From assembly GCF_020520425.1 (NCBI RefSeq), contig NC_079488.1, positions 10,827,747-10,891,746 on the forward strand: a stretch of 64,000 bases of DNA, written 5' to 3'. Both the position numbers and the translations under genes were made by a program. Every line of letters starts with the position of its first letter. Position 1 is the stretch's first letter. A model generated the notes under the pieces. The model had not been told where the DNA came from and did not search any database. It was given only the letters and a program-made list of their open reading frames with translations. Source of the DNA: Spinacia oleracea (taxonomy: Eukaryota > Streptophyta > Magnoliopsida > Caryophyllales > Amaranthaceae). This document shows, piece after piece, positions 1 through 64,000 of the stretch.

Positions 1-1924
1 ATTATATGCAGAAGTTTCGCATCTAGATCCATTAGATGAAGATTTGAAAAAAAATCAAAATAGATTCTGGTATTAGAATATTTCCCTTTATGCTCCTCAT
101 AGAATGTGTATTTTGCTGTGATGCTCCTTACATAATTTTTTGGATGAAAATCATTTAGCATGCTAATGCTCTTAATTCTAAATGTCCGAATGGTGTGGGG
201 TACTCAAGCTTTTAATGCACTGTGTGAGATGATGTGGCATGCCTTCTACCTTATTTTCTTTTGCCCTAATAATCTGTGGATCCATTTTATATCCCCTGCT
301 TTCTGCTAAGGTGCTTGACCCATGCAGCTAGTTCCGGTTTCTATGTTAATACTTGATAGTTAAGAGCCTTCAGATATGGAGCTCGGATTTTGACTATCCT
401 CTTTCCCTCTCTCCCTCTCTTGGTGGTTGGAGAATGTAAGTGAGTCATTGAGCTTTGCCTGGTAAAGATTGTCCCAAGCTCTAGGTTGAGTTTCTCACTT
501 TCTTGCAGTTTCTCCCACGGTTTGGTTTTAGTATTTAATCTACTTCTGTTTCTCTTGGCTGCAGTGAATGTGAATCAGCTGTGATTGCCCCAATTCTCAC
601 AACATTTTGATATTTGTTCAGGATTGGTATTGGTACTTGATGTGATTTGTGGTATGAGATTTGAGTTTTGTTGGCGCGCCTTTTAGTTTCTGACATGTGC
701 GTAAGAAGTAGATTATGTTTCCAGAATTGGTGTGACTTGACAATGATTATTTTATTATAATGAAGAGGGGTAGGTTTCGAGAGATTGTTTTTTTGTTTTA
801 CTGTTCTGTGTGGTCTCAGATGTTCTCTTTTTTTGGGGTCCTATTGCTCCGAGTGTCCTTGTTTATGACTTTTTGTTGACGAGTGTGAGATTTAGTAGTT
901 TTTATGATATGTTGTCTTTGAATGGTTATACTTTGAACTCGTGGACTTCCTTTCGCTGATATGCAATCACTTTTGTGTGCTTTTACTTATGGAATTTGTA
1001 TACTTGTATACAATCTGTAGCTTGCTTTTCGACATGCCCATCATTATGATAAGTTAATTTTGGGATCCCTGATACTCTTTTATTTCTTGGCTTCTTGCAT
1101 CATCCCTCTTAACTTCAGGAGTTCAACTGTTCCATGGTTATGATTTTGTGAATTTTGATGGTTTCAGAGCAATATCTTCAGAAGTCTTTTGCTCGTTGTG
1201 ACTTGCTAGGTGAAATTGGTCTAAGATTTCTTGTTGGTTTCTTTTCCTGAATCGTTTCATGACTTACTTCTTGCTTTCAAAATTGTTGGTGCACTTTGAA
1301 GTATTTAACATGGCTTGCAATTGGAGGTCTTCTGAACATTTTGATGGTGACGTCTTGTATATTTGCACACTGGACCTGCACAGTGTAGTTGGTTATTTTT
1401 ACAAAGATTTTGGACTCCTTTTCCTTCATAATCTTTTAACTTTTTACCTTTGGGAATTTGTATTTTCTATCCTTTCTTGATTTATTTAGTTAAGCAGTTA
1501 TGTTGGCTGACTTCACACTCTGTTGCTTACATGATATATGAAGGTGGAATCTCCTTTTCCTGGAGTTATCTGGAAGCTCAAGATAATATAAAATTTCGGT
1601 TAGGCTTTCTCTTTGGCATATCATTAGAGTGTGTTCTCTTTCTTCTTGAGTTATTAGACAGTAGTTGCTATTGATTTTCTCTGCCCGGGCAAAAGTTTAT
1701 GCGAAGTTGGTTATATGTGTTGTGACTGGTTCAGCAGAAGATTTTTATTGGGAAGTGGTTTGTTGCCTGTAATATTTATTCTTATTCCAGTGGGAGTCCT
1801 ACGTACCTTGTACAAGTGTGTCAACATTGCCCATTTATATGCCAATATTTTCTTGTTTAATGGGATCCAATACATCAGGTTTATTTGTCTGGAAAATTAC
1901 ACTGGGTAAAGATGTCTCAGGTTA

Positions 1925-2013
1925 TGGTTTTTGGATATCAAGGATAAGTTTCTAATGGTTTGGGATGTCAGGGATATGTTCCAGTGGTTTGGGATATCAG
2001 GGATATGTTCTAT
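1925..2013. repeat. Three-copy tandem repeat, about 29 bp unit
   Basis: Units at about 1925-1955, 1956-1984 and 1985-2013 share the core TGGTTTGGGATRTCAGGGAT. The last two are 29 bp with few differences; the first is 31 bp and more diverged. No function is apparent. Confidence 0.6.
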
Positions 2014-2640
2014 TGTTTTCGGGGCTTCCATGATTTCAGCGCAGATAAACTAGACATATGTTATCTTTATGTTCTGGTGCAAGATATGGTTATACACATG
2101 GTTTTGGGACAATGGTAATTTATTTTTGGACTTTCTGCTATGTTCCATTTTATCGGATACAGAGAAAGAGAGATGCGGTGTTATATCTGGCGTATATTGA
2201 TATGAGAGTGGTGGTATTGAGATTTGTTGCGTTTGAAAGAGGGAAGAGTTACAATCTGTCTCCCCATATTTACACAACTTCTACTCCTTAATTATGCCAT
2301 CAGTTGGAGTTTTTAATGGCATTTGGTTTTGGCGCTGAGTATTCTTCTTCAAGTTTTATGTTGGTCTAATGGTTTTCCTGTCATCAGGGGTTGTATTATT
2401 CTTTTTGTTACAATTACATTGCAGTGACAGTGGTGATACACAATAGTATTTAGTACTATTTACACGTACACAATAGGGATTCAGAAGTTTGGTGTATAAG
2501 TGAGTTTCTGGTTTTCTTTGTCTCTGATGATCTGATACTGAATCTCCTTATATAGATTATGAACATTCAGTTCGTGTCGAGGTTTATAATAAAGGTTGCT
2601 ATGTGATTTTCTGTTCGACATCATCTATGAAGTTTTAGGA

Positions 2641-2740
2641 TGTGATCGTCTGGGTACCAAGTCAATTGGTGTTAGTTTCCATGGTAGGGAGCTCTGGTGT
2701 GATCGTCTGGGTACCATGTCAATTGGTGTTAGTTTCCATG
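2641..2740. repeat. Direct duplication, 43 bp unit, 57 bp period
   Basis: Positions 2641-2683 and 2698-2740 are nearly identical (one mismatch seen), both beginning TGTGATCGTCTGGGTACCA and ending in TTTCCATG. The 14 bp spacer contains GGGAGCTC. It looks like a small local duplication in non-coding DNA. Confidence 0.75.
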
Positions 2741-4115
2741 TTACTGATTTTTGTGGAACATTTGTTGTATTTTTTATATATTTTTCTATAATGTTCTTGG
2801 ATTATATTGAGGTTCTATAAGGCCACAGACCCCGTTTGTTTGGTGGTATGAATTTTAAATTTTTATTTTTTTTATTTCGGTGTTTAGTTCAGCAATACTG
2901 TATATATGTAGACAAATAAATATTATATAATTGTTTTTCTATGGGTACTACTGCTCATTCATTTGATCTATAATACTCACTTTCTATCTACTTAGTGCCA
3001 CATTAATCATCAGAAGGAGCTAGTGTTTGTTCTATTCATCATCACGAGAGAATTATGTGACTGACTGAATGGAATACATATGTCTCTTTGCTAGTTGGCT
3101 TACGTATACTAATGAATAAACTTGATCATAATAAATCTGAAGGTAAAACCTTGATTTCATGGTTTTTAAAATATTTTACTTTTGTTTTTAGAATAAAAAT
3201 TGAGGTTGTGGAGTTATCTTATATATTATGATGCATTGTTTCAGACTATTATATGTATTTCCAGTTCCTGTATTCACATTCTGCATTAGTTTTATGTTGA
3301 TCCCATTTTGTTGGCATTTGTGCTTTATAGGATTGTTTGCTTCACATGCATGCTTGACGTATATATCTTGTTGATCTTGCTTTGCTTGATTGCGTTGTAA
3401 CTAAAACGGACGTCTTGTGTGATTTAGCATCATTGCCTTTATGTTATTGACAAGAGTTCAAAGGTTTCTTGTTGATTAGGAGCGATGTTGGACCTTGGTT
3501 TGATTTACACTCTTTAGCCATCGATTCATGGTATTGTTAATTTTATTTATCATGCTTGGTTTGGATTAGCTCTCTGCTGCAGTAAATTTTTTCTTTCAGA
3601 ATTATAGAGCGGATAACATATGTATATTTTTTTCGTTATTCAATGCATGTTTCTTGAATGATTTTGATCACATATAGTGTGTGAGGTATCTTGGTATAGA
3701 TGATAGTTAAACTTCATTCTCTGCTTCAGTTATATATATATAGTACGGTTGAATTATGCGTGAGATAAAAAACGTGCTTCAGGTGAATCAGGTCCATATT
3801 TGGTCTAGTCCTATCACGTTTTTGATATTTGATGATGTGAATTTTTTATTGTTTAACAATAGTTTTTGTTCTTACCTTTACTGTGATATTTCGTCATCTG
3901 CCTCAGGATCATGTGTTTTTAACTGGTAGGTCTGGTCTTTACTGGGTATATATGCTTGTAGGACTTTCTAGTCGTCTTAAGCCTTCAGGTTCTTGACTTA
4001 TTGTTATTAGGTTGTGTCTTTTTTTTTCTGGGAAGTATATGTTGTAGTTGTTGCTTGAGCTTACGAGTATATCTTTTCTTGTCTACTTTTTAAGCAACCC
4101 ATTGACATGCTTCTT

Positions 4116-4151
4116 GCTTCAGCTTCAGCTTCAGCTTCAGCTTCAGCTTCA
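4116..4151. repeat. Hexanucleotide microsatellite (GCTTCA)6
   Basis: Six uninterrupted copies of GCTTCA (36 bp). Translation would give a short repeat, but the surrounding sequence has no sustained reading frame, so this is treated as a non-coding SSR. Confidence 0.9.
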
Positions 4152-4493
4152 TGCTTTCTTCCTATGGTTCTAGTGTCTCTTGATTTTGATTAGTAGTTTT
4201 TATCAATATGTTGTCCTTTCTTTGGTTGTTTGGCATTCCATTTTGAAGGCATGAAAGTGGAGGGTGGTCTGTTACTGACTCGCTGATTTAAAATGTAGGT
4301 TTGAGACCTTATTTACGTTATTTTATTGTCTGTTTCCTTGGTGGCGTTGGAAATTTATCTGTTTCTAATATTTTGTAAACATAAATATAGTGCTTTCTTG
4401 CTCGTAGTTTATTGGAGGTTTCGGTTTGTCTCAAGTTAACCATACACATTGCATATACCATTAGATAAATGTGATGGCACTGCTTCAATACAG

Positions 4494-4517
4494 GGTCTGC
4501 CAACTTCAGCGAAAACT
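4494..4517 (+). other. Possible 24 bp micro-exon
   Basis: Twenty-four bases lie between a good acceptor (CTTCAATACAG before 4494) and a good donor (GTAAGC from 4518). One frame is open for 8 codons (GLPTSAKT). Such short motifs occur by chance, no neighbouring exon was identified, and the host protein is not recognised, so this is only a candidate. Confidence 0.15.
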
Positions 4518-4907
4518 GTAAGCATCTATTATGTTTCCTTGTTTTTTCTTTGTTGGGTTTTGTACTGCAGAAATTTGTGTTTTAGGCATTTTTAATAAAA
4601 AAAAGTTTTTAACTCCGCCTGTGAGTGACACTGGCAAACATAGACGTTTGGTTAAGAATTAACTTAGAGCTTTAGACCCTTAGCTAAGAAAAGTATCATC
4701 CTTAAATCCTGGTTTATTTTTAGACAAATTTGCTAAAAATAAACTTTTATAACCCATTTGTTTTGTGAGAAACAACATTTTAATTTTCCTTTTTGCGAAA
4801 AACTTGCGAGAGATAACTTTTTTGTCTTTTTCGCCGTTGACTACTCATAAAACCAACAATGTATTACTGGGCTTCAACTTTTTTTTTCATGTTTCGTCGG
4901 GCCTTTT
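4518..4907. other. AT-rich spacer without recognised features
   Basis: No gene, structural RNA or transposon end was recognised between the possible micro-exon and the left inverted arm. Confidence 0.4.
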
Positions 4908-5210
4908 AACCAAATTGGTTAAAAAATAAAAGTGGACGTTAAGCGACAAATTGGTAAAAAAAGTGTCTCAAGCGACAGTTTAGGAAATTTAAATCACAAC
5001 GGCAACGAATACGACACAAAATCGATCTGAATTTAGAAAACCTAATCGCGTGACTTATACGATCTTAATATGTTTTTTTCGATTTTTTTCTTCATTTTCC
5101 TTCATTTAATTTTATGATTAATACTTTTGTAAAAAAAAGAATCGTAATTAATTCCTCCCCGTTTCCTTCCCTTTCATTTTCACTCTCTTCTCCTTCTCTT
5201 CCATTTTTTT
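4908..5210 (+). repeat. Left arm of a long inverted repeat (partner 53929-54247)
   Basis: Beginning AACCAAATTGGTT and running through AGTGGACGTTAAGCGACAAA, AAATCACAACGGC and ATGATTAATACTTTTGTAA to a CT-rich stretch ending CTTCTCTTCCATT, this segment matches the reverse complement of 53929-54247 along its length with scattered substitutions and small indels. With MULE-1 and the Helitron removed, only about 505 bp separate the arms, so they probably formed a roughly 1.1 kb fold-back element into which the other elements inserted. No target duplication was found at the outer ends, and no coding capacity is visible, so the superfamily is unknown. Confidence 0.75.
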
Positions 5211-5494
5211 TCTTACCCACCATTGTTGAAGAATTACTGAGTCAATTCAACAAAAATAAAGGAAGAGCAGCATTAACACAAGGTTTTGGCGTGGTAAAGG
5301 TGAATTTTGGAGTTAATTTCTTGCTTTTGTCTTTTCAAATGCCAAATTAGTAATGGTGGTTGATGTTTGATTATAACCGGTTGGTTATGAAAATTGGTCG
5401 CTTGTAATAGAAAATTCAGGATTTAAGATTTTGATTACTTGATTGTGAAAATTGGGGTTTAAAAAATAGGGTTATTATAATTATGCTTGTTTAA
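5211..5494. other. Left half of the inverted-repeat spacer
   Basis: AT-rich sequence between the left arm and MULE-1, with no convincing ORF. It ends with the MULE-1 target-site duplication at 5495-5503. Confidence 0.45.
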
Positions 5495-5503
5495 TTGATT
5501 AAA
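5495..5503. repeat. MULE-1 target-site duplication, left copy (TTGATTAAA)
   Basis: Nine bases directly before the left TIR are identical to 50142-50150 directly after the right TIR. Nine bp is the typical Mutator target duplication. Confidence 0.9.
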
Positions 5504-5664
5504 GGTTTTTTTTGTGAAAAACTACCTAAAACTTTACAATTTTTGTGAAAAACTACCTAATAAGTTTATCTTTTAAAAAAAACTACCTAAACTTTCTAAA
5601 AAATTATACTAGCACTACCAATTCACAGAATCTGTCAAATTCACTGTTTAGGGGACCCAACACT
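5504..5664 (+). repeat. MULE-1 left terminal inverted repeat
   Basis: Pairs with 49984-50141. Inside the TIR the motif GTGAAAAACTACCTAA occurs twice and a shorter AAAACTACCTAA once more, giving short tandem repeats that could be transposase-binding sites (inference). The two TIRs are similar through CCAACACT and then diverge. Confidence 0.88.
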
Positions 5665-6883
5665 ATCCCGAGGCTGTCTAAACCACAAGTGGCTTGTGTC
5701 CAATATGGACACAAGTGGGGGTATATGAGTAATTTCAAAAGGGTTTATTCCATTGCCCCACACAATTGCTGAATCATATTCCGTTTATGCTATTTTCCGT
5801 TACGGGCACTGTTCCCTCTTTGCTTTTCCCACCAAAATCCCCCTTCACCTTTTCCCTCTTTTTCACTTTTTCCCTCTTTTTTACAATTCAGATATTTTGT
5901 TTCTTTTACCCTCTATTTTATAAATGTAGTACATATGTTTTGTTTAATATAATAATTAGTTTCAAAAGTCAAAATATTGTAGAAATATTAATGTAATACG
6001 AATGTGTAAACTTATTAACCCAACCCAATTATATTTAAGGGAGTTCGAACTCGAGAACGAGATTTACCCAACTAAGTAAAATATAGTTTTTAGTGAAGAC
6101 GACACTAAACGGAATGTAAATGCTAAGTTCTAATACAATAACGTTTGATACCTTTATACTAGTAAAGGGTACCATCCTAGACAGCAAGGGTCACTTTTTG
6201 AAATGTAAATGTATTATATTCTGTAAACCTTATACCAATACAAAAATCGTGTAACAACTTCAATGGTCAATTGGTCAGATCACAAAATTAAAGGACAAAT
6301 GATTGCGATTAATCGTTTGGATTGAAAAAGGAAATTCAAATGAATTATTACGAGAATAACCTATCAAGTTAATTAACAACATCACAATGTTCATAGTCGA
6401 TTCTTTATCTATTTTAATCATCAAGAACACAGTCAATTCTTAAAATACACATGAGACTTAAGGAATATACTATTGACAACCCGAATAACAACATCACGAT
6501 GTTCCATATATAAGCAGCTAATGCGATATTCAAAAGTATCAATAGTTCGTCTTATTGATTTGAGTAACTAGTTATCTACAACCATGTCTAAAACCAACAG
6601 TTATGAATTACGAATATTGAGTATTAACGTTGTTTTATTATTATATTCTTATACAACATTACCTTTTTCTAATGCGATATTCAACGTTATCAATATTTAG
6701 TTGATTGTTACTAAGATAAGCCTTTAAATAAAAGAATAAAAAATGTTAGTAGTTCAATACGAGATCATCTTATTGAAGTAGGCGCATGTTATGAATTTTA
6801 ATTATTAACGGTTTTTCATTATTATATTCTTATACCAATATTAACCTTTTCTAATGTCACACATTTAATATTACCAATGTTAA
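5665..6883. other. MULE-1 subterminal region (transposase 3' side)
   Basis: AT-rich and without a credible gene. It contains segments repeated elsewhere in MULE-1: about 6170-6310 resembles 29945-30130 (including ATGTAAATGTATTATAT), and the TTATTATATTCTTATAC stretches near 6640 and 6820 recur near 30690 and 30825. These dispersed direct repeats suggest a repetitive subterminal domain. It ends with GTTAA (6879-6883), the target duplication of element A. Confidence 0.65.
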
Positions 6884-8291
6884 TGAAGGAAATAATGCCC
6901 TTGGTCCAAGTATGCATTCTATGTTAAGTCTAATAAATGCGGTTCAGTATTAATTAACAAGTTAATAATTCAGTGAGATCAAGTGAGCTGAATGCCTGAC
7001 TAGAGGCCGCTTCAGTTCAAGTGGAATTAATTATATTAATCCACAGCTTACTCTTGACTGAACCCGTAGGGTCACACAAATAGTACGTAAACGGATCAAG
7101 TATTTAATGGCATTAAATACTCCATCTATGGATATTCGGAATCGACGGATCTTGGTTTCAGTGGGAGCTGAGATCGTCACAGGCAAGAAATGAATACCCC
7201 GGAAACGATGATATTGCCGGAAACGGAAATATGGATCGTATCGGAAATATAAATATTATCCAAGTCGTAGATGTTGCCGGAAACGGAAACATGGTACGTA
7301 TCGGAAAATATTATCGGAAATGGAAATATTGCCGGAATCGAAAATATTGCCGGAAACGGAAATATTGTCAGAATCGGAAATATTATCGGAATCGGAAAAT
7401 AATTCCGGAAACAGAAATATTAAATATTTGTTCGAAACGGAAATTAATTCCGGAATCGAAAATATTAAATATTGTTCGTATCGGAAATGAATTCCGGAAA
7501 CGGAAAATTAATCGGAAGCGTATCGTACGAATTAGCATCGGACGAGGCCTGCTAGACGAAGGCCCAGCACGAAGCCGGGCCATCGCCCAGCAAGCCAGCG
7601 CGCCACAACGCACCAGCCAAGGCTGCGCCAGGCCCACCGCAAGGCAGGCCCAGCGCGCGCCAAGGCTGCGGCAGCGTGTGGGCCTCGTGGCAATGGGCTG
7701 CGAGCTCGCGGGCTGCGCGCGCGCGCATGGCGCCCCTCGTGGGCTGCTGTGCGTGCGTGTGTGTGTTTATGTGCTATACGAATCCTAAAGCTATCAGGTT
7801 TCGACATATGATTAAATTCCTAAACCTAAAAGGATGAATTAATTAAAATAAGAATTCTATTAGGATTTTAGTTTAATTAATTCGTATCCTAATAGGATTC
7901 CAGTTCCTTTTCCATACCTCTATAAATAGGTGCCTAGGGTCATAATTTATAGACACAAAAAGGACGATTTCAAGTATTCAAAGTGATTTTTGAGAGCAAA
8001 AATTCAGTCATACAATTGCCTACACTAGCCGAAAATTCTAAGTACCTTAAGGGCGATCCTAGTTGGTCAAGCTTAAGGCGGATCCGGACGTGTTGTGGAC
8101 TATCTACGGAGGGACGACACTTGGAGTCCTAAAGACTTGTTCTTGTTCGGTTCGGGCGCAGCTAGGGAAGGCACGCAACAAAGTGTATGCATCTAAACTA
8201 TGCTAAATGATTATGTGTAAATAATATGCTTTCCTGGCTTTATGGTTTTTCCGCATGATTTATGTTTTGTCATATGTATCATAACCACACA
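6884..8291 (+). repeat. Element A 5' LTR (1408 bp)
   Basis: Starts TGAAGGAAATAATG and ends CCACACA, directly before the primer-binding site. Regions in order: an AT-rich start; an array of CGGAAA/GGAAATATT units (about 7198-7516); a GC-rich block (about 7540-7760); a TATA box in CTCTATAAATAGG near 7919; then the transcribed R/U5 part. The open frames through the repeat array are low-complexity by-products and are not called as genes. Confidence 0.88.
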
Positions 8292-8292
8292 G

Positions 8293-8306
8293 TGGTATCA
8301 CGAGCC
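8293..8306 (+). other. Element A primer-binding site, variant tRNA-Met type
   Basis: TGGTATCACGAGCC follows the LTR by one base. The first 8 bases match the usual initiator-Met primer-binding site TGGTATCAGAGCC, then one extra C intervenes. The same variant occurs in B and C. Confidence 0.8.
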
Positions 8307-9258
8307 TCTTATTATTTTCATAATCTAAATTGCATGAACATGGTTAAATATTACAAATTTGCAAGAATTAAAAGGGGTGATTAATTTTCGTAATTGTTAA
8401 TTAATTGCAAATTGCGTTTATTTAATTATACGTACGCAGTTTTTCGGCAGTTTTTTCGTTACTCATCCAAATCGAGTGATTTTTGTGTCAATTCCGCATG
8501 TAAAAGGCATTCTAAAATTTTGACAAAAAGAGTATTTTTCGGCCGAACCCAGAATTCTCAAATTCGAAGCCTAACCATGACTTTTCGGAGGTTTTAGTTT
8601 TTCGAATGCAAATTTTCGTAAATTTAAGATGTTAAATTAAATATTTGCGATTCTTGTTGATAAATCTTGAATTTTGATAGACCTACTGTATATGTTTAAC
8701 AAGTTTTAATGCCTAGCCTTGTTAATTATGCAATCTAATTTGTAATTATGATTAATTTGTTGAAAATTGGAATAATTTAGAATTAATTTGATTTTCATAA
8801 TTAGTTATAATTTAATTAGATACCTATGATTAAAAACCACCATAAAAATTGTAAATTTATGTTAAATTTTAAATTTTTATGACCTAGACTTGAATCCATT
8901 TAATCGGAAATCAATTAAATAATAAATTTTCGATTTTTCGCCCTAAAATTATGAAATTAATATTATTTATTAATTTGTCATTAATTATAATATAAATTTT
9001 AAATTTTTATGCGATTCGCTCATATAACTTGCACGCACAAAGCAATGGACGCTACGTGTTACCCTTAAGGGGTGTTGTATAGTGCGGGCATGCGACGACG
9101 AGCAAGGGAGCTCATCGCCCATGCGGTACGAATGCAGCGAGCAAGGGCATGGTGCACGAGCACAAGGCAGCAGCCCTGCCTTGTGTCGTGGGCTGTGAGC
9201 AATGGGCGCATGGGCAAGGACGAGAGCAAGGCACGAGCAGTCGCGTGTGGGCAGCAAG
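8307..9258 (+). other. Element A leader, first part
   Basis: Non-coding leader closely similar to 34811-35760 of element C. AT-rich to about 9010, then GC-rich from the GCACGCACAAAGC region. It is cut by element B after GCAAG (9254-9258) and resumes at 19742. Confidence 0.8.
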
Positions 9259-10643
9259 TGAAGGAAATAATGCCCTTGGTCCAAGTATGCATTCTATGTT
9301 AAGTCTAATAAATGCGGTTCAGTATTAATTAACAAGTTAATAATTCAGTGAGATCAAGTGAGCTGAATGCCTAGCTAGAGGCCGCTTCAGTTCAAGTGGA
9401 ATTAATGATATTAATCCACAGCTTACTCTTGACTGAACCCGTAGGGTCACACAAATAGTACGTAAACGGATCAAGTATTTAATGGCATTAAATACTCCAT
9501 CTATGAATATTCGGAACCAACGGATCTTGGTTTCAGTGGGAGCTAAGATCGTCACAGGCAAGAAATGAATACTCCGGAAACGATGATATTGCCGGAAACG
9601 GAAATATGGATCGTATCGGAAATATGAATATTATCCAAGTCGTAGATGTTGCCGGAAACGGAAACATGGTACGTATCGGAAAATATTATTGGAAATGGAA
9701 ATATTACCAGAATCGGAAATATTACCGGAAACGGAAATATTGTCAGAATCGGAAATATTGCCGGAATCGGAAAATAATTCCGGAAACGGAAATATTAAAT
9801 ATTTGTTCGAAACGGAAATTAATTCCGGAATCGGAAATGTTAAATATTGTTCGTATCGGAAATAGATTCCGGAAATGGAAATTTAATCGGAAGCGTATCG
9901 TACGAATTAGCATCGGACGAGGCTTGCCGGACGAAGGCCCAGCACGAAGCTGGGGCCATCGCCCAGCAAGCATGCGCGCCACAAAGCCCAGCCAAGGCAG
10001 CGGCCAGGCCTACCGCAAGGCAGGCCCAGCGCGCGCCAAGAGGCCGCGGCTGCGTGGGCCGTGCTACGCGGGCTGCTGCTCGCACGCGCATGGGCAGCCC
10101 TTGTGGCTGCCGTGTGTGTGTGAGTTTGTGCTCATGCGTGATTCCTGAATCTGCAAGAGTCAGTGTATGATTAAATGTCTATTCCTAATTGGATAAATTA
10201 ATTAAATAGAATTCATGTAGGATTCTAATTCCAATTAATTCGCATCCTACTAGGATTACGATTCCTTTTCCATAACTCTATAAATAAAGGCCTAGGGGTC
10301 ATAATTTATACATAAGTTTCAAAGTATTCAAAAGTGAGTTTTTTGAGAGAAAATTAAAACACATCTTGCTCATAAAAGTGCCGAATTTTCTAGTACCTTA
10401 AGGGCGATTCTAGTTGGTCAATCTTAAGGCGGATCCGGACGTGCTGTGGACTATCTACGGAGGGACGACACTTGGAGTCCTAAAAGACTTGTTCTTGTTC
10501 GGTTCGGGCGCAGCTAGGGAAGGCACGCAACAAAGAGTATGCATCTAATTATGCTATATGATTATGTGTAAATAATATGTTTCCTGGGTTAATGGTTGTT
10601 TCCGCATGATCTATGTAAATGTCATATGTATCATAACCTAACA
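9259..10643 (+). repeat. Element B 5' LTR (1385 bp)
   Basis: Begins TGAAGGAAATAATG and ends ACCTAACA. It contains the CGGAAA-rich array (about 9571-9893), a GC-rich block (about 9915-10125) and a TATA box in CTCTATAAATAAAGG near 10277, so transcription probably starts shortly downstream. Confidence 0.95.
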
Positions 10644-10644
10644 G

Positions 10645-10658
10645 TGGTATCACGAGCC
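10645..10658 (+). other. Element B primer-binding site
   Basis: TGGTATCACGAGCC, one base after the LTR; tRNA-Met type with the same extra C as in A and C. Confidence 0.85.
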
Positions 10659-13505
10659 CCTTATTATTTTCATAATCTAAATTGCATGAACATGGTTAAA
10701 TATTACAAATTTGCAAGAATTAAAAGGGGTGATTAATTTTCGTAATTGTTAATTAATTGCAAATTGCGTTTATTTAATTATACGTACGCAGTTTTTCGGC
10801 AGTTTCTTCATTACTCATCCGAATTGAGTGATTTTTGTGTCAATTCCGCATGTAAAAGGCATTCTAAAATTTTGACAAAAATAGTAATTTTCTGCCGAAC
10901 CCAGAATTCTCAAATTCGAAGCCTAACTATGACTTTTCGAAGGTTTTAGTTTTTCGAATGCAAAATCTCGTAAATTTAAGATGTTAAATTAAATATTTGC
11001 GATTCTTGTTGATAAATCTTGAATTTTTGATTGACCTACTGTATATGTTTAACAAGTTTGAATGCCTAGTCTTGTTAATTATGCAATCTAATTTGTAATT
11101 ATGATTAATTTGTTGAAAATTAGAATAATTTAGAATTAATTTGATTTTCATAATTAATTGTAATTTAATTAGAAACCTATGATTAAAAACCACCATAAAA
11201 ATTGTAAATTTACGATAAATTTTAAATTTTTATGACCTAGAATTGAATCCATATCAATCGGAAATCAATTGGATAATAAATTTTCGATTTTTTCGCCCTA
11301 AAATTATGAAATTAATATTATTTATTAATTTGTCATTAATTTTAAATATAAATTTTAAATTTTTATGCGATTCGTTCAAATAACTTGCACGCACGAAGCA
11401 ATGGACGCTTCGTGTTACCCTTAAGGGGTGTTGTATAATGCGGGCATGCGACGACGAGCAAGGGAGCTCGTCGCCCGTGCGGCACGAATGCAATGAGCAA
11501 GGGCGTAGTGCACGAGCACAAGGCAGCAGCCCTGCCTTGTGTCGTGTGCCACGAGCAATGAACGAATGGGCATGGGCGAAGGGCGAGCCAAGGCAGTCGC
11601 GTGTGGGCAGCAAGCGAGCTGCGCCACAACGCGCGCTGCCTCGCACAAGTGCGCGCAGCCTCGCGCGCAGCGAGCGCAAGCTCGCGTGCCACGAGCGCTG
11701 CGCCCAGCACTGCTCGCGCGCGCAGCGCGTGATGTCGCTCGCCCAGCGAGCGATGTCGCGCACCAGCGAGCGATGGCTCGCGCCAGCGAGCGATGGCTCG
11801 CGCGCGCAGCGCGCGATGTCGCTCGCCCAGCGAGCGATGTCGCGCCCCAGCGAGCGATGGCTCGCGCGCACAGCGAGCGAGCCAGCGCGCCCAGCGAGCG
11901 ATCTCGCGCGCGCGCACTGCGAGCGATAGCTCGCGTGCGATGGGGCGCTGTGCGGAGGCTTGAGATAGGACAGCAGCAGCTATGCGACGAGCGCATGGGC
12001 TGCGCGCACATGGCCAGCAATGGCTGTGTGCGTACGGCCCATGGGCGTGCAACGCGTAGGGTGTTTGCGTTACGATTAGATCGTTTTGAATGTTTAATTT
12101 GAAAATTTCAGTTTACGTAATTTTAATTAATTTTAAAATTAATAATTTGAATTAATTTCTTGGATTTTAATTTTGAATATTATAATTATAATAAATGGAA
12201 TTTATTCTAATTATTTTACTAAAATTAAAATCATGAATTAATTTAAATGCGACTGAAATTAAATTAAATTTTGGATTCAATTGTAAATTTATATGAGCTT
12301 TAAATTTTAATTAAATTTGTATGTTTCCGGTTAGACTAGAAATACAATTTTATGTTTAAAATTAGTAAAGCATATGAATTTATTGGTTTGAGTGGGAGCG
12401 CTTTTTAGTCATAAACTCTTGATTAGGTCTACAAATCCTTAAGGTTAAAACAACTCGATTAGAATTAATAAGGACTGAATAATTGGTAGATTATTGGTGC
12501 CCTTGATTAATTGCTGCAAATGTTTACGTGATGCATAATGTGTTTTACTAACCAGCTATGTGGGCCATTCATGATAATGAATGGGTGAATGGTATATATT
12601 GTATATGTACTGTTTTGCAGGTTATGAAGTGACTAGTATGGCCCAAATAGGATAGAAAATATGGTCTGCGTACCATTAATTTGAATGTAATTGGTCTAAA
12701 GCACCAAAGTTATTTTTCAATTCAAAATGGTCTGCGTACCATCAAATAGTTGTAATTAGTTATAGCTTATCCTATTTGAAGAAAATGGTGCCTCCCACGG
12801 AGATTTTCAAGACGGACTTTGAAGTCAAAGCTTCAAGATGAAGTCGGGCCATACTAGATCACAAATATCTTATGCATGTTTTAAGTTATTTATTGCTTTA
12901 AATATGTCTTAAATTGCATGAGATCAAAAGCTTGATTATGTTGCATGATTAAGGATTTTAGTTCACTTAAAATCTAACCAACATAGTAAGAGCCTTAAGT
13001 TCCAAACTTAAAAATTGAGTTAAAAGGTGCCATGCCAAAATATACACTTGCTTGGATATCCTTTACATCAATCTAGTAATAGTTTTCGCTCAGCGAGGTG
13101 TTACTTATTGGTCCTAAAGGGGCAAGGTACACAAATAATTGTGAGTACATGTTAGTTTTGGTGAAACTCAACGATATAAGTAAGGAGTCCTTTTATGTCG
13201 TGGCAAATTCGATAGGTTTACCTAATAAGTTCTTAGACGTACCTATCAACCAAGAATAGTTTCTAGACTATTAGCAAAAGGCTTTTGCTTACCTAAGATG
13301 TTCTAGGATTAAGTCGACAAACTGTGCTTAGTTCTTCAATGATTTTAGGATCTTGGAATCATTTTATTCACACCTGCCGGAACACATAACTTGAATAAAA
13401 TGCTTAATAAACGCTGAATTATGCATGTATGCTAGAATTTAAGTTTATTAAGAGAAACTGTGAATGGTTATTTATTTGTTTATTCTTTTCAATTGTAGTT
13501 TTAAT
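10659..13505 (+). other. Element B long 5' leader
   Basis: About 2.85 kb between primer-binding site and gag, without a credible protein gene. Three parts: AT-rich (to about 11370), GC-rich with short palindromic repeats (about 11430-12060), and AT-rich again. The motif ATGGTCTGCGTACCAT occurs at 12661-12676 and 12727-12742. A polypyrimidine stretch and TTGTAG lie just before the gag ATG, which is a plausible splice acceptor. Confidence 0.8.
11700..11950. repeat. GC-rich palindromic minisatellite in element B leader
   Basis: Repeated units such as GCGAGCGATGGCTCGC, itself a 16 bp inverted repeat around GATG, alternate with CAGCGAGCGATGTCGC and CGCGCGCAGCGCGCG. Long frames exist on both strands (Ala/Arg/Ser-rich) because stop codons are rare in this composition, so they are not called as genes. 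The matching array in element C has more units. Confidence 0.85.
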
Positions 13506-16500
13506 ATGGCAAACAACAATCAAAACATCATCATGGGTTCTGAGCTTATGGTCAAGCTGAACCTGGCAAATTTTCTTGAATGGGAAGCTAAGCTAGTTGA
13601 AATAGTCAAACTCAATGGACTTGAGTATGTACTATCCCATCCCATGCCAAGCTACTATGCCAGAGACATGACCCCTGAGAGATTATACGCCTGGGATGCG
13701 GATCTCAAAAAGGTTATGAGTCTCATGCTGAACAATATCCCTGATGATTGGGCTAAAAGGTTTGTAGCCTATGAACCTTTTACGCTCATCAAGAATCTGA
13801 GGGATATCTGTCGTGGAAGTACGGAGGACAGGGACCTGAACGTCCATGAGTTGATTGAATCAATGTCTGGTCTAAAGGTTAGTTCTCCCAACAGGTGTTA
13901 TAGGATGGAGGTCCAAGAAACACATGTTCAGCTCCTTCGCACTAAACAGAGGGTAGGCGTCCCACTGAGGTTCCATGTGGATCTTATGTGTTCATATTTT
14001 GATCGCCTAAGTCTACTAGGAACACCAATAAGCGAAAGGATGGCAGTCTCTGTCTTGCTCAATTCACTACTCAGTGGGTTTGGTCGCTTCAAGCAACAAT
14101 ACCTAAGTGAACCAAGAGAAGAAACAGTTGCAGAATTTATTCACCTTGTCAGAAAGGCTGAAATAGTACTGGACTGTGAAGCCAAAGATTTACTCAAGGC
14201 TAGAAAGAGACCATTCAAGAAAGGTGGAAAGTCCAAGGGCAATGCTAAATCAAAGCAGGACAAGTCCACATCAAGCTGTCTTTATTGTGATGGAATAGGC
14301 CATTACAAAAGAGAATGTCCAAAGCTAAAGGAAGATCAGAAGAACGGAACAGTCGTTCCATCTTCAGGTATTTTCGTTATAGACTGTATACTTGCTAATT
14401 CAACTTCTTGGGTATTAGATACAGGTTGTGGCTCACACTTATGTTCCAATCCACAGGGACTAAGAAGAAGTAGAAAGTTAAGCAAGGGAGAAGTCGACCT
14501 ACGAGTGGGAAATGGAGCACGGATTGCTGCATTAGCCGTAGGAACTTACTATTTGTCGTTGCCCTCCGGGCTAGTTTTGGAACTGGAAGAATGTTTCCAT
14601 GTTCCAAGTCTTACTAAAAACATCATTTCAGTTTCTTGCTTAGATGCTAAGGGATTTTCCTTTATAATAAAAGACAATAGTTGTTCGTTTTATTTTAAAG
14701 AGATGTTTTATGGATCTGCTAGATTAGTCAATGGACTTTATTTATTAGATCACGACAAACAAGTATATAACATAAATACCAAAAAGGCCAAAAAGGATGA
14801 TTCAGATCTCACCTATCTGTGGCATTGTCGATTAGGCCATATAAACTTGAAACGCTTAGAAAGACTTCAAAGGGAAGGAATTCTAGAACCATTTGACTTA
14901 GAGGATTATGGTAAATGCGAATCATGTTTACTTGGCAAAATGACAAAGCAACCTTTCTCTAAAGTCGGAGAAAGAGCAAATGAACTATTGGGTTTAATCC
15001 ATACAGATGTATGTGGACCAATGAGTACAAATGCTAGAGGTGGTTTCAACTACTTTATCACTTTCACTGATGACTTCAGTAGGTATGGTTATGTCTACCT
15101 AATGAAGCATAAGTCTGAATCCTTTGACAAATTCAAGGAATTTCAGAGTGAAGTAGAGAATCAATTAGGCAAGAAGATCAAGGCACTGCGGTCTGATAGA
15201 GGCGGTGAATATCTGAGCTATGAATTTGATGACCATCTGAAAGAATGTGGAATTCTATCAGAATTGACTCCTCCTGGAACACCACAATGGAACGGTGTGT
15301 CAGAACGGAGGAACAGAACCTTGCTAGACATGGTCAGGTCAATTATGGGTCAGGCCGAACTTCCATTAGAATTTTGGGGACATGCACTAAATACAGCTGC
15401 ACTCACTATAAATAGAGCTCCGTCTAAAGCTGTCGAAAAGACTCCATACGAATTATGGTTTGGAAAACCTCCAAATGTGTCTTTTCTTAAGATTTGGGGA
15501 TGTGAAGTATACGTCAAACGATTAATTTCAGACAAACTTCATCCAAAATCTGACAAATGTATCCTTGTGGGCTATCCAAAGGAAACAAAGGGGTATTACT
15601 TCTACAATACATCTGAGAACAAAGTGTTTGTTGCTCGAGATGGTGTCTTTTTGGAGAAGGATCACATTTCCAAAATGACAAGTGGGAGAAAAGTAGACCT
15701 CGAAGAAATTCGAGTCGAACAACAAACTCTAGAGAATGCTCAAGATGACATTCAGGATGAAACTCAGAGATCTTTAGAAGAATCTGGTGAGAATCATGGT
15801 CAATCTAGAAATGTTACCCCGCGTAGATCGCAAAGATATAGATCTCAACCGGAAAGGTACTTAGGTATTTTGACGAACGAGAGCTATGAAGTTCTATTAC
15901 TTGAAAGTGATGAACCTGCGACTTACAAGCAAGCTATGACGAGCCCTAGCTCCAAGCAATGGCAAGAAGCCATGCAATCTGAATTAGACTCCATGTCTGA
16001 AAACCAAGTATGGGATTTGGTCGATTTGCCAGATGGCTACCAAGCCATTGGAAGCAAATGGGTTTTCAAACTGAAAAAGGACAAGGATGGGAAACTTGAA
16101 GTTTTCAAAGCTAGATTGGTTGAAAAAGGTTACAGGCAAGTCCACGGTGTGGATTACGATGAAACCTTTTCACCAGTTGCAATGCTAAAGTCTATTCGAA
16201 TAATGTTAGCAATCGCTGCATATTACGATTACGAAATATGGCAGATGGATGTCAAAACTGCTTTCTTAAACGGCGTTTTAACAGAAACTGTGTTTATGAC
16301 ACAGCCTGAAGGTTTTGAGGATCCAAAGAATGCTAAAAAGGTATGCAAGCTAAAGAAGTCAATCTACGGATTGAAGCAGGCATCCAGGAGCTGGAATATA
16401 CGTTTTGATGAAGCAGTCAGTGACTTTGGTTTCATCAAGAACGCAGACGAATCTTGTGTATACAAGAAGGTCAGTGGGAGCAAAATTGCTTTCCTAGTAT

Positions 16501-17492
16501 TATATGTCGACGACATATTGCTTATCAGAAATGACATTCCTATGTTGAACTCTGTCAAGATTTGGCTTGGGAAATGTTTTTCGATGAAGGATCTAGGAGA
16601 AGCACAGTACATATTGGGCATCAAGATTTACAGAGATAGATCTAAAAAGATGATTGGACTTAGTCAAAGCACTTATATCAATAAGGTGCTTGATAGGTTC
16701 AAGATGGCGGACTCCAAGCGAGGCTACCTACCCATGTCTCATGGAATGACTCTAAGCAAGACTCAGTGCCCAAAAACACTTGATGAGCGTAGACGAATGA
16801 GTGGGATTCCATATGCATCATTGATTGGTTCAATAATGTATGCTATGATATGTACACGCCCGGATGTTGCGTACGCACTCAGTGCTACGAGCAGATACCA
16901 GTCAGACCCAGGAGAGGCGCATTGGACTGCTGCCAAGAACATTCTGAAGTACCTGAAAAGGCACAAAGATGACTTCCTGGTCTATGGTGGAGATGATGAA
17001 TTAATTGTTAAAGGCTATACGGACGCAAGTTTCCAAACCGACAAAGATGATTTCAGATCACAGTCTGGGTTTGTCTTCTGCCTCAACGGAGGAGCAGTAA
17101 GCTGGAAAAGTGCTAAGCAAAGCACCATTGCGGATTCTACAACTGAAGCGGAGTACATTGCTGCACATGAAGCAGCAAAGGAAGCTATATGGCTAAGGAA
17201 GTTCATAGGAGAACTTGGTGTAGTCCCCTCCATTAAAGGACCAATAGCCCTGTATTGTGATAATAACGGAGCTATTGCACAGGCAAAAGAGCCTAGACAC
17301 CACCAGAGAGTCAAGCATGTACTTCGTAGATTTCACCTTCTACGAGAGTTCGTTGAAAGAAAAGAAGTCGAGATAAGCAAAATTGGAACTGATGACAACA
17401 TATCAGATCCATTAACTAAACCTCTGCCGCAAGCGAAGCACAACTCGCACACTGCAGCTATGGGAATCAAGCATATTGGAGAATGGCTTTGA
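13506..17492 (+). CDS. Copia gag-pol polyprotein of element B (1328 aa)
   Basis: This single frame encodes capsid, protease, integrase, reverse transcriptase and RNase H for retrotransposition. In order: gag; zinc knuckle near residues 258-271 (CLYCDGIGHYKREC); protease LDTG (D305); GAG-pre-integrase with HCRLGH and CESC; integrase D501, D564, E600 (35 residues between the last two); reverse transcriptase with YVDD at 1000-1003; RNase H (GYTDASF, D1173; TEAEY). The frame is open 14 codons upstream, but the ATG at 13506 starts the usual MANNNQN and follows a possible splice acceptor. Compared with element C it has E instead of A at 873 (RLV-KGY) and R instead of G at 1008 (LLI-ND), both at conserved reverse-transcriptase positions, so activity may be reduced. 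There are no stops or frameshifts. Confidence 0.95.
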   Translation: MANNNQNIIMGSELMVKLNLANFLEWEAKLVEIVKLNGLEYVLSHPMPSYYARDMTPERLYAWDADLKKVMSLMLNNIPDDWAKRFVAYEPFTLIKNLRDICRGSTEDRDLNVHELIESMSGLKVSSPNRCYRMEVQETHVQLLRTKQRVGVPLRFHVDLMCSYFDRLSLLGTPISERMAVSVLLNSLLSGFGRFKQQYLSEPREETVAEFIHLVRKAEIVLDCEAKDLLKARKRPFKKGGKSKGNAKSKQDKSTSSCLYCDGIGHYKRECPKLKEDQKNGTVVPSSGIFVIDCILANSTSWVLDTGCGSHLCSNPQGLRRSRKLSKGEVDLRVGNGARIAALAVGTYYLSLPSGLVLELEECFHVPSLTKNIISVSCLDAKGFSFIIKDNSCSFYFKEMFYGSARLVNGLYLLDHDKQVYNINTKKAKKDDSDLTYLWHCRLGHINLKRLERLQREGILEPFDLEDYGKCESCLLGKMTKQPFSKVGERANELLGLIHTDVCGPMSTNARGGFNYFITFTDDFSRYGYVYLMKHKSESFDKFKEFQSEVENQLGKKIKALRSDRGGEYLSYEFDDHLKECGILSELTPPGTPQWNGVSERRNRTLLDMVRSIMGQAELPLEFWGHALNTAALTINRAPSKAVEKTPYELWFGKPPNVSFLKIWGCEVYVKRLISDKLHPKSDKCILVGYPKETKGYYFYNTSENKVFVARDGVFLEKDHISKMTSGRKVDLEEIRVEQQTLENAQDDIQDETQRSLEESGENHGQSRNVTPRRSQRYRSQPERYLGILTNESYEVLLLESDEPATYKQAMTSPSSKQWQEAMQSELDSMSENQVWDLVDLPDGYQAIGSKWVFKLKKDKDGKLEVFKARLVEKGYRQVHGVDYDETFSPVAMLKSIRIMLAIAAYYDYEIWQMDVKTAFLNGVLTETVFMTQPEGFEDPKNAKKVCKLKKSIYGLKQASRSWNIRFDEAVSDFGFIKNADESCVYKKVSGSKIAFLVLYVDDILLIRNDIPMLNSVKIWLGKCFSMKDLGEAQYILGIKIYRDRSKKMIGLSQSTYINKVLDRFKMADSKRGYLPMSHGMTLSKTQCPKTLDERRRMSGIPYASLIGSIMYAMICTRPDVAYALSATSRYQSDPGEAHWTAAKNILKYLKRHKDDFLVYGGDDELIVKGYTDASFQTDKDDFRSQSGFVFCLNGGAVSWKSAKQSTIADSTTEAEYIAAHEAAKEAIWLRKFIGELGVVPSIKGPIALYCDNNGAIAQAKEPRHHQRVKHVLRRFHLLREFVERKEVEISKIGTDDNISDPLTKPLPQAKHNSHTAAMGIKHIGEWL

Positions 17493-18340
17493 TGTCTCTG
17501 TTTAATGTTTTAAAGTTTTAGAGTTTAAATCTTTGTAAAACATTATTGGTTAATCATTCACAATAAATGAAAGGAATTCATTTTTCCATTTAATTTGTGG
17601 TTTATTAAATGATGAGTCCCTTCAACTTGACGATATATTCAAGATAGACTGTCAGGACCAGTCCTGTGACTAAGAAATGTCTATCAAGTGAACTTGAATG
17701 TCAAAGGTTGAAAATGGTCCCTAATCGGAGTTTTCTATAAAATTGGACGCATAGAAAACGTTAGACGATTAGAATGCAAGATGACTAGTAGTTCTGTTTC
17801 TTGAACTATGTGGACATGGCAATGTCATAATCATTTGCATAGATACTTACTTTGGGAAGACTAGTATCGGACAAGACCTATGAAACTTTACTGTAAGAGA
17901 TGAAAGTCTGTCATAAGTAAATTTCATTAAATTATTAGACACTAAATCCTCAATACCTGAGTGATTTGAGATTACTTGTTTGAGAACTGGTTGCTTTGAC
18001 GTTGACCAACCGTCGCACCGTAAAAGGAGGCTATAAAGGCAACGCTCAGGTAATCACCTATCAAACGAAGTCTAATCTCAAGATCGCAAGATTGGGATTG
18101 TCCTCCCATAAATCGGGAAGAGATGCTTAAAAGTTGTACAAGGCCACTCGGAGAGCTAGAAACTGTGAAATGCATGGCCGTGCTCGGATGAATCATAGGC
18201 TATGATTATCTGTTTATTTGATCAGTTGAACTCTGAAACCGAGGAACACCTCTGGACATAATAAGGATGACAACTCTTACCTTATGTTCAAGAGCAAGCA
18301 TCGAGCGACAAAGGAATTAGGAAATGCACACTTGTCCCTA
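17493..18340 (+). other. Element B 3' non-coding region
   Basis: About 850 bp between the gag-pol stop and the polypurine tract, with no ORF of note. The matching region of element C (41738-42585) is almost identical, so it is a regular part of this family. Confidence 0.8.
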
Positions 18341-18356
18341 AGGACAAGTGGGAGAC
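18341..18356 (+). other. Element B polypurine tract
   Basis: AGGACAAGTGGGAGAC, ending directly at the TG of the 3' LTR; the expected plus-strand priming site. Confidence 0.8.
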
Positions 18357-19741
18357 TGAAGGAAATAATGCCCTTGGTCCAAGTATGCATTCTATGTTAA
18401 GTCTAATAAATGCGGTTCAGTATTAATTAACAAGTTAATAATTCAGTGAGATCAAGTGAGCTGAATGCCTAGCTAGAGGCCGCTTCAGTTCAAGTGGAAT
18501 TAATGATATTAATCCACAGCTTACTCTTGACTGAACCCGTAGGGTCACACAAATAGTACGTAAACGGATCAAGTATTTAATGGCATTAAATACTCCATCT
18601 ATGAATATTCGGAACCGACGGATCTTGGTTTCAGTGGGAGCTAAGATCGTCACAGGCAAGAAATGAATACTCCGGAAACGATGATATTGCCGGAAACGGA
18701 AATATGGATCGTATCGGAAATATGAATATTATCCAAGTCGTAGATGTTGCCGGAAACGGAAACATGGTACGTATCGGAAAATATTATTGGAAATGGAAAT
18801 ATTACCAGAATCGGAAATATTACCGGAAACGGAAATATTGTCAGAATCGGAAATATTGCCGGAATCGGAAAATAATTCCGGAAACGGAAATATTAAATAT
18901 TTGTTCGAAACGGAAATTAATTCCGGAATCGGAAATGTTAAATATTGTTCGTATCGGAAATAGATTCCGGAAATGGAAATTTAATCGGAAGCGTATCGTA
19001 CGAATTAGCATCGGACGAGGCTTGCCGGACGAAGGCCCAGCACGAAGCCGGGGCCATCGCCCAGCAAGCATGCGCGCCACAAAGCCCAGCCAAGGCAGCG
19101 GCCAGGCCTACCGCAAGGCAGGCCCAGCGCGCGCCAAGAGGCCGCGGCTGCGTGGGCCGTGCTACGCGGGCTGCTGCTCGCACGCGCATGGGCAGCCCTT
19201 GTGGCTGCCGTGTGTGTGTGAGTTTGTGCTCATGCGTGATTCCTGAATCTGCAAGAGTCAGTGTATGATTAAATGTCTATTCCTAATTGGATAAATTAAT
19301 TAAATAGAATTCATGTAGGATTCTAATTCCAATTAATTCGCATCCTACTAGGATTACGATTCCTTTTCCATAACTCTATAAATAAAGGCCTAGGGGTCAT
19401 AATTTATACATAAGTTTCAAAGTATTCAAAAGTGAGTTTTTTGAGAGAAAATTAAAACACATCTTGCTCATAAAAGTGCCGAATTTTCTAGTACCTTAAG
19501 GGCGATTCTAGTTGGTCAATCTTAAGGCGGATCCGGACGTGCTGTGGACTATCTACGGAGGGACGACACTTGGAGTCCTAAAAGACTTGTTCTTGTTCGG
19601 TTCGGGCGCAGCTAGGGAAGGCACGCAACAAAGAGTATGCATCTAATTATGCTATATGATTATGTGTAAATAATATGTTTCCTGGGTTAATGGTTGTTTC
19701 CGCATGATCTATGTAAATGTCATATGTATCATAACCTAACA
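18357..19741 (+). repeat. Element B 3' LTR (1385 bp)
   Basis: Same start, end and internal blocks as the 5' LTR, with about two differences seen by eye. Followed by target duplication GCAAG. Confidence 0.95.
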
Positions 19742-21160
19742 GCAAGCGTGCTGCACCACAGCGCGCACTGCCTCGCGCAAGCGTGCGGAGCCTCGCGCGC
19801 AGCAAGCGCAAGCTCGCGTGCCACGAGTGCTACGCCCAGCATCGATCGCTCGCGCGCAACGAGCGCTATTGTGCGTGCGACGAGCGCTGCGCCCAGCGAT
19901 GGCGTGCAGCGTGCTTGTTGCGACGTGCGACGAGCGCTGCGCCCAGCGATGGCAAGCAGCTTGCTTGTTGCGACGTGCGACGAGCGCTGCGCCCAGCGAT
20001 GGGCTGCGGCAGCATGCTCGTGCGTCGAGCGCTGGCGCGCGCAGCGAGCACCAGCTCGCGTGATGCCTTGCGATGGTGAGCAGCAGCGATGCGACGCAGC
20101 GCATGGGCTGCGCGCACATGGCCAGCGATGGCTGTGTGCGTGTGGCCCATGGGCGTGCGTTGCGTGGGATTGTTGCGTTGCGATTAGATCGTTTTGAAAT
20201 TCTAATTTGAAATTTTCAGTTTACGTAATTTTAATTAATTTTAAAATTAATAATTTAAATTAATTTCTTGGATTTTAATTTTGAATATTGTAATTATAAT
20301 AAATTTTATTTATTCTAATTATTTTACTAAAATTAAAATCATGAATTAATTTAAATACGACGGAAATTAAATTAAACTTTTTGGATTCAATTATAAATTT
20401 ATATGAGCTTTAAATTTTAATTAAATTTGTATGTTTCCGGTTAGACTAGAAATACATTTTTATGTTTAAAATTAGTAAAGCATATGAATTTATTGGTTTA
20501 AGTGGGAACCCTTTTAGTCATAAACTCTTGATTAGGTCTACAAATCCTTAAGGTTAAAACAACTTGATTAGAATTAATAAGGACTGAATAATTTGTAGAT
20601 TATTGGTGCCCTTGATTAATTGCTGCAAATGTTTATGTGATGCATAATGTGTTTTACTAACCATCTATGTGGGCCATTCATGATAATGAATGGGTGAATG
20701 GTATATATTGTATATGTACTGTTTTGCAGGTTATGAAGTGACTAGTATGGCCCAAATAGGATAGAAAATATGGTCTGCGTACCATTAATTTGAATGTAAT
20801 TGGTCTAAAGTACCAAAATTGTTTTTCAATTCAAATATGGTCTGCGTACCATCAAATAGTTGTAATTAGTTTTAATTATAGCTTATCCTATTTGAAGAAA
20901 ATGGTGTCTCCCACGGAGATTTTCGAGACGGACTTTGAAGTTGAAGCTTCAAGATGAAGTCGGGCCATACTAGATCACATTTATCTTATGCATGATTTAA
21001 GTTATTTATTGCTTTAAATATGTCTTAATTATGCATGAGATTGTGGCTTGATTATGTTGCATGATTAAGGATTTTAGTTCACTTAAAATCTAACCAATAT
21101 AGTAAGAGCCTTAAGTTCCAAACTTAAAAATTGAGTTAAAAGGTGCCATGCCAAAATATA
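19742..21160 (+). other. Element A leader, second part
   Basis: Continues the element A leader after element B. It starts GC-rich (to about 20170), then is AT-rich and closely parallel to 12080-13045 of B, including the paired TGGTCTGCGTACCAT motifs. It stops at CAAAATATA (21152-21160), the target duplication of MULE E, and resumes after 24761. Confidence 0.8.
19875..20010. repeat. GC-rich tandem repeat in element A leader, about 60 bp unit
   Basis: The unit containing GTGCGACGAGCGCTGCGCCC and AGCGATGG occurs near 19876, 19925 and 19974; the last two copies are nearly identical and sit at the same leader position as the different 16 bp-based array of B and C. This leader segment appears prone to repeat turnover. 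Confidence 0.75.
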
Positions 21161-21251
21161 GGGAAGTGATAAATCCAAGGAACAAAAGTATTGAGCCAAG
21201 GAAAACATCAAATTACATATTTGTCCCTTTTTCCTAACTATACACGCGCTG
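21161..21251 (+). repeat. MULE E left TIR (91 bp)
   Basis: Matches the reverse complement of 24662-24752 except about two positions, ending at CACGCGCTG on this side. Confidence 0.93.
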
Positions 21252-21806
21252 TACTTGCTTCCCCAAATTGCACTTCGTCTTGTTTTGTATAGAAAGCAAA
21301 TATTTATTATTCTAGCTTTTTTTATATTTCCCATAAAGCTTAGATACTAATGATAATTAAATTATTATCCTATTCAACTTGACTTTTCAAATTTTCCATA
21401 AACCCTAGCAAAGTATTTTCTCTCAAAAAAAATTACGTTGGTGTCTGACATAATTCTTGGGACTTCATATTAACAAGGTATGATCTCCACTACACTAATT
21501 ACATACTCAATTATTCAACTGTACTTTTTTTCTGAAAAATATATGGGTAATTGAATACGTATATTTGTGGACGTTATAGAAAACTTCTTTGATCCGTCTA
21601 TATTGTACTGGTCTAATTAACGATCGAGTGAATTCACATAAATGTAATCCATTTAGATTTTTTTTTAGGTAAACCCATTAAATTACTTTTAAAATTAGAT
21701 CCGTGTAGTTTTTTTTCAAAAATATGTTCAATTTTGTTAATTGTTTAAGTTTGGCATTATTGGTAAAATTATTCAACCGAAAATTTATGTGACATGTAGG
21801 TCAAAG

Positions 21807-23759
21807 ATGGATGAAGCAGAAGCATTATTTCATGAGAAGTTTTACAGCCGTGAAGAACTTATTCAAAAAGCGAGACACTTTTACGCCTCAAAAGGGTATG
21901 GACTATCTATCAAAGACTCTAAGAAAGATAAATATGTTGTGCTTTGTTGTGATAGAGGTGGTAATTATCGCAATAAGGGGAAAATTCCTATAGAAAATAG
22001 AAAAAGGGTAACATGTACCAGACTCATAAATTGTCCTTTTCAAATTGAAGGGAAGTTAAAGGGATACTTTTGGAGCTTACAAATAAAAAATAATAATCAT
22101 AATCATGACCCTTCAGATGACATGTCTGGACATCCTTCATCTCGTTGTCTGACCAAGGAAGAAATAGCAGATATTGAAAAACAGTCGATGGCTGGAATTC
22201 AACCACGTCAAATTATTTCCTCATTGCGGCAAAAGAACCCTAATCTTCAAGCTGTAGCTCGAACTATATATAACTTGAAAAATAAAATTCAGAAAGAAAG
22301 TTTGGGTAGTCGTTCTCTAATTCAAGCTCTCTTCGAAGAACTTGAACAAGGAGGTTTCACATTTACTTATGTAAAAGACGATAAAGGTCATTTAACCCAT
22401 GTGTTTTTTGCTCACCCAAGATCAATCATGCTGGCTAAAACATATTCCAGTGTATTTGTGATGGATTGCACTTATAAGACTAATAAGTATGGCATGCCAT
22501 TACTTGACATTATTGGAATGACAAGTTTGAACAAGTCATTTTATGCCGCCTTTGTTTTTTTACAAAATGAGAAAGAAGAAGACTATGTTTGGGCTTTGAA
22601 AAATTTCAGTAGTATATTGGGGTTCAATTGTCAACCACAAGTCATTGTTACTGATCGGAAATTGGCGTTAATAGGTGCTATAAATATTGTCTTTCCTGAA
22701 ACCACTCATCTATTATGTGTTTGGCACATCCAAAAAAATATAGTTGCCAAATGCAAAGGTTATTTCACAGAAATAGAAGATTGGGATGTGTTTATGTCTA
22801 TGTGGAATGCAATGATATATGCGGAAACTGAAGAGCAGTTTGAAGAAAGTTGGTTGTTTTTGCAACTTATATACAAAGAGAAGAATGACATCATAGATTA
22901 TATATCGAGCACGTGGATTCCAGTAAAAAAGAAATTTGTGAGTGTGTGGACCGAAAAGATTTTGCACTTTGGAAATCGTGCGTCTTCGAGGGCGGAAGGT
23001 GCACACGCAAAACTTAAAAAATACTTGCATGTTTCAACTGGAAATATTCGTCAAGTCAAAAACAAAATTTGTCTTGCAATTGACAATGAGTTTCAAGAGA
23101 TTAAAACGCAAGTGGAAAGTGAAAAACTCCGAGTCCCCCACAAGTACAATGTTCCTTATTTCAAGGATCTTATGAATAAGGTATCCATATTTGCTTTGAA
23201 AAAGTTATATAAACAATATGAGATGGCTAGTTTAGGGACATTGAAAGCACAATGTACTGGTAATTTCGTAGCAACAATGGGGCTACCTTGTGCTCATATG
23301 ATGTGTGATTGGAAGGAAGGGACTTTGCCTTTACACCTTATAAATAGTCAATGGAGGATTGATACAAAATTCATTACTAGTATCAATGAAGACAACACAT
23401 GTGCTGATGATGAAGATGAAATGAAAGAGTTACTTGATAAATTGTATATAGCTTATCATCAATGGCCTACATTTCAGAAGGTGGAAGTAAAGAAAAAAAT
23501 ATATCAGTTACTGAATATGGAAGACCCATTAGTCACCGAGCCAATTTTACAAACTCGCAAAAGAAAGAGAAATACAAAATCAAAGAAGGGAATGGGGTCG
23601 AGTTCAACTCGAAGAGATCCTTCCCAATTCGAAATGGTTGAAGCTGTTTGGAAAAGCCAAAATAGTCAAAATGTTGGAGAAACATCTACAAGTGGAATTG
23701 ATTTGAACGTACCACTTTTCCAGGATCCATCTCTAACTTCATTAGAAGTGCTAAAGTAA
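21807..23759 (+). CDS. FAR1-like Mutator transposase (650 aa)
   Basis: Cuts and rejoins the element's own ends; plant FAR1/FHY3 transcription factors descend from this family. The N-terminal FAR1 DNA-binding domain (about residues 10-105) has the Cys/His pattern CTRLINC...HNHD. The MULE transposase domain has D220 (FVMDCTYKT), D283 (VTDRK) and E397 (RAEGAH) as the likely DDE triad, plus CVWHIQKN. A SWIM-like zinc motif lies near 483-497 (CTGN...CAH). The C-terminus is basic (RKRKRN) with a DLNVPL motif. The frame is open 22 codons upstream, but a donor near 21478 (AACAAG/GTATGA) and an acceptor at 21799 (TGTAG) suggest a 5'-UTR intron that removes that part, so the ATG at 21807 is chosen. It lies inside 91 bp TIRs with a target duplication, so I call it a transposase, not a domesticated FAR1 gene. 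Confidence 0.9.
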   Translation: MDEAEALFHEKFYSREELIQKARHFYASKGYGLSIKDSKKDKYVVLCCDRGGNYRNKGKIPIENRKRVTCTRLINCPFQIEGKLKGYFWSLQIKNNNHNHDPSDDMSGHPSSRCLTKEEIADIEKQSMAGIQPRQIISSLRQKNPNLQAVARTIYNLKNKIQKESLGSRSLIQALFEELEQGGFTFTYVKDDKGHLTHVFFAHPRSIMLAKTYSSVFVMDCTYKTNKYGMPLLDIIGMTSLNKSFYAAFVFLQNEKEEDYVWALKNFSSILGFNCQPQVIVTDRKLALIGAINIVFPETTHLLCVWHIQKNIVAKCKGYFTEIEDWDVFMSMWNAMIYAETEEQFEESWLFLQLIYKEKNDIIDYISSTWIPVKKKFVSVWTEKILHFGNRASSRAEGAHAKLKKYLHVSTGNIRQVKNKICLAIDNEFQEIKTQVESEKLRVPHKYNVPYFKDLMNKVSIFALKKLYKQYEMASLGTLKAQCTGNFVATMGLPCAHMMCDWKEGTLPLHLINSQWRIDTKFITSINEDNTCADDEDEMKELLDKLYIAYHQWPTFQKVEVKKKIYQLLNMEDPLVTEPILQTRKRKRNTKSKKGMGSSSTRRDPSQFEMVEAVWKSQNSQNVGETSTSGIDLNVPLFQDPSLTSLEVLK

Positions 23760-24661
23760 GCTTACATTTTATAATATATACACTATAATGTTAGTGGTAC
23801 TGCTACGTACTTCGTATTTATTATTTCTTTATAGTACATGCTCTAACCTTTCCTTTTCATTTGTTGTGCATTTTTTTTGTATAGGTAATATGAGCAAATA
23901 CCCGCATGATACTCCGTATAGAAGCAGCAAGATGACATACGTGATTTTTCAATGAGATGATGTGCTTAGTCTTTGTTCTTTGATTTTCCCATCTTTGAAC
24001 TTATGTTTAATAATTTTCTTAGATATGAAAATGCGCAGTACGTAGTATACTTTATTTACTACTATGTATATGCGCTATGTATGAGATTTTAATTTGAAGT
24101 TTTTCAATTTAGACGAAGTTTTTAATAAAGTGTATCGACAAAATATATTGTGTCACGACTTTGATATATATATTCGATTGCTCATAATTTGTACTCCACC
24201 ACCAAAGTTCTTATAATATATTACTTTCCCCCCACAATGAACCATGTACCTATATACCGGTCGCAATGGGCGATAAAAAGTAAAAGATATTTATTCACAA
24301 AAATTTCAGCATCATTTTTTTAAATGATTGAGCCACAAATGCAGTACAAGTTACAAATGCGTGAAGGGAGTTCGAACGAACATTATAACATAAAGATATT
24401 TTTTTCTTATTAAGAAAATTGTACTCCGTAGTATAGTTAAAAATAAAACATGATATTAAAGTTCCGGAGAACTACTTAATGTTAAGAACCTAAAACCTTT
24501 TCCTTAAAAATAAAAAAAAAAACCCTAAAACCTTAGTGAGTTCAAACATGGGAATTATAGCTGTCACTCTGTCAGCATCTTTGTGGAGTAATGATTATGG
24601 AAATATATCAGAAATTAAAAAGGCATATTTAATAATTGCTTTTCTTAGCCACTTCCTGCAC
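23760..24661 (+). other. MULE E 3' non-coding region
   Basis: AT-rich sequence between transposase stop and right TIR. A GTAAG just at the stop codon and a TTTGTATAG near 23884 could be a terminal intron. No further gene is visible. Confidence 0.6.
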
Positions 24662-24752
24662 CAGCGCGTGTATAGTTAGGAAAAAGGGACAAATATGTAA
24701 TTTGTTGTTTTCCTTGGCTCAATACTTTTGTTCCTTGGATTTATCAATTCCC
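24662..24752 (-). repeat. MULE E right TIR (91 bp)
   Basis: Inverse of 21161-21251, followed by target duplication CAAAATATA (24753-24761). Confidence 0.93.
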
Positions 24753-24761
24753 CAAAATATA

Positions 24762-27700
24762 CACTTGCTTGGATATCCTTTACATCAATCTAGTAATAGT
24801 TTTCGCTCAGCGAGGTGTTACTTATTGATCCTAAAGGGGCAAGGTACACAAATAATTGTGAGTACATGTTAGTTTTGGTGAAACTCAACGATATAAGTAA
24901 GGAGTCCTTTTATGTCGTGGCAAAATCGATAGGTTTACCTAATAAGTTCTTAGACGTGCCTATCAACCAAGAATAGTTTCTAGACTATTAGCAAAAGGCT
25001 TTTGCTTACCTAAAATGTTTTAGGATTAAGTCGACAAACTGTGCTTAATTCTTCAATGGTTTTAGGATCTTGGAATCATTTTATTCACTCCTGCCGGAAC
25101 AATAAATTCGAATAAAATGCTAATAACTTGTTTAAATTGCATGATTGCTTTTCAAGTTATTATTCATGATAAATGTTTAGACTTTGCATGCTTCAATGAA
25201 TGTTTTAATTATTGTTTATAATTAAATATCTTGCACTGCAATAAATCCTTTTAGAAAGGTAACAGTAAATTTCCTCGATTGGTAGTGAATACAAGAACGA
25301 TTCACGGAAATGAGAGAAAATGAGAAATTTAAAATGTACGTTTCTTTTCGCGACTTTTATAGTTGTTTTCGAATATCAAAATCGAATGGCAAACCAATTG
25401 GTGCTTGTGAATTCAAAATACAATGTAGTTTTGAGATCATAAAGCATTGAGTTTAAACGCTCAGCTTTACCAATGGTTAACAACCTAAAATCTTTTTTCC
25501 ATTTAATTCTCGAATGAGTCTAGTCCCTAGACATTCGAATAGATCGATGCTTAGAGAACTTTAGAAGCTTCTAGTAAGATCATCTAGTTGAAACAAAATA
25601 TTCAACATAAATTAAAATGGTAAAGAACCTTGTTGGTGACATTGGACATGTCTAACAAAGTATAAAAGTCAACACTAAAGAATTCAATTCTTAAGACTAT
25701 AAGAAAGGGTACAAGAAATAGGAAAACAAGGAACAAATGAAAGGAGTTTACGATTCCGTTTCTACCTATAAGTTTATGTTTAAAGAAAAGTGACCTAGCA
25801 ATCAAACTTCCTTGGTATCATATACCGCTTGAGGTTCTTACTTCGGTAATAACTCAAACAATGGAAGCTAGGCTACACTAATGACCTACAGGTGGGAAAT
25901 GAAGCATGGCAATGCTACATTAGTTGTAGGGTCATCTAGTTTGTTTTAAGTCCTTTCAAGGCTGGAACTAAATGGCTATTTTGTTCCATAATCAGCATAC
26001 CTAAATTTCTGCTTCAAACACAGAAAGACTCACATTCAGAAGAACAAAAACAATGTTTGTTTGTTTGTTTATTTGAATGAAATGGTCATTTACGGGATGA
26101 GTCAATATGCTTGATTAAAACAAACAACTCTTTAACAATAAAAACTTTACTAGGTTCAAATCAACCCCTTGATTTGAGTTCCACTAATCTTTGGCACTGT
26201 TGCTTAGACCATATCAACAAGTTAACATTCAAAAGCTCTATTTTGATAGACTTTTGAAAGTTGATTGATTTCTAGATCAATTTAAGACAACTAGTCTTAC
26301 TTGTTGAAAGTAACAAAAGATATGAACTATTGTTAGAACGCCTAGACAATAGAGTTCAAAGCTAAAGAAAGATTTTATGACTTTATGGATTTGAGTGAAT
26401 ATAGGTTTATTAACTCAAATGTGATATAAGTTGAATCTGTTTGGCTAGTTCAAAGATTCAGAAGTATAAAATCCACTTGGCAAGAAATCATAAAGATCTA
26501 GGTTAGATCATGTTGATGATTACTTAAGTCAAGAATGATCATCAATGATTGTGTGAAATAAAATTCACAATCTAGCTCCATAAGATATGGCATATCTAAG
26601 TTGGAATGATCGAAGTCGATTAGTACTTGATTCGATCAATGATGAATCATAAAGACTTTTCCTATAATTTCTAAAACAAAATGCTCAACTACCACCAAAC
26701 TAAACCAAATTCGTCAAAGCTATTGAAAAGTAATTTCAGAATAACTTTTCATAAAATATATCTAGAGAGTTGCAAAACTCAGTGGGAGCTTAGTGTTTGT
26801 CATTCGACAAACTAAGGCCCAAGTATAGATATATGTTTCATTATGATTTATTCAAATGAGACACAAGGGTATTGTTTCTACCACGAATTTTTGAGAACAT
26901 AATGTTTGTTTGCTCGAAATAATGTCCTTTTGGAGATTCGTTTCCAAAATGACAAGTGGGAGAAAATAGACCTCGAAAGTCTTCGAGGCGAACAACAAAC
27001 ATAAACGGACATTCCGGAGGCTTTTCGAAGTGCTTCAGAAAATCCGAACTTATTCTGTAAGGACTTTACAAGTGGCTTTAAAGAATAGACATCTCTTAGA
27101 AGACTTTACAAGTGCTTCAAGGAGAACAGAATATTCAAAGGACTTTCAAGTGGCTATTGATATTCTATTGTTTGATGTTCTATACCCAAGTAGGCATAGA
27201 GTTCAAGTCACTGGAACTATGAGATTCTTCTATTAGATAGTAAAGAAACATAGAGTTCTGGTCAATGAAACTATGAGATTCTTCTATTAGATAGTGAAGA
27301 AACCTACAACTTGCAGTCAAACTATTATCATGTAGATTAATGAGTTTGTGACTTGTAAGAAAGCTATGACGAAACCTAGATTCCCTAAAATGGTTAGAGG
27401 CCATATATAGACTCAAATATTTTAAATGGTTAGAGGCCATAAACATACTCAATGTTTTGATGACAAAATTGAAATTTTGTTGATTTGCAAGAATAGGTTC
27501 ACACCTATTGGTTGCAAGTTTGTTTTAAGGATAAAAACCATCAAACATGAAATTGTGTTCACACACAAAGCGAGATTAGTTGCTAAAGGTTACAAGCAAA
27601 TTCATGGTGTGAATTGTGTTGAAACCTCATGCATAATCGTAATGCTCAAGTCTATAATTTAAGCAATGATTGCATATTGGTACATATAGCAATTGGATGA

Positions 27701-28680
27701 CAAAACGTATTCCTCAATCAAATGTTGGAATAAACTATGTACATGGTATGTCATAGGATTTGTGGATCCAAATAAATGCTTGAAAGAGAAAGCTAGCTTA
27801 TAAAATCTAAGTACAGATTTAAGCAAGCAATTGGGAATTAGAAATGTATTTTAGTGAAACTAATAAGTATTTTAGTTTCATAAAATGTACGTGATTCTTA
27901 TAGATATATAAGAAGTTTAGTGGGAGTACATAAAACTTAATTGGTCCTATGTGTATCACACACATATCTCTCTATTGTGAAATAACATTCAAATGCTAAT
28001 GACTTAGATTTGAAATTATTCATCAATGATGGACCATGGCGAAACTTAGTACATACTGGGTATTAAGATCTATTTACAAAGATCTTATGATATTGTTTTG
28101 GATTAAGTAATGGCATTTACTAAATCAAACACGAAAGTCTCCATTGGAGATATTCGACACATGTGAATAAATCTAAGTAAAGGATGTTTGAACTATGTAT
28201 AAGCATTTACTAAGTTAAACATCAAAGAGTCTAAATGAGATTCTTAACCTATATTATATGTCAAAGAATTTAGCTGAATTTAGTATCTACTGAAACTAGA
28301 TAAGCTAAAATTGGGAATTATTCTGCAAAAGAATTAATCATGTATGATATAATATGAGGATCGCCAAAAACGTATCGTATGACTTTAGGCATGACGAACA
28401 TATACCAATCTCTATTGATCTAAGTGAAGATCAACTAGATTGAGATCAAGAATACTTATGGTACTTGAAAAGGTACATAGGAATAGTTCTTGATTCAAGG
28501 AAATAAAGATATGCTAAATATTGATGCTACACGCATAAACACTGGTAAAGGATCAAGCAAGATCCCTTTGGAGTTAACCATTGGCAAGGACGAGCTATAG
28601 AGCATCGTGTTTTGAAATGGCAACATGGATTGGAGACCATGAGTTGTTGCGTGGGAAATTAATATTAATTTCTATGTTCT
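24762..28680 (+). pseudogene. Element A leader end and decayed copia gag-pol
   Basis: From 24762 to about 25125 the copia leader continues, closely matching element C 37290-37640. After that the sequence is heavily decayed. Recognisable traces are: GTGGGAAATGAAGCATGG near 25890 (protease region of B and C); GACAAGTGGGAGAAAATAG near 26950 (downstream of integrase); and a 77-codon open piece at 27426-27662 whose KARLVAKGYKQIHGV is a copia reverse-transcriptase motif. Frames are broken throughout and no zinc knuckle, integrase triad or YVDD remains readable. Decay here is far greater than in the LTRs or leader. Confidence 0.75.
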
Positions 28681-28692
28681 AAGATATAGTTG

Positions 28693-29088
28693 TGGCTTGC
28701 TGGGCGATGGCCTGGCTTCGTGCTGGGCCTTCGTCTAGCGAGCCTCGTCCGATGCTAATTCGTACGATACGCTTCCGATTAAATTTCCGATTCTGGAAAT
28801 CATTTCCGATACGAACAATATTTAATATTTCCGATTCCGGAATTAATTTCCGTTTCGAACAAATATTTAATATTTCCTTTTCAAGTACCTTTTCAAGTAC
28901 CATAAATATTTGTTCTAAACGGAAATTAATTCCGGAATCGAAAATATTAAATATTGTTCGTATCGGAAATGAATTCCGGAAACGGGAAATTAATCGGAAG
29001 CGTATCGTACGAATTAGCATCGGACGAGGCCTGCTACACGAAGGCCCAGCACGAAGCCGGGCCATCGCCCAGCAAGCCAGCGCGCCAC
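28693..29088. repeat. Large imperfect palindrome at the element A 3' LTR
   Basis: Arms at about 28693-28870 and 28904-29088 are inverted copies of the same LTR segment (end of the CGGAAA array into the GC-rich block), separated by about 33 bp that contain a direct repeat of CTTTTCAAGTACC. The arms differ at several positions, so the left arm looks like an inverted piece of another family LTR rather than a recent copy of the right. The normal U3 start of the 3' LTR is missing. Confidence 0.85.
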
Positions 29089-29769
29089 AACGCACCAGCC
29101 AAGGCTGCGCCAGGCCCACCGCAAGGCAGGCCCAGCGCGCGCCAAGGCTGCGGCAGCGTGTGGGCCTCGTGGCAATGGGCTGCGAGCTCGCGGGCTGCGC
29201 GCGCGCGCATGGCGCCCCTCGTGGGCTGCTGTGCGTGTGTGTGTTTGTGTGCTATACGAATCCTAAAGCTATCAGGTTTCGACATATGATTAAATTCCTA
29301 AACCTAAAAGGATGAATTAATTAAAATAAGAATTCTATTAGGATTCTAGTTTAATTAATTCGTATCCTAATAGGATTCCAGTTCCTTTTCGATACCTCTA
29401 TAAATAGGTGCCTAGGGTCATAATTTATAGACACAAAAATGACGATTTCAAGTATTCAAAGTGATTTTTGAGAGCAAAAATTCAGTCATACAATTGCCTA
29501 CACTAGCCGAAAATTCTAAGTACCTTAAGGGCGATCCTAGTTGGTCAAGCTTAAGGCGGATCCGGACGTGTTGTGGACTATCTACGGAGGGACGACACTT
29601 GGAGTCCTAAAGACTTGTTCTTGTTCGGTTCGGGCGCAGCTAGGGAAGGCACGCAACAAAGTGTATGCATCTAAACTATGCTAAATGATTATGTGTAAAT
29701 AATATGCTTTCCTGGCTTTATGGTTTTTCCGCATGATTTATGTTTTGTCATATGAATCATAACCTAACA
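28904..29769 (+). repeat. Element A 3' LTR, 5'-truncated and rearranged
   Basis: Matches the 3' two thirds of the 5' LTR (to 8291) with about eight differences by eye, keeps the TATA box region (CTCTATAAATAGG) and ends ACCTAACA before target duplication GTTAA. The first roughly 500 bp of a normal LTR are replaced by the inverted segment described separately. Confidence 0.85.
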
Positions 29770-32700
29770 GTTAATACTACCAATCGCATTATATCTATTG
29801 CTATCAACAAAACGAGTATTGAAGAATGAAATTCAAATAAGTGATTGTTATCCCTTTTCAAATGCGAGATTCAGCATTATCAGTATTTATTTTACAATTA
29901 ACTAAGTCTTTGAATTTAAAACTAAGTTTTAATACATTAAAGGTCGATACCTTTCTAATAGTAAAGGGTACCAACCTAGGGTGCATGGGTCCCGTTTTGA
30001 AATGTAAATGTATTATATACTGTAAACCTTGTACTAATTCAAAAAGGGTCAAATCACATAATTAAAGGTCAAATCACTTAATTTTGTGATATAACTTTAA
30101 TGGCCAATGGGTCAAATCACATAATTAAAGGACATATTATTGCGATTAATCGTAATATTTATCTCATACGAAGTATATGAAGTGGTCATTTCATAAAAAT
30201 GAATGCAAATACAACAAAGGAGGGTACATTTCTCGTACCAAGGGTTCAACTCTGTAAAATAAGTATAATACAATATAGTGTTCAATATATTATAATACAA
30301 TATACAATGAAATTCAAAATATAAGTATAATACAATATAGTGTTCAATGGCCAATTGGTCAAAATCACATTGAGAGGTAAAGTTGTATGAAGTATTAGAA
30401 ACATATGAGTGCGATTAATAGTAATACTTATCTAACACGAAGCATATGAAGTGAATCATTTTATAAAACACATATGGGATTGAACCAGATACTAACAAGT
30501 AACCTAAATGCAACCTATGGTTATCAAACTTTATACTTTTTAAGTGTAACAGGTAAATTAAACGTAATCTATGGTTATTATCATATAATGTACACATGAG
30601 ATACAAAAATATTAATAGTTGACGTGTAACTTCAAATAAAACTAGAAGAACAATTATGACTTCTAATTATTAACATTTTTTTAATTATTTTATTATTATA
30701 CAAATGTTAACCTTTTCTAAAATCACATATTTAACATCACCAATATTTATTTCAAACTATGATAAGCCCTTAAAACTAGATCGAACGGTTATGACTTCTA
30801 ATTATTAATGTTTTTCATTATTATATTCTTATACAAATATTAACCTTTTCTAATGTCACGGATTTAATATTACTAACATTTATTTAAAACTATGACAAAC
30901 CCTTAAAAATATGTACCAATACAACACAGTTTGGTACAGTTATGATTGCCAAGGGTACTAATTGAGTGTTAATGAGCCACCTTTTGACCTGTAAATGCAT
31001 TATTTCCTTTAAAATAAGTATCAGTACAATATAGTATTCCAACTTGAATGAGTTAAGAGTCATATTCTGAGGTTTTTGAACTTCTATGGGTAAATGTCAC
31101 ATTCATGAGGTAATTGACAACACAATGTGATTACTCCTAAAGTTATTTGAACTTATTAGTCCATAAAAGGGAGAATCCAAAAGCGATAACACGTCATAAT
31201 ACTTAATAGGAATACAATATAAAATGCCCCAAATGGGAGAATCCAAAAGCAAAATACAACATAAGTTCCTCACAAAACAATGAATCCAACCATACACCGT
31301 GATAATAATATAAACGTCCTAAACACCAACATGTCCCACTCCGAAATTTCTTGTGGAGGTGTCATCATGGACATCCAGGGAGTAGAAGGAACCATCATTC
31401 TCTTTCGTATTTCTCATCCTTAGAAGATAATTACTCCTTATTTCTTGCGTAATGCTGTAAAACAATCATTAGCAATATTTTACAAAATCAAGTTCATGTT
31501 TTTCGTATATATTCATATTCAATACCAATATAACATTATATAGTACTGATACATAACATTTCAGTACCAACACATAACAAAAGCAATCATTAGCAACATT
31601 TTACAAAATCAAGTCCAATACAACATTATATAGTACTAATACATAACATTTCAGTACCAACACTTAAGAAAAATAACCATTAGTAACATTATACAAAATC
31701 AAGTCCATGTTTTTCGCATATATTCAATACCAATACAACATTATATACTACTCACACATAACATTTCAATACCAATAATAAGCAAAGCAACCAAGCAACG
31801 TTCTACAAAATCATTTTCGCATTTATTCAATACCAATACAACATTATATAGTACTGATACATAACATTTAAGTACCAACCATAAACAGAACAACCATTAG
31901 CAATATTTTACAAAATCAAGTTCATGTTTTTCGTATTTATTCAATACCAAATACAACATTATATAATATTGATACATAACATTTAAGTACCAATACATAA
32001 GAAAAGCAACCAATAACAATATTTTGCAAAATCAAGTCCATGTTTTTCCCATTTATTCAATACCAATACATAAGCAAAGCATAGCAGAGCCGAGTTTGAC
32101 AACTATATGTGATATGGTGGATTCTCTTCCTGATTTATTTTCTCTAATAAATGGAAAGTAACATATCCAATCTACAAAAATCTAAACCATAAATTTCAAT
32201 AAAAAATCCAATTGCCACCATTTTCAACAATTTATTTGCAAAACAATGAAATTAACGCTATGTAGTCGTTAAAAATATCATTCGAATTTCACCAATTAAT
32301 AAGCGTAAATACGCAAATGGTCATGTGTAAGCATAAATTATGATTCTAATTTCAATAATCAATAACAATAACTCCCTTCCCCCAAATATCCAACAATTAT
32401 GATACTACATAAAAACTAAGGTTTGAAACTACCACTGAAATTAAGGATGGAATTCGTTCATTCTTGTCAAAGAACAAAAAGGTAATTTTCACTGAATTAA
32501 TCTTTTCTTGATTATTGCTGAAATAGGGTTTATTGGAGAAATTGGGGTTTTTTTATTAACGTTAAATTGTCAGAAGTTATCATACGGTACCGAAATTGGG
32601 GGTCTTTAATTAATATATAATGCTTTAATTTTTCTTAATTTTGTATTTTTGAAGGATTTGTGGTGATCTGCGACAGTAGCATTCCTAACCAAAAAAATTA

Positions 32701-33431
32701 CTATTATTAGACTGCTGACAGCCAGATAAAAGGTGTTGATAATGTAGTTATCATATGTTCATAGTGGTAGAGGTGGCTGAAGAAGCTATTTGTTGGTATT
32801 GAGAAGTAGGAAAAAGGTGGGGTTATTGTTAAGGGGATGTGGGTTATTTACCTATGTTTGGTGTGTATGGTTGTTTTGAAGAATGATGCTATGTAACATA
32901 GGCTGCAAAATAACAATAACAGGAGAGTAGTATAATTTTGGTTAGGTTTGGTGATGATATAGGTATGTAAATTATCACCCATGAGTTTAGTAACTCTTTT
33001 TTAAGCAATTTTATTTCACTAAGACAACGTTTGTTTGTTTGTTTGTTTGTGATGAGTTCCAAATACATACCATACATAATATATCTTTTCTAAATTCTAA
33101 AATAAAAAAATAAGGCAATATATACTAAAACAATGATTTAAGGAGGCAACAAATCAAATAAAATGATCAAAGAATCGACACAAATAATTGATTTCTCCGA
33201 TTACCTAGTTGACTCCTAAAACTAAGAAAACATCCAAATGATGTTTAATTGACGGAAAAATGAGTAGGAAAATACATCAAATTCTAATACGTTAAGTTTC
33301 CAACAAAAGGGCATGATTCAATCATAAATTTGAAATTGTCATTCTACAAGATATAATAATGGTTTCATTACTGATTACTCATGTCAGTTATATTATAAAT
33401 AGTAATTAAGTGTCATAGGTTAACTTAAAAT
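29770..33431. other. MULE-1 non-coding region between elements A and C
   Basis: Resumes MULE-1 after GTTAA (29770-29774). AT-rich, no credible protein. It carries several internal repeats: near-duplicates around 30060/30115 and 30145/30410, segments shared with 5665-6883, and the tandem array at 31464-32080. 32080-33431 contains nothing I recognise. The last codons of the MULE-1 transposase follow at 33432-33455. Confidence 0.6.
31464..32080. repeat. Tandem array of about six units, 90-125 bp, in MULE-1
   Basis: Each unit contains TTTACAAAATCAAGT (or a variant), most then TTTTTCGTATATATTCAATA, CAATACAACATTATATA and ACATAACATTTCAGTACCAA. Units begin near 31465, 31588, 31679, 31790, 31884 and 32010; some lack an internal part. 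This is a subterminal minisatellite of MULE-1 with no coding function. Confidence 0.8.
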
Positions 33432-33455
33432 CTACTTCTTCTTCTTGGAGATAGT
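33432..33455 (-). pseudogene. Last codons of MULE-1 transposase, cut off by element C
   Basis: On the minus strand these bases continue the frame of the exon ending at 43947 and encode a short Lys-rich tail and stop codon. Together with ATAGT on both sides of element C they show that C inserted into the terminal exon. Confidence 0.65.
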
Positions 33456-34795
33456 TGAAGGAAATAATGCCCTTGGTCCAAGTATGCATTCTATGTTAAG
33501 TCTAATAAATGCGGTTCAGTATTAATTAACAAGTTAATAATTCAGTGAGATCAAGTGAGCTGAATGCCTAGCTAGAGGCCGCTTCAGTTCAAGTGGAATT
33601 AATGATATTAATCCACAGCTTACTCTTGACTGAACCCGTAGGGTCACACAAATAGTACGTAAACGGATCAAGTATTTAATGGCATTAAATACTCCATCTA
33701 TGAATATTCGGAACCGACGGATCTTGGTTTCAGTGGGAGCTAAGATCGTCACAGGCAAGAAATGAATACTCCGGAAACGATGATATTGCCGGAAACGGAA
33801 ATATGGATCGTATCGGAAATATGAATATTATCCAAGTCGTAGATGTTGCCGGAAACGGAAACATGGTACGTATCGGAAAATATTATTGGAAATGGAAATA
33901 TTACCAGAATCGGAAATATTGCCGGAAACGGAAATATTGTCAGAATCGGAAATATTGCCGGAATCGGAAAATAATTCCGGAAACGGAAATATTAAATATT
34001 TGTTCGAAACGGAAATTAATTCCGGAATCGGAAATATTAAATATTGTTCGTATCGGAAATAGATTCCGGAAATGGAAATTTAATCGGAAGCGTATCGTAC
34101 GAATTAGCATCGGACGAGGCCTGCCGGACGAAGGCCCAGCACGAAGCCAGGCCGTCGCCCAGCAAGCACGCACGCCACAAGCCCAGCGCGCGCCAAGGCC
34201 ACGGATGCGTGGGCCTTGCTGCGTGGGCTGCAGCTCGCACGCATGGGCAGTCCTTGTGGCTGCCGTGTGTGTGTGAGTTTGTGCTCATGCGTGATTCCTG
34301 AATCTGCAAGAGTCAGTGTATGATTAAATGTCTATTCCTAATTGGATAAATTAATTAAATAGAATTCATGTAGGATTCTAATTCCAATTAATTCGCATCC
34401 TACTAGGATTACGATTCCTTTTCCATAACTCTATAAATAAAGGCCTAGGGGTCATAATTTATATACAAGTTTCAAAGTATTCAAAAGTGAGTTTTTGAGA
34501 GAAAATCAAACACACATCTTGCTCAAAAGTGCCGAAATTTTCTAGTACCTTAAGGGCGATTCTAGTTGGTCAATCTTAAGGCGGATCCGGACGTGCTGTG
34601 GACTATCTACGGAGGGACGACACTTGGAGTCCTAAAAGACTTGTTCTTGTTCGGTTCGGGCGCAGCTAGGGAGGGCACGCAACAAAGAGTATGCATCTAA
34701 TTATGCTATATGATTATGTGTAAATAATATGTTTCCTGGGTTAATGGTTGTTTCCGCATGATCTATGTAAATGTCATATGTATCATAACCTAACA
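33456..34795 (+). repeat. Element C 5' LTR (1340 bp)
   Basis: Begins TGAAGGAAATAATG, ends ACCTAACA. The CGGAAA-rich array runs about 33768-34092, followed by a GC-rich block shorter than in A and B (about 45 bp of that block is missing), then the TATA box at 34432-34440 (TATAAATAA). Confidence 0.95.
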
Positions 34796-34796
34796 G

Positions 34797-34810
34797 TGGT
34801 ATCACGAGCC
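34797..34810 (+). other. Element C primer-binding site
   Basis: TGGTATCACGAGCC one base after the LTR, the same variant tRNA-Met site as in A and B. Confidence 0.85.
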
Positions 34811-37750
34811 CCTTATTATTTTCATAATCTAAATTGCATGAACATGGTTAAATATTACAAATTTGCAAGAATTAAAAGGGGTGATTAATTTTCGTAATTG
34901 TTAATTAATTGCAAATTGCGTTTATTTAATTATATGTACGCAGTTTTTCGGCAGTTTCTTCATTACTCATCCGAATTGAGTGATTTTTGTGTCAATTCCG
35001 TATGTAAAAGGCATTCTAAAATTTTGACAAAAATAGAGTTTTTCTGCCGAACCCAGAATTCTCAAATTCGAAGCCTAACTATGACTTTTCGAAGGTTTTA
35101 GTTTTTCGGATGCAAAATTTCGTAAATTTAAGATGTTAAATTAAATATTTGCGATTCTTGTTGATAAATCTTGAATTTTTGATTGACCTACTGCATATGT
35201 TTAACAAGTTTGAATGCCTAGTCTTGTTAATTATGCAATCTAATTTGTAATTATGATTAATTTGTTGAAAATTAGAATAATTTAGAATTAATTTGATTTT
35301 CATAATTAATTGTAATTTAATTAGAAACCTATGATTAAAAACCACCATAAAAATTGTAAATTTACGATAAATTTTAAATTTTTATGACCTAGACTTGAAT
35401 CCATAACAATCGGAAATCAATTGGATAATAAATTTTCGATTTTTTCGCCCTAAAATTATGAAATTAATAATATTTATTAATTTGTCATTAATTTTAAATA
35501 TAAATTTTAAATTTTTATGCGATTCGTTCAAATAACTTGCACGCACGAAGCAATGGACGCTTCGTGTTACCCTTAAGGGGTGTTGTATAATGCGGGCATG
35601 CGACGACGAGCAAGGGAGCTCGTCGCCCGTGCGGCACGAATGCAATGAGCAAGGGCGTAGTGCACGAGCGCAAGGCAGCAGCCCTGCCTTGTGTCGTGTG
35701 CCACGAGCAATGAACGTATGGGCATGGGCGAGGGGCGAGCCAAGGCAGTCGCGTGTGGGCAGCAAGCGAGCTGCGCCACAACGCGCGCTGCCTCGCACAA
35801 GTGCGCGCAGCCTCGCGCGCAGCGAGCGCAAGCTCGCGTGCCACGAGCGCTGCGCCCAGCACTGCTCGCGCGCGCAGCGCGCGATGTCGCTCGCCCAGCG
35901 AGCGATGTCGCGCCCCAGCGAGCGATGGCTCGCGCGCGCAGCGCGCGATGTCGCTCGCCCAGCGAGCGATGTCGCGCACCAGCGAGCGATGGCTCGCGCG
36001 CGCGCAGCGAGCGATCTCGCGCGCCAGCGAGCGATCTCGCGCCCCAGCGAGCGATGGCTCGCGCGCGCAGCGAGCGAGCTTGCGCGCCCCAGCGAGCGAT
36101 GGCTCGCGCGCACAGCGAGCGAGCCAGCGCGCCCAGCGAGCGATCTCGCGCGCGCGCTGCGAGCGATAGCTCGCGTGCGATGGGCGCTGTGCGGAGGCTT
36201 GCGATAGGACAGCAGCAGCTATGCGACGAGCGCATGGGCTGCGCGCACATGGCCAGCAATGGCTGTGTGCGTACGGCCCATGGGCGTGCAACGCGTAGGG
36301 TGTTTGCGTAACGATTAGATCGTTTTGAATGTTTAATTTGAAAATTTCAGTTCACGTAATTTTAATTAATTTTAAAATTAATAATTTGAATTAATTTCTT
36401 GGATTTTAATTTTGAATATTATAATTATAATAAATGGAATTTATTCTAATTATTTTACTAAAATTAAAATCATGAATTAATTTAAATGCGACTGAAATTA
36501 AATTAAATTTTTGGATTCAATTATAAATTTATATGAGCTTTAAATTTTAATTAAATTTGTATGTTTCCGGTTAGACTAGAAATACAATTTTATGTTTAAA
36601 ATTAGTAAAGCATATGAATTTATTGGTTTGAGTGGGAGCGTTTTTAGTCATAAACTCTTGATTAGGTCTACAAATCCTTAAGGTTAAAACAACTCGATTA
36701 GAATTAATAAGGACTGAATAATTGGTAGATTATTGGTGACCTTGATTAATTGCTGCAAATGTTTACGTGATGCATAATGTGTTTTACTAACCAGCTATGT
36801 GGGCCATTCATGATAATGAATGGGTGAATGGTATATATTGTATATGTACTGTTTTGCAGGTTATGAAGTGACTAGTATGGCCCAAATAGGATAGAAAATA
36901 TGGTCTGCGTACCATTAATTTGAATGTAATTGGTCTAAAGTACCAAAGTTATTTTTCAATTCAAATATGGTCTGCGAACCATCAAATAGTTGTAATTAGT
37001 TATAGCTTATCCTATTTGAAGAAAATGGTGCCTCCCACGGAGATTTTCAAGACGGACTTTGAAGTCAAAGCTTCAAGATGAAGTCGGGCCATACTAGATC
37101 ACAAATATCTTATGCATGTTTTAAGTTATTTATTGCTTTAAATATGTCTTAAAATGCATGAGATCAAAAGCTTGATTATGTTGCATGATTAAGGATTTTA
37201 GTTCACTTAAAATCTAACCAACATAGTAAGAGCCTTAAGTTCCAAACTTTAAAAAAAATTGAGTTAAAAGGTGCCATGCCAAAATATACACTTGCTTGGA
37301 TATCCTTTACATCAATCTAGTAATAGTTTTCGCTCAGCGAGGTGTTACTTATTGGTCCTAAAGGGGCAAGGTACACAAATAATTGTGAGTACATGTTAGT
37401 TTTGGTGAAACTCAACGATATAAGTAAGGAGTCCTTTTATGTCGTGGCAAATTCGATAGGTTTACCTAATAAGTTCTTAGACGTACCTATCAACCAAGAA
37501 TAGTTTCTAGACTATTAGCAAAAGGCTTTTGCTTACCTAAGATGTTCTAGGATTAAGTCGACAAACTGTGCTTAGTTCTTCAATGATTTTAGGATCTTGG
37601 AATCATTTTATTCACACCTGCCGGAACACATAACTTGAATAAAATGCTTAATAAACATTGAATTATGCATGTATGCCAGAATTTAAGTTTATTAAGAGAA
37701 ACTGTGAATGGTTATTTATTTGTTTATTCTTTTCAATTGTAGTTTTTAAT
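34811..37750 (+). other. Element C long 5' leader
   Basis: Same three-part structure as in B. The near-palindromic ATGGTCTGCGTACCAT is at 36900-36915, and a copy with one change (GCGAACC) is at 36967-36982. Possible splice signals: TTGTGAGTAC near 37384 as donor and TTTTCAATTGTAG ending near 37742 as acceptor, a few bases before the gag ATG. Confidence 0.8.
35855..36180. repeat. GC-rich palindromic minisatellite in element C leader
   Basis: At least ten partly overlapping copies of GCGAGCGATG followed by GCTCGCGC, TCGCGC or similar, plus CGCGCGCAGCGCGCGATG. It is longer than the equivalent array in B, so copy number changes between elements. The GC content contrasts sharply with the surrounding AT-rich leader. 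Long Ala/Arg/Ser frames on both strands are a by-product. Confidence 0.85.
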
Positions 37751-40700
37751 ATGGCAAACAACAATCAAAACATCATCATGGGTTCTGAGCTTATGGTCAA
37801 GCTGAACCTGACAAATTTTCTTGAATGGGAAGCTAAGCTAGTTGAGATAGTCAAACTCAATGGACTTGAGTATGTACTATCACATCCCATGCCAAGCTAC
37901 TATGCCAGAGACATGACCCCTGAGAGATTTTACGCCTGGGATGCGGATCTCAAAAAGGTTATGAGTCTCATGCTGAACAATATCCCTGATGATTGGGCTA
38001 GAAGGTTTGTAGCCTATGAACCTTTTACGCTCATCAAGAATCTGAGGGATATCTGTCGTGGAAGTACGGAGGACAGGGACCTGAACGTCCATGAGTTGAT
38101 TGAATCAATGTCTGGGCTAAAGGTTAGTTCTCCCAACAGGTGTTATAGGATGGAGGTCCAAGAAACACATGTTCAGCTCCTTCGCACTAAACAGAGGGTA
38201 GGCGTCCCACTGAGGTTCCATGTGGATCTTATGTGTTCATATTTTGATCGCCTAAGTCTACTAGGAACACCAATAAGCGAAAGGATGGCAGTCTCTGTCT
38301 TGCTCAATTCACTACACAGTGGGTTTGGTCGCTTCAAGCAACAATACCTAAGTGAACCAAGAGAAGAAACAGTTGCAGAATTTATTCACCTTGTCAGAAA
38401 GGCTGAAATAGTACTGGACTGTGAAGCCAAAGATTTACTCAAGGCTAGAAAGAGACCATTCAAGAAAGGTGGAAAGTCCAAGGGCAATGCTAAATCAAAG
38501 CAGGACAAGTCCACATCAAGCTGTCTTTATTGTGATGGAATAGGCCATTACAAAAGAGAATGTCCAAAGCTAAAGGAAGATCAGAAGAATGGAACAGTCG
38601 TTCCATCTTCAGGTATTTTCGTTATAGACTGTATACTTGCTAATTCAACTTCTTGGGTATTAGATACAGGTTGTGGCTCACACTTATGTTCCAATCCACA
38701 GGGACTAAGAAGAAGTAGAAAGTTAAGCAAGGGAGAAGTCGACCTACGAGTGGGAAATGGAGCACGGATTGCTGCATTAGCTGTAGGAACTTACTATTTG
38801 TCGTTGCCCTCCGGGCTAGTTTTGGAACTGGAAGAATGTTTCCATGTTCCAAGTCTTACCAAAAACATCGTTTCAGTTTCTTGCTTAGATGCTAAGGGAT
38901 TTTCCTTTATAATAAAAGACAATAGTTGTTCGTTTTATTTTAAAGAGATGTTTTATGGATCTGCTAGATTAGTCAATGGACTTTATTTATTAGATCACGA
39001 CAAACAAGTATATAACATAAATACCAAAAAGGCCAAAAAGGATGATTCAGATCTCACCTATCTGTGGCATTGTCGATTAGGCCATATAAACTTGAAACGC
39101 TTAGAAAGACTTCAAAGGGAAGGAATTCTAGAACCATTTGACTTAGAGGATTATGGTAAATGCGAATCATGTTTACTTGGCAAAATGACAAAGCAACCTT
39201 TCTCTAAAGTTGGAGAAAGAGCAAATGAACTATTGGGTTTAATCCATACAGATGTATGTGGACCAATGAGTACAAATGCTAGAGGTGGTTTCAGCTACTT
39301 TATCACTTTCACTGATGACTTCAGTAGGTATGGTTATGTCTACCTAATGAAGCATAAGTCTGAATCCTTTGACAAATTCAAGGAATTTCAGAGTGAAGTA
39401 GAGAATCAATTAGGCAAGAAGATTAAGGCACTGCGGTCTGATAGAGGCGGTGAATATCTGAGCTATGAATTTGATGACCATCTGAAAGAATGTGGAATTC
39501 TATCAGAATTGACTCCTCCTGGAACACCACAATGGAACGGTGTGTCAGAACGGAGGAACAGAACCTTACTAGACATGGTCAGGTCAATGATGGGTCAGGC
39601 CGAACTTCCATTAGAATTTTGGGGACATGCACTAAATACAGCTGCACTCACTATAAATAGAGCTCCGTCTAAAGCTGTCGAAAAGACTCCATACGAATTA
39701 TGGTTTGGAAAACCTCCAAATGTGTCTTTTCTTAAGATTTGGGGATGTGAAGTATACGTCAAACGATTAATTTCAGACAAACTTCATCCAAAATCTGACA
39801 AATGTATCCTTGTGGGCTATCCAAAGGAAACAAAGGGGTATTACTTCTACAATACATCTGAGAACAAAGTGTTTGTTGCTCGAGATGGTGTCTTTTTGGA
39901 GAAGGATCACATTTCCAAAATGACAAGTGGGAGAAAAGTAGACCTCGAAGAAATTCGAGTCGAACAACAAACTCTAGAGAATGCTCAAGATGACATTCAG
40001 GATGAAACTCAGAGATCTTTAGAAGAATCTGGTGAGAATCATGGTCAATCTAGAAATGTTACCCCGCGTAGATCGCAAAGATATAGATCTCAACCGGAAA
40101 GGTACTTAGGTATTTTGACGAACGAGAGCTATGACGTTCTATTACTTGAAAGTGATGAACCTGCGACTTACAAGCAAGCTATGACGAGCCCTAGCTCCAA
40201 GCAATGGCAAGAAGCCATGCAATCTGAATTAGACTCCATGTCTGAAAACCAAGTATGGGATTTGGTCGATTTGCCAGATGGCTACCAAGCCATTGGAAGC
40301 AAATGGGTTTTCAAACTGAAAAAGGACAAGGATGGGAAACTTGAAGTTTTCAAAGCTAGATTGGTTGCAAAAGGTTACAGGCAAGTCCACGGTGTGGATT
40401 ACGATGAAACCTTTTCACCAGTTGCAATGCTAAAGTCTATTCGAATAATGTTAGCAATCGCTGCATATTACGATTACGAAATATGGCAGATGGATGTCAA
40501 AACTGCTTTCTTAAACGGCGTTTTAACAGAAACTGTGTTTATGACACAGCCTGAAGGTTTTGAGGATCCAAAGAATGCTAAAAAGGTATGCAAGCTAAAG
40601 AAATCAATCTACGGATTGAAGCAGGCATCCAGGAGCTGGAATATACGTTTTGATGAAGCGGTCAGTGACTTTGGTTTCATCAAGAACGCAGACGAATCTT

Positions 40701-41737
40701 GTGTATACAAGAAGGTCAGTGGGAGCAAAATTTCTTTCCTAGTATTATATGTCGACGACATATTGCTTATCGGAAATGACATTCCTATGTTGAACTCTGT
40801 CAAGATTTGGCTTGGGAAATGTTTTTCGATGAAGGATCTAGGAGAAGCACAGTACATATTGGGCATCAAGATTTACAGAGATAGATCTAAAAAGATGATT
40901 GGACTTAGTCAAAGCACTTATATCAATAAGGTGCTTGATAGGTTCAAGATGGCAGACTCCAAGCGAGGCTACCTACCCATGTCTCATGGAATGACTCTAA
41001 GCAAGACTCAGTGCCCAAAAACACTTGATGAGCGTAGACGAATGAGTGGGATTCCATATGCATCGTTGATTGGTTCAATAATGTATGCTATGATATGTAC
41101 ACGCCCGGATGTTGCGTACGCACTCAGTGCTACGAGCAGATACCAGTCAGACCCAGGAGAGGCGCATTGGACTGCTGCCAAGAACATTCTGAAGTACCTG
41201 AAAAGGCACAAAGATGACTTCCTGGTCTATGGTGGAGATGATGAATTAATTGTTAAAGGCTATACGGACGCAAGTTTCCAAACCGACAAAGATGATTTCA
41301 GATCACAGTCTGGGTTTGTCTTCTGCCTCAACGGAGGAGCAGTAAGCTGGAAAAGTGCTAAGCAAAGCACCATTGCGGACTCTACAACTGAAGCGGAGTA
41401 CATTGCTGCACATGAAGCAGCAAAGGAAGCTATATGGCTAAGGAAGTTCATAGGAGAACTTGGTGTAGTCCCCTCCATTAAAGGACCAATAGCCCTGTAT
41501 TGTGATAATAACGGAGCTATTGCACAGGCAAAAGAGCCTAGACACCACCAGAGAGTCAAGCATGTACTTCGTAGATTTCACCTTCTACGAGAGTTCGTTG
41601 AAAGAAAAGAAGTCGAGATAAGCAAAATTGGAACTGATGACAACATATCAGATCCATTAACTAAACCTCTGCCGCAAGCGAAGCACAACTCGCACACTGC
41701 AGCTATGGGAATCAAGCATATTGGAGAATGGCTTTGA
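37751..41737 (+). CDS. Copia gag-pol polyprotein of element C (1328 aa)
   Basis: Single polyprotein for particle assembly, processing, integration and reverse transcription. Zinc knuckle at about 258-271; protease aspartate D305 in LDTG; GAG-pre-integrase HCRLGH/CESC; integrase D501 (HTDVCG), D564 (RSDRGG) and E600 (NGVSERRN); reverse transcriptase with RLVAKGY around 873 and YVDDILLIGND at 1000-1010; RNase H D1173 and TEAEY. Family members are usually about 1300 residues, so length is normal. The frame is open 31 codons upstream, but the ATG at 37751 (MANNNQN) matches element B and follows a possible splice acceptor. There is no stop or frameshift, and the residues altered in B are consensus here. 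Confidence 0.96.
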   Translation: MANNNQNIIMGSELMVKLNLTNFLEWEAKLVEIVKLNGLEYVLSHPMPSYYARDMTPERFYAWDADLKKVMSLMLNNIPDDWARRFVAYEPFTLIKNLRDICRGSTEDRDLNVHELIESMSGLKVSSPNRCYRMEVQETHVQLLRTKQRVGVPLRFHVDLMCSYFDRLSLLGTPISERMAVSVLLNSLHSGFGRFKQQYLSEPREETVAEFIHLVRKAEIVLDCEAKDLLKARKRPFKKGGKSKGNAKSKQDKSTSSCLYCDGIGHYKRECPKLKEDQKNGTVVPSSGIFVIDCILANSTSWVLDTGCGSHLCSNPQGLRRSRKLSKGEVDLRVGNGARIAALAVGTYYLSLPSGLVLELEECFHVPSLTKNIVSVSCLDAKGFSFIIKDNSCSFYFKEMFYGSARLVNGLYLLDHDKQVYNINTKKAKKDDSDLTYLWHCRLGHINLKRLERLQREGILEPFDLEDYGKCESCLLGKMTKQPFSKVGERANELLGLIHTDVCGPMSTNARGGFSYFITFTDDFSRYGYVYLMKHKSESFDKFKEFQSEVENQLGKKIKALRSDRGGEYLSYEFDDHLKECGILSELTPPGTPQWNGVSERRNRTLLDMVRSMMGQAELPLEFWGHALNTAALTINRAPSKAVEKTPYELWFGKPPNVSFLKIWGCEVYVKRLISDKLHPKSDKCILVGYPKETKGYYFYNTSENKVFVARDGVFLEKDHISKMTSGRKVDLEEIRVEQQTLENAQDDIQDETQRSLEESGENHGQSRNVTPRRSQRYRSQPERYLGILTNESYDVLLLESDEPATYKQAMTSPSSKQWQEAMQSELDSMSENQVWDLVDLPDGYQAIGSKWVFKLKKDKDGKLEVFKARLVAKGYRQVHGVDYDETFSPVAMLKSIRIMLAIAAYYDYEIWQMDVKTAFLNGVLTETVFMTQPEGFEDPKNAKKVCKLKKSIYGLKQASRSWNIRFDEAVSDFGFIKNADESCVYKKVSGSKISFLVLYVDDILLIGNDIPMLNSVKIWLGKCFSMKDLGEAQYILGIKIYRDRSKKMIGLSQSTYINKVLDRFKMADSKRGYLPMSHGMTLSKTQCPKTLDERRRMSGIPYASLIGSIMYAMICTRPDVAYALSATSRYQSDPGEAHWTAAKNILKYLKRHKDDFLVYGGDDELIVKGYTDASFQTDKDDFRSQSGFVFCLNGGAVSWKSAKQSTIADSTTEAEYIAAHEAAKEAIWLRKFIGELGVVPSIKGPIALYCDNNGAIAQAKEPRHHQRVKHVLRRFHLLREFVERKEVEISKIGTDDNISDPLTKPLPQAKHNSHTAAMGIKHIGEWL

Positions 41738-42601
41738 TGTCTCTGTTTAATGTTTTAAAGTTTTAGAGTTTAAATCTTTGTAAAACATTATTGGTTAATC
41801 ATTCACAATAAATGAAAGAAATTCATTTTTCCATTTAATTTGTGGTTTATTAAATGATGAGTCCCTTCAACTTGACGATATATTCAAGATAGACTGTCAG
41901 GACCAGTCCTGTGACTAAGAAATGTCTATCAAGTGAACTTGAATGTCAAAGGTTGAAAATGGTCCCTAATCGGAGTTTTCTATAAAATTGGACGCATAGA
42001 AAACGTTAGACGATTAGAATGCAAGATGACTAGTAGTTCTGTTTCTTGAACTATGTGGACATGGCAATGTCATAATCATTTGCATAGATACTTACTTTGG
42101 GAAGACTAGTATCGGACAAGACCTATGAAACTTTACTGTAAGAGATGAAAGTCTGTCATAAGTAAATTTCATTAAATTATTAGACACTAAATCCTCAATA
42201 CCTGAGTGATTTGAGATTACTTGTTTGAGAACTGGTTGCTTTGACGTTGACCAACCGTCGCACCGTAAAAGGAGGCTATAAAGGCAACGCTCAGGTAATC
42301 ACCTATCAAACGAAGTCTAATCTCAAGATCGCAAGATTGGGATTGTCCTCCCATAAATCGGGATGAGATGCTTAAAAGTTGTACAAGGCCACTCGGAGAG
42401 CTAGAAACTGTGAAATGCATGGCCGTGCTCGGATGAATCATAGGCTATGATTATCTGTTTATTTGATCAGTTGAACTCTGAAACCGAGGAACACCTCTGG
42501 ACATAATAAGGATGACAACTCTTACCTTATGTTCAAGAGCAAGCATCGAGCGACAAAGGAATTAGGAAATGCACACTTGTCCCTAAGGACAAGTGGGAGA
42601 C
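41738..42601 (+). other. Element C 3' non-coding region and polypurine tract
   Basis: No ORF of note. It ends with AGGACAAGTGGGAGAC (42586-42601), the polypurine tract adjoining the 3' LTR. Confidence 0.8.
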
Positions 42602-43941
42602 TGAAGGAAATAATGCCCTTGGTCCAAGTATGCATTCTATGTTAAGTCTAATAAATGCGGTTCAGTATTAATTAACAAGTTAATAATTCAGTGAGATCAA
42701 GTGAGCTGAATGCCTAGCTAGAGGCCGCTTCAGTTCAAGTGGAATTAATGATATTAATCCACAGCTTACTCTTGACTGAACCCGTAGGGTCACACAAATA
42801 GTACGTAAACGGATCAAGTATTTAATGGCATTAAATACTCCATCTATGAATATTCGGAACCGACGGATCTTGGTTTCAGTGGGAGCTAAGATCGTCACAG
42901 GCAAGAAATGAATACTCCGGAAACGATGATATTGCCGGAAACGGAAATATGGATCGTATCGGAAATATGAATATTATCCAAGTCGTAGATGTTGCCGGAA
43001 ACGGAAACATGGTACGTATCGGAAAATATTATTGGAAATGGAAATATTACCAGAATCGGAAATATTGCCGGAAACGGAAATATTGTCAGAATCGGAAATA
43101 TTGCCGGAATCGGAAAATAATTCCGGAAACGGAAATATTAAATATTTGTTCGAAACGGAAATTAATTCCGGAATCGGAAATATTAAATATTGTTCGTATC
43201 GGAAATAGATTCCGGAAATGGAAATTTAATCGGAAGCGTATCGTACGAATTAGCATCGGACGAGGCCTGCCGGACGAAGGCCCAGCACGAAGCCAGGCCG
43301 TCGCCCAGCAAGCACGCACGCCACAAGCCCAGCGCGCGCCAAGGCCACGGATGCGTGGGCCTTGCTGCGTGGGCTGCAGCTCGCACGCATGGGCAGTCCT
43401 TGTGGCTGCCGTGTGTGTGTGAGTTTGTGCTCATGCGTGATTCCTGAATCTGCAAGAGTCAGTGTATGATTAAATGTCTATTCCTAATTGGATAAATTAA
43501 TTAAATAGAATTCATGTAGGATTCTAATTCCAATTAATTCGCATCCTACTAGGATTACGATTCCTTTTCCATAACTCTATAAATAAAGGCCTAGGGGTCA
43601 TAATTTATATACAAGTTTCAAAGTATTCAAAAGTGAGTTTTTGAGAGAAAATCAAACACACATCTTGCTCAAAAGTGCCGAAATTTTCTAGTACCTTAAG
43701 GGCGATTCTAGTTGGTCAATCTTAAGGCGGATCCGGACGTGCTGTGGACTATCTACGGAGGGACGACACTTGGAGTCCTAAAAGACTTGTTCTTGTTCGG
43801 TTCGGGCGCAGCTAGGGAGGGCACGCAACAAAGAGTATGCATCTAATTATGCTATATGATTATGTGTAAATAATATGTTTCCTGGGTTAATGGTTGTTTC
43901 CGCATGATCTATGTAAATGTCATATGTATCATAACCTAACA
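42602..43941 (+). repeat. Element C 3' LTR (1340 bp)
   Basis: I found no difference from the 5' LTR by eye. Followed by target duplication ATAGT (43942-43946) and then MULE-1 sequence. Confidence 0.95.
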
Positions 43942-43946
43942 ATAGT

Positions 43947-46686
43947 CTGCAACTTGGATTTGGGGTTGTTGTTGGTAGGTACGTTCGCGCTTGTGGATGG
44001 ATGGTGGCTACTATTCTGACTGCACGGTGGAGGAGCAAATGGTGCATAGAAATTGTAAGCACCTATATCATATGTCATCTAATCAACAACAACAAAACAA
44101 TAAAACAATTAGTTTGGACACGATTCCATAAAACAGAAAATCCAAAACAAAAGAAAGGGTAACATTGTTTACCTGGTTCACCCTTGCTGCCTTCTTCTTC
44201 CTTTGTGCAACAACATAAGGATCATTGGATGCAGGCCTACCACCCTTTTGTACAGGTTCAGGTTCCTTGACAACCGGAGGCTTCTTACACTTGACTTTAT
44301 TGTGTCCAGGCTGACCACAGTTAGAACACTTGTTCTGTCTCTTCCCCCTTTTCACAAACATCTCTTCCTCCACCTCACCAGCTTCTTTTTTCCTCTTTTT
44401 AAGTTTTGGTCTTCCAGGCATTTTGCTTATGATCGGTGCCCCTGGTTGTACAAGGGAAGATTTTTCCCAGTGTTTTACACCAGGCATTGGCCTTATGTAA
44501 GGTGAATAAGCTTGTAGGTATCTTTCCGGCCTTAATCTTCTCTTAACAATACAAGCAAATGCATGTGGGCATGGTATTCCTGTTAATGCTCAATGAAAGC
44601 ATGTACAAGTCTTATCGTGTAAGTTAACCACAAACCTATCCTCTGTGGTTTCCACCTCCCACTCATCTAATCGAGATGGACATGCTATACACTTAGTGGA
44701 TGCCTCACGAACCCATTCCAACACCTTCCCAACAAATGGCATAAACCTACCTTCATAACTCTGTATTCCCTCCCATTTTTCAGTGTTCCTCTTCATTACA
44801 TACCTTCTATTCCATTCTAGGCAAGTAATAATAGGTTTGTCCCTAGCATCTTTTAACACAGCATTGAATGTCTCACAAATATTATTAAGAAGCATGTTAG
44901 ACTTGGATGTAGTATTGAAGGCATGTCTAGACCAGTGTTGTGGTGGAATTGCATTCAAATATTTGTGTGCATCCTCTGACAGAAATCATATACATTCTAG
45001 TTCAGTGTTAAATGCAAACTACAATCAGATGAAAATAATGCATTAGATCAAATTTACATACAACGTCATAATAACAATGATTCAATAATGATGAAAATTT
45101 ATATATATACCTTAGTACTAGCCCTTGCAGCTTTCCAGAAATGTTCTTTATATGTCGTGCCACTGAACTTGAGCTTGAAATTAGCCCAAATGTGCCTCAC
45201 ACAAAATCTAACTTCAGCTTTTGGTGCAACCTCATCTATGGCTTCCAACAGCCCCTTAATTGCATCGCCAATCAATCATAAGAATATGAAACTTATAAAA
45301 CAAGTGCATATAAAACTGAAAGTGTACAGAAATGAATAAGATTTAATACCTTCTGTCGGTCTGACATTAAAGTTAGGCCTTCACCATTCAAATGGGCAAC
45401 ATCTTTCATCAACTGCCCTAAGAACCATATCCAACTATCCGAATTCTCAACCTCCACTACTCCCCATGCCACTGGAAATATGTTATTATTCCCATCCTTA
45501 CTAACAACAACTAGAATCATTCCAGGGAAAGCACCCTTTAGATGACAACCATCAACCCTGATTAAAGGCCTACATCCTCTTTTAAATCCAACTTTCATGG
45601 CCTCTAAACACAGTGTACTGTTATTCTAGCTCTCCCATTGTGAAGATAGTAGTAGTCATAATGGTTTTCTATAGAGTGGTACCTAATGGCTTTCCTTAGT
45701 ACATACACATTTGGAAATTTTAAACCCCTAGTGAGCTGAATGTTTCTTTTAAAATCAGTTTCAGGGTTAAATTTGGGGATGCAATCAATCTCATCATCTG
45801 ACCCCTGTAGGCTTCTTAGTTCTTCAGAATCATAGTCAACCTCTGCCACATTACCTATATCCACACCGTCTTCTTTTCGCTGCTCACACCCAGCTCCGTT
45901 GTGCTCACCACCACTTTCTTTGTTCTCATATCTTGTTTTCTGCTGGACACCACTATTATTGCCCATACCTCCTAAACTAACCTTAATCTGCTCCAAAAAA
46001 TCAACACCCTTGGGCTCCACAAATATCTCATCCTCCTCTTGTTGTTTCTTATCTTCTTCCCCTTGCTCAAATTGAACTTCTAAATCACTGTATTCAGAAT
46101 CAGAAGACCATTCCCCAGCATCACTCCAGTCCTCACCATCAACAACACCATCAATAACTTTACCACTTTCCCCCTTACTCTTTCTCTGACCTTTAACCTT
46201 ACCCTTGTTGTGAACTTTACCCCTCCCTTTTTTCTTTAACTCCTTTAATTTTCCTAGTGAAATTGATTTTCTTCTAGGTGTTTCACATTCAATAGAGGTA
46301 AGATTAGGCTTTGATGGAGCTTTAGGGTTGGTCTTCGGTAGCACAACACGTGTAATGAGGTTATCGGTAGCCCATATTGTGACCCTATCATTGATGTCTC
46401 TACTATTAATCAACCCATCCATATCTGTTGGGCAATCAATTATTTCCCTCCCGCTCGACAAATTTAACCCAAACCTCTTATACCAAATACTAAAATCTGG
46501 AGCAATTTTTCCAGTCAACACCTTCATTGCAGTAATCACATGACCCCTCACACTATCAACATTCAATTCAGTCAACCAAACACATTTTTTCAGGTAGTTT
46601 ATCCCCCCAACATAATCAGTTCTTCCTTTGTCAAAAATAAACTTCCCACCAATCCATATGTTCATGTCTATATACCTGGGCGGCAT
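43947..46686 (-). pseudogene. MuDR-type transposase of MULE-1, broken
   Basis: Read right to left. The ATG at 46684-46686 follows a splice acceptor (TTTCAG). Then come a PB1-like N-terminal domain (MPPRYIDMNIWIGGKF...), a long acidic/Lys-rich linker and the start of the MUDR DNA-binding domain, which stops abruptly near 45600. There a deletion/frameshift removes the rest and joins the transposase core. Catalytic residues are D (VDGCHLKG, 45551-45553), D (MSDRQK, 45359-45361) and E (NNICETFN, 44872-44874). Introns are inferred at 45255-45349, about 44974-45110, and one starting at 44172. The SWIM motif CTC...CPHAF is interrupted by a TGA at about 44590, where the family often has Trp. A CCHC knuckle (CSNCGQPGHNKVKC) follows. 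The last exon is split by element C, with its end at 33432-33455. At least three lesions make the gene non-functional. Confidence 0.88.
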
Positions 46687-47096
46687 CCTGAAATTATAAA
46701 AAAAAAAAGTTTAGTAAGTGTGCATTTTATTAGTTATTACTTATAATTAGCATTATTAGTTATCACTGGTTCTTTAACAATTAAACTAAGAAAAGTGATT
46801 TAAGAATTAGAAGATAAATCATTTTTCATTTTGTTCACATAATTAGTAATTTAGTATTGAACATTCACTTTGGTTTGACTTTTATTCTAATTCAATTTAC
46901 ATGATATTGTGGAGAACTCCAAAATAAAGGAATTGAACTACTAAGCCACTTACGAAGCAAGCTGACATTCATGATTAAAAAAATCTTAAGAGCTTGTAAT
47001 TAATTCTTAAATAAGAACGTAGTACTACTTTTCCATTTCATTAACAATGCCATAAACTATTAAACAATCAATTGTAGCAACCAAAGTGATTCATCC
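46687..47096. other. MULE-1 5' intron/UTR between transposase and gypsy fragment
   Basis: AT-rich, no gene. It starts with the acceptor before the transposase ATG (minus strand) and ends at the truncated edge of the gypsy element. No 3' LTR of the gypsy element was found. Confidence 0.5.
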
Positions 47097-49075
47097 AATA
47101 GTTCATTAATCACTGGTATAGGAAACTTATTCTTCACAGTTCTATTATTTAGTTCCCTATAATCCACACACAATCTCCATGTACCATCTTTTTTACCAAC
47201 CAAAACTACTGGGGAGGCAAAGGGTGAAGCACTATTCTGTATTATACCCCTATCCAGCATTTCTTGCACCAACTGTTCAATGACATCTCTTTGCTTTAGA
47301 GGGTACCTGTAAGGTCTAATGTTGACAGGGTTAGCATCTGGAAGCAAAGGTATGGCATGGTCAAACACCCCTCTCAAAGGTGGCAATTCTGAAGGTTCTT
47401 CAAATACCATTTGGTAATTGAGTTGAAGTTCTTACAGTTCTGCAGGAACCTCCACCGAAGGAATAGGAGTTTCTGAATGCAAATCAGCTTGATTCTGAAC
47501 CTGTATCAGACATAAGTGAGCAGCTGTGGCAAACAATTTGGAAGAAGGTTCTCCCTCAACCACTTTTAATCTCTTGCTTGGTATTCCCTTCAGCATAACC
47601 TGTTTGTTCTGAAAGCAAAACTCCATCTGTAAATGCAAAAAATCCCAAGATATAGGACCAAGCAAACTCAGCCATTGTATTCCCAACACCATGTCACAAC
47701 TACCCAGGGGAATAAGCAATACATCTGCTTCAAATATAATGTCCTGTATAGTCCAAGTGAAATTCTTACATATGTGCTGACAAGCGAAATGGTTGCCATC
47801 TGCAACAGTAATGGCTTGAGGTGGTATTGTTTCTAGTGTGCAACCCAACTTCTGAGCTATGTTGAGGTCCACAAAGTTGTGTGTACTTCCAGAATCTATC
47901 AATATCTGCACAGGTTTGCCTTTCACCATTCCTCTCACCCTCATTGTGCTAAAACCCTGACTGCCAGATAAAGCACTCATAGAAATCTGTGGTTCACTCA
48001 CCTCTTTATCCCCTAGATCCAACTCATCACTATCACTGAGTTCTTCAATAATATCACCTGGAATCTCTACAGTAAATAACTATGGTTCCCTAAATTGGCA
48101 CTTGTGATTCCTGTCATATGGAGCATCACAGTAGTAACACAATCCCTTGGCAATCTTCTCTTGCCTGACATCAGCTGGTATGTATTTGAAGTTTTTTGTT
48201 CTTTGTTGTGGGTATTTGGTCAAGGATAAGGTGGTATTTGGTTTAATTTGTGGTGTAGGTAAGAGTGGTGGTTTGCTGTTGGTTAGGAGTGGTACAGACT
48301 GCAATGGCTTTGGGCTATAAAATGGTTGTTTGTAGGTTGTTTTTGTAGCTACCAGATTCTCCTCCTGTAACCTAGCCAAATCAATGGCTTCAGAAATGGA
48401 ATCAGGTTTAAAGGCTTTAACAAAAGGTTTAACAGCTGCTTTAAGTCCACCAACAAAGCTTTCCAACAAGTAAGTTTCAGGCAAGATATGGTTATTCATC
48501 ATCATGATTGACCTCAAATTCTCAAATTCATCCACATAATCCTCTAATAAACCAGTTTGCTGCAATTTATTAAAATTTTCAACCACATTTTGTGCTGAAC
48601 TATCCCTGAATCTAGCATACAAATCGGCCACAAAATCATTCCAATCAACTATTATGCTTTTTCTAACTGACAAATAATTCATCACCCAACTCTCAGCCTT
48701 ATCTGTCATGTTGAGAGAGGCAAGATCCACCTTCTGCTCCTCAGGGATTTTACATAATGAGAAGTACTTGCAGCATTTTTTCACCCAAATTCTAGGGTTG
48801 GTGCCATCAAATTTAGGAAAAGTAAGCTTGGGATTCATACCTAGTGTTCTGGTAGGTTGAGATTTTGGAGTTGAGAATGAAGTATCTTCATTGCTAGTTG
48901 CTGAATCCTTAAGAGTCTGCATAAACTTCATCATCTCTTCGAACTTTTGCTCCATTTTTTTGTTCTGATCTTCGAGTTTGGAGTTCTGCTCCTCCAACCT
49001 CTTTTCTAAATTTTTGAATTGATCCTCCATAGCTGCCTTTCTTCTGGTAGCAGCAGGAGCCAGTTCTAGCTTCAA
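47060..49075 (-). pseudogene. Gypsy gag-protease-RT remnant
   Basis: One reading frame broken by two stop codons. Gag (49075-48080) has an N-terminal coiled-coil (EEQNSKLEDQNKKMEQKF) and a retrotransposon gag core (FPKFDGTNPRIWVKKC...). Its C-terminus has CYYCDAPYDRNHKCQF, a zinc knuckle. A TAG at 48080-48082 precedes the aspartic protease (48022-47432) with active site ILIDSGSTHNFV and IPLGSCDMVLGIQWL. A TAA at 47432-47434 precedes reverse-transcriptase blocks (RGIIQNSASPFASPVVLV, GTWRLCVDYRELN). The frame then leaves the family consensus after INELLDE, near 47097, and the remaining codons to 47060 are not gypsy-like. Confidence 0.88.
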
Positions 49076-49101
49076 TCAACTGCAGGGAGAGAGTTTTTAG
49101 C

Positions 49102-49122
49102 AGCGATTGGCTCTGATACCAA
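49102..49122 (-). other. Gypsy primer-binding site, tRNA-Met type
   Basis: On the minus strand TTGGTATCAGAGCCAATCG directly follows the LTR end. This is the standard initiator-Met primer-binding site, in contrast to the copia family here with its extra C. Confidence 0.8.
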
Positions 49123-49233
49123 TGATAAGGGATCTCGAATAGCTCTCCTTTAATGGAAACCAACAACAGAATCTAAGAGAGGAATGTGACCCAGAGATAA
49201 GAAGAAGAAGAAGAAGAAGAGAATTCAGATAAA

Positions 49234-49298
<65 letters not shown>

Positions 49299-49384
49299 GG
49301 AAGATTTGTATTGTATTATGATGCTAATACAATGTACCCGAATTAGTTTATAAGCTGCCAAAACAACTAACTAACTCTCTAACA
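49123..49384 (-). repeat. Gypsy 5' LTR (262 bp)
   Basis: On the minus strand starts TGTTAGAGAGTTAGTTAG, contains TTATAAACTAATTCGGG as a TATA region, then the GA/CT microsatellite, and ends CCTTATCA before the primer-binding site. A short LTR, fitting small gypsy families. Confidence 0.75.
49236..49295. repeat. (GA)n microsatellite in gypsy LTR
   Basis: About 60 bp of almost perfect GA dinucleotides, preceded by a GAA-rich stretch (49200-49222). It lies just downstream of the LTR TATA region, probably in the transcribed leader. Confidence 0.9.
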
Positions 49385-49983
49385 AATCCCCTATTTTTAA
49401 GCAACTTATTCTTCAAGCTAGCTAACAACTTTAACTAACTTTCCCGCCAAAACTTCCAATGATCACATTTGATCATTTGGATTTAAAACTGAAAATTAAA
49501 GAGAATAAAGACTTCTCCTATAACACAAAGCATATTTTTTAATTAGGGTTTATCGATTAAAAAATTGGGGCTTTTCACATTGATCCAATTTTACTTTGTC
49601 ACAAACTGGGTACACAAATTTCAAAGCAATTACAAGCTAAAATACAGTATTTACCTTACGTGAGGACCATGACCTTTACTTTCTTGTTTAATTGCATAAA
49701 GCAGATTCCCTTTGTCATCCATAACTCCTTTGTGTCCTTTTCTTGACCCAACCAACTGTACTTGACGCAGAATTGATTGAAGGAGTGAACGATACTAGTG
49801 TGCGTAACAGAGAAGGTTGGAGACAAATTCTTGTTGGTGGTCCAGGGGTTCTTTAGAAAAAGAATGGAGGGGCTAAAATTGTGTAATGAATGAACATAGG
49901 AGAGAGAGAAGATGGTGGTTGTGAATTGAATTATTTAGGGATATTTAGGTCATCCAGTGTTCTTTTTTGGGAGGGAAACTGAG
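49385..49983 (-). other. MULE-1 5' region with possible first exon
   Basis: Minus-strand sequence between the right TIR and the gypsy LTR. An ATG at about 49721 opens a short frame (MDDKGNLLYAIKQESKGHG) that ends at a donor-like GTAAGG near 49660, so it could be a 5' exon of the MULE-1 transposase or a captured fragment. Not recognised as a known protein. Confidence 0.35.
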
Positions 49984-50141
49984 AGTGTTGGGCCCCTTAA
50001 ACGGAGCATTGACGGATTCCGTGAATTGGTAGTGTTGGTATACGTTTTTAAAAAGTTTAGGTAGTTTTTTTTTAAAATAAACTTATTAGGTAGTTTTTCA
50101 CAAAAATTGTAAAACTTTAGGTAGTTTTTCACAAAAACCCC
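49984..50141 (-). repeat. MULE-1 right terminal inverted repeat
   Basis: Reverse complement begins GGGGTTTTTGTGAAAAACTA and parallels 5504-5664. Followed by target duplication TTGATTAAA (50142-50150). Confidence 0.88.
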
Positions 50142-50150
50142 TTGATTAAA
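50142..50150. repeat. MULE-1 target-site duplication, right copy (TTGATTAAA)
   Basis: Identical to 5495-5503. The Helitron 5' end follows immediately. Confidence 0.9.
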
Positions 50151-50416
50151 TCTATTCTAATATTTAATAGCATGAAAGTTGGAGTGCCACGTGACCCCCT
50201 CTTGTAATTTCAAGATTTAATTACATTAAAAAAAAAAATTGGTTAACATTGAAAATGAAACGCCAAACTCTATAAGTACACAATATCAACTCTCTCCTCC
50301 AACCGTCAACTCTCTCCCCAAACCTTCAACTCTTAAAAGTTAATAAACCCAATTACATCAACCAATTCAGAGCACCAATTATTTCTAATCTCAAAAACTA
50401 TCTCAAATCTCAAATT

Positions 50417-50539
50417 ATGAGTTTAATTTCAAAAAAAATGAATTCTCTGGAACCCAATTTCATCGACTTCATCTACTCATCCTCAACATGGAGGTCGCTT
50501 GGAATCATCAACTCTGAAGGTCGCTGGGAATTCTCATAG
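50417..50539 (+). CDS. Small ORF (40 aa) inside the Helitron, unrecognised
   Basis: ATG to TAG, preceded by a G-box (CCACGTGAC near 50190), a TATA-like CTATAAGTAC near 50270 and a CT-rich leader-like stretch. The peptide has no recognised domain; a second in-frame ATG lies seven codons in. It could be a captured first exon or chance. A further short open piece with a donor-like end lies near 50620-50730. Confidence 0.2.
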   Translation: MSLISKKMNSLEPNFIDFIYSSSTWRSLGIINSEGRWEFS

Positions 50540-51946
50540 TAATTTAAGATTTGGTATGTATAATTTATGTGGAGGATGTTGAAATTTTCGTGGAGGATGT
50601 CAAATTTTTGTGAAATTTCAATGGGAAGATTTTGCGAAGGCTATGATGTATTGAAATTTTATATTCGTACAAGTGGTCTTTCTGATGGTGCAAGATTACT
50701 CATGGAATCGGAGAATATGGTATGTAATTTTGGGTAACATTTGTTTACCTTTTTTATTTTTGCTTTTTTCCTAATTTTTTTCTAATTGGCGACGCTTCAA
50801 TTCGATTATTTTTTTTAATACAAAGATAACTGCTTCTAAACATTCGAAAAATAAGATTAAATATTACAAACACAATATATCATCAAAAATCCGTTTTAAT
50901 ACAAACTTCACTCCATTGTTACCGCTTAATAACGTAAGTTATTCCATTGTATCACTTACATTGGCAAAAGAATTACTCAATTTTATTATTATTCAGAGAA
51001 TCATAATTCTAATGTCTGTTAGTCATGTTTGTTGCCTCCTAATTTGATAATTTCAATGTTTTTCTTGCACAGAAATTCATTATTGTACCATTGATCAAAG
51101 TGGACTTCCTACCATTTCCGATTATATTTAGTTAAGCATATTGATCCTACTTGGTTATTTTTGTAAATTGATTGATTGAAACATTATTATTATGCTGTAT
51201 AATTGGTTAAGATTTTAATATACAAGGAGATATAAAGCCTTCAAATATATCACTAGATGACATTTTTGTGTTCAAATTTGGTGATTTTGGTATATGTTGT
51301 GTAATTTCACATTGTAAAACCACACTGGAGAACTAAGGCCAAGGTTTGAAATATATTCTTTAAGGATTGTATTCTAAAGGAAAATAATGAGGGATTTTAT
51401 TTAATGAATAAGTTATTAATTAAATAAAATCCCTATAGTATCTTTCTATTAATAAATACGGAGTACTATATTTATGTGAAGGTGAAATGAAGGAAATTTT
51501 ATTAAATTGCATCACTTATCATATTTGGCAAGCTCGAAACAATTATTTGTAGTAATCTGTCGTGATTTGGCTTCTGTCATGATGAAACGAGTCAAATCTG
51601 AAATGTGTAATAGAATGCAGGCTTATAACTTATAAGTGTTGTTTATTCTGCTTCATGTTTGCAGTAGCAAATCTGGTCAGGGATGTAGCTGAAGCACCAT
51701 GGTTTTGCTACTGCAGTAGGCTTCTGGGTTGTGTCTTCTATCGTGGTTGCAGTGAAACTGCAGTCTGTTATTGATACTTGGAATTTGGTTGTTTCTACTT
51801 TGAATGACATAGTTGATAGTTAATACCATGTATCCAATATATGTTACTCGCCTCCATTTATGCAAGCTATCTCAAATTAAGTGTTTGTTAGCAAATGGGG
51901 AGGAAGCTTCGCACAGAGAGTGGCATCAGAAAGACTTGTGATCATA

Positions 51947-52272
51947 CTCCCTCCGTCCCTTAATACTCGCACCGGTTTGACCGGTGCGGAGTTTAAGACA
52001 TTTGACTTGACTTATTAATTTAATGGGTGTTAGTTGATAGTGGAGTATTTTTTTAATATAGTTAGTGGGAAATGTGTAAGAGGTGGGGAGTGATAAGTAG
52101 GGGTGTGAATTTTTAAATGATTTTTTGTAGGGAATAGGGGTGTAGGTGGGGTTAGTAAGTAAGTGTGAGAAATAATATAATATTAGTATAAATTTCCATT
52201 TATAGAAGCGTTGCAACTATTAAGGGACGGCCCGAAAAGAAAAGCGGTGCGAGTATTAAGGGACGGAGGGAG
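51947..52272. mobile_element. Stowaway MITE (326 bp)
   Basis: Both ends read CTCCCTCCGTCCCTTAATAC inwards, continuing through TCGCACCG, and are flanked by TA (51945-51946 and 52273-52274). These are the Stowaway (Tc1/mariner) terminal sequence and target duplication. It is non-coding and depends on a mariner-like transposase elsewhere. Confidence 0.93.
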
Positions 52273-53130
52273 TAGTTGATACAATGATCATGTGACTTAT
52301 GATATTTTTTTAAAGACCAGGCAAGGTTTTTTCTTAGACCAATATGATAGTTCAGCTTTTCTTCTGATTTTTTTTGAAAGATTGAGTATCGCTTCATCAG
52401 TTCATACCAGATATACCATGCTTATAATTTGAAAATGCATATACAATACTACTTTATTCATAAACTTTATTGATGTTTTCCATATTTGTGTACGTAATTT
52501 GTTTATATTTTTCTGATTTAAGTGAAAGAGAAAAAGGCGATCACTTTTGACGCCACCTCAGGAGTTGGCATATATAATAGAGATTTTGATATTGTTGAGA
52601 CTGGTGATTGGCTTGAAAATTATTGCTATTTGCTAAACCTCCTATTAAATTGATTATGCTACTATATTAATAAATATTTACGATAAAAATATATTACTGG
52701 TAACTAATACAAATATCTCTTGGTACATGTAACTATCAGTTGTGATCATCAAGTGGAACGCAGAAGTCAAGGATCTCAAAAAGGCGTAAGAAAATATTAA
52801 TAAATTCAAAGTCTACAAAGTTGCTAAACCATTTATTAATTAATTATTTTTTAATTACAGTTTAGGAGAAATTAGTCCTCAAGTTACACAATTTCACATA
52901 CCACAGCTAGAAAGTAAAATGTAGACAATGACCAAAAATCACAAAATCATAGACGAACTCCAATAATTTTTTTGGAACCAAAAGATAACCAGGTAATAGG
53001 CTCGTAGGTGTGGAATGCAGGACATCAACAATACAAGGATAAATTGTTTTTTTCCTTATATTAAGTGTTGTAAGCACATTGGAAAAAATATTACTTTTTA
53101 GATTGTAAATAGTCTGTTTGATTTTATCTA

Positions 53131-53374
53131 CTTCCTCTATTTCGGAAATATCGCATCATGGTTGACTTTTATTTCTCTGACCATTACTTTGACTCTTAAT
53201 ATCTCAAATCATTTGCAAGTAAAAAGTATGAAAAATAATATGTAGAAAATATATATCGATACGAATCTAACATGACCTCACATGACTGAAATTTTCTAAC
53301 GTACGAATCACAAAAATTGGTCAAAGTCGTAATGTGAATAGTAAAATGGTGCGATATTTCCCGGACAGATAAAG
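53131..53374. mobile_element. Degenerate Stowaway-type MITE (244 bp)
   Basis: Left end CTTCCTCTATTTCGGAAATA and right end (reverse complement) CTTTATCTGTCCGGGAAATA pair over about 29 bp with several mismatches, continuing to TCGCA-CAT. TA flanks both ends. An older relative of the previous MITE. Confidence 0.75.
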
Positions 53375-53716
53375 TATTAGTTTAGGGATAACTTTAAAAT
53401 AATGTAATTCTAAAACTTTAATTATGTATTGTACAAAGTATTTAACTCCGACGTAACTATTAGACATAATAAAGACTCCTATGTAAATAATATGAATTAC
53501 AAATTATTATTCAATAAAATAAAAAAATTCAAAACAATACAATCTTTTTCTTTAAGTTTATTTTTCCTAATTTACTTCACCCACGTCAAATACACCACCT
53601 TTTTGTGATACATTTTGTGAAACATTCAACAATTCGAAAGGTTCATTTTTATATTTTTGGTTGTTCAAGCTATAAAATATTAGGGAGTTTCGTGCATCGC
53701 ACGGGCTTAAAGCTAG

Positions 53717-53928
53717 TTATGTTTAAAATGCAGAGGTTATACTATGCTTACTTAATTAGTGAAATATGGGTTTGATAATTAGTATTCCATTGAAATTATA
53801 ATTGAAATTAATTAATTAGTACCAATTTGATGAATAAACTAATAATTTCAATAAAAATTCAGTAGGGATATTATCATTTACATTGTGGCCCCTAGTATCA
53901 TCATTATTACTTTATTAGGCCACTTCAC
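53717..53928. other. Right half of the inverted-repeat spacer
   Basis: AT-rich sequence after the Helitron, with no gene visible; it would have been continuous with 5211-5503 before MULE-1 and the Helitron inserted. Confidence 0.45.
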
Positions 53929-54247
53929 AAAAATGGAAGAGAAGGAGAAGAGATAGAAAGTGAAAGAGAAGGAGAATAAATTAATTACGATTCTTTTTTT
54001 TTATTTTTACAAAAGTATTAATCATAAAATTAAATTGCAGGAAAATGAAGAAAAAAAAATCGGAGAAAACAATATTAAGAGCGTGTGAGTCACGCGTTTA
54101 GGTTTTCTAAATTCCGATCGATTTTGTGACTTATTCGTCGCCGTTGTGATTTAAATTTATCAAATTGTCGCCTGAGATACTTTTTTTTTTTTTTTTTACC
54201 AATTTATCGCTTAACGTCCACTTTTTTTTTTTTTTACCAATTTGGTT
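53929..54247 (-). repeat. Right arm of the long inverted repeat (partner 4908-5210)
   Basis: The reverse complement begins AACCAAATTGG and follows the left arm through GTGGACGTTAAGCGA, AAATCACAACGGC and GATTAATACTTTTG to the CT-rich end. It has longer poly-T tracts than the left arm, accounting for most length differences. Confidence 0.75.
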
Positions 54248-54925
54248 ACTAATCGTGCAGAAGGTGCCGGGTAATTCTATACTAAGGATATATAGGGAAA
54301 GAGATAATATAATACTCCTAGCCAAGTCATGGAAATGATGTTTTTTTCCTACTCCACCCATACACGAACACCGAGGTCTACTTGATAATCTAGGAGCTAT
54401 TGCGCACTAGTACAAAGCATTCTCATAGGACCGTGGTATGGTTTAAAGAATCAAAAGGTCTTGTGCGCACAAGGTGTACAATAAATTTATTGTACACCAA
54501 GATAACTTTAACCATTTTTTTTGTAACTTTAACCTAGTTTTGATTAACTTTTATATTAGTAAAAAGAAATTAATAGACAAAATATTTTAAAGGGTTAAAT
54601 GATTAATTTTATACATTATTAGGTAGTTTGACGAAAAAAAACATTACTAAAATGAAAAAAATTATCACTGAAAAATAGATAACTTTTACATATATATGCT
54701 TAACTTTTAAGCATTTTAAGTTAACTTTACTCCGGTGTACAATATTTATTGTACAACCATTGTAAATAAGAATTTGTGTTAAAGAATATAGAGTTTGCTT
54801 TCAATTTCCTACCTAGACTTTGATCGGTCATTTAACGCCTATATTTGACACATTAACCGAATTTGAAAAGCTCGTTGATGGTTAGTGTTTTGACATAGTC
54901 AAAACGCTAGTTGAAAAAAATGTGA
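54248..54925. other. Non-coding DNA with a paired palindromic motif
   Basis: No gene. A perfect 26 bp palindrome at 54473-54498 (half-site GGTGTACAATAAA) and a related near-palindrome at 54734-54758 (GGTGTACAATATTTATTGTA) lie about 235 bp apart. They may mark an old insertion, but no target duplication was found. Confidence 0.5.
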
Positions 54926-55789
54926 GTGTTTGGCAAGGTAGTGTTTTAGGTAGAGGTTAGAGGTAGAGGTAGAGTTTGAGGAGCTTTTATCAAACGTTAG
55001 AAATATTAACGTTTCATCCTCACAAGTAGCGTTAAATATTTTTCTCATCCCATATTCCCACGCACGCCGCTCCATCTCCTCCAAAATCCTCCATCTCCAT
55101 TAAAATCCTTCTATCATCAAATATCAATTTCTCCATTCTCCCTTCAGGTATGTCTTCTCTCTCTTGATTATTTTTTTCTTTGTCCATATTTTAATTTGAT
55201 TTTCTATACGTATAATTTTTCAAGCAGTTTTGGTATTGAATAGTATAGGGTTTTTCTAGGATTTTAAGATATACAAATAGGGTTTTTCTAGGAATTTAAG
55301 GTATTGTATGATAGTGTTAAACAAATTATATAAGAAAAAACTTCATGACTTCATGATTATTGCTTTGGTTTGTATACTTATTACGTGCTACCAATCTTGG
55401 GTGTATTTGGGTTGTTTGCGGCAAGTATATATGTGGTTGCCAGAGTTGTTGTTAATGTTAAGATATATTGGTGTAGTATCGAACTAGGTTTTGAATAGTT
55501 TATGAAATTCAATGTTCTTGATATTGTCTTGGTTACATATATTAATTGGCCACTGATCTTCATTATTTTTTCATGAACTTCAATCAACACGTGGAATTCG
55601 TCTGCAATACATTGGTAGCTATTATTGAATTAGGTTTTGAATAGTTTCTCAATTACATAGAATTACTAAACTTGATAGAGTTAGAGTTTGCCATATCGTA
55701 GGATATCTTGTACTATATATTGACGTGATGGATATTGTAGGAGTATTTATGTTAGTTTATGATGTTGAGTTTCGTAGGCATAGTTGGTA

Positions 55790-56600
55790 CTAGATTTTAG
55801 CCCATGCGATGCACGGTTTCTATTAATTTGTTACGTTAAAATAAAACTCCTATATATATCAACTGCTATATTTTATATATTAGATTAGATTGGTTTTTTA
55901 TATTTTGGATTGAATTTCATTTTAGATTTATTTTTTAATTATTATAGTGTTTGATTTTGGATGAAATTATATATAAGAAATATTATTAATTAATTAATAA
56001 AAATAACTATGTGTCACCTAATTATTTATATACGTGGCATTCGACTTTTTAATTCAAAAATAATTTTGAAGTCTTATTTTTCATTGGCCAAAACCATCAG
56101 ATTTCCTACTTGGCGCTCTAATATTGGATTAATGTTTGATTTTGGATTGAATTTTATTTTACATTAGTGTTTGATTTTGGATAATTATATTTTAGATTTA
56201 TTTTATAATTATTAGAGCGTTTGATTTTGGATGGAATTGTATATATTAGTAATTAATTAATTAATTTAAATATCTACGTGGCACCTAAATAATTATCTAT
56301 GTGGCACTCGATTTTTTTAATTCAAAAATAAATTAGAAATCTTATTTTTCATTGGCCGAAACCATTAGTAATCCTAGGTTGCGCTCTAATATTTCAGCAA
56401 ATATGTCTCCTTTATATATATATTAGATTAATTAATTAAAATATCTACGTGGCACCTAATTAATTATCTACGTGGCACTTGATTTTTTTAATTCAAAAAG
56501 AAATTAGAAATCTTATTTTTCATTGGCCGAAACCATTAGTAATCCTAGGTGGCGCTCTAACTTTTCAGCAAATATGCCTCCTTTATATATGTATATTAGA
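55790..56600 (-). mobile_element. Helitron (811 bp) with triplicated 5'-end segment
   Basis: On the minus strand it begins TCTAATATACATATATAAAG after A and ends with hairpin CGTGCATCGCATGGGC, AAAAT and CTAG before T. A roughly 175 bp segment of the 5' end, including CTACGTGGCACCTAA and CATTGGCCGAAACCATTAG, is present three times in tandem (56427-56600, about 56245-56426, and a more diverged copy about 55985-56150). A second complete TC start is at 56427. Non-coding. It sits between the Harbinger left end and the Myb gene. Confidence 0.75.
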
Positions 56601-56791
56601 TTGTGCTAGCCTAATAGTGTGATTTGCCGTGTAGAATTAGGTTATGCTTTGTACCACATATATCTTGGTTTATCAATAATATGATCTCAACCTTGAAGCC
56701 TCTCAATTATATTTTACACCATTGTACGCATAGAACTAAGGTAATTTTGGTTATTTATAGACATAATGGTTATGTTTGGTGGTTGTGTTAG

Positions 56792-57935
56792 ATGTCTTCG
56801 AGTAACAAAGACGGAACCAGAGAGGTTTTTAAGTGGAGTGATGAGGACACAATCATCTTATGTGAAGTTTGTCTTACGTTCATTAAGGATAATGGCAAGG
56901 CACAATTTTTCAAGTGGAAGGACATTCAAATGGATGTCGAAAAAAAGATTGGACGTGAACTTAGTAACCCGAATTGTTGCAAGAACAAATATGATGCAAT
57001 GAGGAAAGATTGGCGTAATTGGAAAGCTTTAAAGCTATCAAAAACTGGTTTAGGGTGGGATCCATATACAGGAAAAATTGATGCTTCAACTGAGTGGTGG
57101 CAAAGAAAAATTAAGGTGTATAATTTTACTTTTCAATAATAACTTTTAGTAATAAAATCAAATTAAGAAAATTAATAGTTTAAAAGTATCTTAACTTTTA
57201 TATTTAATTTTTTGAATATTATTGTAGGAGAATCCAGAGTATAAAAAGTTCCGACTAAAGGGTGTCAACATGGAACTGGAAGTGAAATGGGAAAGCTTAT
57301 TTGGGGATTCTTATGCTACAGGAGAAAATGTTTATGTACCATCAATGGATCACATTGAAGACCTTACTGTAGACAATGAAAAAATTGAGGAAGAGAATGT
57401 AGGAGAACATGGAGGTGAGACCTATTTTCCAAGTAACCAATTTACTGCTGCTTTGCTAAATGAAGAGAGGTTTTTTGAGAGTTTTGTAGAACAAGCAAGT
57501 AATTCTACTTTTGGAGGTTCACAAGGGCGTGCGACTCGTGAAGCCTCAAACAATGACATGCATGCTTCGAAAAAGATACAAAAGCAGATGCCAACAAAGC
57601 AAAATAGTGTCCAAATGAAGCGTACAAGAAGACAATCAGGGGGATCTGCAATGTTGTCTAAAGGAATTAGTGAAATGACGGAGTGTATTAAGCAAATGAG
57701 TCAAGGTAGTACACCTAATGCTAGCGCTCCTTCTTCCATGTCTACAATATCTGCAGCGATGCAGATTATTAGTCGTATGGTGGATAATCATTGCTTGGAG
57801 AAACATAGCGAGTTGTGGTTTTATGCTACTACTGTCATTGAAGATCCAACTAAAAGGGAGGTTTTTTTTAGTATGGAGGGCGATGAAAGTAGAGCTAAGT
57901 GGTTAGAATACTTACATGAGAAGAAAGATAATTAG
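56792..57935 (+). CDS. Myb/SANT-like protein of the Harbinger element (343 aa, two exons)
   Basis: Harbinger elements need a second protein with a Myb/SANT-like domain that helps the transposase enter the nucleus and bind element ends (family knowledge). Exon 1 is 56792-57115 and exon 2 is 57228-57935, with a GT-AG intron (GTGTATAA...TTGTAG) between in-frame codons. The Myb/SANT-like domain covers about residues 13-105, with FKWSDEDTIILCEVC, CKNKYDAMRKDWRNW and GWDPYTGKIDAS. The C-terminal part has a basic stretch (KRTRRQSGG) and an alpha-helical, Met-rich tail. A TTAG acceptor lies directly before the ATG, so a 5'-UTR intron is likely. The frame is fully open, in contrast to the transposase downstream. 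Host genes of the same domain type (L10-interacting MYB-like) exist, but the neighbouring transposase favours the transposon role. Confidence 0.85.
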
Positions 57936-58121
57936 AATAGTTATTCGAACTAATGTTTTATCTGATTTAGTAGAAATAAGCCCAAATTGAAAACTTTAAT
58001 TGTTATTTTTGAAATACTTTGGTTTTTATTTATCTGTTTTATTTTCTAGAGTGAAACTCATTTATATGTAATTTATGAAATGTATAATAAGTTAATTATT
58101 ATTGGCAGGTTCACAAAAAAT

Positions 58122-59541
58122 ATGGATATCGATGACAATAGCCAGCGCAAAGTTTTGATTCCAATCGCATATACAATGTCTTTGATATCAGGTTATTTTT
58201 ATAAATATATTTAGAAGGAACCATGCATGACTTCTATTCTGACAGGAGAAATGTGGGTAAAAGAAATGTTGACCGGTCATCCTATTCGATGTGTCAATGC
58301 ATTTCGAATGGAGCCACCGTTATTTTTGAGATTGTGTAAGGACTTATCATCGAAGTATGGATTGAAAGCTAGTTGTAACATGTCTATATATACATGAGAA
58401 AGTTGGCATACTTTTATATGCACTTGCCCAAGGTGTCTCAAATAGGGTTCTTGGTGAGCGTTTTTAACGTTCCGGTGATACTATAAGTAGGGCAATTCAT
58501 GAAGTTCTTAGATTGATTTCTTCTCGAAAGGTCAAGGGTCTTGCACATGATATTATAAGACCATATGATCCCGATTTCACCGGTATCCCGGCTAAAATAT
58601 CCACAGATACACGATATATGCCTTTTTTCAAGGTAATAGTGTATTATTTATAATTTTTTGTTGTGAATAACTTAATTTATAACTAAGATTGATTTATAAT
58701 GTGTTTCAGGACTGTGTGGGTTGTATTGATGGTACACATATAGCAGCATGCATACCTGAGCCCTTACAAATGCCCTATAGAGGAAGAAAAGGATTGCCTA
58801 CGTTTAATGTTTTGGCTGCATGTGATTTTGATATGTGTTTCACGTTTGTATCAGCGGGTTGGGAAGGTTCAGCACATGATACTCGTGTATTTCTTCATGC
58901 AATCGGATCTCCCGAATTTAAATTTCCTAAACCACCTGAAGGTATGTATAAAACTTATTTATTCCTTCAATATTTATAAATTAAAGTATAAAAATAAGTT
59001 ATTTAGGTAATTAAAATTTTCTTTTCGTATATATGATAAAAAGTTTGATATTTTTTAATTGATATTTGATTAGGTAAGTATTACTTGGCTGATAAAGGGT
59101 ATCCAGATCGTAGAGGTTATCTAGTACCATATCCAAAGATAAGGTATCATAAGTCACAATTTGAGTACGTGCCTCCAAAAAATGATCGAGAAACTTTTAA
59201 TTAATAGATGGCACTCATCTCTTAGAAGTTGCATTGAGAGATCTTTCGGAGTTTTGAAGCAGAGATGGAAGATACTTACTAAAATGCCACAATTTAGTAT
59301 TGAGATGCAAATACAAATTATGGTCGCTACATTTGCACTACATAACTACATAAGGATAAATTCTCCAGATGATCCCCTTTTTCGAGTGTTAGAGGATTAT
59401 CCAAATTTTATACCCTCATTTGAGCTTCCCGATGTTCATGCCGTTTCAAATAGTGAAAATGGAGTTGTAATATGTACTGAAATGAAGGTTATCCGTGATC
59501 GTATTGCTGATGATTTATGGAAAGCTAGAAGAAACATTTAA
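58122..59541 (+). pseudogene. Harbinger DDE transposase, broken
   Basis: It would catalyse excision and integration of the element. Exons are inferred as 58122-58632, 58710-58941 and 59074-59541. N-terminal helix-turn-helix region: LTGHPIRCVNAFRMEPPLF and AQGVSNRVLGERF. Catalytic residues are D in CIDGTHIA (58728-58730), D in SAHDTRV (58878-58880) and E in CIERSFGVLKQRW (59236-59238). Lesions: TAG at 58212-58214, a frameshift around 58395 with TGA, TAA at 58465-58467 inside the helix-turn-helix region, and a 4 bp insertion (TAAT) with stops near 59200. The catalytic triad itself is retained. The C-terminus is otherwise of normal length. Confidence 0.88.
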
Positions 59542-59897
59542 TTATTGCAAACTACTTATATCAAGAACGATTTGACATTATTTATTTATTAAAGGAACAA
59601 TGTAATCTTTATTTTTATATATAAGGAATTTCTTCCATACATTTGTTTCATAGTTAAGAATCGTTACCCCAAAAGTATCACATTTATGGATTGAATTTAT
59701 TTAATTTTTAACTAAATATATTATTTATTTCTTTTGTAATTTCAACCGCTATTTTTGCCAAACACTTATATTATCAACCGCTACTTTGACAGCTAACCTC
59801 TACCCTCTACTATTTGACCGCTACCCGCTACTCTAACCGCTACCCGCTACTCAAACGCTACCCGTTATCCGCTACCGCTAGTTTTGCCGAACAGGGC
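59542..59897. other. Harbinger 3' region with CCGCTACC repeats
   Basis: AT-rich to about 59750, then short repeats of the type CCGCTACCCGCTACT (about 59800-59875), likely subterminal motifs, up to the proposed right end. Confidence 0.55.
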
Positions 59898-61036
59898 AGG
59901 CAATCTAATTAGCTGAATAACGATAGGAGTATTTGAATTGAATTCAAAGTCACGAAGTTGTTGGAGAATTTTGTTAATCCCATGACAGATTGCCTATAGC
60001 CTATAGACCATCAAGAGTAACAAAAAAAAAATTAAAAAAAAAAGACATTCTACGGTTATGCAGTTTAAACACTAGTTACCAGTGGTTTTTTGCTCCATAA
60101 CTAGGGGTAAAATAGTATTTCCACTAAAGGCGTTGAAAAGTCAAACAAATTACAAAGTATAGGCAACAATGTCAGTAATTAATACAACAATGACTTTATT
60201 TTAATACAACAATGACATTACTTATGCAAACTATGACAATACTTATATAACACTTTGTATACATACTTTTAACCATTTATTTAATATGCAATACTTTCAT
60301 TTCATTTCATTTTTTTAGGTAAGTGAGACAGTATTTTAATACAACAATGACAGTATAAAGTATACAAAAATGACAATACTTACATTACCGTTAACAGTAT
60401 ATAACAACTTAACAACACTTTTACACATTTATTTAAGAGCGGGTCATATTCTCCAATTCTTTTATTTTTTATTTTTTTTATTTAATTAAGGTGGATATAG
60501 ATGATAAAACCGCTGGTGACCAGCGGTATAGTCAACCTCGTTTAAACACTAATCTAATTTACTTGGAAACTACTGTTAGTTCAAAAAAAATACTTGGAAA
60601 CTACTGTTATGAGAGAGTAGCTAGCTAGTCAAATTACGGGTCTACGGTGACTAACTAATCTTACTATAATTTGAGTGATGACGTAATCGATGATCCCATG
60701 CATTCGTATCAACGAACATTCTACGAGACTAAGTGCCCTGATCTGTCCCTTAAATATTATCTCATCAATTTTTTTTTTCCACTTTACTAATTGAGTACTA
60801 CCTCCGTTTTTTAAAGTTCGATCTTTACGCATTGGAATATGTATTTATGTATAAAAAATTTGATCGTAAATTCTCACAATTATATACATAAAAACGTTAA
60901 ATGTAAGATATTGTTAGATTGGTCTCAGTATGTATTTTCAGAATATTAATTTTTTATAATTTTTTCACAATTGAAATTGGATATATTAGTAATTAAATAT
61001 TGCATTGGAGTCTGTGCAAAGTGTAATTGTAAATAA
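59898..61036. other. Intergenic DNA with small repeats
   Basis: No gene seen. About 60165-60260 and 60330-60425 are diverged copies of one segment (AATACAACAATGACA...). A 19 bp hairpin ACCGCTGGTGACCAGCGGT lies at 60509-60527, and a related CACTAGTTACCAGTGGT near 60070, so 60055-60530 may be an old MITE of unknown type. CTACCTCCGTTTTTTAAAG at 60799 resembles one degenerate Stowaway end, without a convincing partner. Confidence 0.45.
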
Positions 61037-61305
61037 CACTACAAGAAATCGTACCATTAACGACGGGAAATCCCGTCGTTAAAGGCCAATAATCGTTGAT
61101 TAACGACGGCATTTCCTGTCGCGAACCCGTCATAAAAGGGGGTCGTCGTAAATGTAAAATCCCGTCGTTAACCTGTCATAAAAGACATTTGCGGCGGTTC
61201 TTCCCGTCTTTGTTGGGTTGTTAGCTCCGTCGCAAAAGATTTTTGCGACAGGATTTTCGACCCGTCCTTATTAGGTTGTCATAAAATATACAAATTCTTG
61301 TAGTG
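61037..61305. mobile_element. CACTA-type MITE (269 bp)
   Basis: Ends CACTACAAGAAAT and, inverted, CACTACAAGAATT, flanked by TAA at 61034-61036 and 61306-61308. A CACTA start and 3 bp target duplication define this superfamily. Internally rich in inverted motifs such as ACGACGGGAAATCCCGTCGT and repeated CCGTCGTTAA / CGTCATAAAAG, typical subterminal repeats. Non-coding. Confidence 0.93.
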
Positions 61306-61605
61306 TAACCTTCAGTTTAACCTTTTAGTTGAGTTGTTCATTTGACATATTACCGGAGCCACCGTGATACAGAGGTCGGGGGTTCAAATCTCACTCACCT
61401 TTCCTTTCAAAGTTGAATATTTAGCATTGAACATGAGCAGACCCATATACTATTATACTCCATCCATACTTCAAGCCCAAATGACTTTCATGTTAAGGGG
61501 CATGATAGAATATAAAACTAATATTAGAATTTCGACTATTAACTTAAATTTTTGGTTGAGTTGTCCTTTAACATTTACTAAGCCTTATACTGAATGAATT
61601 ATTTA

Positions 61606-61638
<33 letters not shown>

Positions 61639-61990
61639 GTGAAAACTAGTAATTAAATAAAAATAGAGTGGGACTATTAATAAGAGAAAAAACATTCTTT
61701 CTCTACAAAATTTTAAACTATTAAAGACTGATTTTGAGACAGATATTATATTATTATAAGCAAATAAAACATGAGATGAATTATTAAATGGAACTATGTG
61801 TGAAGTTACGTTGTCAAAATTCCGTCTCAGAAATATGTGGTACGACTTGTATGTAGATATGCATTTTCCTTCTCAATTCCTTTTTTAACCAAAGTCTTAG
61901 GTGAAGTTGGACTAAAAAAAGTAGAGATATAATTCTCTGTCTCAAAAAAGAAAATTTGATTAGTCATTAAGGAAATAGTACATTTTGATC
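61306..61990. other. Upstream region of the germin-like gene
   Basis: Contains GGGTTCAAATCTC near 61379, resembling a tRNA/SINE B box, but without a convincing A box or element ends. Also GTTGAGTTGT-C-TTT motifs near 61328 and 61555, a (TTA)n microsatellite at about 61610-61638, and otherwise AT-rich promoter-like sequence. Confidence 0.4.
61610..61638. repeat. (TTA)n microsatellite
   Basis: About nine consecutive TTA/ATT units, roughly 380 bp upstream of the germin-like TATA box. Confidence 0.9.
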
Positions 61991-62000
61991 TATAAATAGG
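61991..62000 (+). promoter_or_regulatory. TATA box of the germin-like gene
   Basis: TATAAATAGG, 110 bp upstream of the chosen ATG and well placed for a transcription start near 62020-62030. Confidence 0.8.
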
Positions 62001-62100
62001 AACAAAGTAAAAGACACTAACACACCATCACATATATTTGGCTTGCATGCTTTACACCAAATTAAGAAAACATATCTTACATCCCTATATTTCTCAAAAC

Positions 62101-62736
62101 ATGGATGCTCTTAAAGTTATATTCCTCTTCTCTCTCCTTGTGATTCCTCTCTCATCTGCTACGTTGGTTGTTGATTACTGTGTAGCCGATTTCAATTATC
62201 CAGTTGGACCAGCGGGATACCCTTGTAAAAATCCCGCTACCCTTACTGCTGACGACTTTGTTTTCTCTGGTTTGGGTGTTGCAGGTAACATAACTCCCCC
62301 TTTCAACGTTGGTGGGGCCTTCGCTATCGATTTAACGTTCCCCGCTTTGAACGGTCTAGGCCTCTCCATCGGGCGCCTAGACATTGGTGTGGGTGGAGCA
62401 GTTCCTATCCACTCGCACAGAGCGTCAGAAGTTATCCTTGCAGTAGAGGGGACAATAGTTGCTGGTTTTATTGACACAAACAACACCGCTTTCTACAAAA
62501 CATTGAAAAAGGGGGATATTATGATCTTCCCACCTATGTTACTTCATTTCCAAGTTAACGTTGGAAAATCTCCTGCTCTTGCGTATGTTACGTTAAATAG
62601 CGCGAGCCCCGGGTTCCAAATTACTACTACTAGTTTGGCTGCAAATGATATTCCTACCGATTTGATAAAGAAGATGACTTTGTTGGATACTACACAAGTG
62701 AAGAAGTTGAAGAGGATCTTTGGAGGCACTAACTAA
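62101..62736 (+). CDS. Germin-like protein (cupin), ABP19/20-like (211 aa)
   Basis: Germin-like proteins are secreted, metal-binding cupins of the plant cell wall, some with superoxide dismutase activity; ABP19/20-type members were first isolated as auxin-binding proteins (family knowledge). The N-terminal 20 residues (MDALKVIFLFSLLVIPLSSA) form a signal peptide. Two Cys of the germin disulfide follow (VDYCVADF, GYPCK). Cupin motif 1, GGAVPIHSHRASEVILAVEG, keeps both histidines (104, 106) and the glutamate (110) with the allowed three-residue spacing. Motif 2, GDIMIFPPMLLHFQVN, keeps its histidine but has M where Gly is usual. Single exon, normal length. The frame is open 21 codons upstream, but the ATG at 62101 gives the correct signal peptide. 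No lesions. It is the only convincing host gene in the window. The exact subfamily and substrate cannot be told from sequence alone. Confidence 0.93.
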   Translation: MDALKVIFLFSLLVIPLSSATLVVDYCVADFNYPVGPAGYPCKNPATLTADDFVFSGLGVAGNITPPFNVGGAFAIDLTFPALNGLGLSIGRLDIGVGGAVPIHSHRASEVILAVEGTIVAGFIDTNNTAFYKTLKKGDIMIFPPMLLHFQVNVGKSPALAYVTLNSASPGFQITTTSLAANDIPTDLIKKMTLLDTTQVKKLKRIFGGTN

Positions 62737-63013
62737 TTATTATCCTATTACGTACATGGTACGTTGTTTGAGCTACCACCATATCTACCTTTTTAGTTTA
62801 TTTTAATTTATAGTCCTATATATTTAATAAACACATTATGTTTAGATGAATAAATTATGCACATTAGTGCATACCTTCGATTGTAAACTTCAATAATATG
62901 TATTTGGTATTATTCAATATCGATCTTATGCCTTATTTGGATAATTATTATTATCAATAAATATATTCAAGTAGACTCGATCTCTAATAAATTTCTTCCT
63001 TCGTTTCTTTTTA
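62737..63013. other. 3' region of the germin-like gene
   Basis: AT-rich; AATAAA-like signals occur near 62827 (TTTAATAAACAC) and 62849 (GATGAATAAATT), suitable for polyadenylation. Nothing else seen. Confidence 0.5.
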
Positions 63014-63383
63014 GGCTCCGTTTAGTATGGTGTAAAATATATTCCGAAAAAACAGTTTTCCTCTATTTTTAATTTTACATTGTTTGTTTTGCGAAAGAGT
63101 GTAAAATCAGTTTCCGTATGAGTAAAATTGTTCTCCCATTGTTGGAAAACCATTTTCCATACAAAATGAAGGGAAAACTATTTTCCTTCCTTTTGCCTTA
63201 TATCTCTTGTATATTTTTCTCACTACTTGCTTACTTGCCCTTTCATTTTCCTTTGTTTATTCATTTTTCTTACATGGAACCAAACAACGGAAAATTAATT
63301 TTGGAATTGTATTTTCCATTGTAAATTGTTTTCAATGAAAATCATTTTACACTGAAATGTTTTACACCCAACCAAACGGTGCC
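63014..63383. mobile_element. MITE-like element (about 370 bp), class uncertain
   Basis: Left end GGCTCCGTTTAGTATGGTGT and right end (reverse complement) GGCACCGTTTGGTTGGGTGT are imperfect inverted repeats, followed by GTAAAA-rich sequence on both sides. Flanked by TTA on the left and TAA on the right, which suggests a Harbinger-like TWA target but is not an identical duplication. It holds an AT-rich centre with no real gene. Confidence 0.65.
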
Positions 63384-64000
63384 TAAAGTGCAACACACTT
63401 TTCAATTTGCACATTCCACATTCTCTACTTTATTTATTTTCATGATTTATACTTAAGGATATGTGAGATCTTGTTAGATTCATATTCATGTATATTTTCC
63501 GAATATCAATTTTTTATATATTTTTTTACTTATCGACAATTAAAGATATGAATTTCTCAAAGTTATGCATTGGTAAGCGTGAAAAACCAAGTGTTACTCC
63601 ATACAACTAAAAAGAAATAAGTTTATGTTCGACCTTAATTTATAGAATCCAATATAAATTAAGTAATTAAACGAAATTTAAAAAGTAGTAGTCTTATCTG
63701 AACTTATCCTATATTATCTTATCTAATTTATTAACACGTATTTTATAATATCTTATTTTATATTATTAGATCTGAAATAAGTGAAAATAAGATTACCATA
63801 GCAGAGCCTAATTATTTGTATGACAAAAAATATGATTGTAAATAGGGGTTTTGGAAGACAAATTCTTTAAAGGCTCTAGCCTAACTTATAGTAAGAGCAT
63901 TAGGCCCAAATCTTTCCATTATCTAGGCAGGGCTGTACATGGCCAAACACTATGTTTTTCAAGAGTTCTAACGTGCTGGTTGTGAGGGGGTCGAAAAAGC
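63384..64000. other. AT-rich intergenic DNA
   Basis: No gene or RNA recognised. Short stretches resemble Stowaway interiors (TCTTGTTAGATTCATATTC near 63470), but no paired ends were found. Confidence 0.4.

Follow-up and report, generated by a model that had tools for sequence, protein, structure and literature searches.

Evidence for a single MuDR-type Mutator-like element stretched to 44.6 kb by nested insertions in spinach

Our analyses strongly support the presence of one MuDR-type Mutator-like element, MULE-1 (5504-50141, of which about 5 kb is left), that six later insertions have stretched to 44.6 kb: a second Mutator-like element (X) just inside its left end, an outer copia within X, a further copia (copia A) and a third Mutator-like element (MULE-2) within the outer copia, and a third copia (copia B) and a Ty3/gypsy fragment placed directly in MULE-1. 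Perfect target site duplications (TSDs) flank six of the seven elements, the exception being X, which has lost its right end, and every inner insertion except that of copia B has a paralogous site free of the insert, which makes five of six (X, outer copia, copia A, MULE-2 and gypsy). A preliminary description of the window (the 64,000-nucleotide stretch of Spinacia oleracea contig NC_079488.1 that was analysed, to which coordinates refer) had read 5504-50141 as one Mutator element stretched by nested insertions. This reading is borne out, with an order of events that is largely recoverable, but the three levels then counted become four tiers, counting the host, X having been missed.

Results

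The terminal inverted repeats (TIRs) of MULE-1 occupy 5504-5669 on the forward strand (the left TIR with a few subterminal bases) and 49982-50141 on the reverse strand. When the left TIR is aligned with the reverse complement of the right, 18 of the 160 aligned columns are mismatched and a further 6 columns are gaps (88.7% identity over 159 bp by BLAST; about 89% over about 160 bp overall). The local alignment score of this pair is 223, far above what random pairings reach: at best 51 for window segments drawn in somewhat fewer than 1000 pairs and at best 34 for 5000 random segments compared with the left TIR, from which starts at 49700-50300 were excluded, so that the inverted termini of ~158 bp noted earlier stand with the bounds given here and are much more alike than random segments. 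The identical 9-bp flanks are likewise exact, TTGATTAAA being present at 5495-5503 and again at 50142-50150; a third copy occurs at 26111, within the outer copia. Duplications of 8-11 bp are typical of the Mutator superfamily, to which MULE-1 belongs by its 9-bp TSD, long TIRs and MuDR/MULE transposase, the gene for which is broken; the transposase domains agree with an assignment previously drawn from the duplication and the TIRs.

MULE-1 inserted into a repeat, duplicating 9 bp. The left-flank repeat reads TTGATGAAA at the target in all three copies fetched, which lack a T common to both flanking copies of TTGATTAAA in the window. The empty site proposed as a check was sought with the joined flanks (a 193-base query), and no full match across the joint was returned. 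Among 17 left-flank repeats outside the window, 12 stop at query position 124, one base beyond the target, one (C4:164182237) continues for 14 bases beyond it and four stop earlier; right-flank repeats mostly start at positions 120-124, with three starting earlier, at 109 or 114. Six flank-repeat loci were fetched, in which the three left-flank copies diverge from one another directly after the target and one locus (L054) briefly continues like the right flank. A clean empty site for MULE-1 was thus not found. The right flank resembles the start of a Helitron-like repeat.

Native MULE-1 sequence amounts to 5001 bp of the 44.6 kb span, which points to an original length closer to 5 kb than to the ~9 kb suggested before, the stretches 5670-6883 and 29775-32371 belonging elsewhere. 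Besides the termini it comprises 32372-33455 (forward strand), the first part of which lies ~70 bases from a terminus in the relatives L009/L010 and L011, 43942-47086 (reverse strand), and subterminal sequence at 49531-49981 (forward strand), with similar stretches in L012 (49673-50126) and L011 (49769-50142). The second of these segments carries, on the minus strand at 44083-46710, the MuDR-type transposase gene that had been placed between the termini, with matches to DBD_Tnp_Mut (E=9.5e-8) and the MULE domain (E=5.7e-8) and a zinc-knuckle match that falls under the curated cut-off. It lacks ~155 residues found in the counterpart of L026/L027. The gene has undergone a deletion in its interior as well as a nonsense change, so that MULE-1 is no longer able to make its own transposase; movement in trans of the entire 44.6 kb seems unlikely. 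In L026/L027, a transposase of the MULE-1 type lies next to a terminus of the MULE-1 type (at about 11194-11361), the right terminus alone being recognised, with the left one not found in the 16 kb fetched. An inverted repeat at this locus (4880-5096 and 13912-14121) was rejected as TIR, its sequence resembling LTR ends. A near-identical full-length copy of MULE-1 was not found among the 40 of 144 candidates that were scored, in which the top-scoring transposase match is 69% identical and shorter pieces reach 81%.

Just inside the left terminus lies X (5670-32371, forward strand), a Mutator-like element of another family that houses the outer copia and lacks about 400 bp at its right end. In L009/L010 and L011, the sequence from window position 32373 onward sits about 70 bases from the terminus, an arrangement that identifies 5670 to about 32371 as a separate element; X is missing from both relatives, where the alignment over the joint shows 121 of 133 bases identical for L009/L010 and 118 of 140 for L011. 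The ~70 bases that these relatives carry at the joint are missing from the window, where X, of a family with GAGG... termini, retains the left terminus alone, no right terminus or TSD remaining. X inserted after MULE-1 did, and a deletion may have taken its right end together with about 70 bp of MULE-1. Since X occupies this interval, copia B and the gypsy fragment are the only first-level retroelements, instead of the three proposed earlier, and the big copia is a second-level insertion.

Two other readings of these boundaries were weighed. Outer termini supplied by two neighbouring elements of the same family, with 44.6 kb of unrelated debris between them, would fit TIRs that differ by about 11%, the failure to find a clean empty site for the insertion in its entirety and an interval made up mostly of other elements. 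We nevertheless consider this highly improbable, as identical 9-bp flanks are expected at random position pairs at a rate of 1.5e-5, and the T shared by both window copies is the one missing from 3/3 left-flank repeats. Moreover, both inner edges match one compact relative: L011, which has both termini and a target duplication agreeing at 8 of 9 bases, resembles the window just inside each MULE-1 terminus (on the left, past X). L026/L027 pairs the same terminus type with the same transposase type.

No more credible is a reading in which 5504-6883 and 29775-33455 are all native to MULE-1, which would then measure ~9 kb and hold the big copia at first level. Its appeal lies in the continuity of these stretches on either side of the outer copia and its intact TSD, and in the absence from the window of a second terminus and target duplication of X. 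Against it, 5670-6883 represents a separate dispersed family: scoring 40 of 150 candidates gave at least 134 matching pieces, among them that of the window itself. Nine of ten X copies fetched, picked largely for possessing the left end, start at most 2 bases from 5670, and six extend to 32371. Three (L041, L042 and L046) have 10-bp TSDs of their own, read from the flanks and located away from MULE-1 termini, the right end being not found or the TSD ambiguous in the other seven; through such copies elsewhere X is recognised as a Mutator superfamily member by its TIRs and a TSD of 8-11 bp. Two MULE-1 relatives (L009/L010 and L011), furthermore, lack X.

Within X, as a separate element of the MULE-1 stack, and not directly in MULE-1, lies the outer copia (6884-29769, forward strand; 22.9 kb), flanked by GTTAA (6879-6883 and 29770-29774); three uninterrupted paralogues of the site (L039, L043 and L045) lack it and have a single GTTAA each. 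Its 3' LTR is rearranged and its LTR distance is 0.0116. The pol region matches that of copia A in four pieces, at 29-43% identity, and no frame of at least 120 codons was found between 24762 and 28678. We dropped a reading of this element as a chimeric copia for that of a family with decayed pol, a second copy (L009/L010) having the pol region in common at 94% and likewise no frame of at least 150 codons in it. With its polyprotein decayed, the outer copia was probably mobilised in trans when it inserted into X.

Two inserts had been described in the big copia, both as retroelements; two are indeed present, of which one is a copia and the other a DNA transposon at the third level. Copia A (9259-19741, forward strand; TSD GCAAG) has LTRs at 9259-10643 and 18357-19741 that differ at 2 of 1385 positions (distance 0.0014), less than those of the outer copia in which it is nested, and an ORF at 13464-17492 with the domain order rve, RVT_2. 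It is missing at the matching site in copia B (84 of 98 bases identical) and in L009/L010 (85/98). MULE-2 (21161-24752, forward strand; 3592 bp), flanked by CAAAATATA, has TIRs of about 91 bp, identical at 89/91, and a stop-to-stop frame of 672 codons (21741-23759) that matches a MULE transposase domain (E=1e-27), ZSWIM RNaseH-like sequences and, more weakly, AFT. Three related copia leaders lack it, agreeing at 100 of 100 aligned bases, and perfect 9-bp TSDs in 3/3 full-ended, nearly identical copies place it in the Mutator superfamily. By its domains, termini and 9-bp TSDs we take it to resemble FAR1/Jittery-type MULEs, from which it is set apart by these three near-identical copies in one genome. 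Both copia A and MULE-2, which is young and represents a third MULE family, inserted into the outer copia.

The TIR distance of MULE-2 (0.022, SE 0.016) nominally exceeds the LTR distance of its host copia, within error. One of its TIR mismatches recurs in the C6 copy and must therefore be older than one or both of these two insertions, which makes MULE TIR divergence an unsafe clock. The stack, earlier called datable, is so through its LTR elements (0.0116 for the outer copia, 0.0014 for copia A and 0 for copia B, the last two ranking as the most recent inserts on this measure) and not through its MULEs. Boundaries, target duplications and nesting are demonstrated, as is the order that nesting implies within each branch; an order between branches and absolute ages would be estimates.

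Copia B and the gypsy element inserted separately, each directly into MULE-1. Copia B (33456-43941, forward strand; ORF 37655-41737) has identical LTRs (0 differences in 1340; distance 0) and a protein 98.6% identical to that of copia A. Its TSD is ATAGT, the second copy of which is 43942-43946, and a site without the insert was not found for this element. Like copia A, with GCAAG, it has the TG..CA LTRs and 5-bp TSDs of Ty1/copia elements.

The gypsy fragment (47087-49525, reverse strand; TSD CAAAG at 47082-47086 and 49526-49530) contains one LTR (about 49123-49525) where a full element has two, gag, protease and the start of the reverse transcriptase (RT), and is classed as a truncated Ty3/gypsy fragment; gag and protease were matched, the RT piece, cut short, giving no Pfam match. 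Its capture by MULE-1 was rejected, given its own 5-bp duplication and a near-empty paralogue without gypsy (L013), which scores 115 against a best of 107 among 3000 random substitutes (0/3000 reach it); a control based on aligned length did not discriminate, since 195 of 500 random substitutes attained the threshold. The fragment thus has an LTR at one end, the middle of the RT gene at the other and a perfect 5-bp duplication. With a single LTR, this matching TSD requires a special history. A full element may have been truncated later by a deletion reaching to a few bases from the 3' LTR end; direct integration of a truncated cDNA, its internal end replacing the second LTR, is a doubtful though conceivable alternative to such a deletion.

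Discussion

Nested MULE insertions are already well documented in maize and rice. In one survey (PMC3903597), 191 of 530 coding MULEs of maize (36%) and 195 of 476 of rice (41%, or about 24% once 107 copies of one event are excluded) are interrupted, and about 65-69% of the dated inserts are younger than 1 My. There as here, transposase-bearing MULEs are interrupted by LTR-retrotransposons and DNA elements; the present case differs in its four tiers, in two inserts that are MULEs of other families and in its spinach host. Nested plant LTR retrotransposons, including same-family insertion, also show a younger copia in an older one with related LTRs (PMC6911290), whereas here the outer copia has a decayed and distantly related polyprotein and the stack lies within DNA transposons. 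Our literature search returned no paper on a spinach Mutator-like nested insertion with target site duplication, which does not imply its absence from print.

Conclusions

The MULE-1 stack leaves the picture of plant genome evolution unchanged; it illustrates, in well-preserved form, a kind of history that is common in plant genomes. It provides a cross-checked insertion series at a single locus, involving three MULE families, three copia elements and one gypsy. The locus shows that a transposon can extend over nine times the length that is left of it, that a whole tier, here X, can go unnoticed in a nest when family copies are not consulted, and that the TIR divergence of MULEs can mislead as a clock.

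Termini and transposase of MULE-1

The inverted termini reported for MULE-1, the outer MuDR-type Mutator element (5504-50141), are genuine: when 49982-50141 is reverse-complemented and aligned with 5504-5669, the two show 18 differences in 160 columns plus 6 gap columns, and their alignment score of 223 compares with a best control of 51 among somewhat under 1000 random segment pairs from the window, and a top score of 34 when the left terminus was set against 5000 random segments. Both ends are indeed bordered by the same 9 bp, TTGATTAAA (5495-5503 and 50142-50150), a match that random pairs of window positions show at a rate of 1.5e-5. A further copy of TTGATTAAA at 26111 is unsurprising, as by our estimate 64 kb of this composition should contain it about once on each strand by chance. 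On the left, the flanking sequence is a dispersed repeat, which reads TTGATGAAA at the target place in all three fetched copies; the T present in both flanking copies of TTGATTAAA is absent from these repeats, the pattern expected from one target duplicated. A genome search with 5495-5700 gave 25 matches, among which long copies of the terminus occur at few other places: the eight best were taken as loci, two being the window's own, and the remaining 17 are 31 to 53 bases long, some of them representing the end of element X, described below. No site without the insert was found for MULE-1.

The right target duplication is abutted, from 50151 onward, by a repeat end beginning TCTATTC, which we take to be a Helitron-like 5' end; an A stands before it in each of the three loci fetched. 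Further along lie a PIF/Harbinger-type transposase piece (59143-59541; DDE_Tnp_4, E=8.7e-8), with a frame lacking any Pfam match close by (57228-57935), and a cupin gene (62011-62736; Cupin_1, E=4.2e-28), probably germin-like.

The MuDR-type transposase noted earlier is likewise present, as a broken gene on the minus strand (44083-46710) matching DBD_Tnp_Mut (9.5e-8) and MULE (5.7e-8); its zinc-knuckle match falls below the curated cut-off, and two other pieces gave no domain match or sub-threshold matches only. By comparison with a relative on contig C2 at 88.29 Mb (L026/L027), about 155 residues are absent between the DNA-binding and catalytic parts, and the frame is also broken beyond this gap. 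The right terminus of this relative is related to that of MULE-1 (67% over 169 bp, E=2.5e-9), thereby tying the transposase type of MULE-1 to its terminus type; no left terminus of the relative was recognised within the 16 kb retrieved. Among the 40 of 144 candidates scored, the transposase match with the highest score outside the window has 69% identity, and shorter pieces reach 81%. L011 (C5, 32.447 Mb) is a compact MULE-1 relative with both termini and target bases matching at 8 of 9 positions. In another related locus, L009/L010 (C5, 38.72 Mb), a MULE-1-family terminus is split by a 17.8 kb insertion (about 1118-18936 of the joined sequence) that shows a 15-bp duplication and, at one end, a short run of A; this insertion, which contains a copia element, is perhaps a LINE.

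A second Mutator-like element within MULE-1

The preliminary description did not set the stretch here called X (5670 to about 32371) apart from MULE-1, a reading that two relatives in the same genome contradict. L009/L010 carries window 32373-33080 some 70 bases inside a MULE-1-type terminus, and L011 carries pieces of 32377-33010 at about the same distance inside its own. When flanks 5600-5669 and 32372-32441 were joined, 121 of 133 positions were identical across the joint in L009/L010 and 118 of 140 in L011, with an extra gap of about 70 bases at the joint in both alignments. Native MULE-1 sequence totals 5001 bp.

The left part of X (5670-6883) belongs to a dispersed family: scoring 40 of 150 candidates gave at least 134 matching pieces, counting those from the window itself. 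Ten copies were fetched, selected largely for presence of the left end: nine begin within 2 bases of 5670 and one (L043) a few bases further inward, while six (L040, L041, L042, L044, L045 and L046) reach window 32371. In L040, L044, L045 and L046 the left end recurs in inverted orientation about 360-400 bases further on, and perfect 10-bp target duplications occur in the printed flanks of L041, L042 and L046; for the remaining seven, either no right end was located or the duplication is ambiguous. Given these ends and duplications, X is best read as a MULE of a different family whose right end has been lost from the window copy. Its right joint passes through a short AATAA-like shared stretch and appears to resemble an ordinary illegitimate deletion.

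Nested insertions and their target sites

All the insertions below are bordered by target duplications; a matching 5-bp flank arises between random position pairs at a rate of 0.0016. The outer copia (6884-29769, GTTAA), within X, is absent from L039, L043 and L045, three paralogues that are uninterrupted with one GTTAA each (scores 188, 184 and 184 of 200). L046 is likewise continuous except for a gap at the site (136); alignments of five other copies are partial (90-102), and L047 gave no meaningful alignment (33). Copia A (9259-19741, GCAAG), inside the outer copia, is absent at the same site from copia B (84/98 identities) and L009/L010 (85/98). For copia B (33456-43941, ATAGT), directly in MULE-1, no site without the insert was found.

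The LTR, leader and 3' tail are common to the three copia elements, the tail of the outer copia being known from L009/L010 because the window copy has lost most of it. Its pol (24762-28692) is a distant relative of the pol of copia A and B, sharing 29-43% identity with that of copia A in four pieces, and holds no long frame in the window copy; the counterpart in L009/L010 is 94% identical and contains no frame as long as 150 codons. The outer copia likely represents a decayed family that copia A, copia B or similar partners mobilised. Its 3' LTR (28693-29769) is without its first part, and an inverted 190-bp LTR piece precedes the collinear part.

MULE-2 (21161-24752, CAAAATATA), also in the outer copia, is missing at the corresponding site in copia A, L009/L010 and, with one gap, copia B, where all 100 aligned bases are identical. 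Three copies with both ends were found: the window copy, one at C4:13.57 Mb (98%) and one at C6:57.48 Mb (100% rounded, without 307 query bases). Every one of them has a perfect 9-bp target duplication. In the window copy a stop-to-stop frame of 672 codons contains a MULE domain; the family is young, low-copy and recently active.

The gypsy fragment (47087-49525, CAAAG), directly in MULE-1, has one LTR and an RT that is cut short, yet is bordered by a perfect 5-bp target duplication. L013 lacks it (score 115, reached by 0 of 3000 random right-flank substitutes, best 107); a length-based control, passed by 195 of 500 substitutes, was uninformative. The three closest copies elsewhere match the fragment from LTR end to RT cut, and the two compared at both ends depart from the window sequence at one and the same LTR end and continue beyond the cut with common sequence absent from it, so that the fragment lost, or never had, the remainder. 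Integration of a truncated cDNA, the latter case, seems improbable; on the fragment's own strand the cut end runs into a CA that immediately precedes CTTTG, the duplication, which is most simply explained by a deletion that spared a few terminal bases of the 3' LTR.

Ages of the insertions

Kimura distances between LTRs were 0.0116 for the outer copia (867 aligned bases of the collinear part only), 0.0014 for copia A (2 of 1385 differing) and 0 for copia B (0 of 1340). The inverted stretch of the outer copia 3' LTR (0.055 over 190 bp) was left out because it is rearranged. At the rate of 1.3e-8 per site per year applied to spinach in PMC6337768, these correspond to about 0.45 My and 0.06 My for the outer copia and copia A, copia B being too recent to measure. 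The TIR distances were 0.12 (4.7 My) for MULE-1 and 0.022 (SE 0.016) for MULE-2, the latter nominally above the LTR distance of its enclosing copia. TIR divergence is no safe clock, because MULE-2 in the window and its copy on C6 have a mismatch between termini in common, which therefore arose before one or both of these copies inserted, and because the termini of L011 are only 79% identical to each other.

Comparison with other plant genomes

In PMC3903597, nested insertions are given for 191 of 530 coding MULEs in maize (36%) and 195 of 476 in rice (41%), the rice share being about 24% without 107 copies of one event; LTR-element nesting, including within a family, is reported for 12 plant genomes in PMC6911290. 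Nesting in coding MULEs is common, and the spinach locus constitutes a further, well-resolved case.
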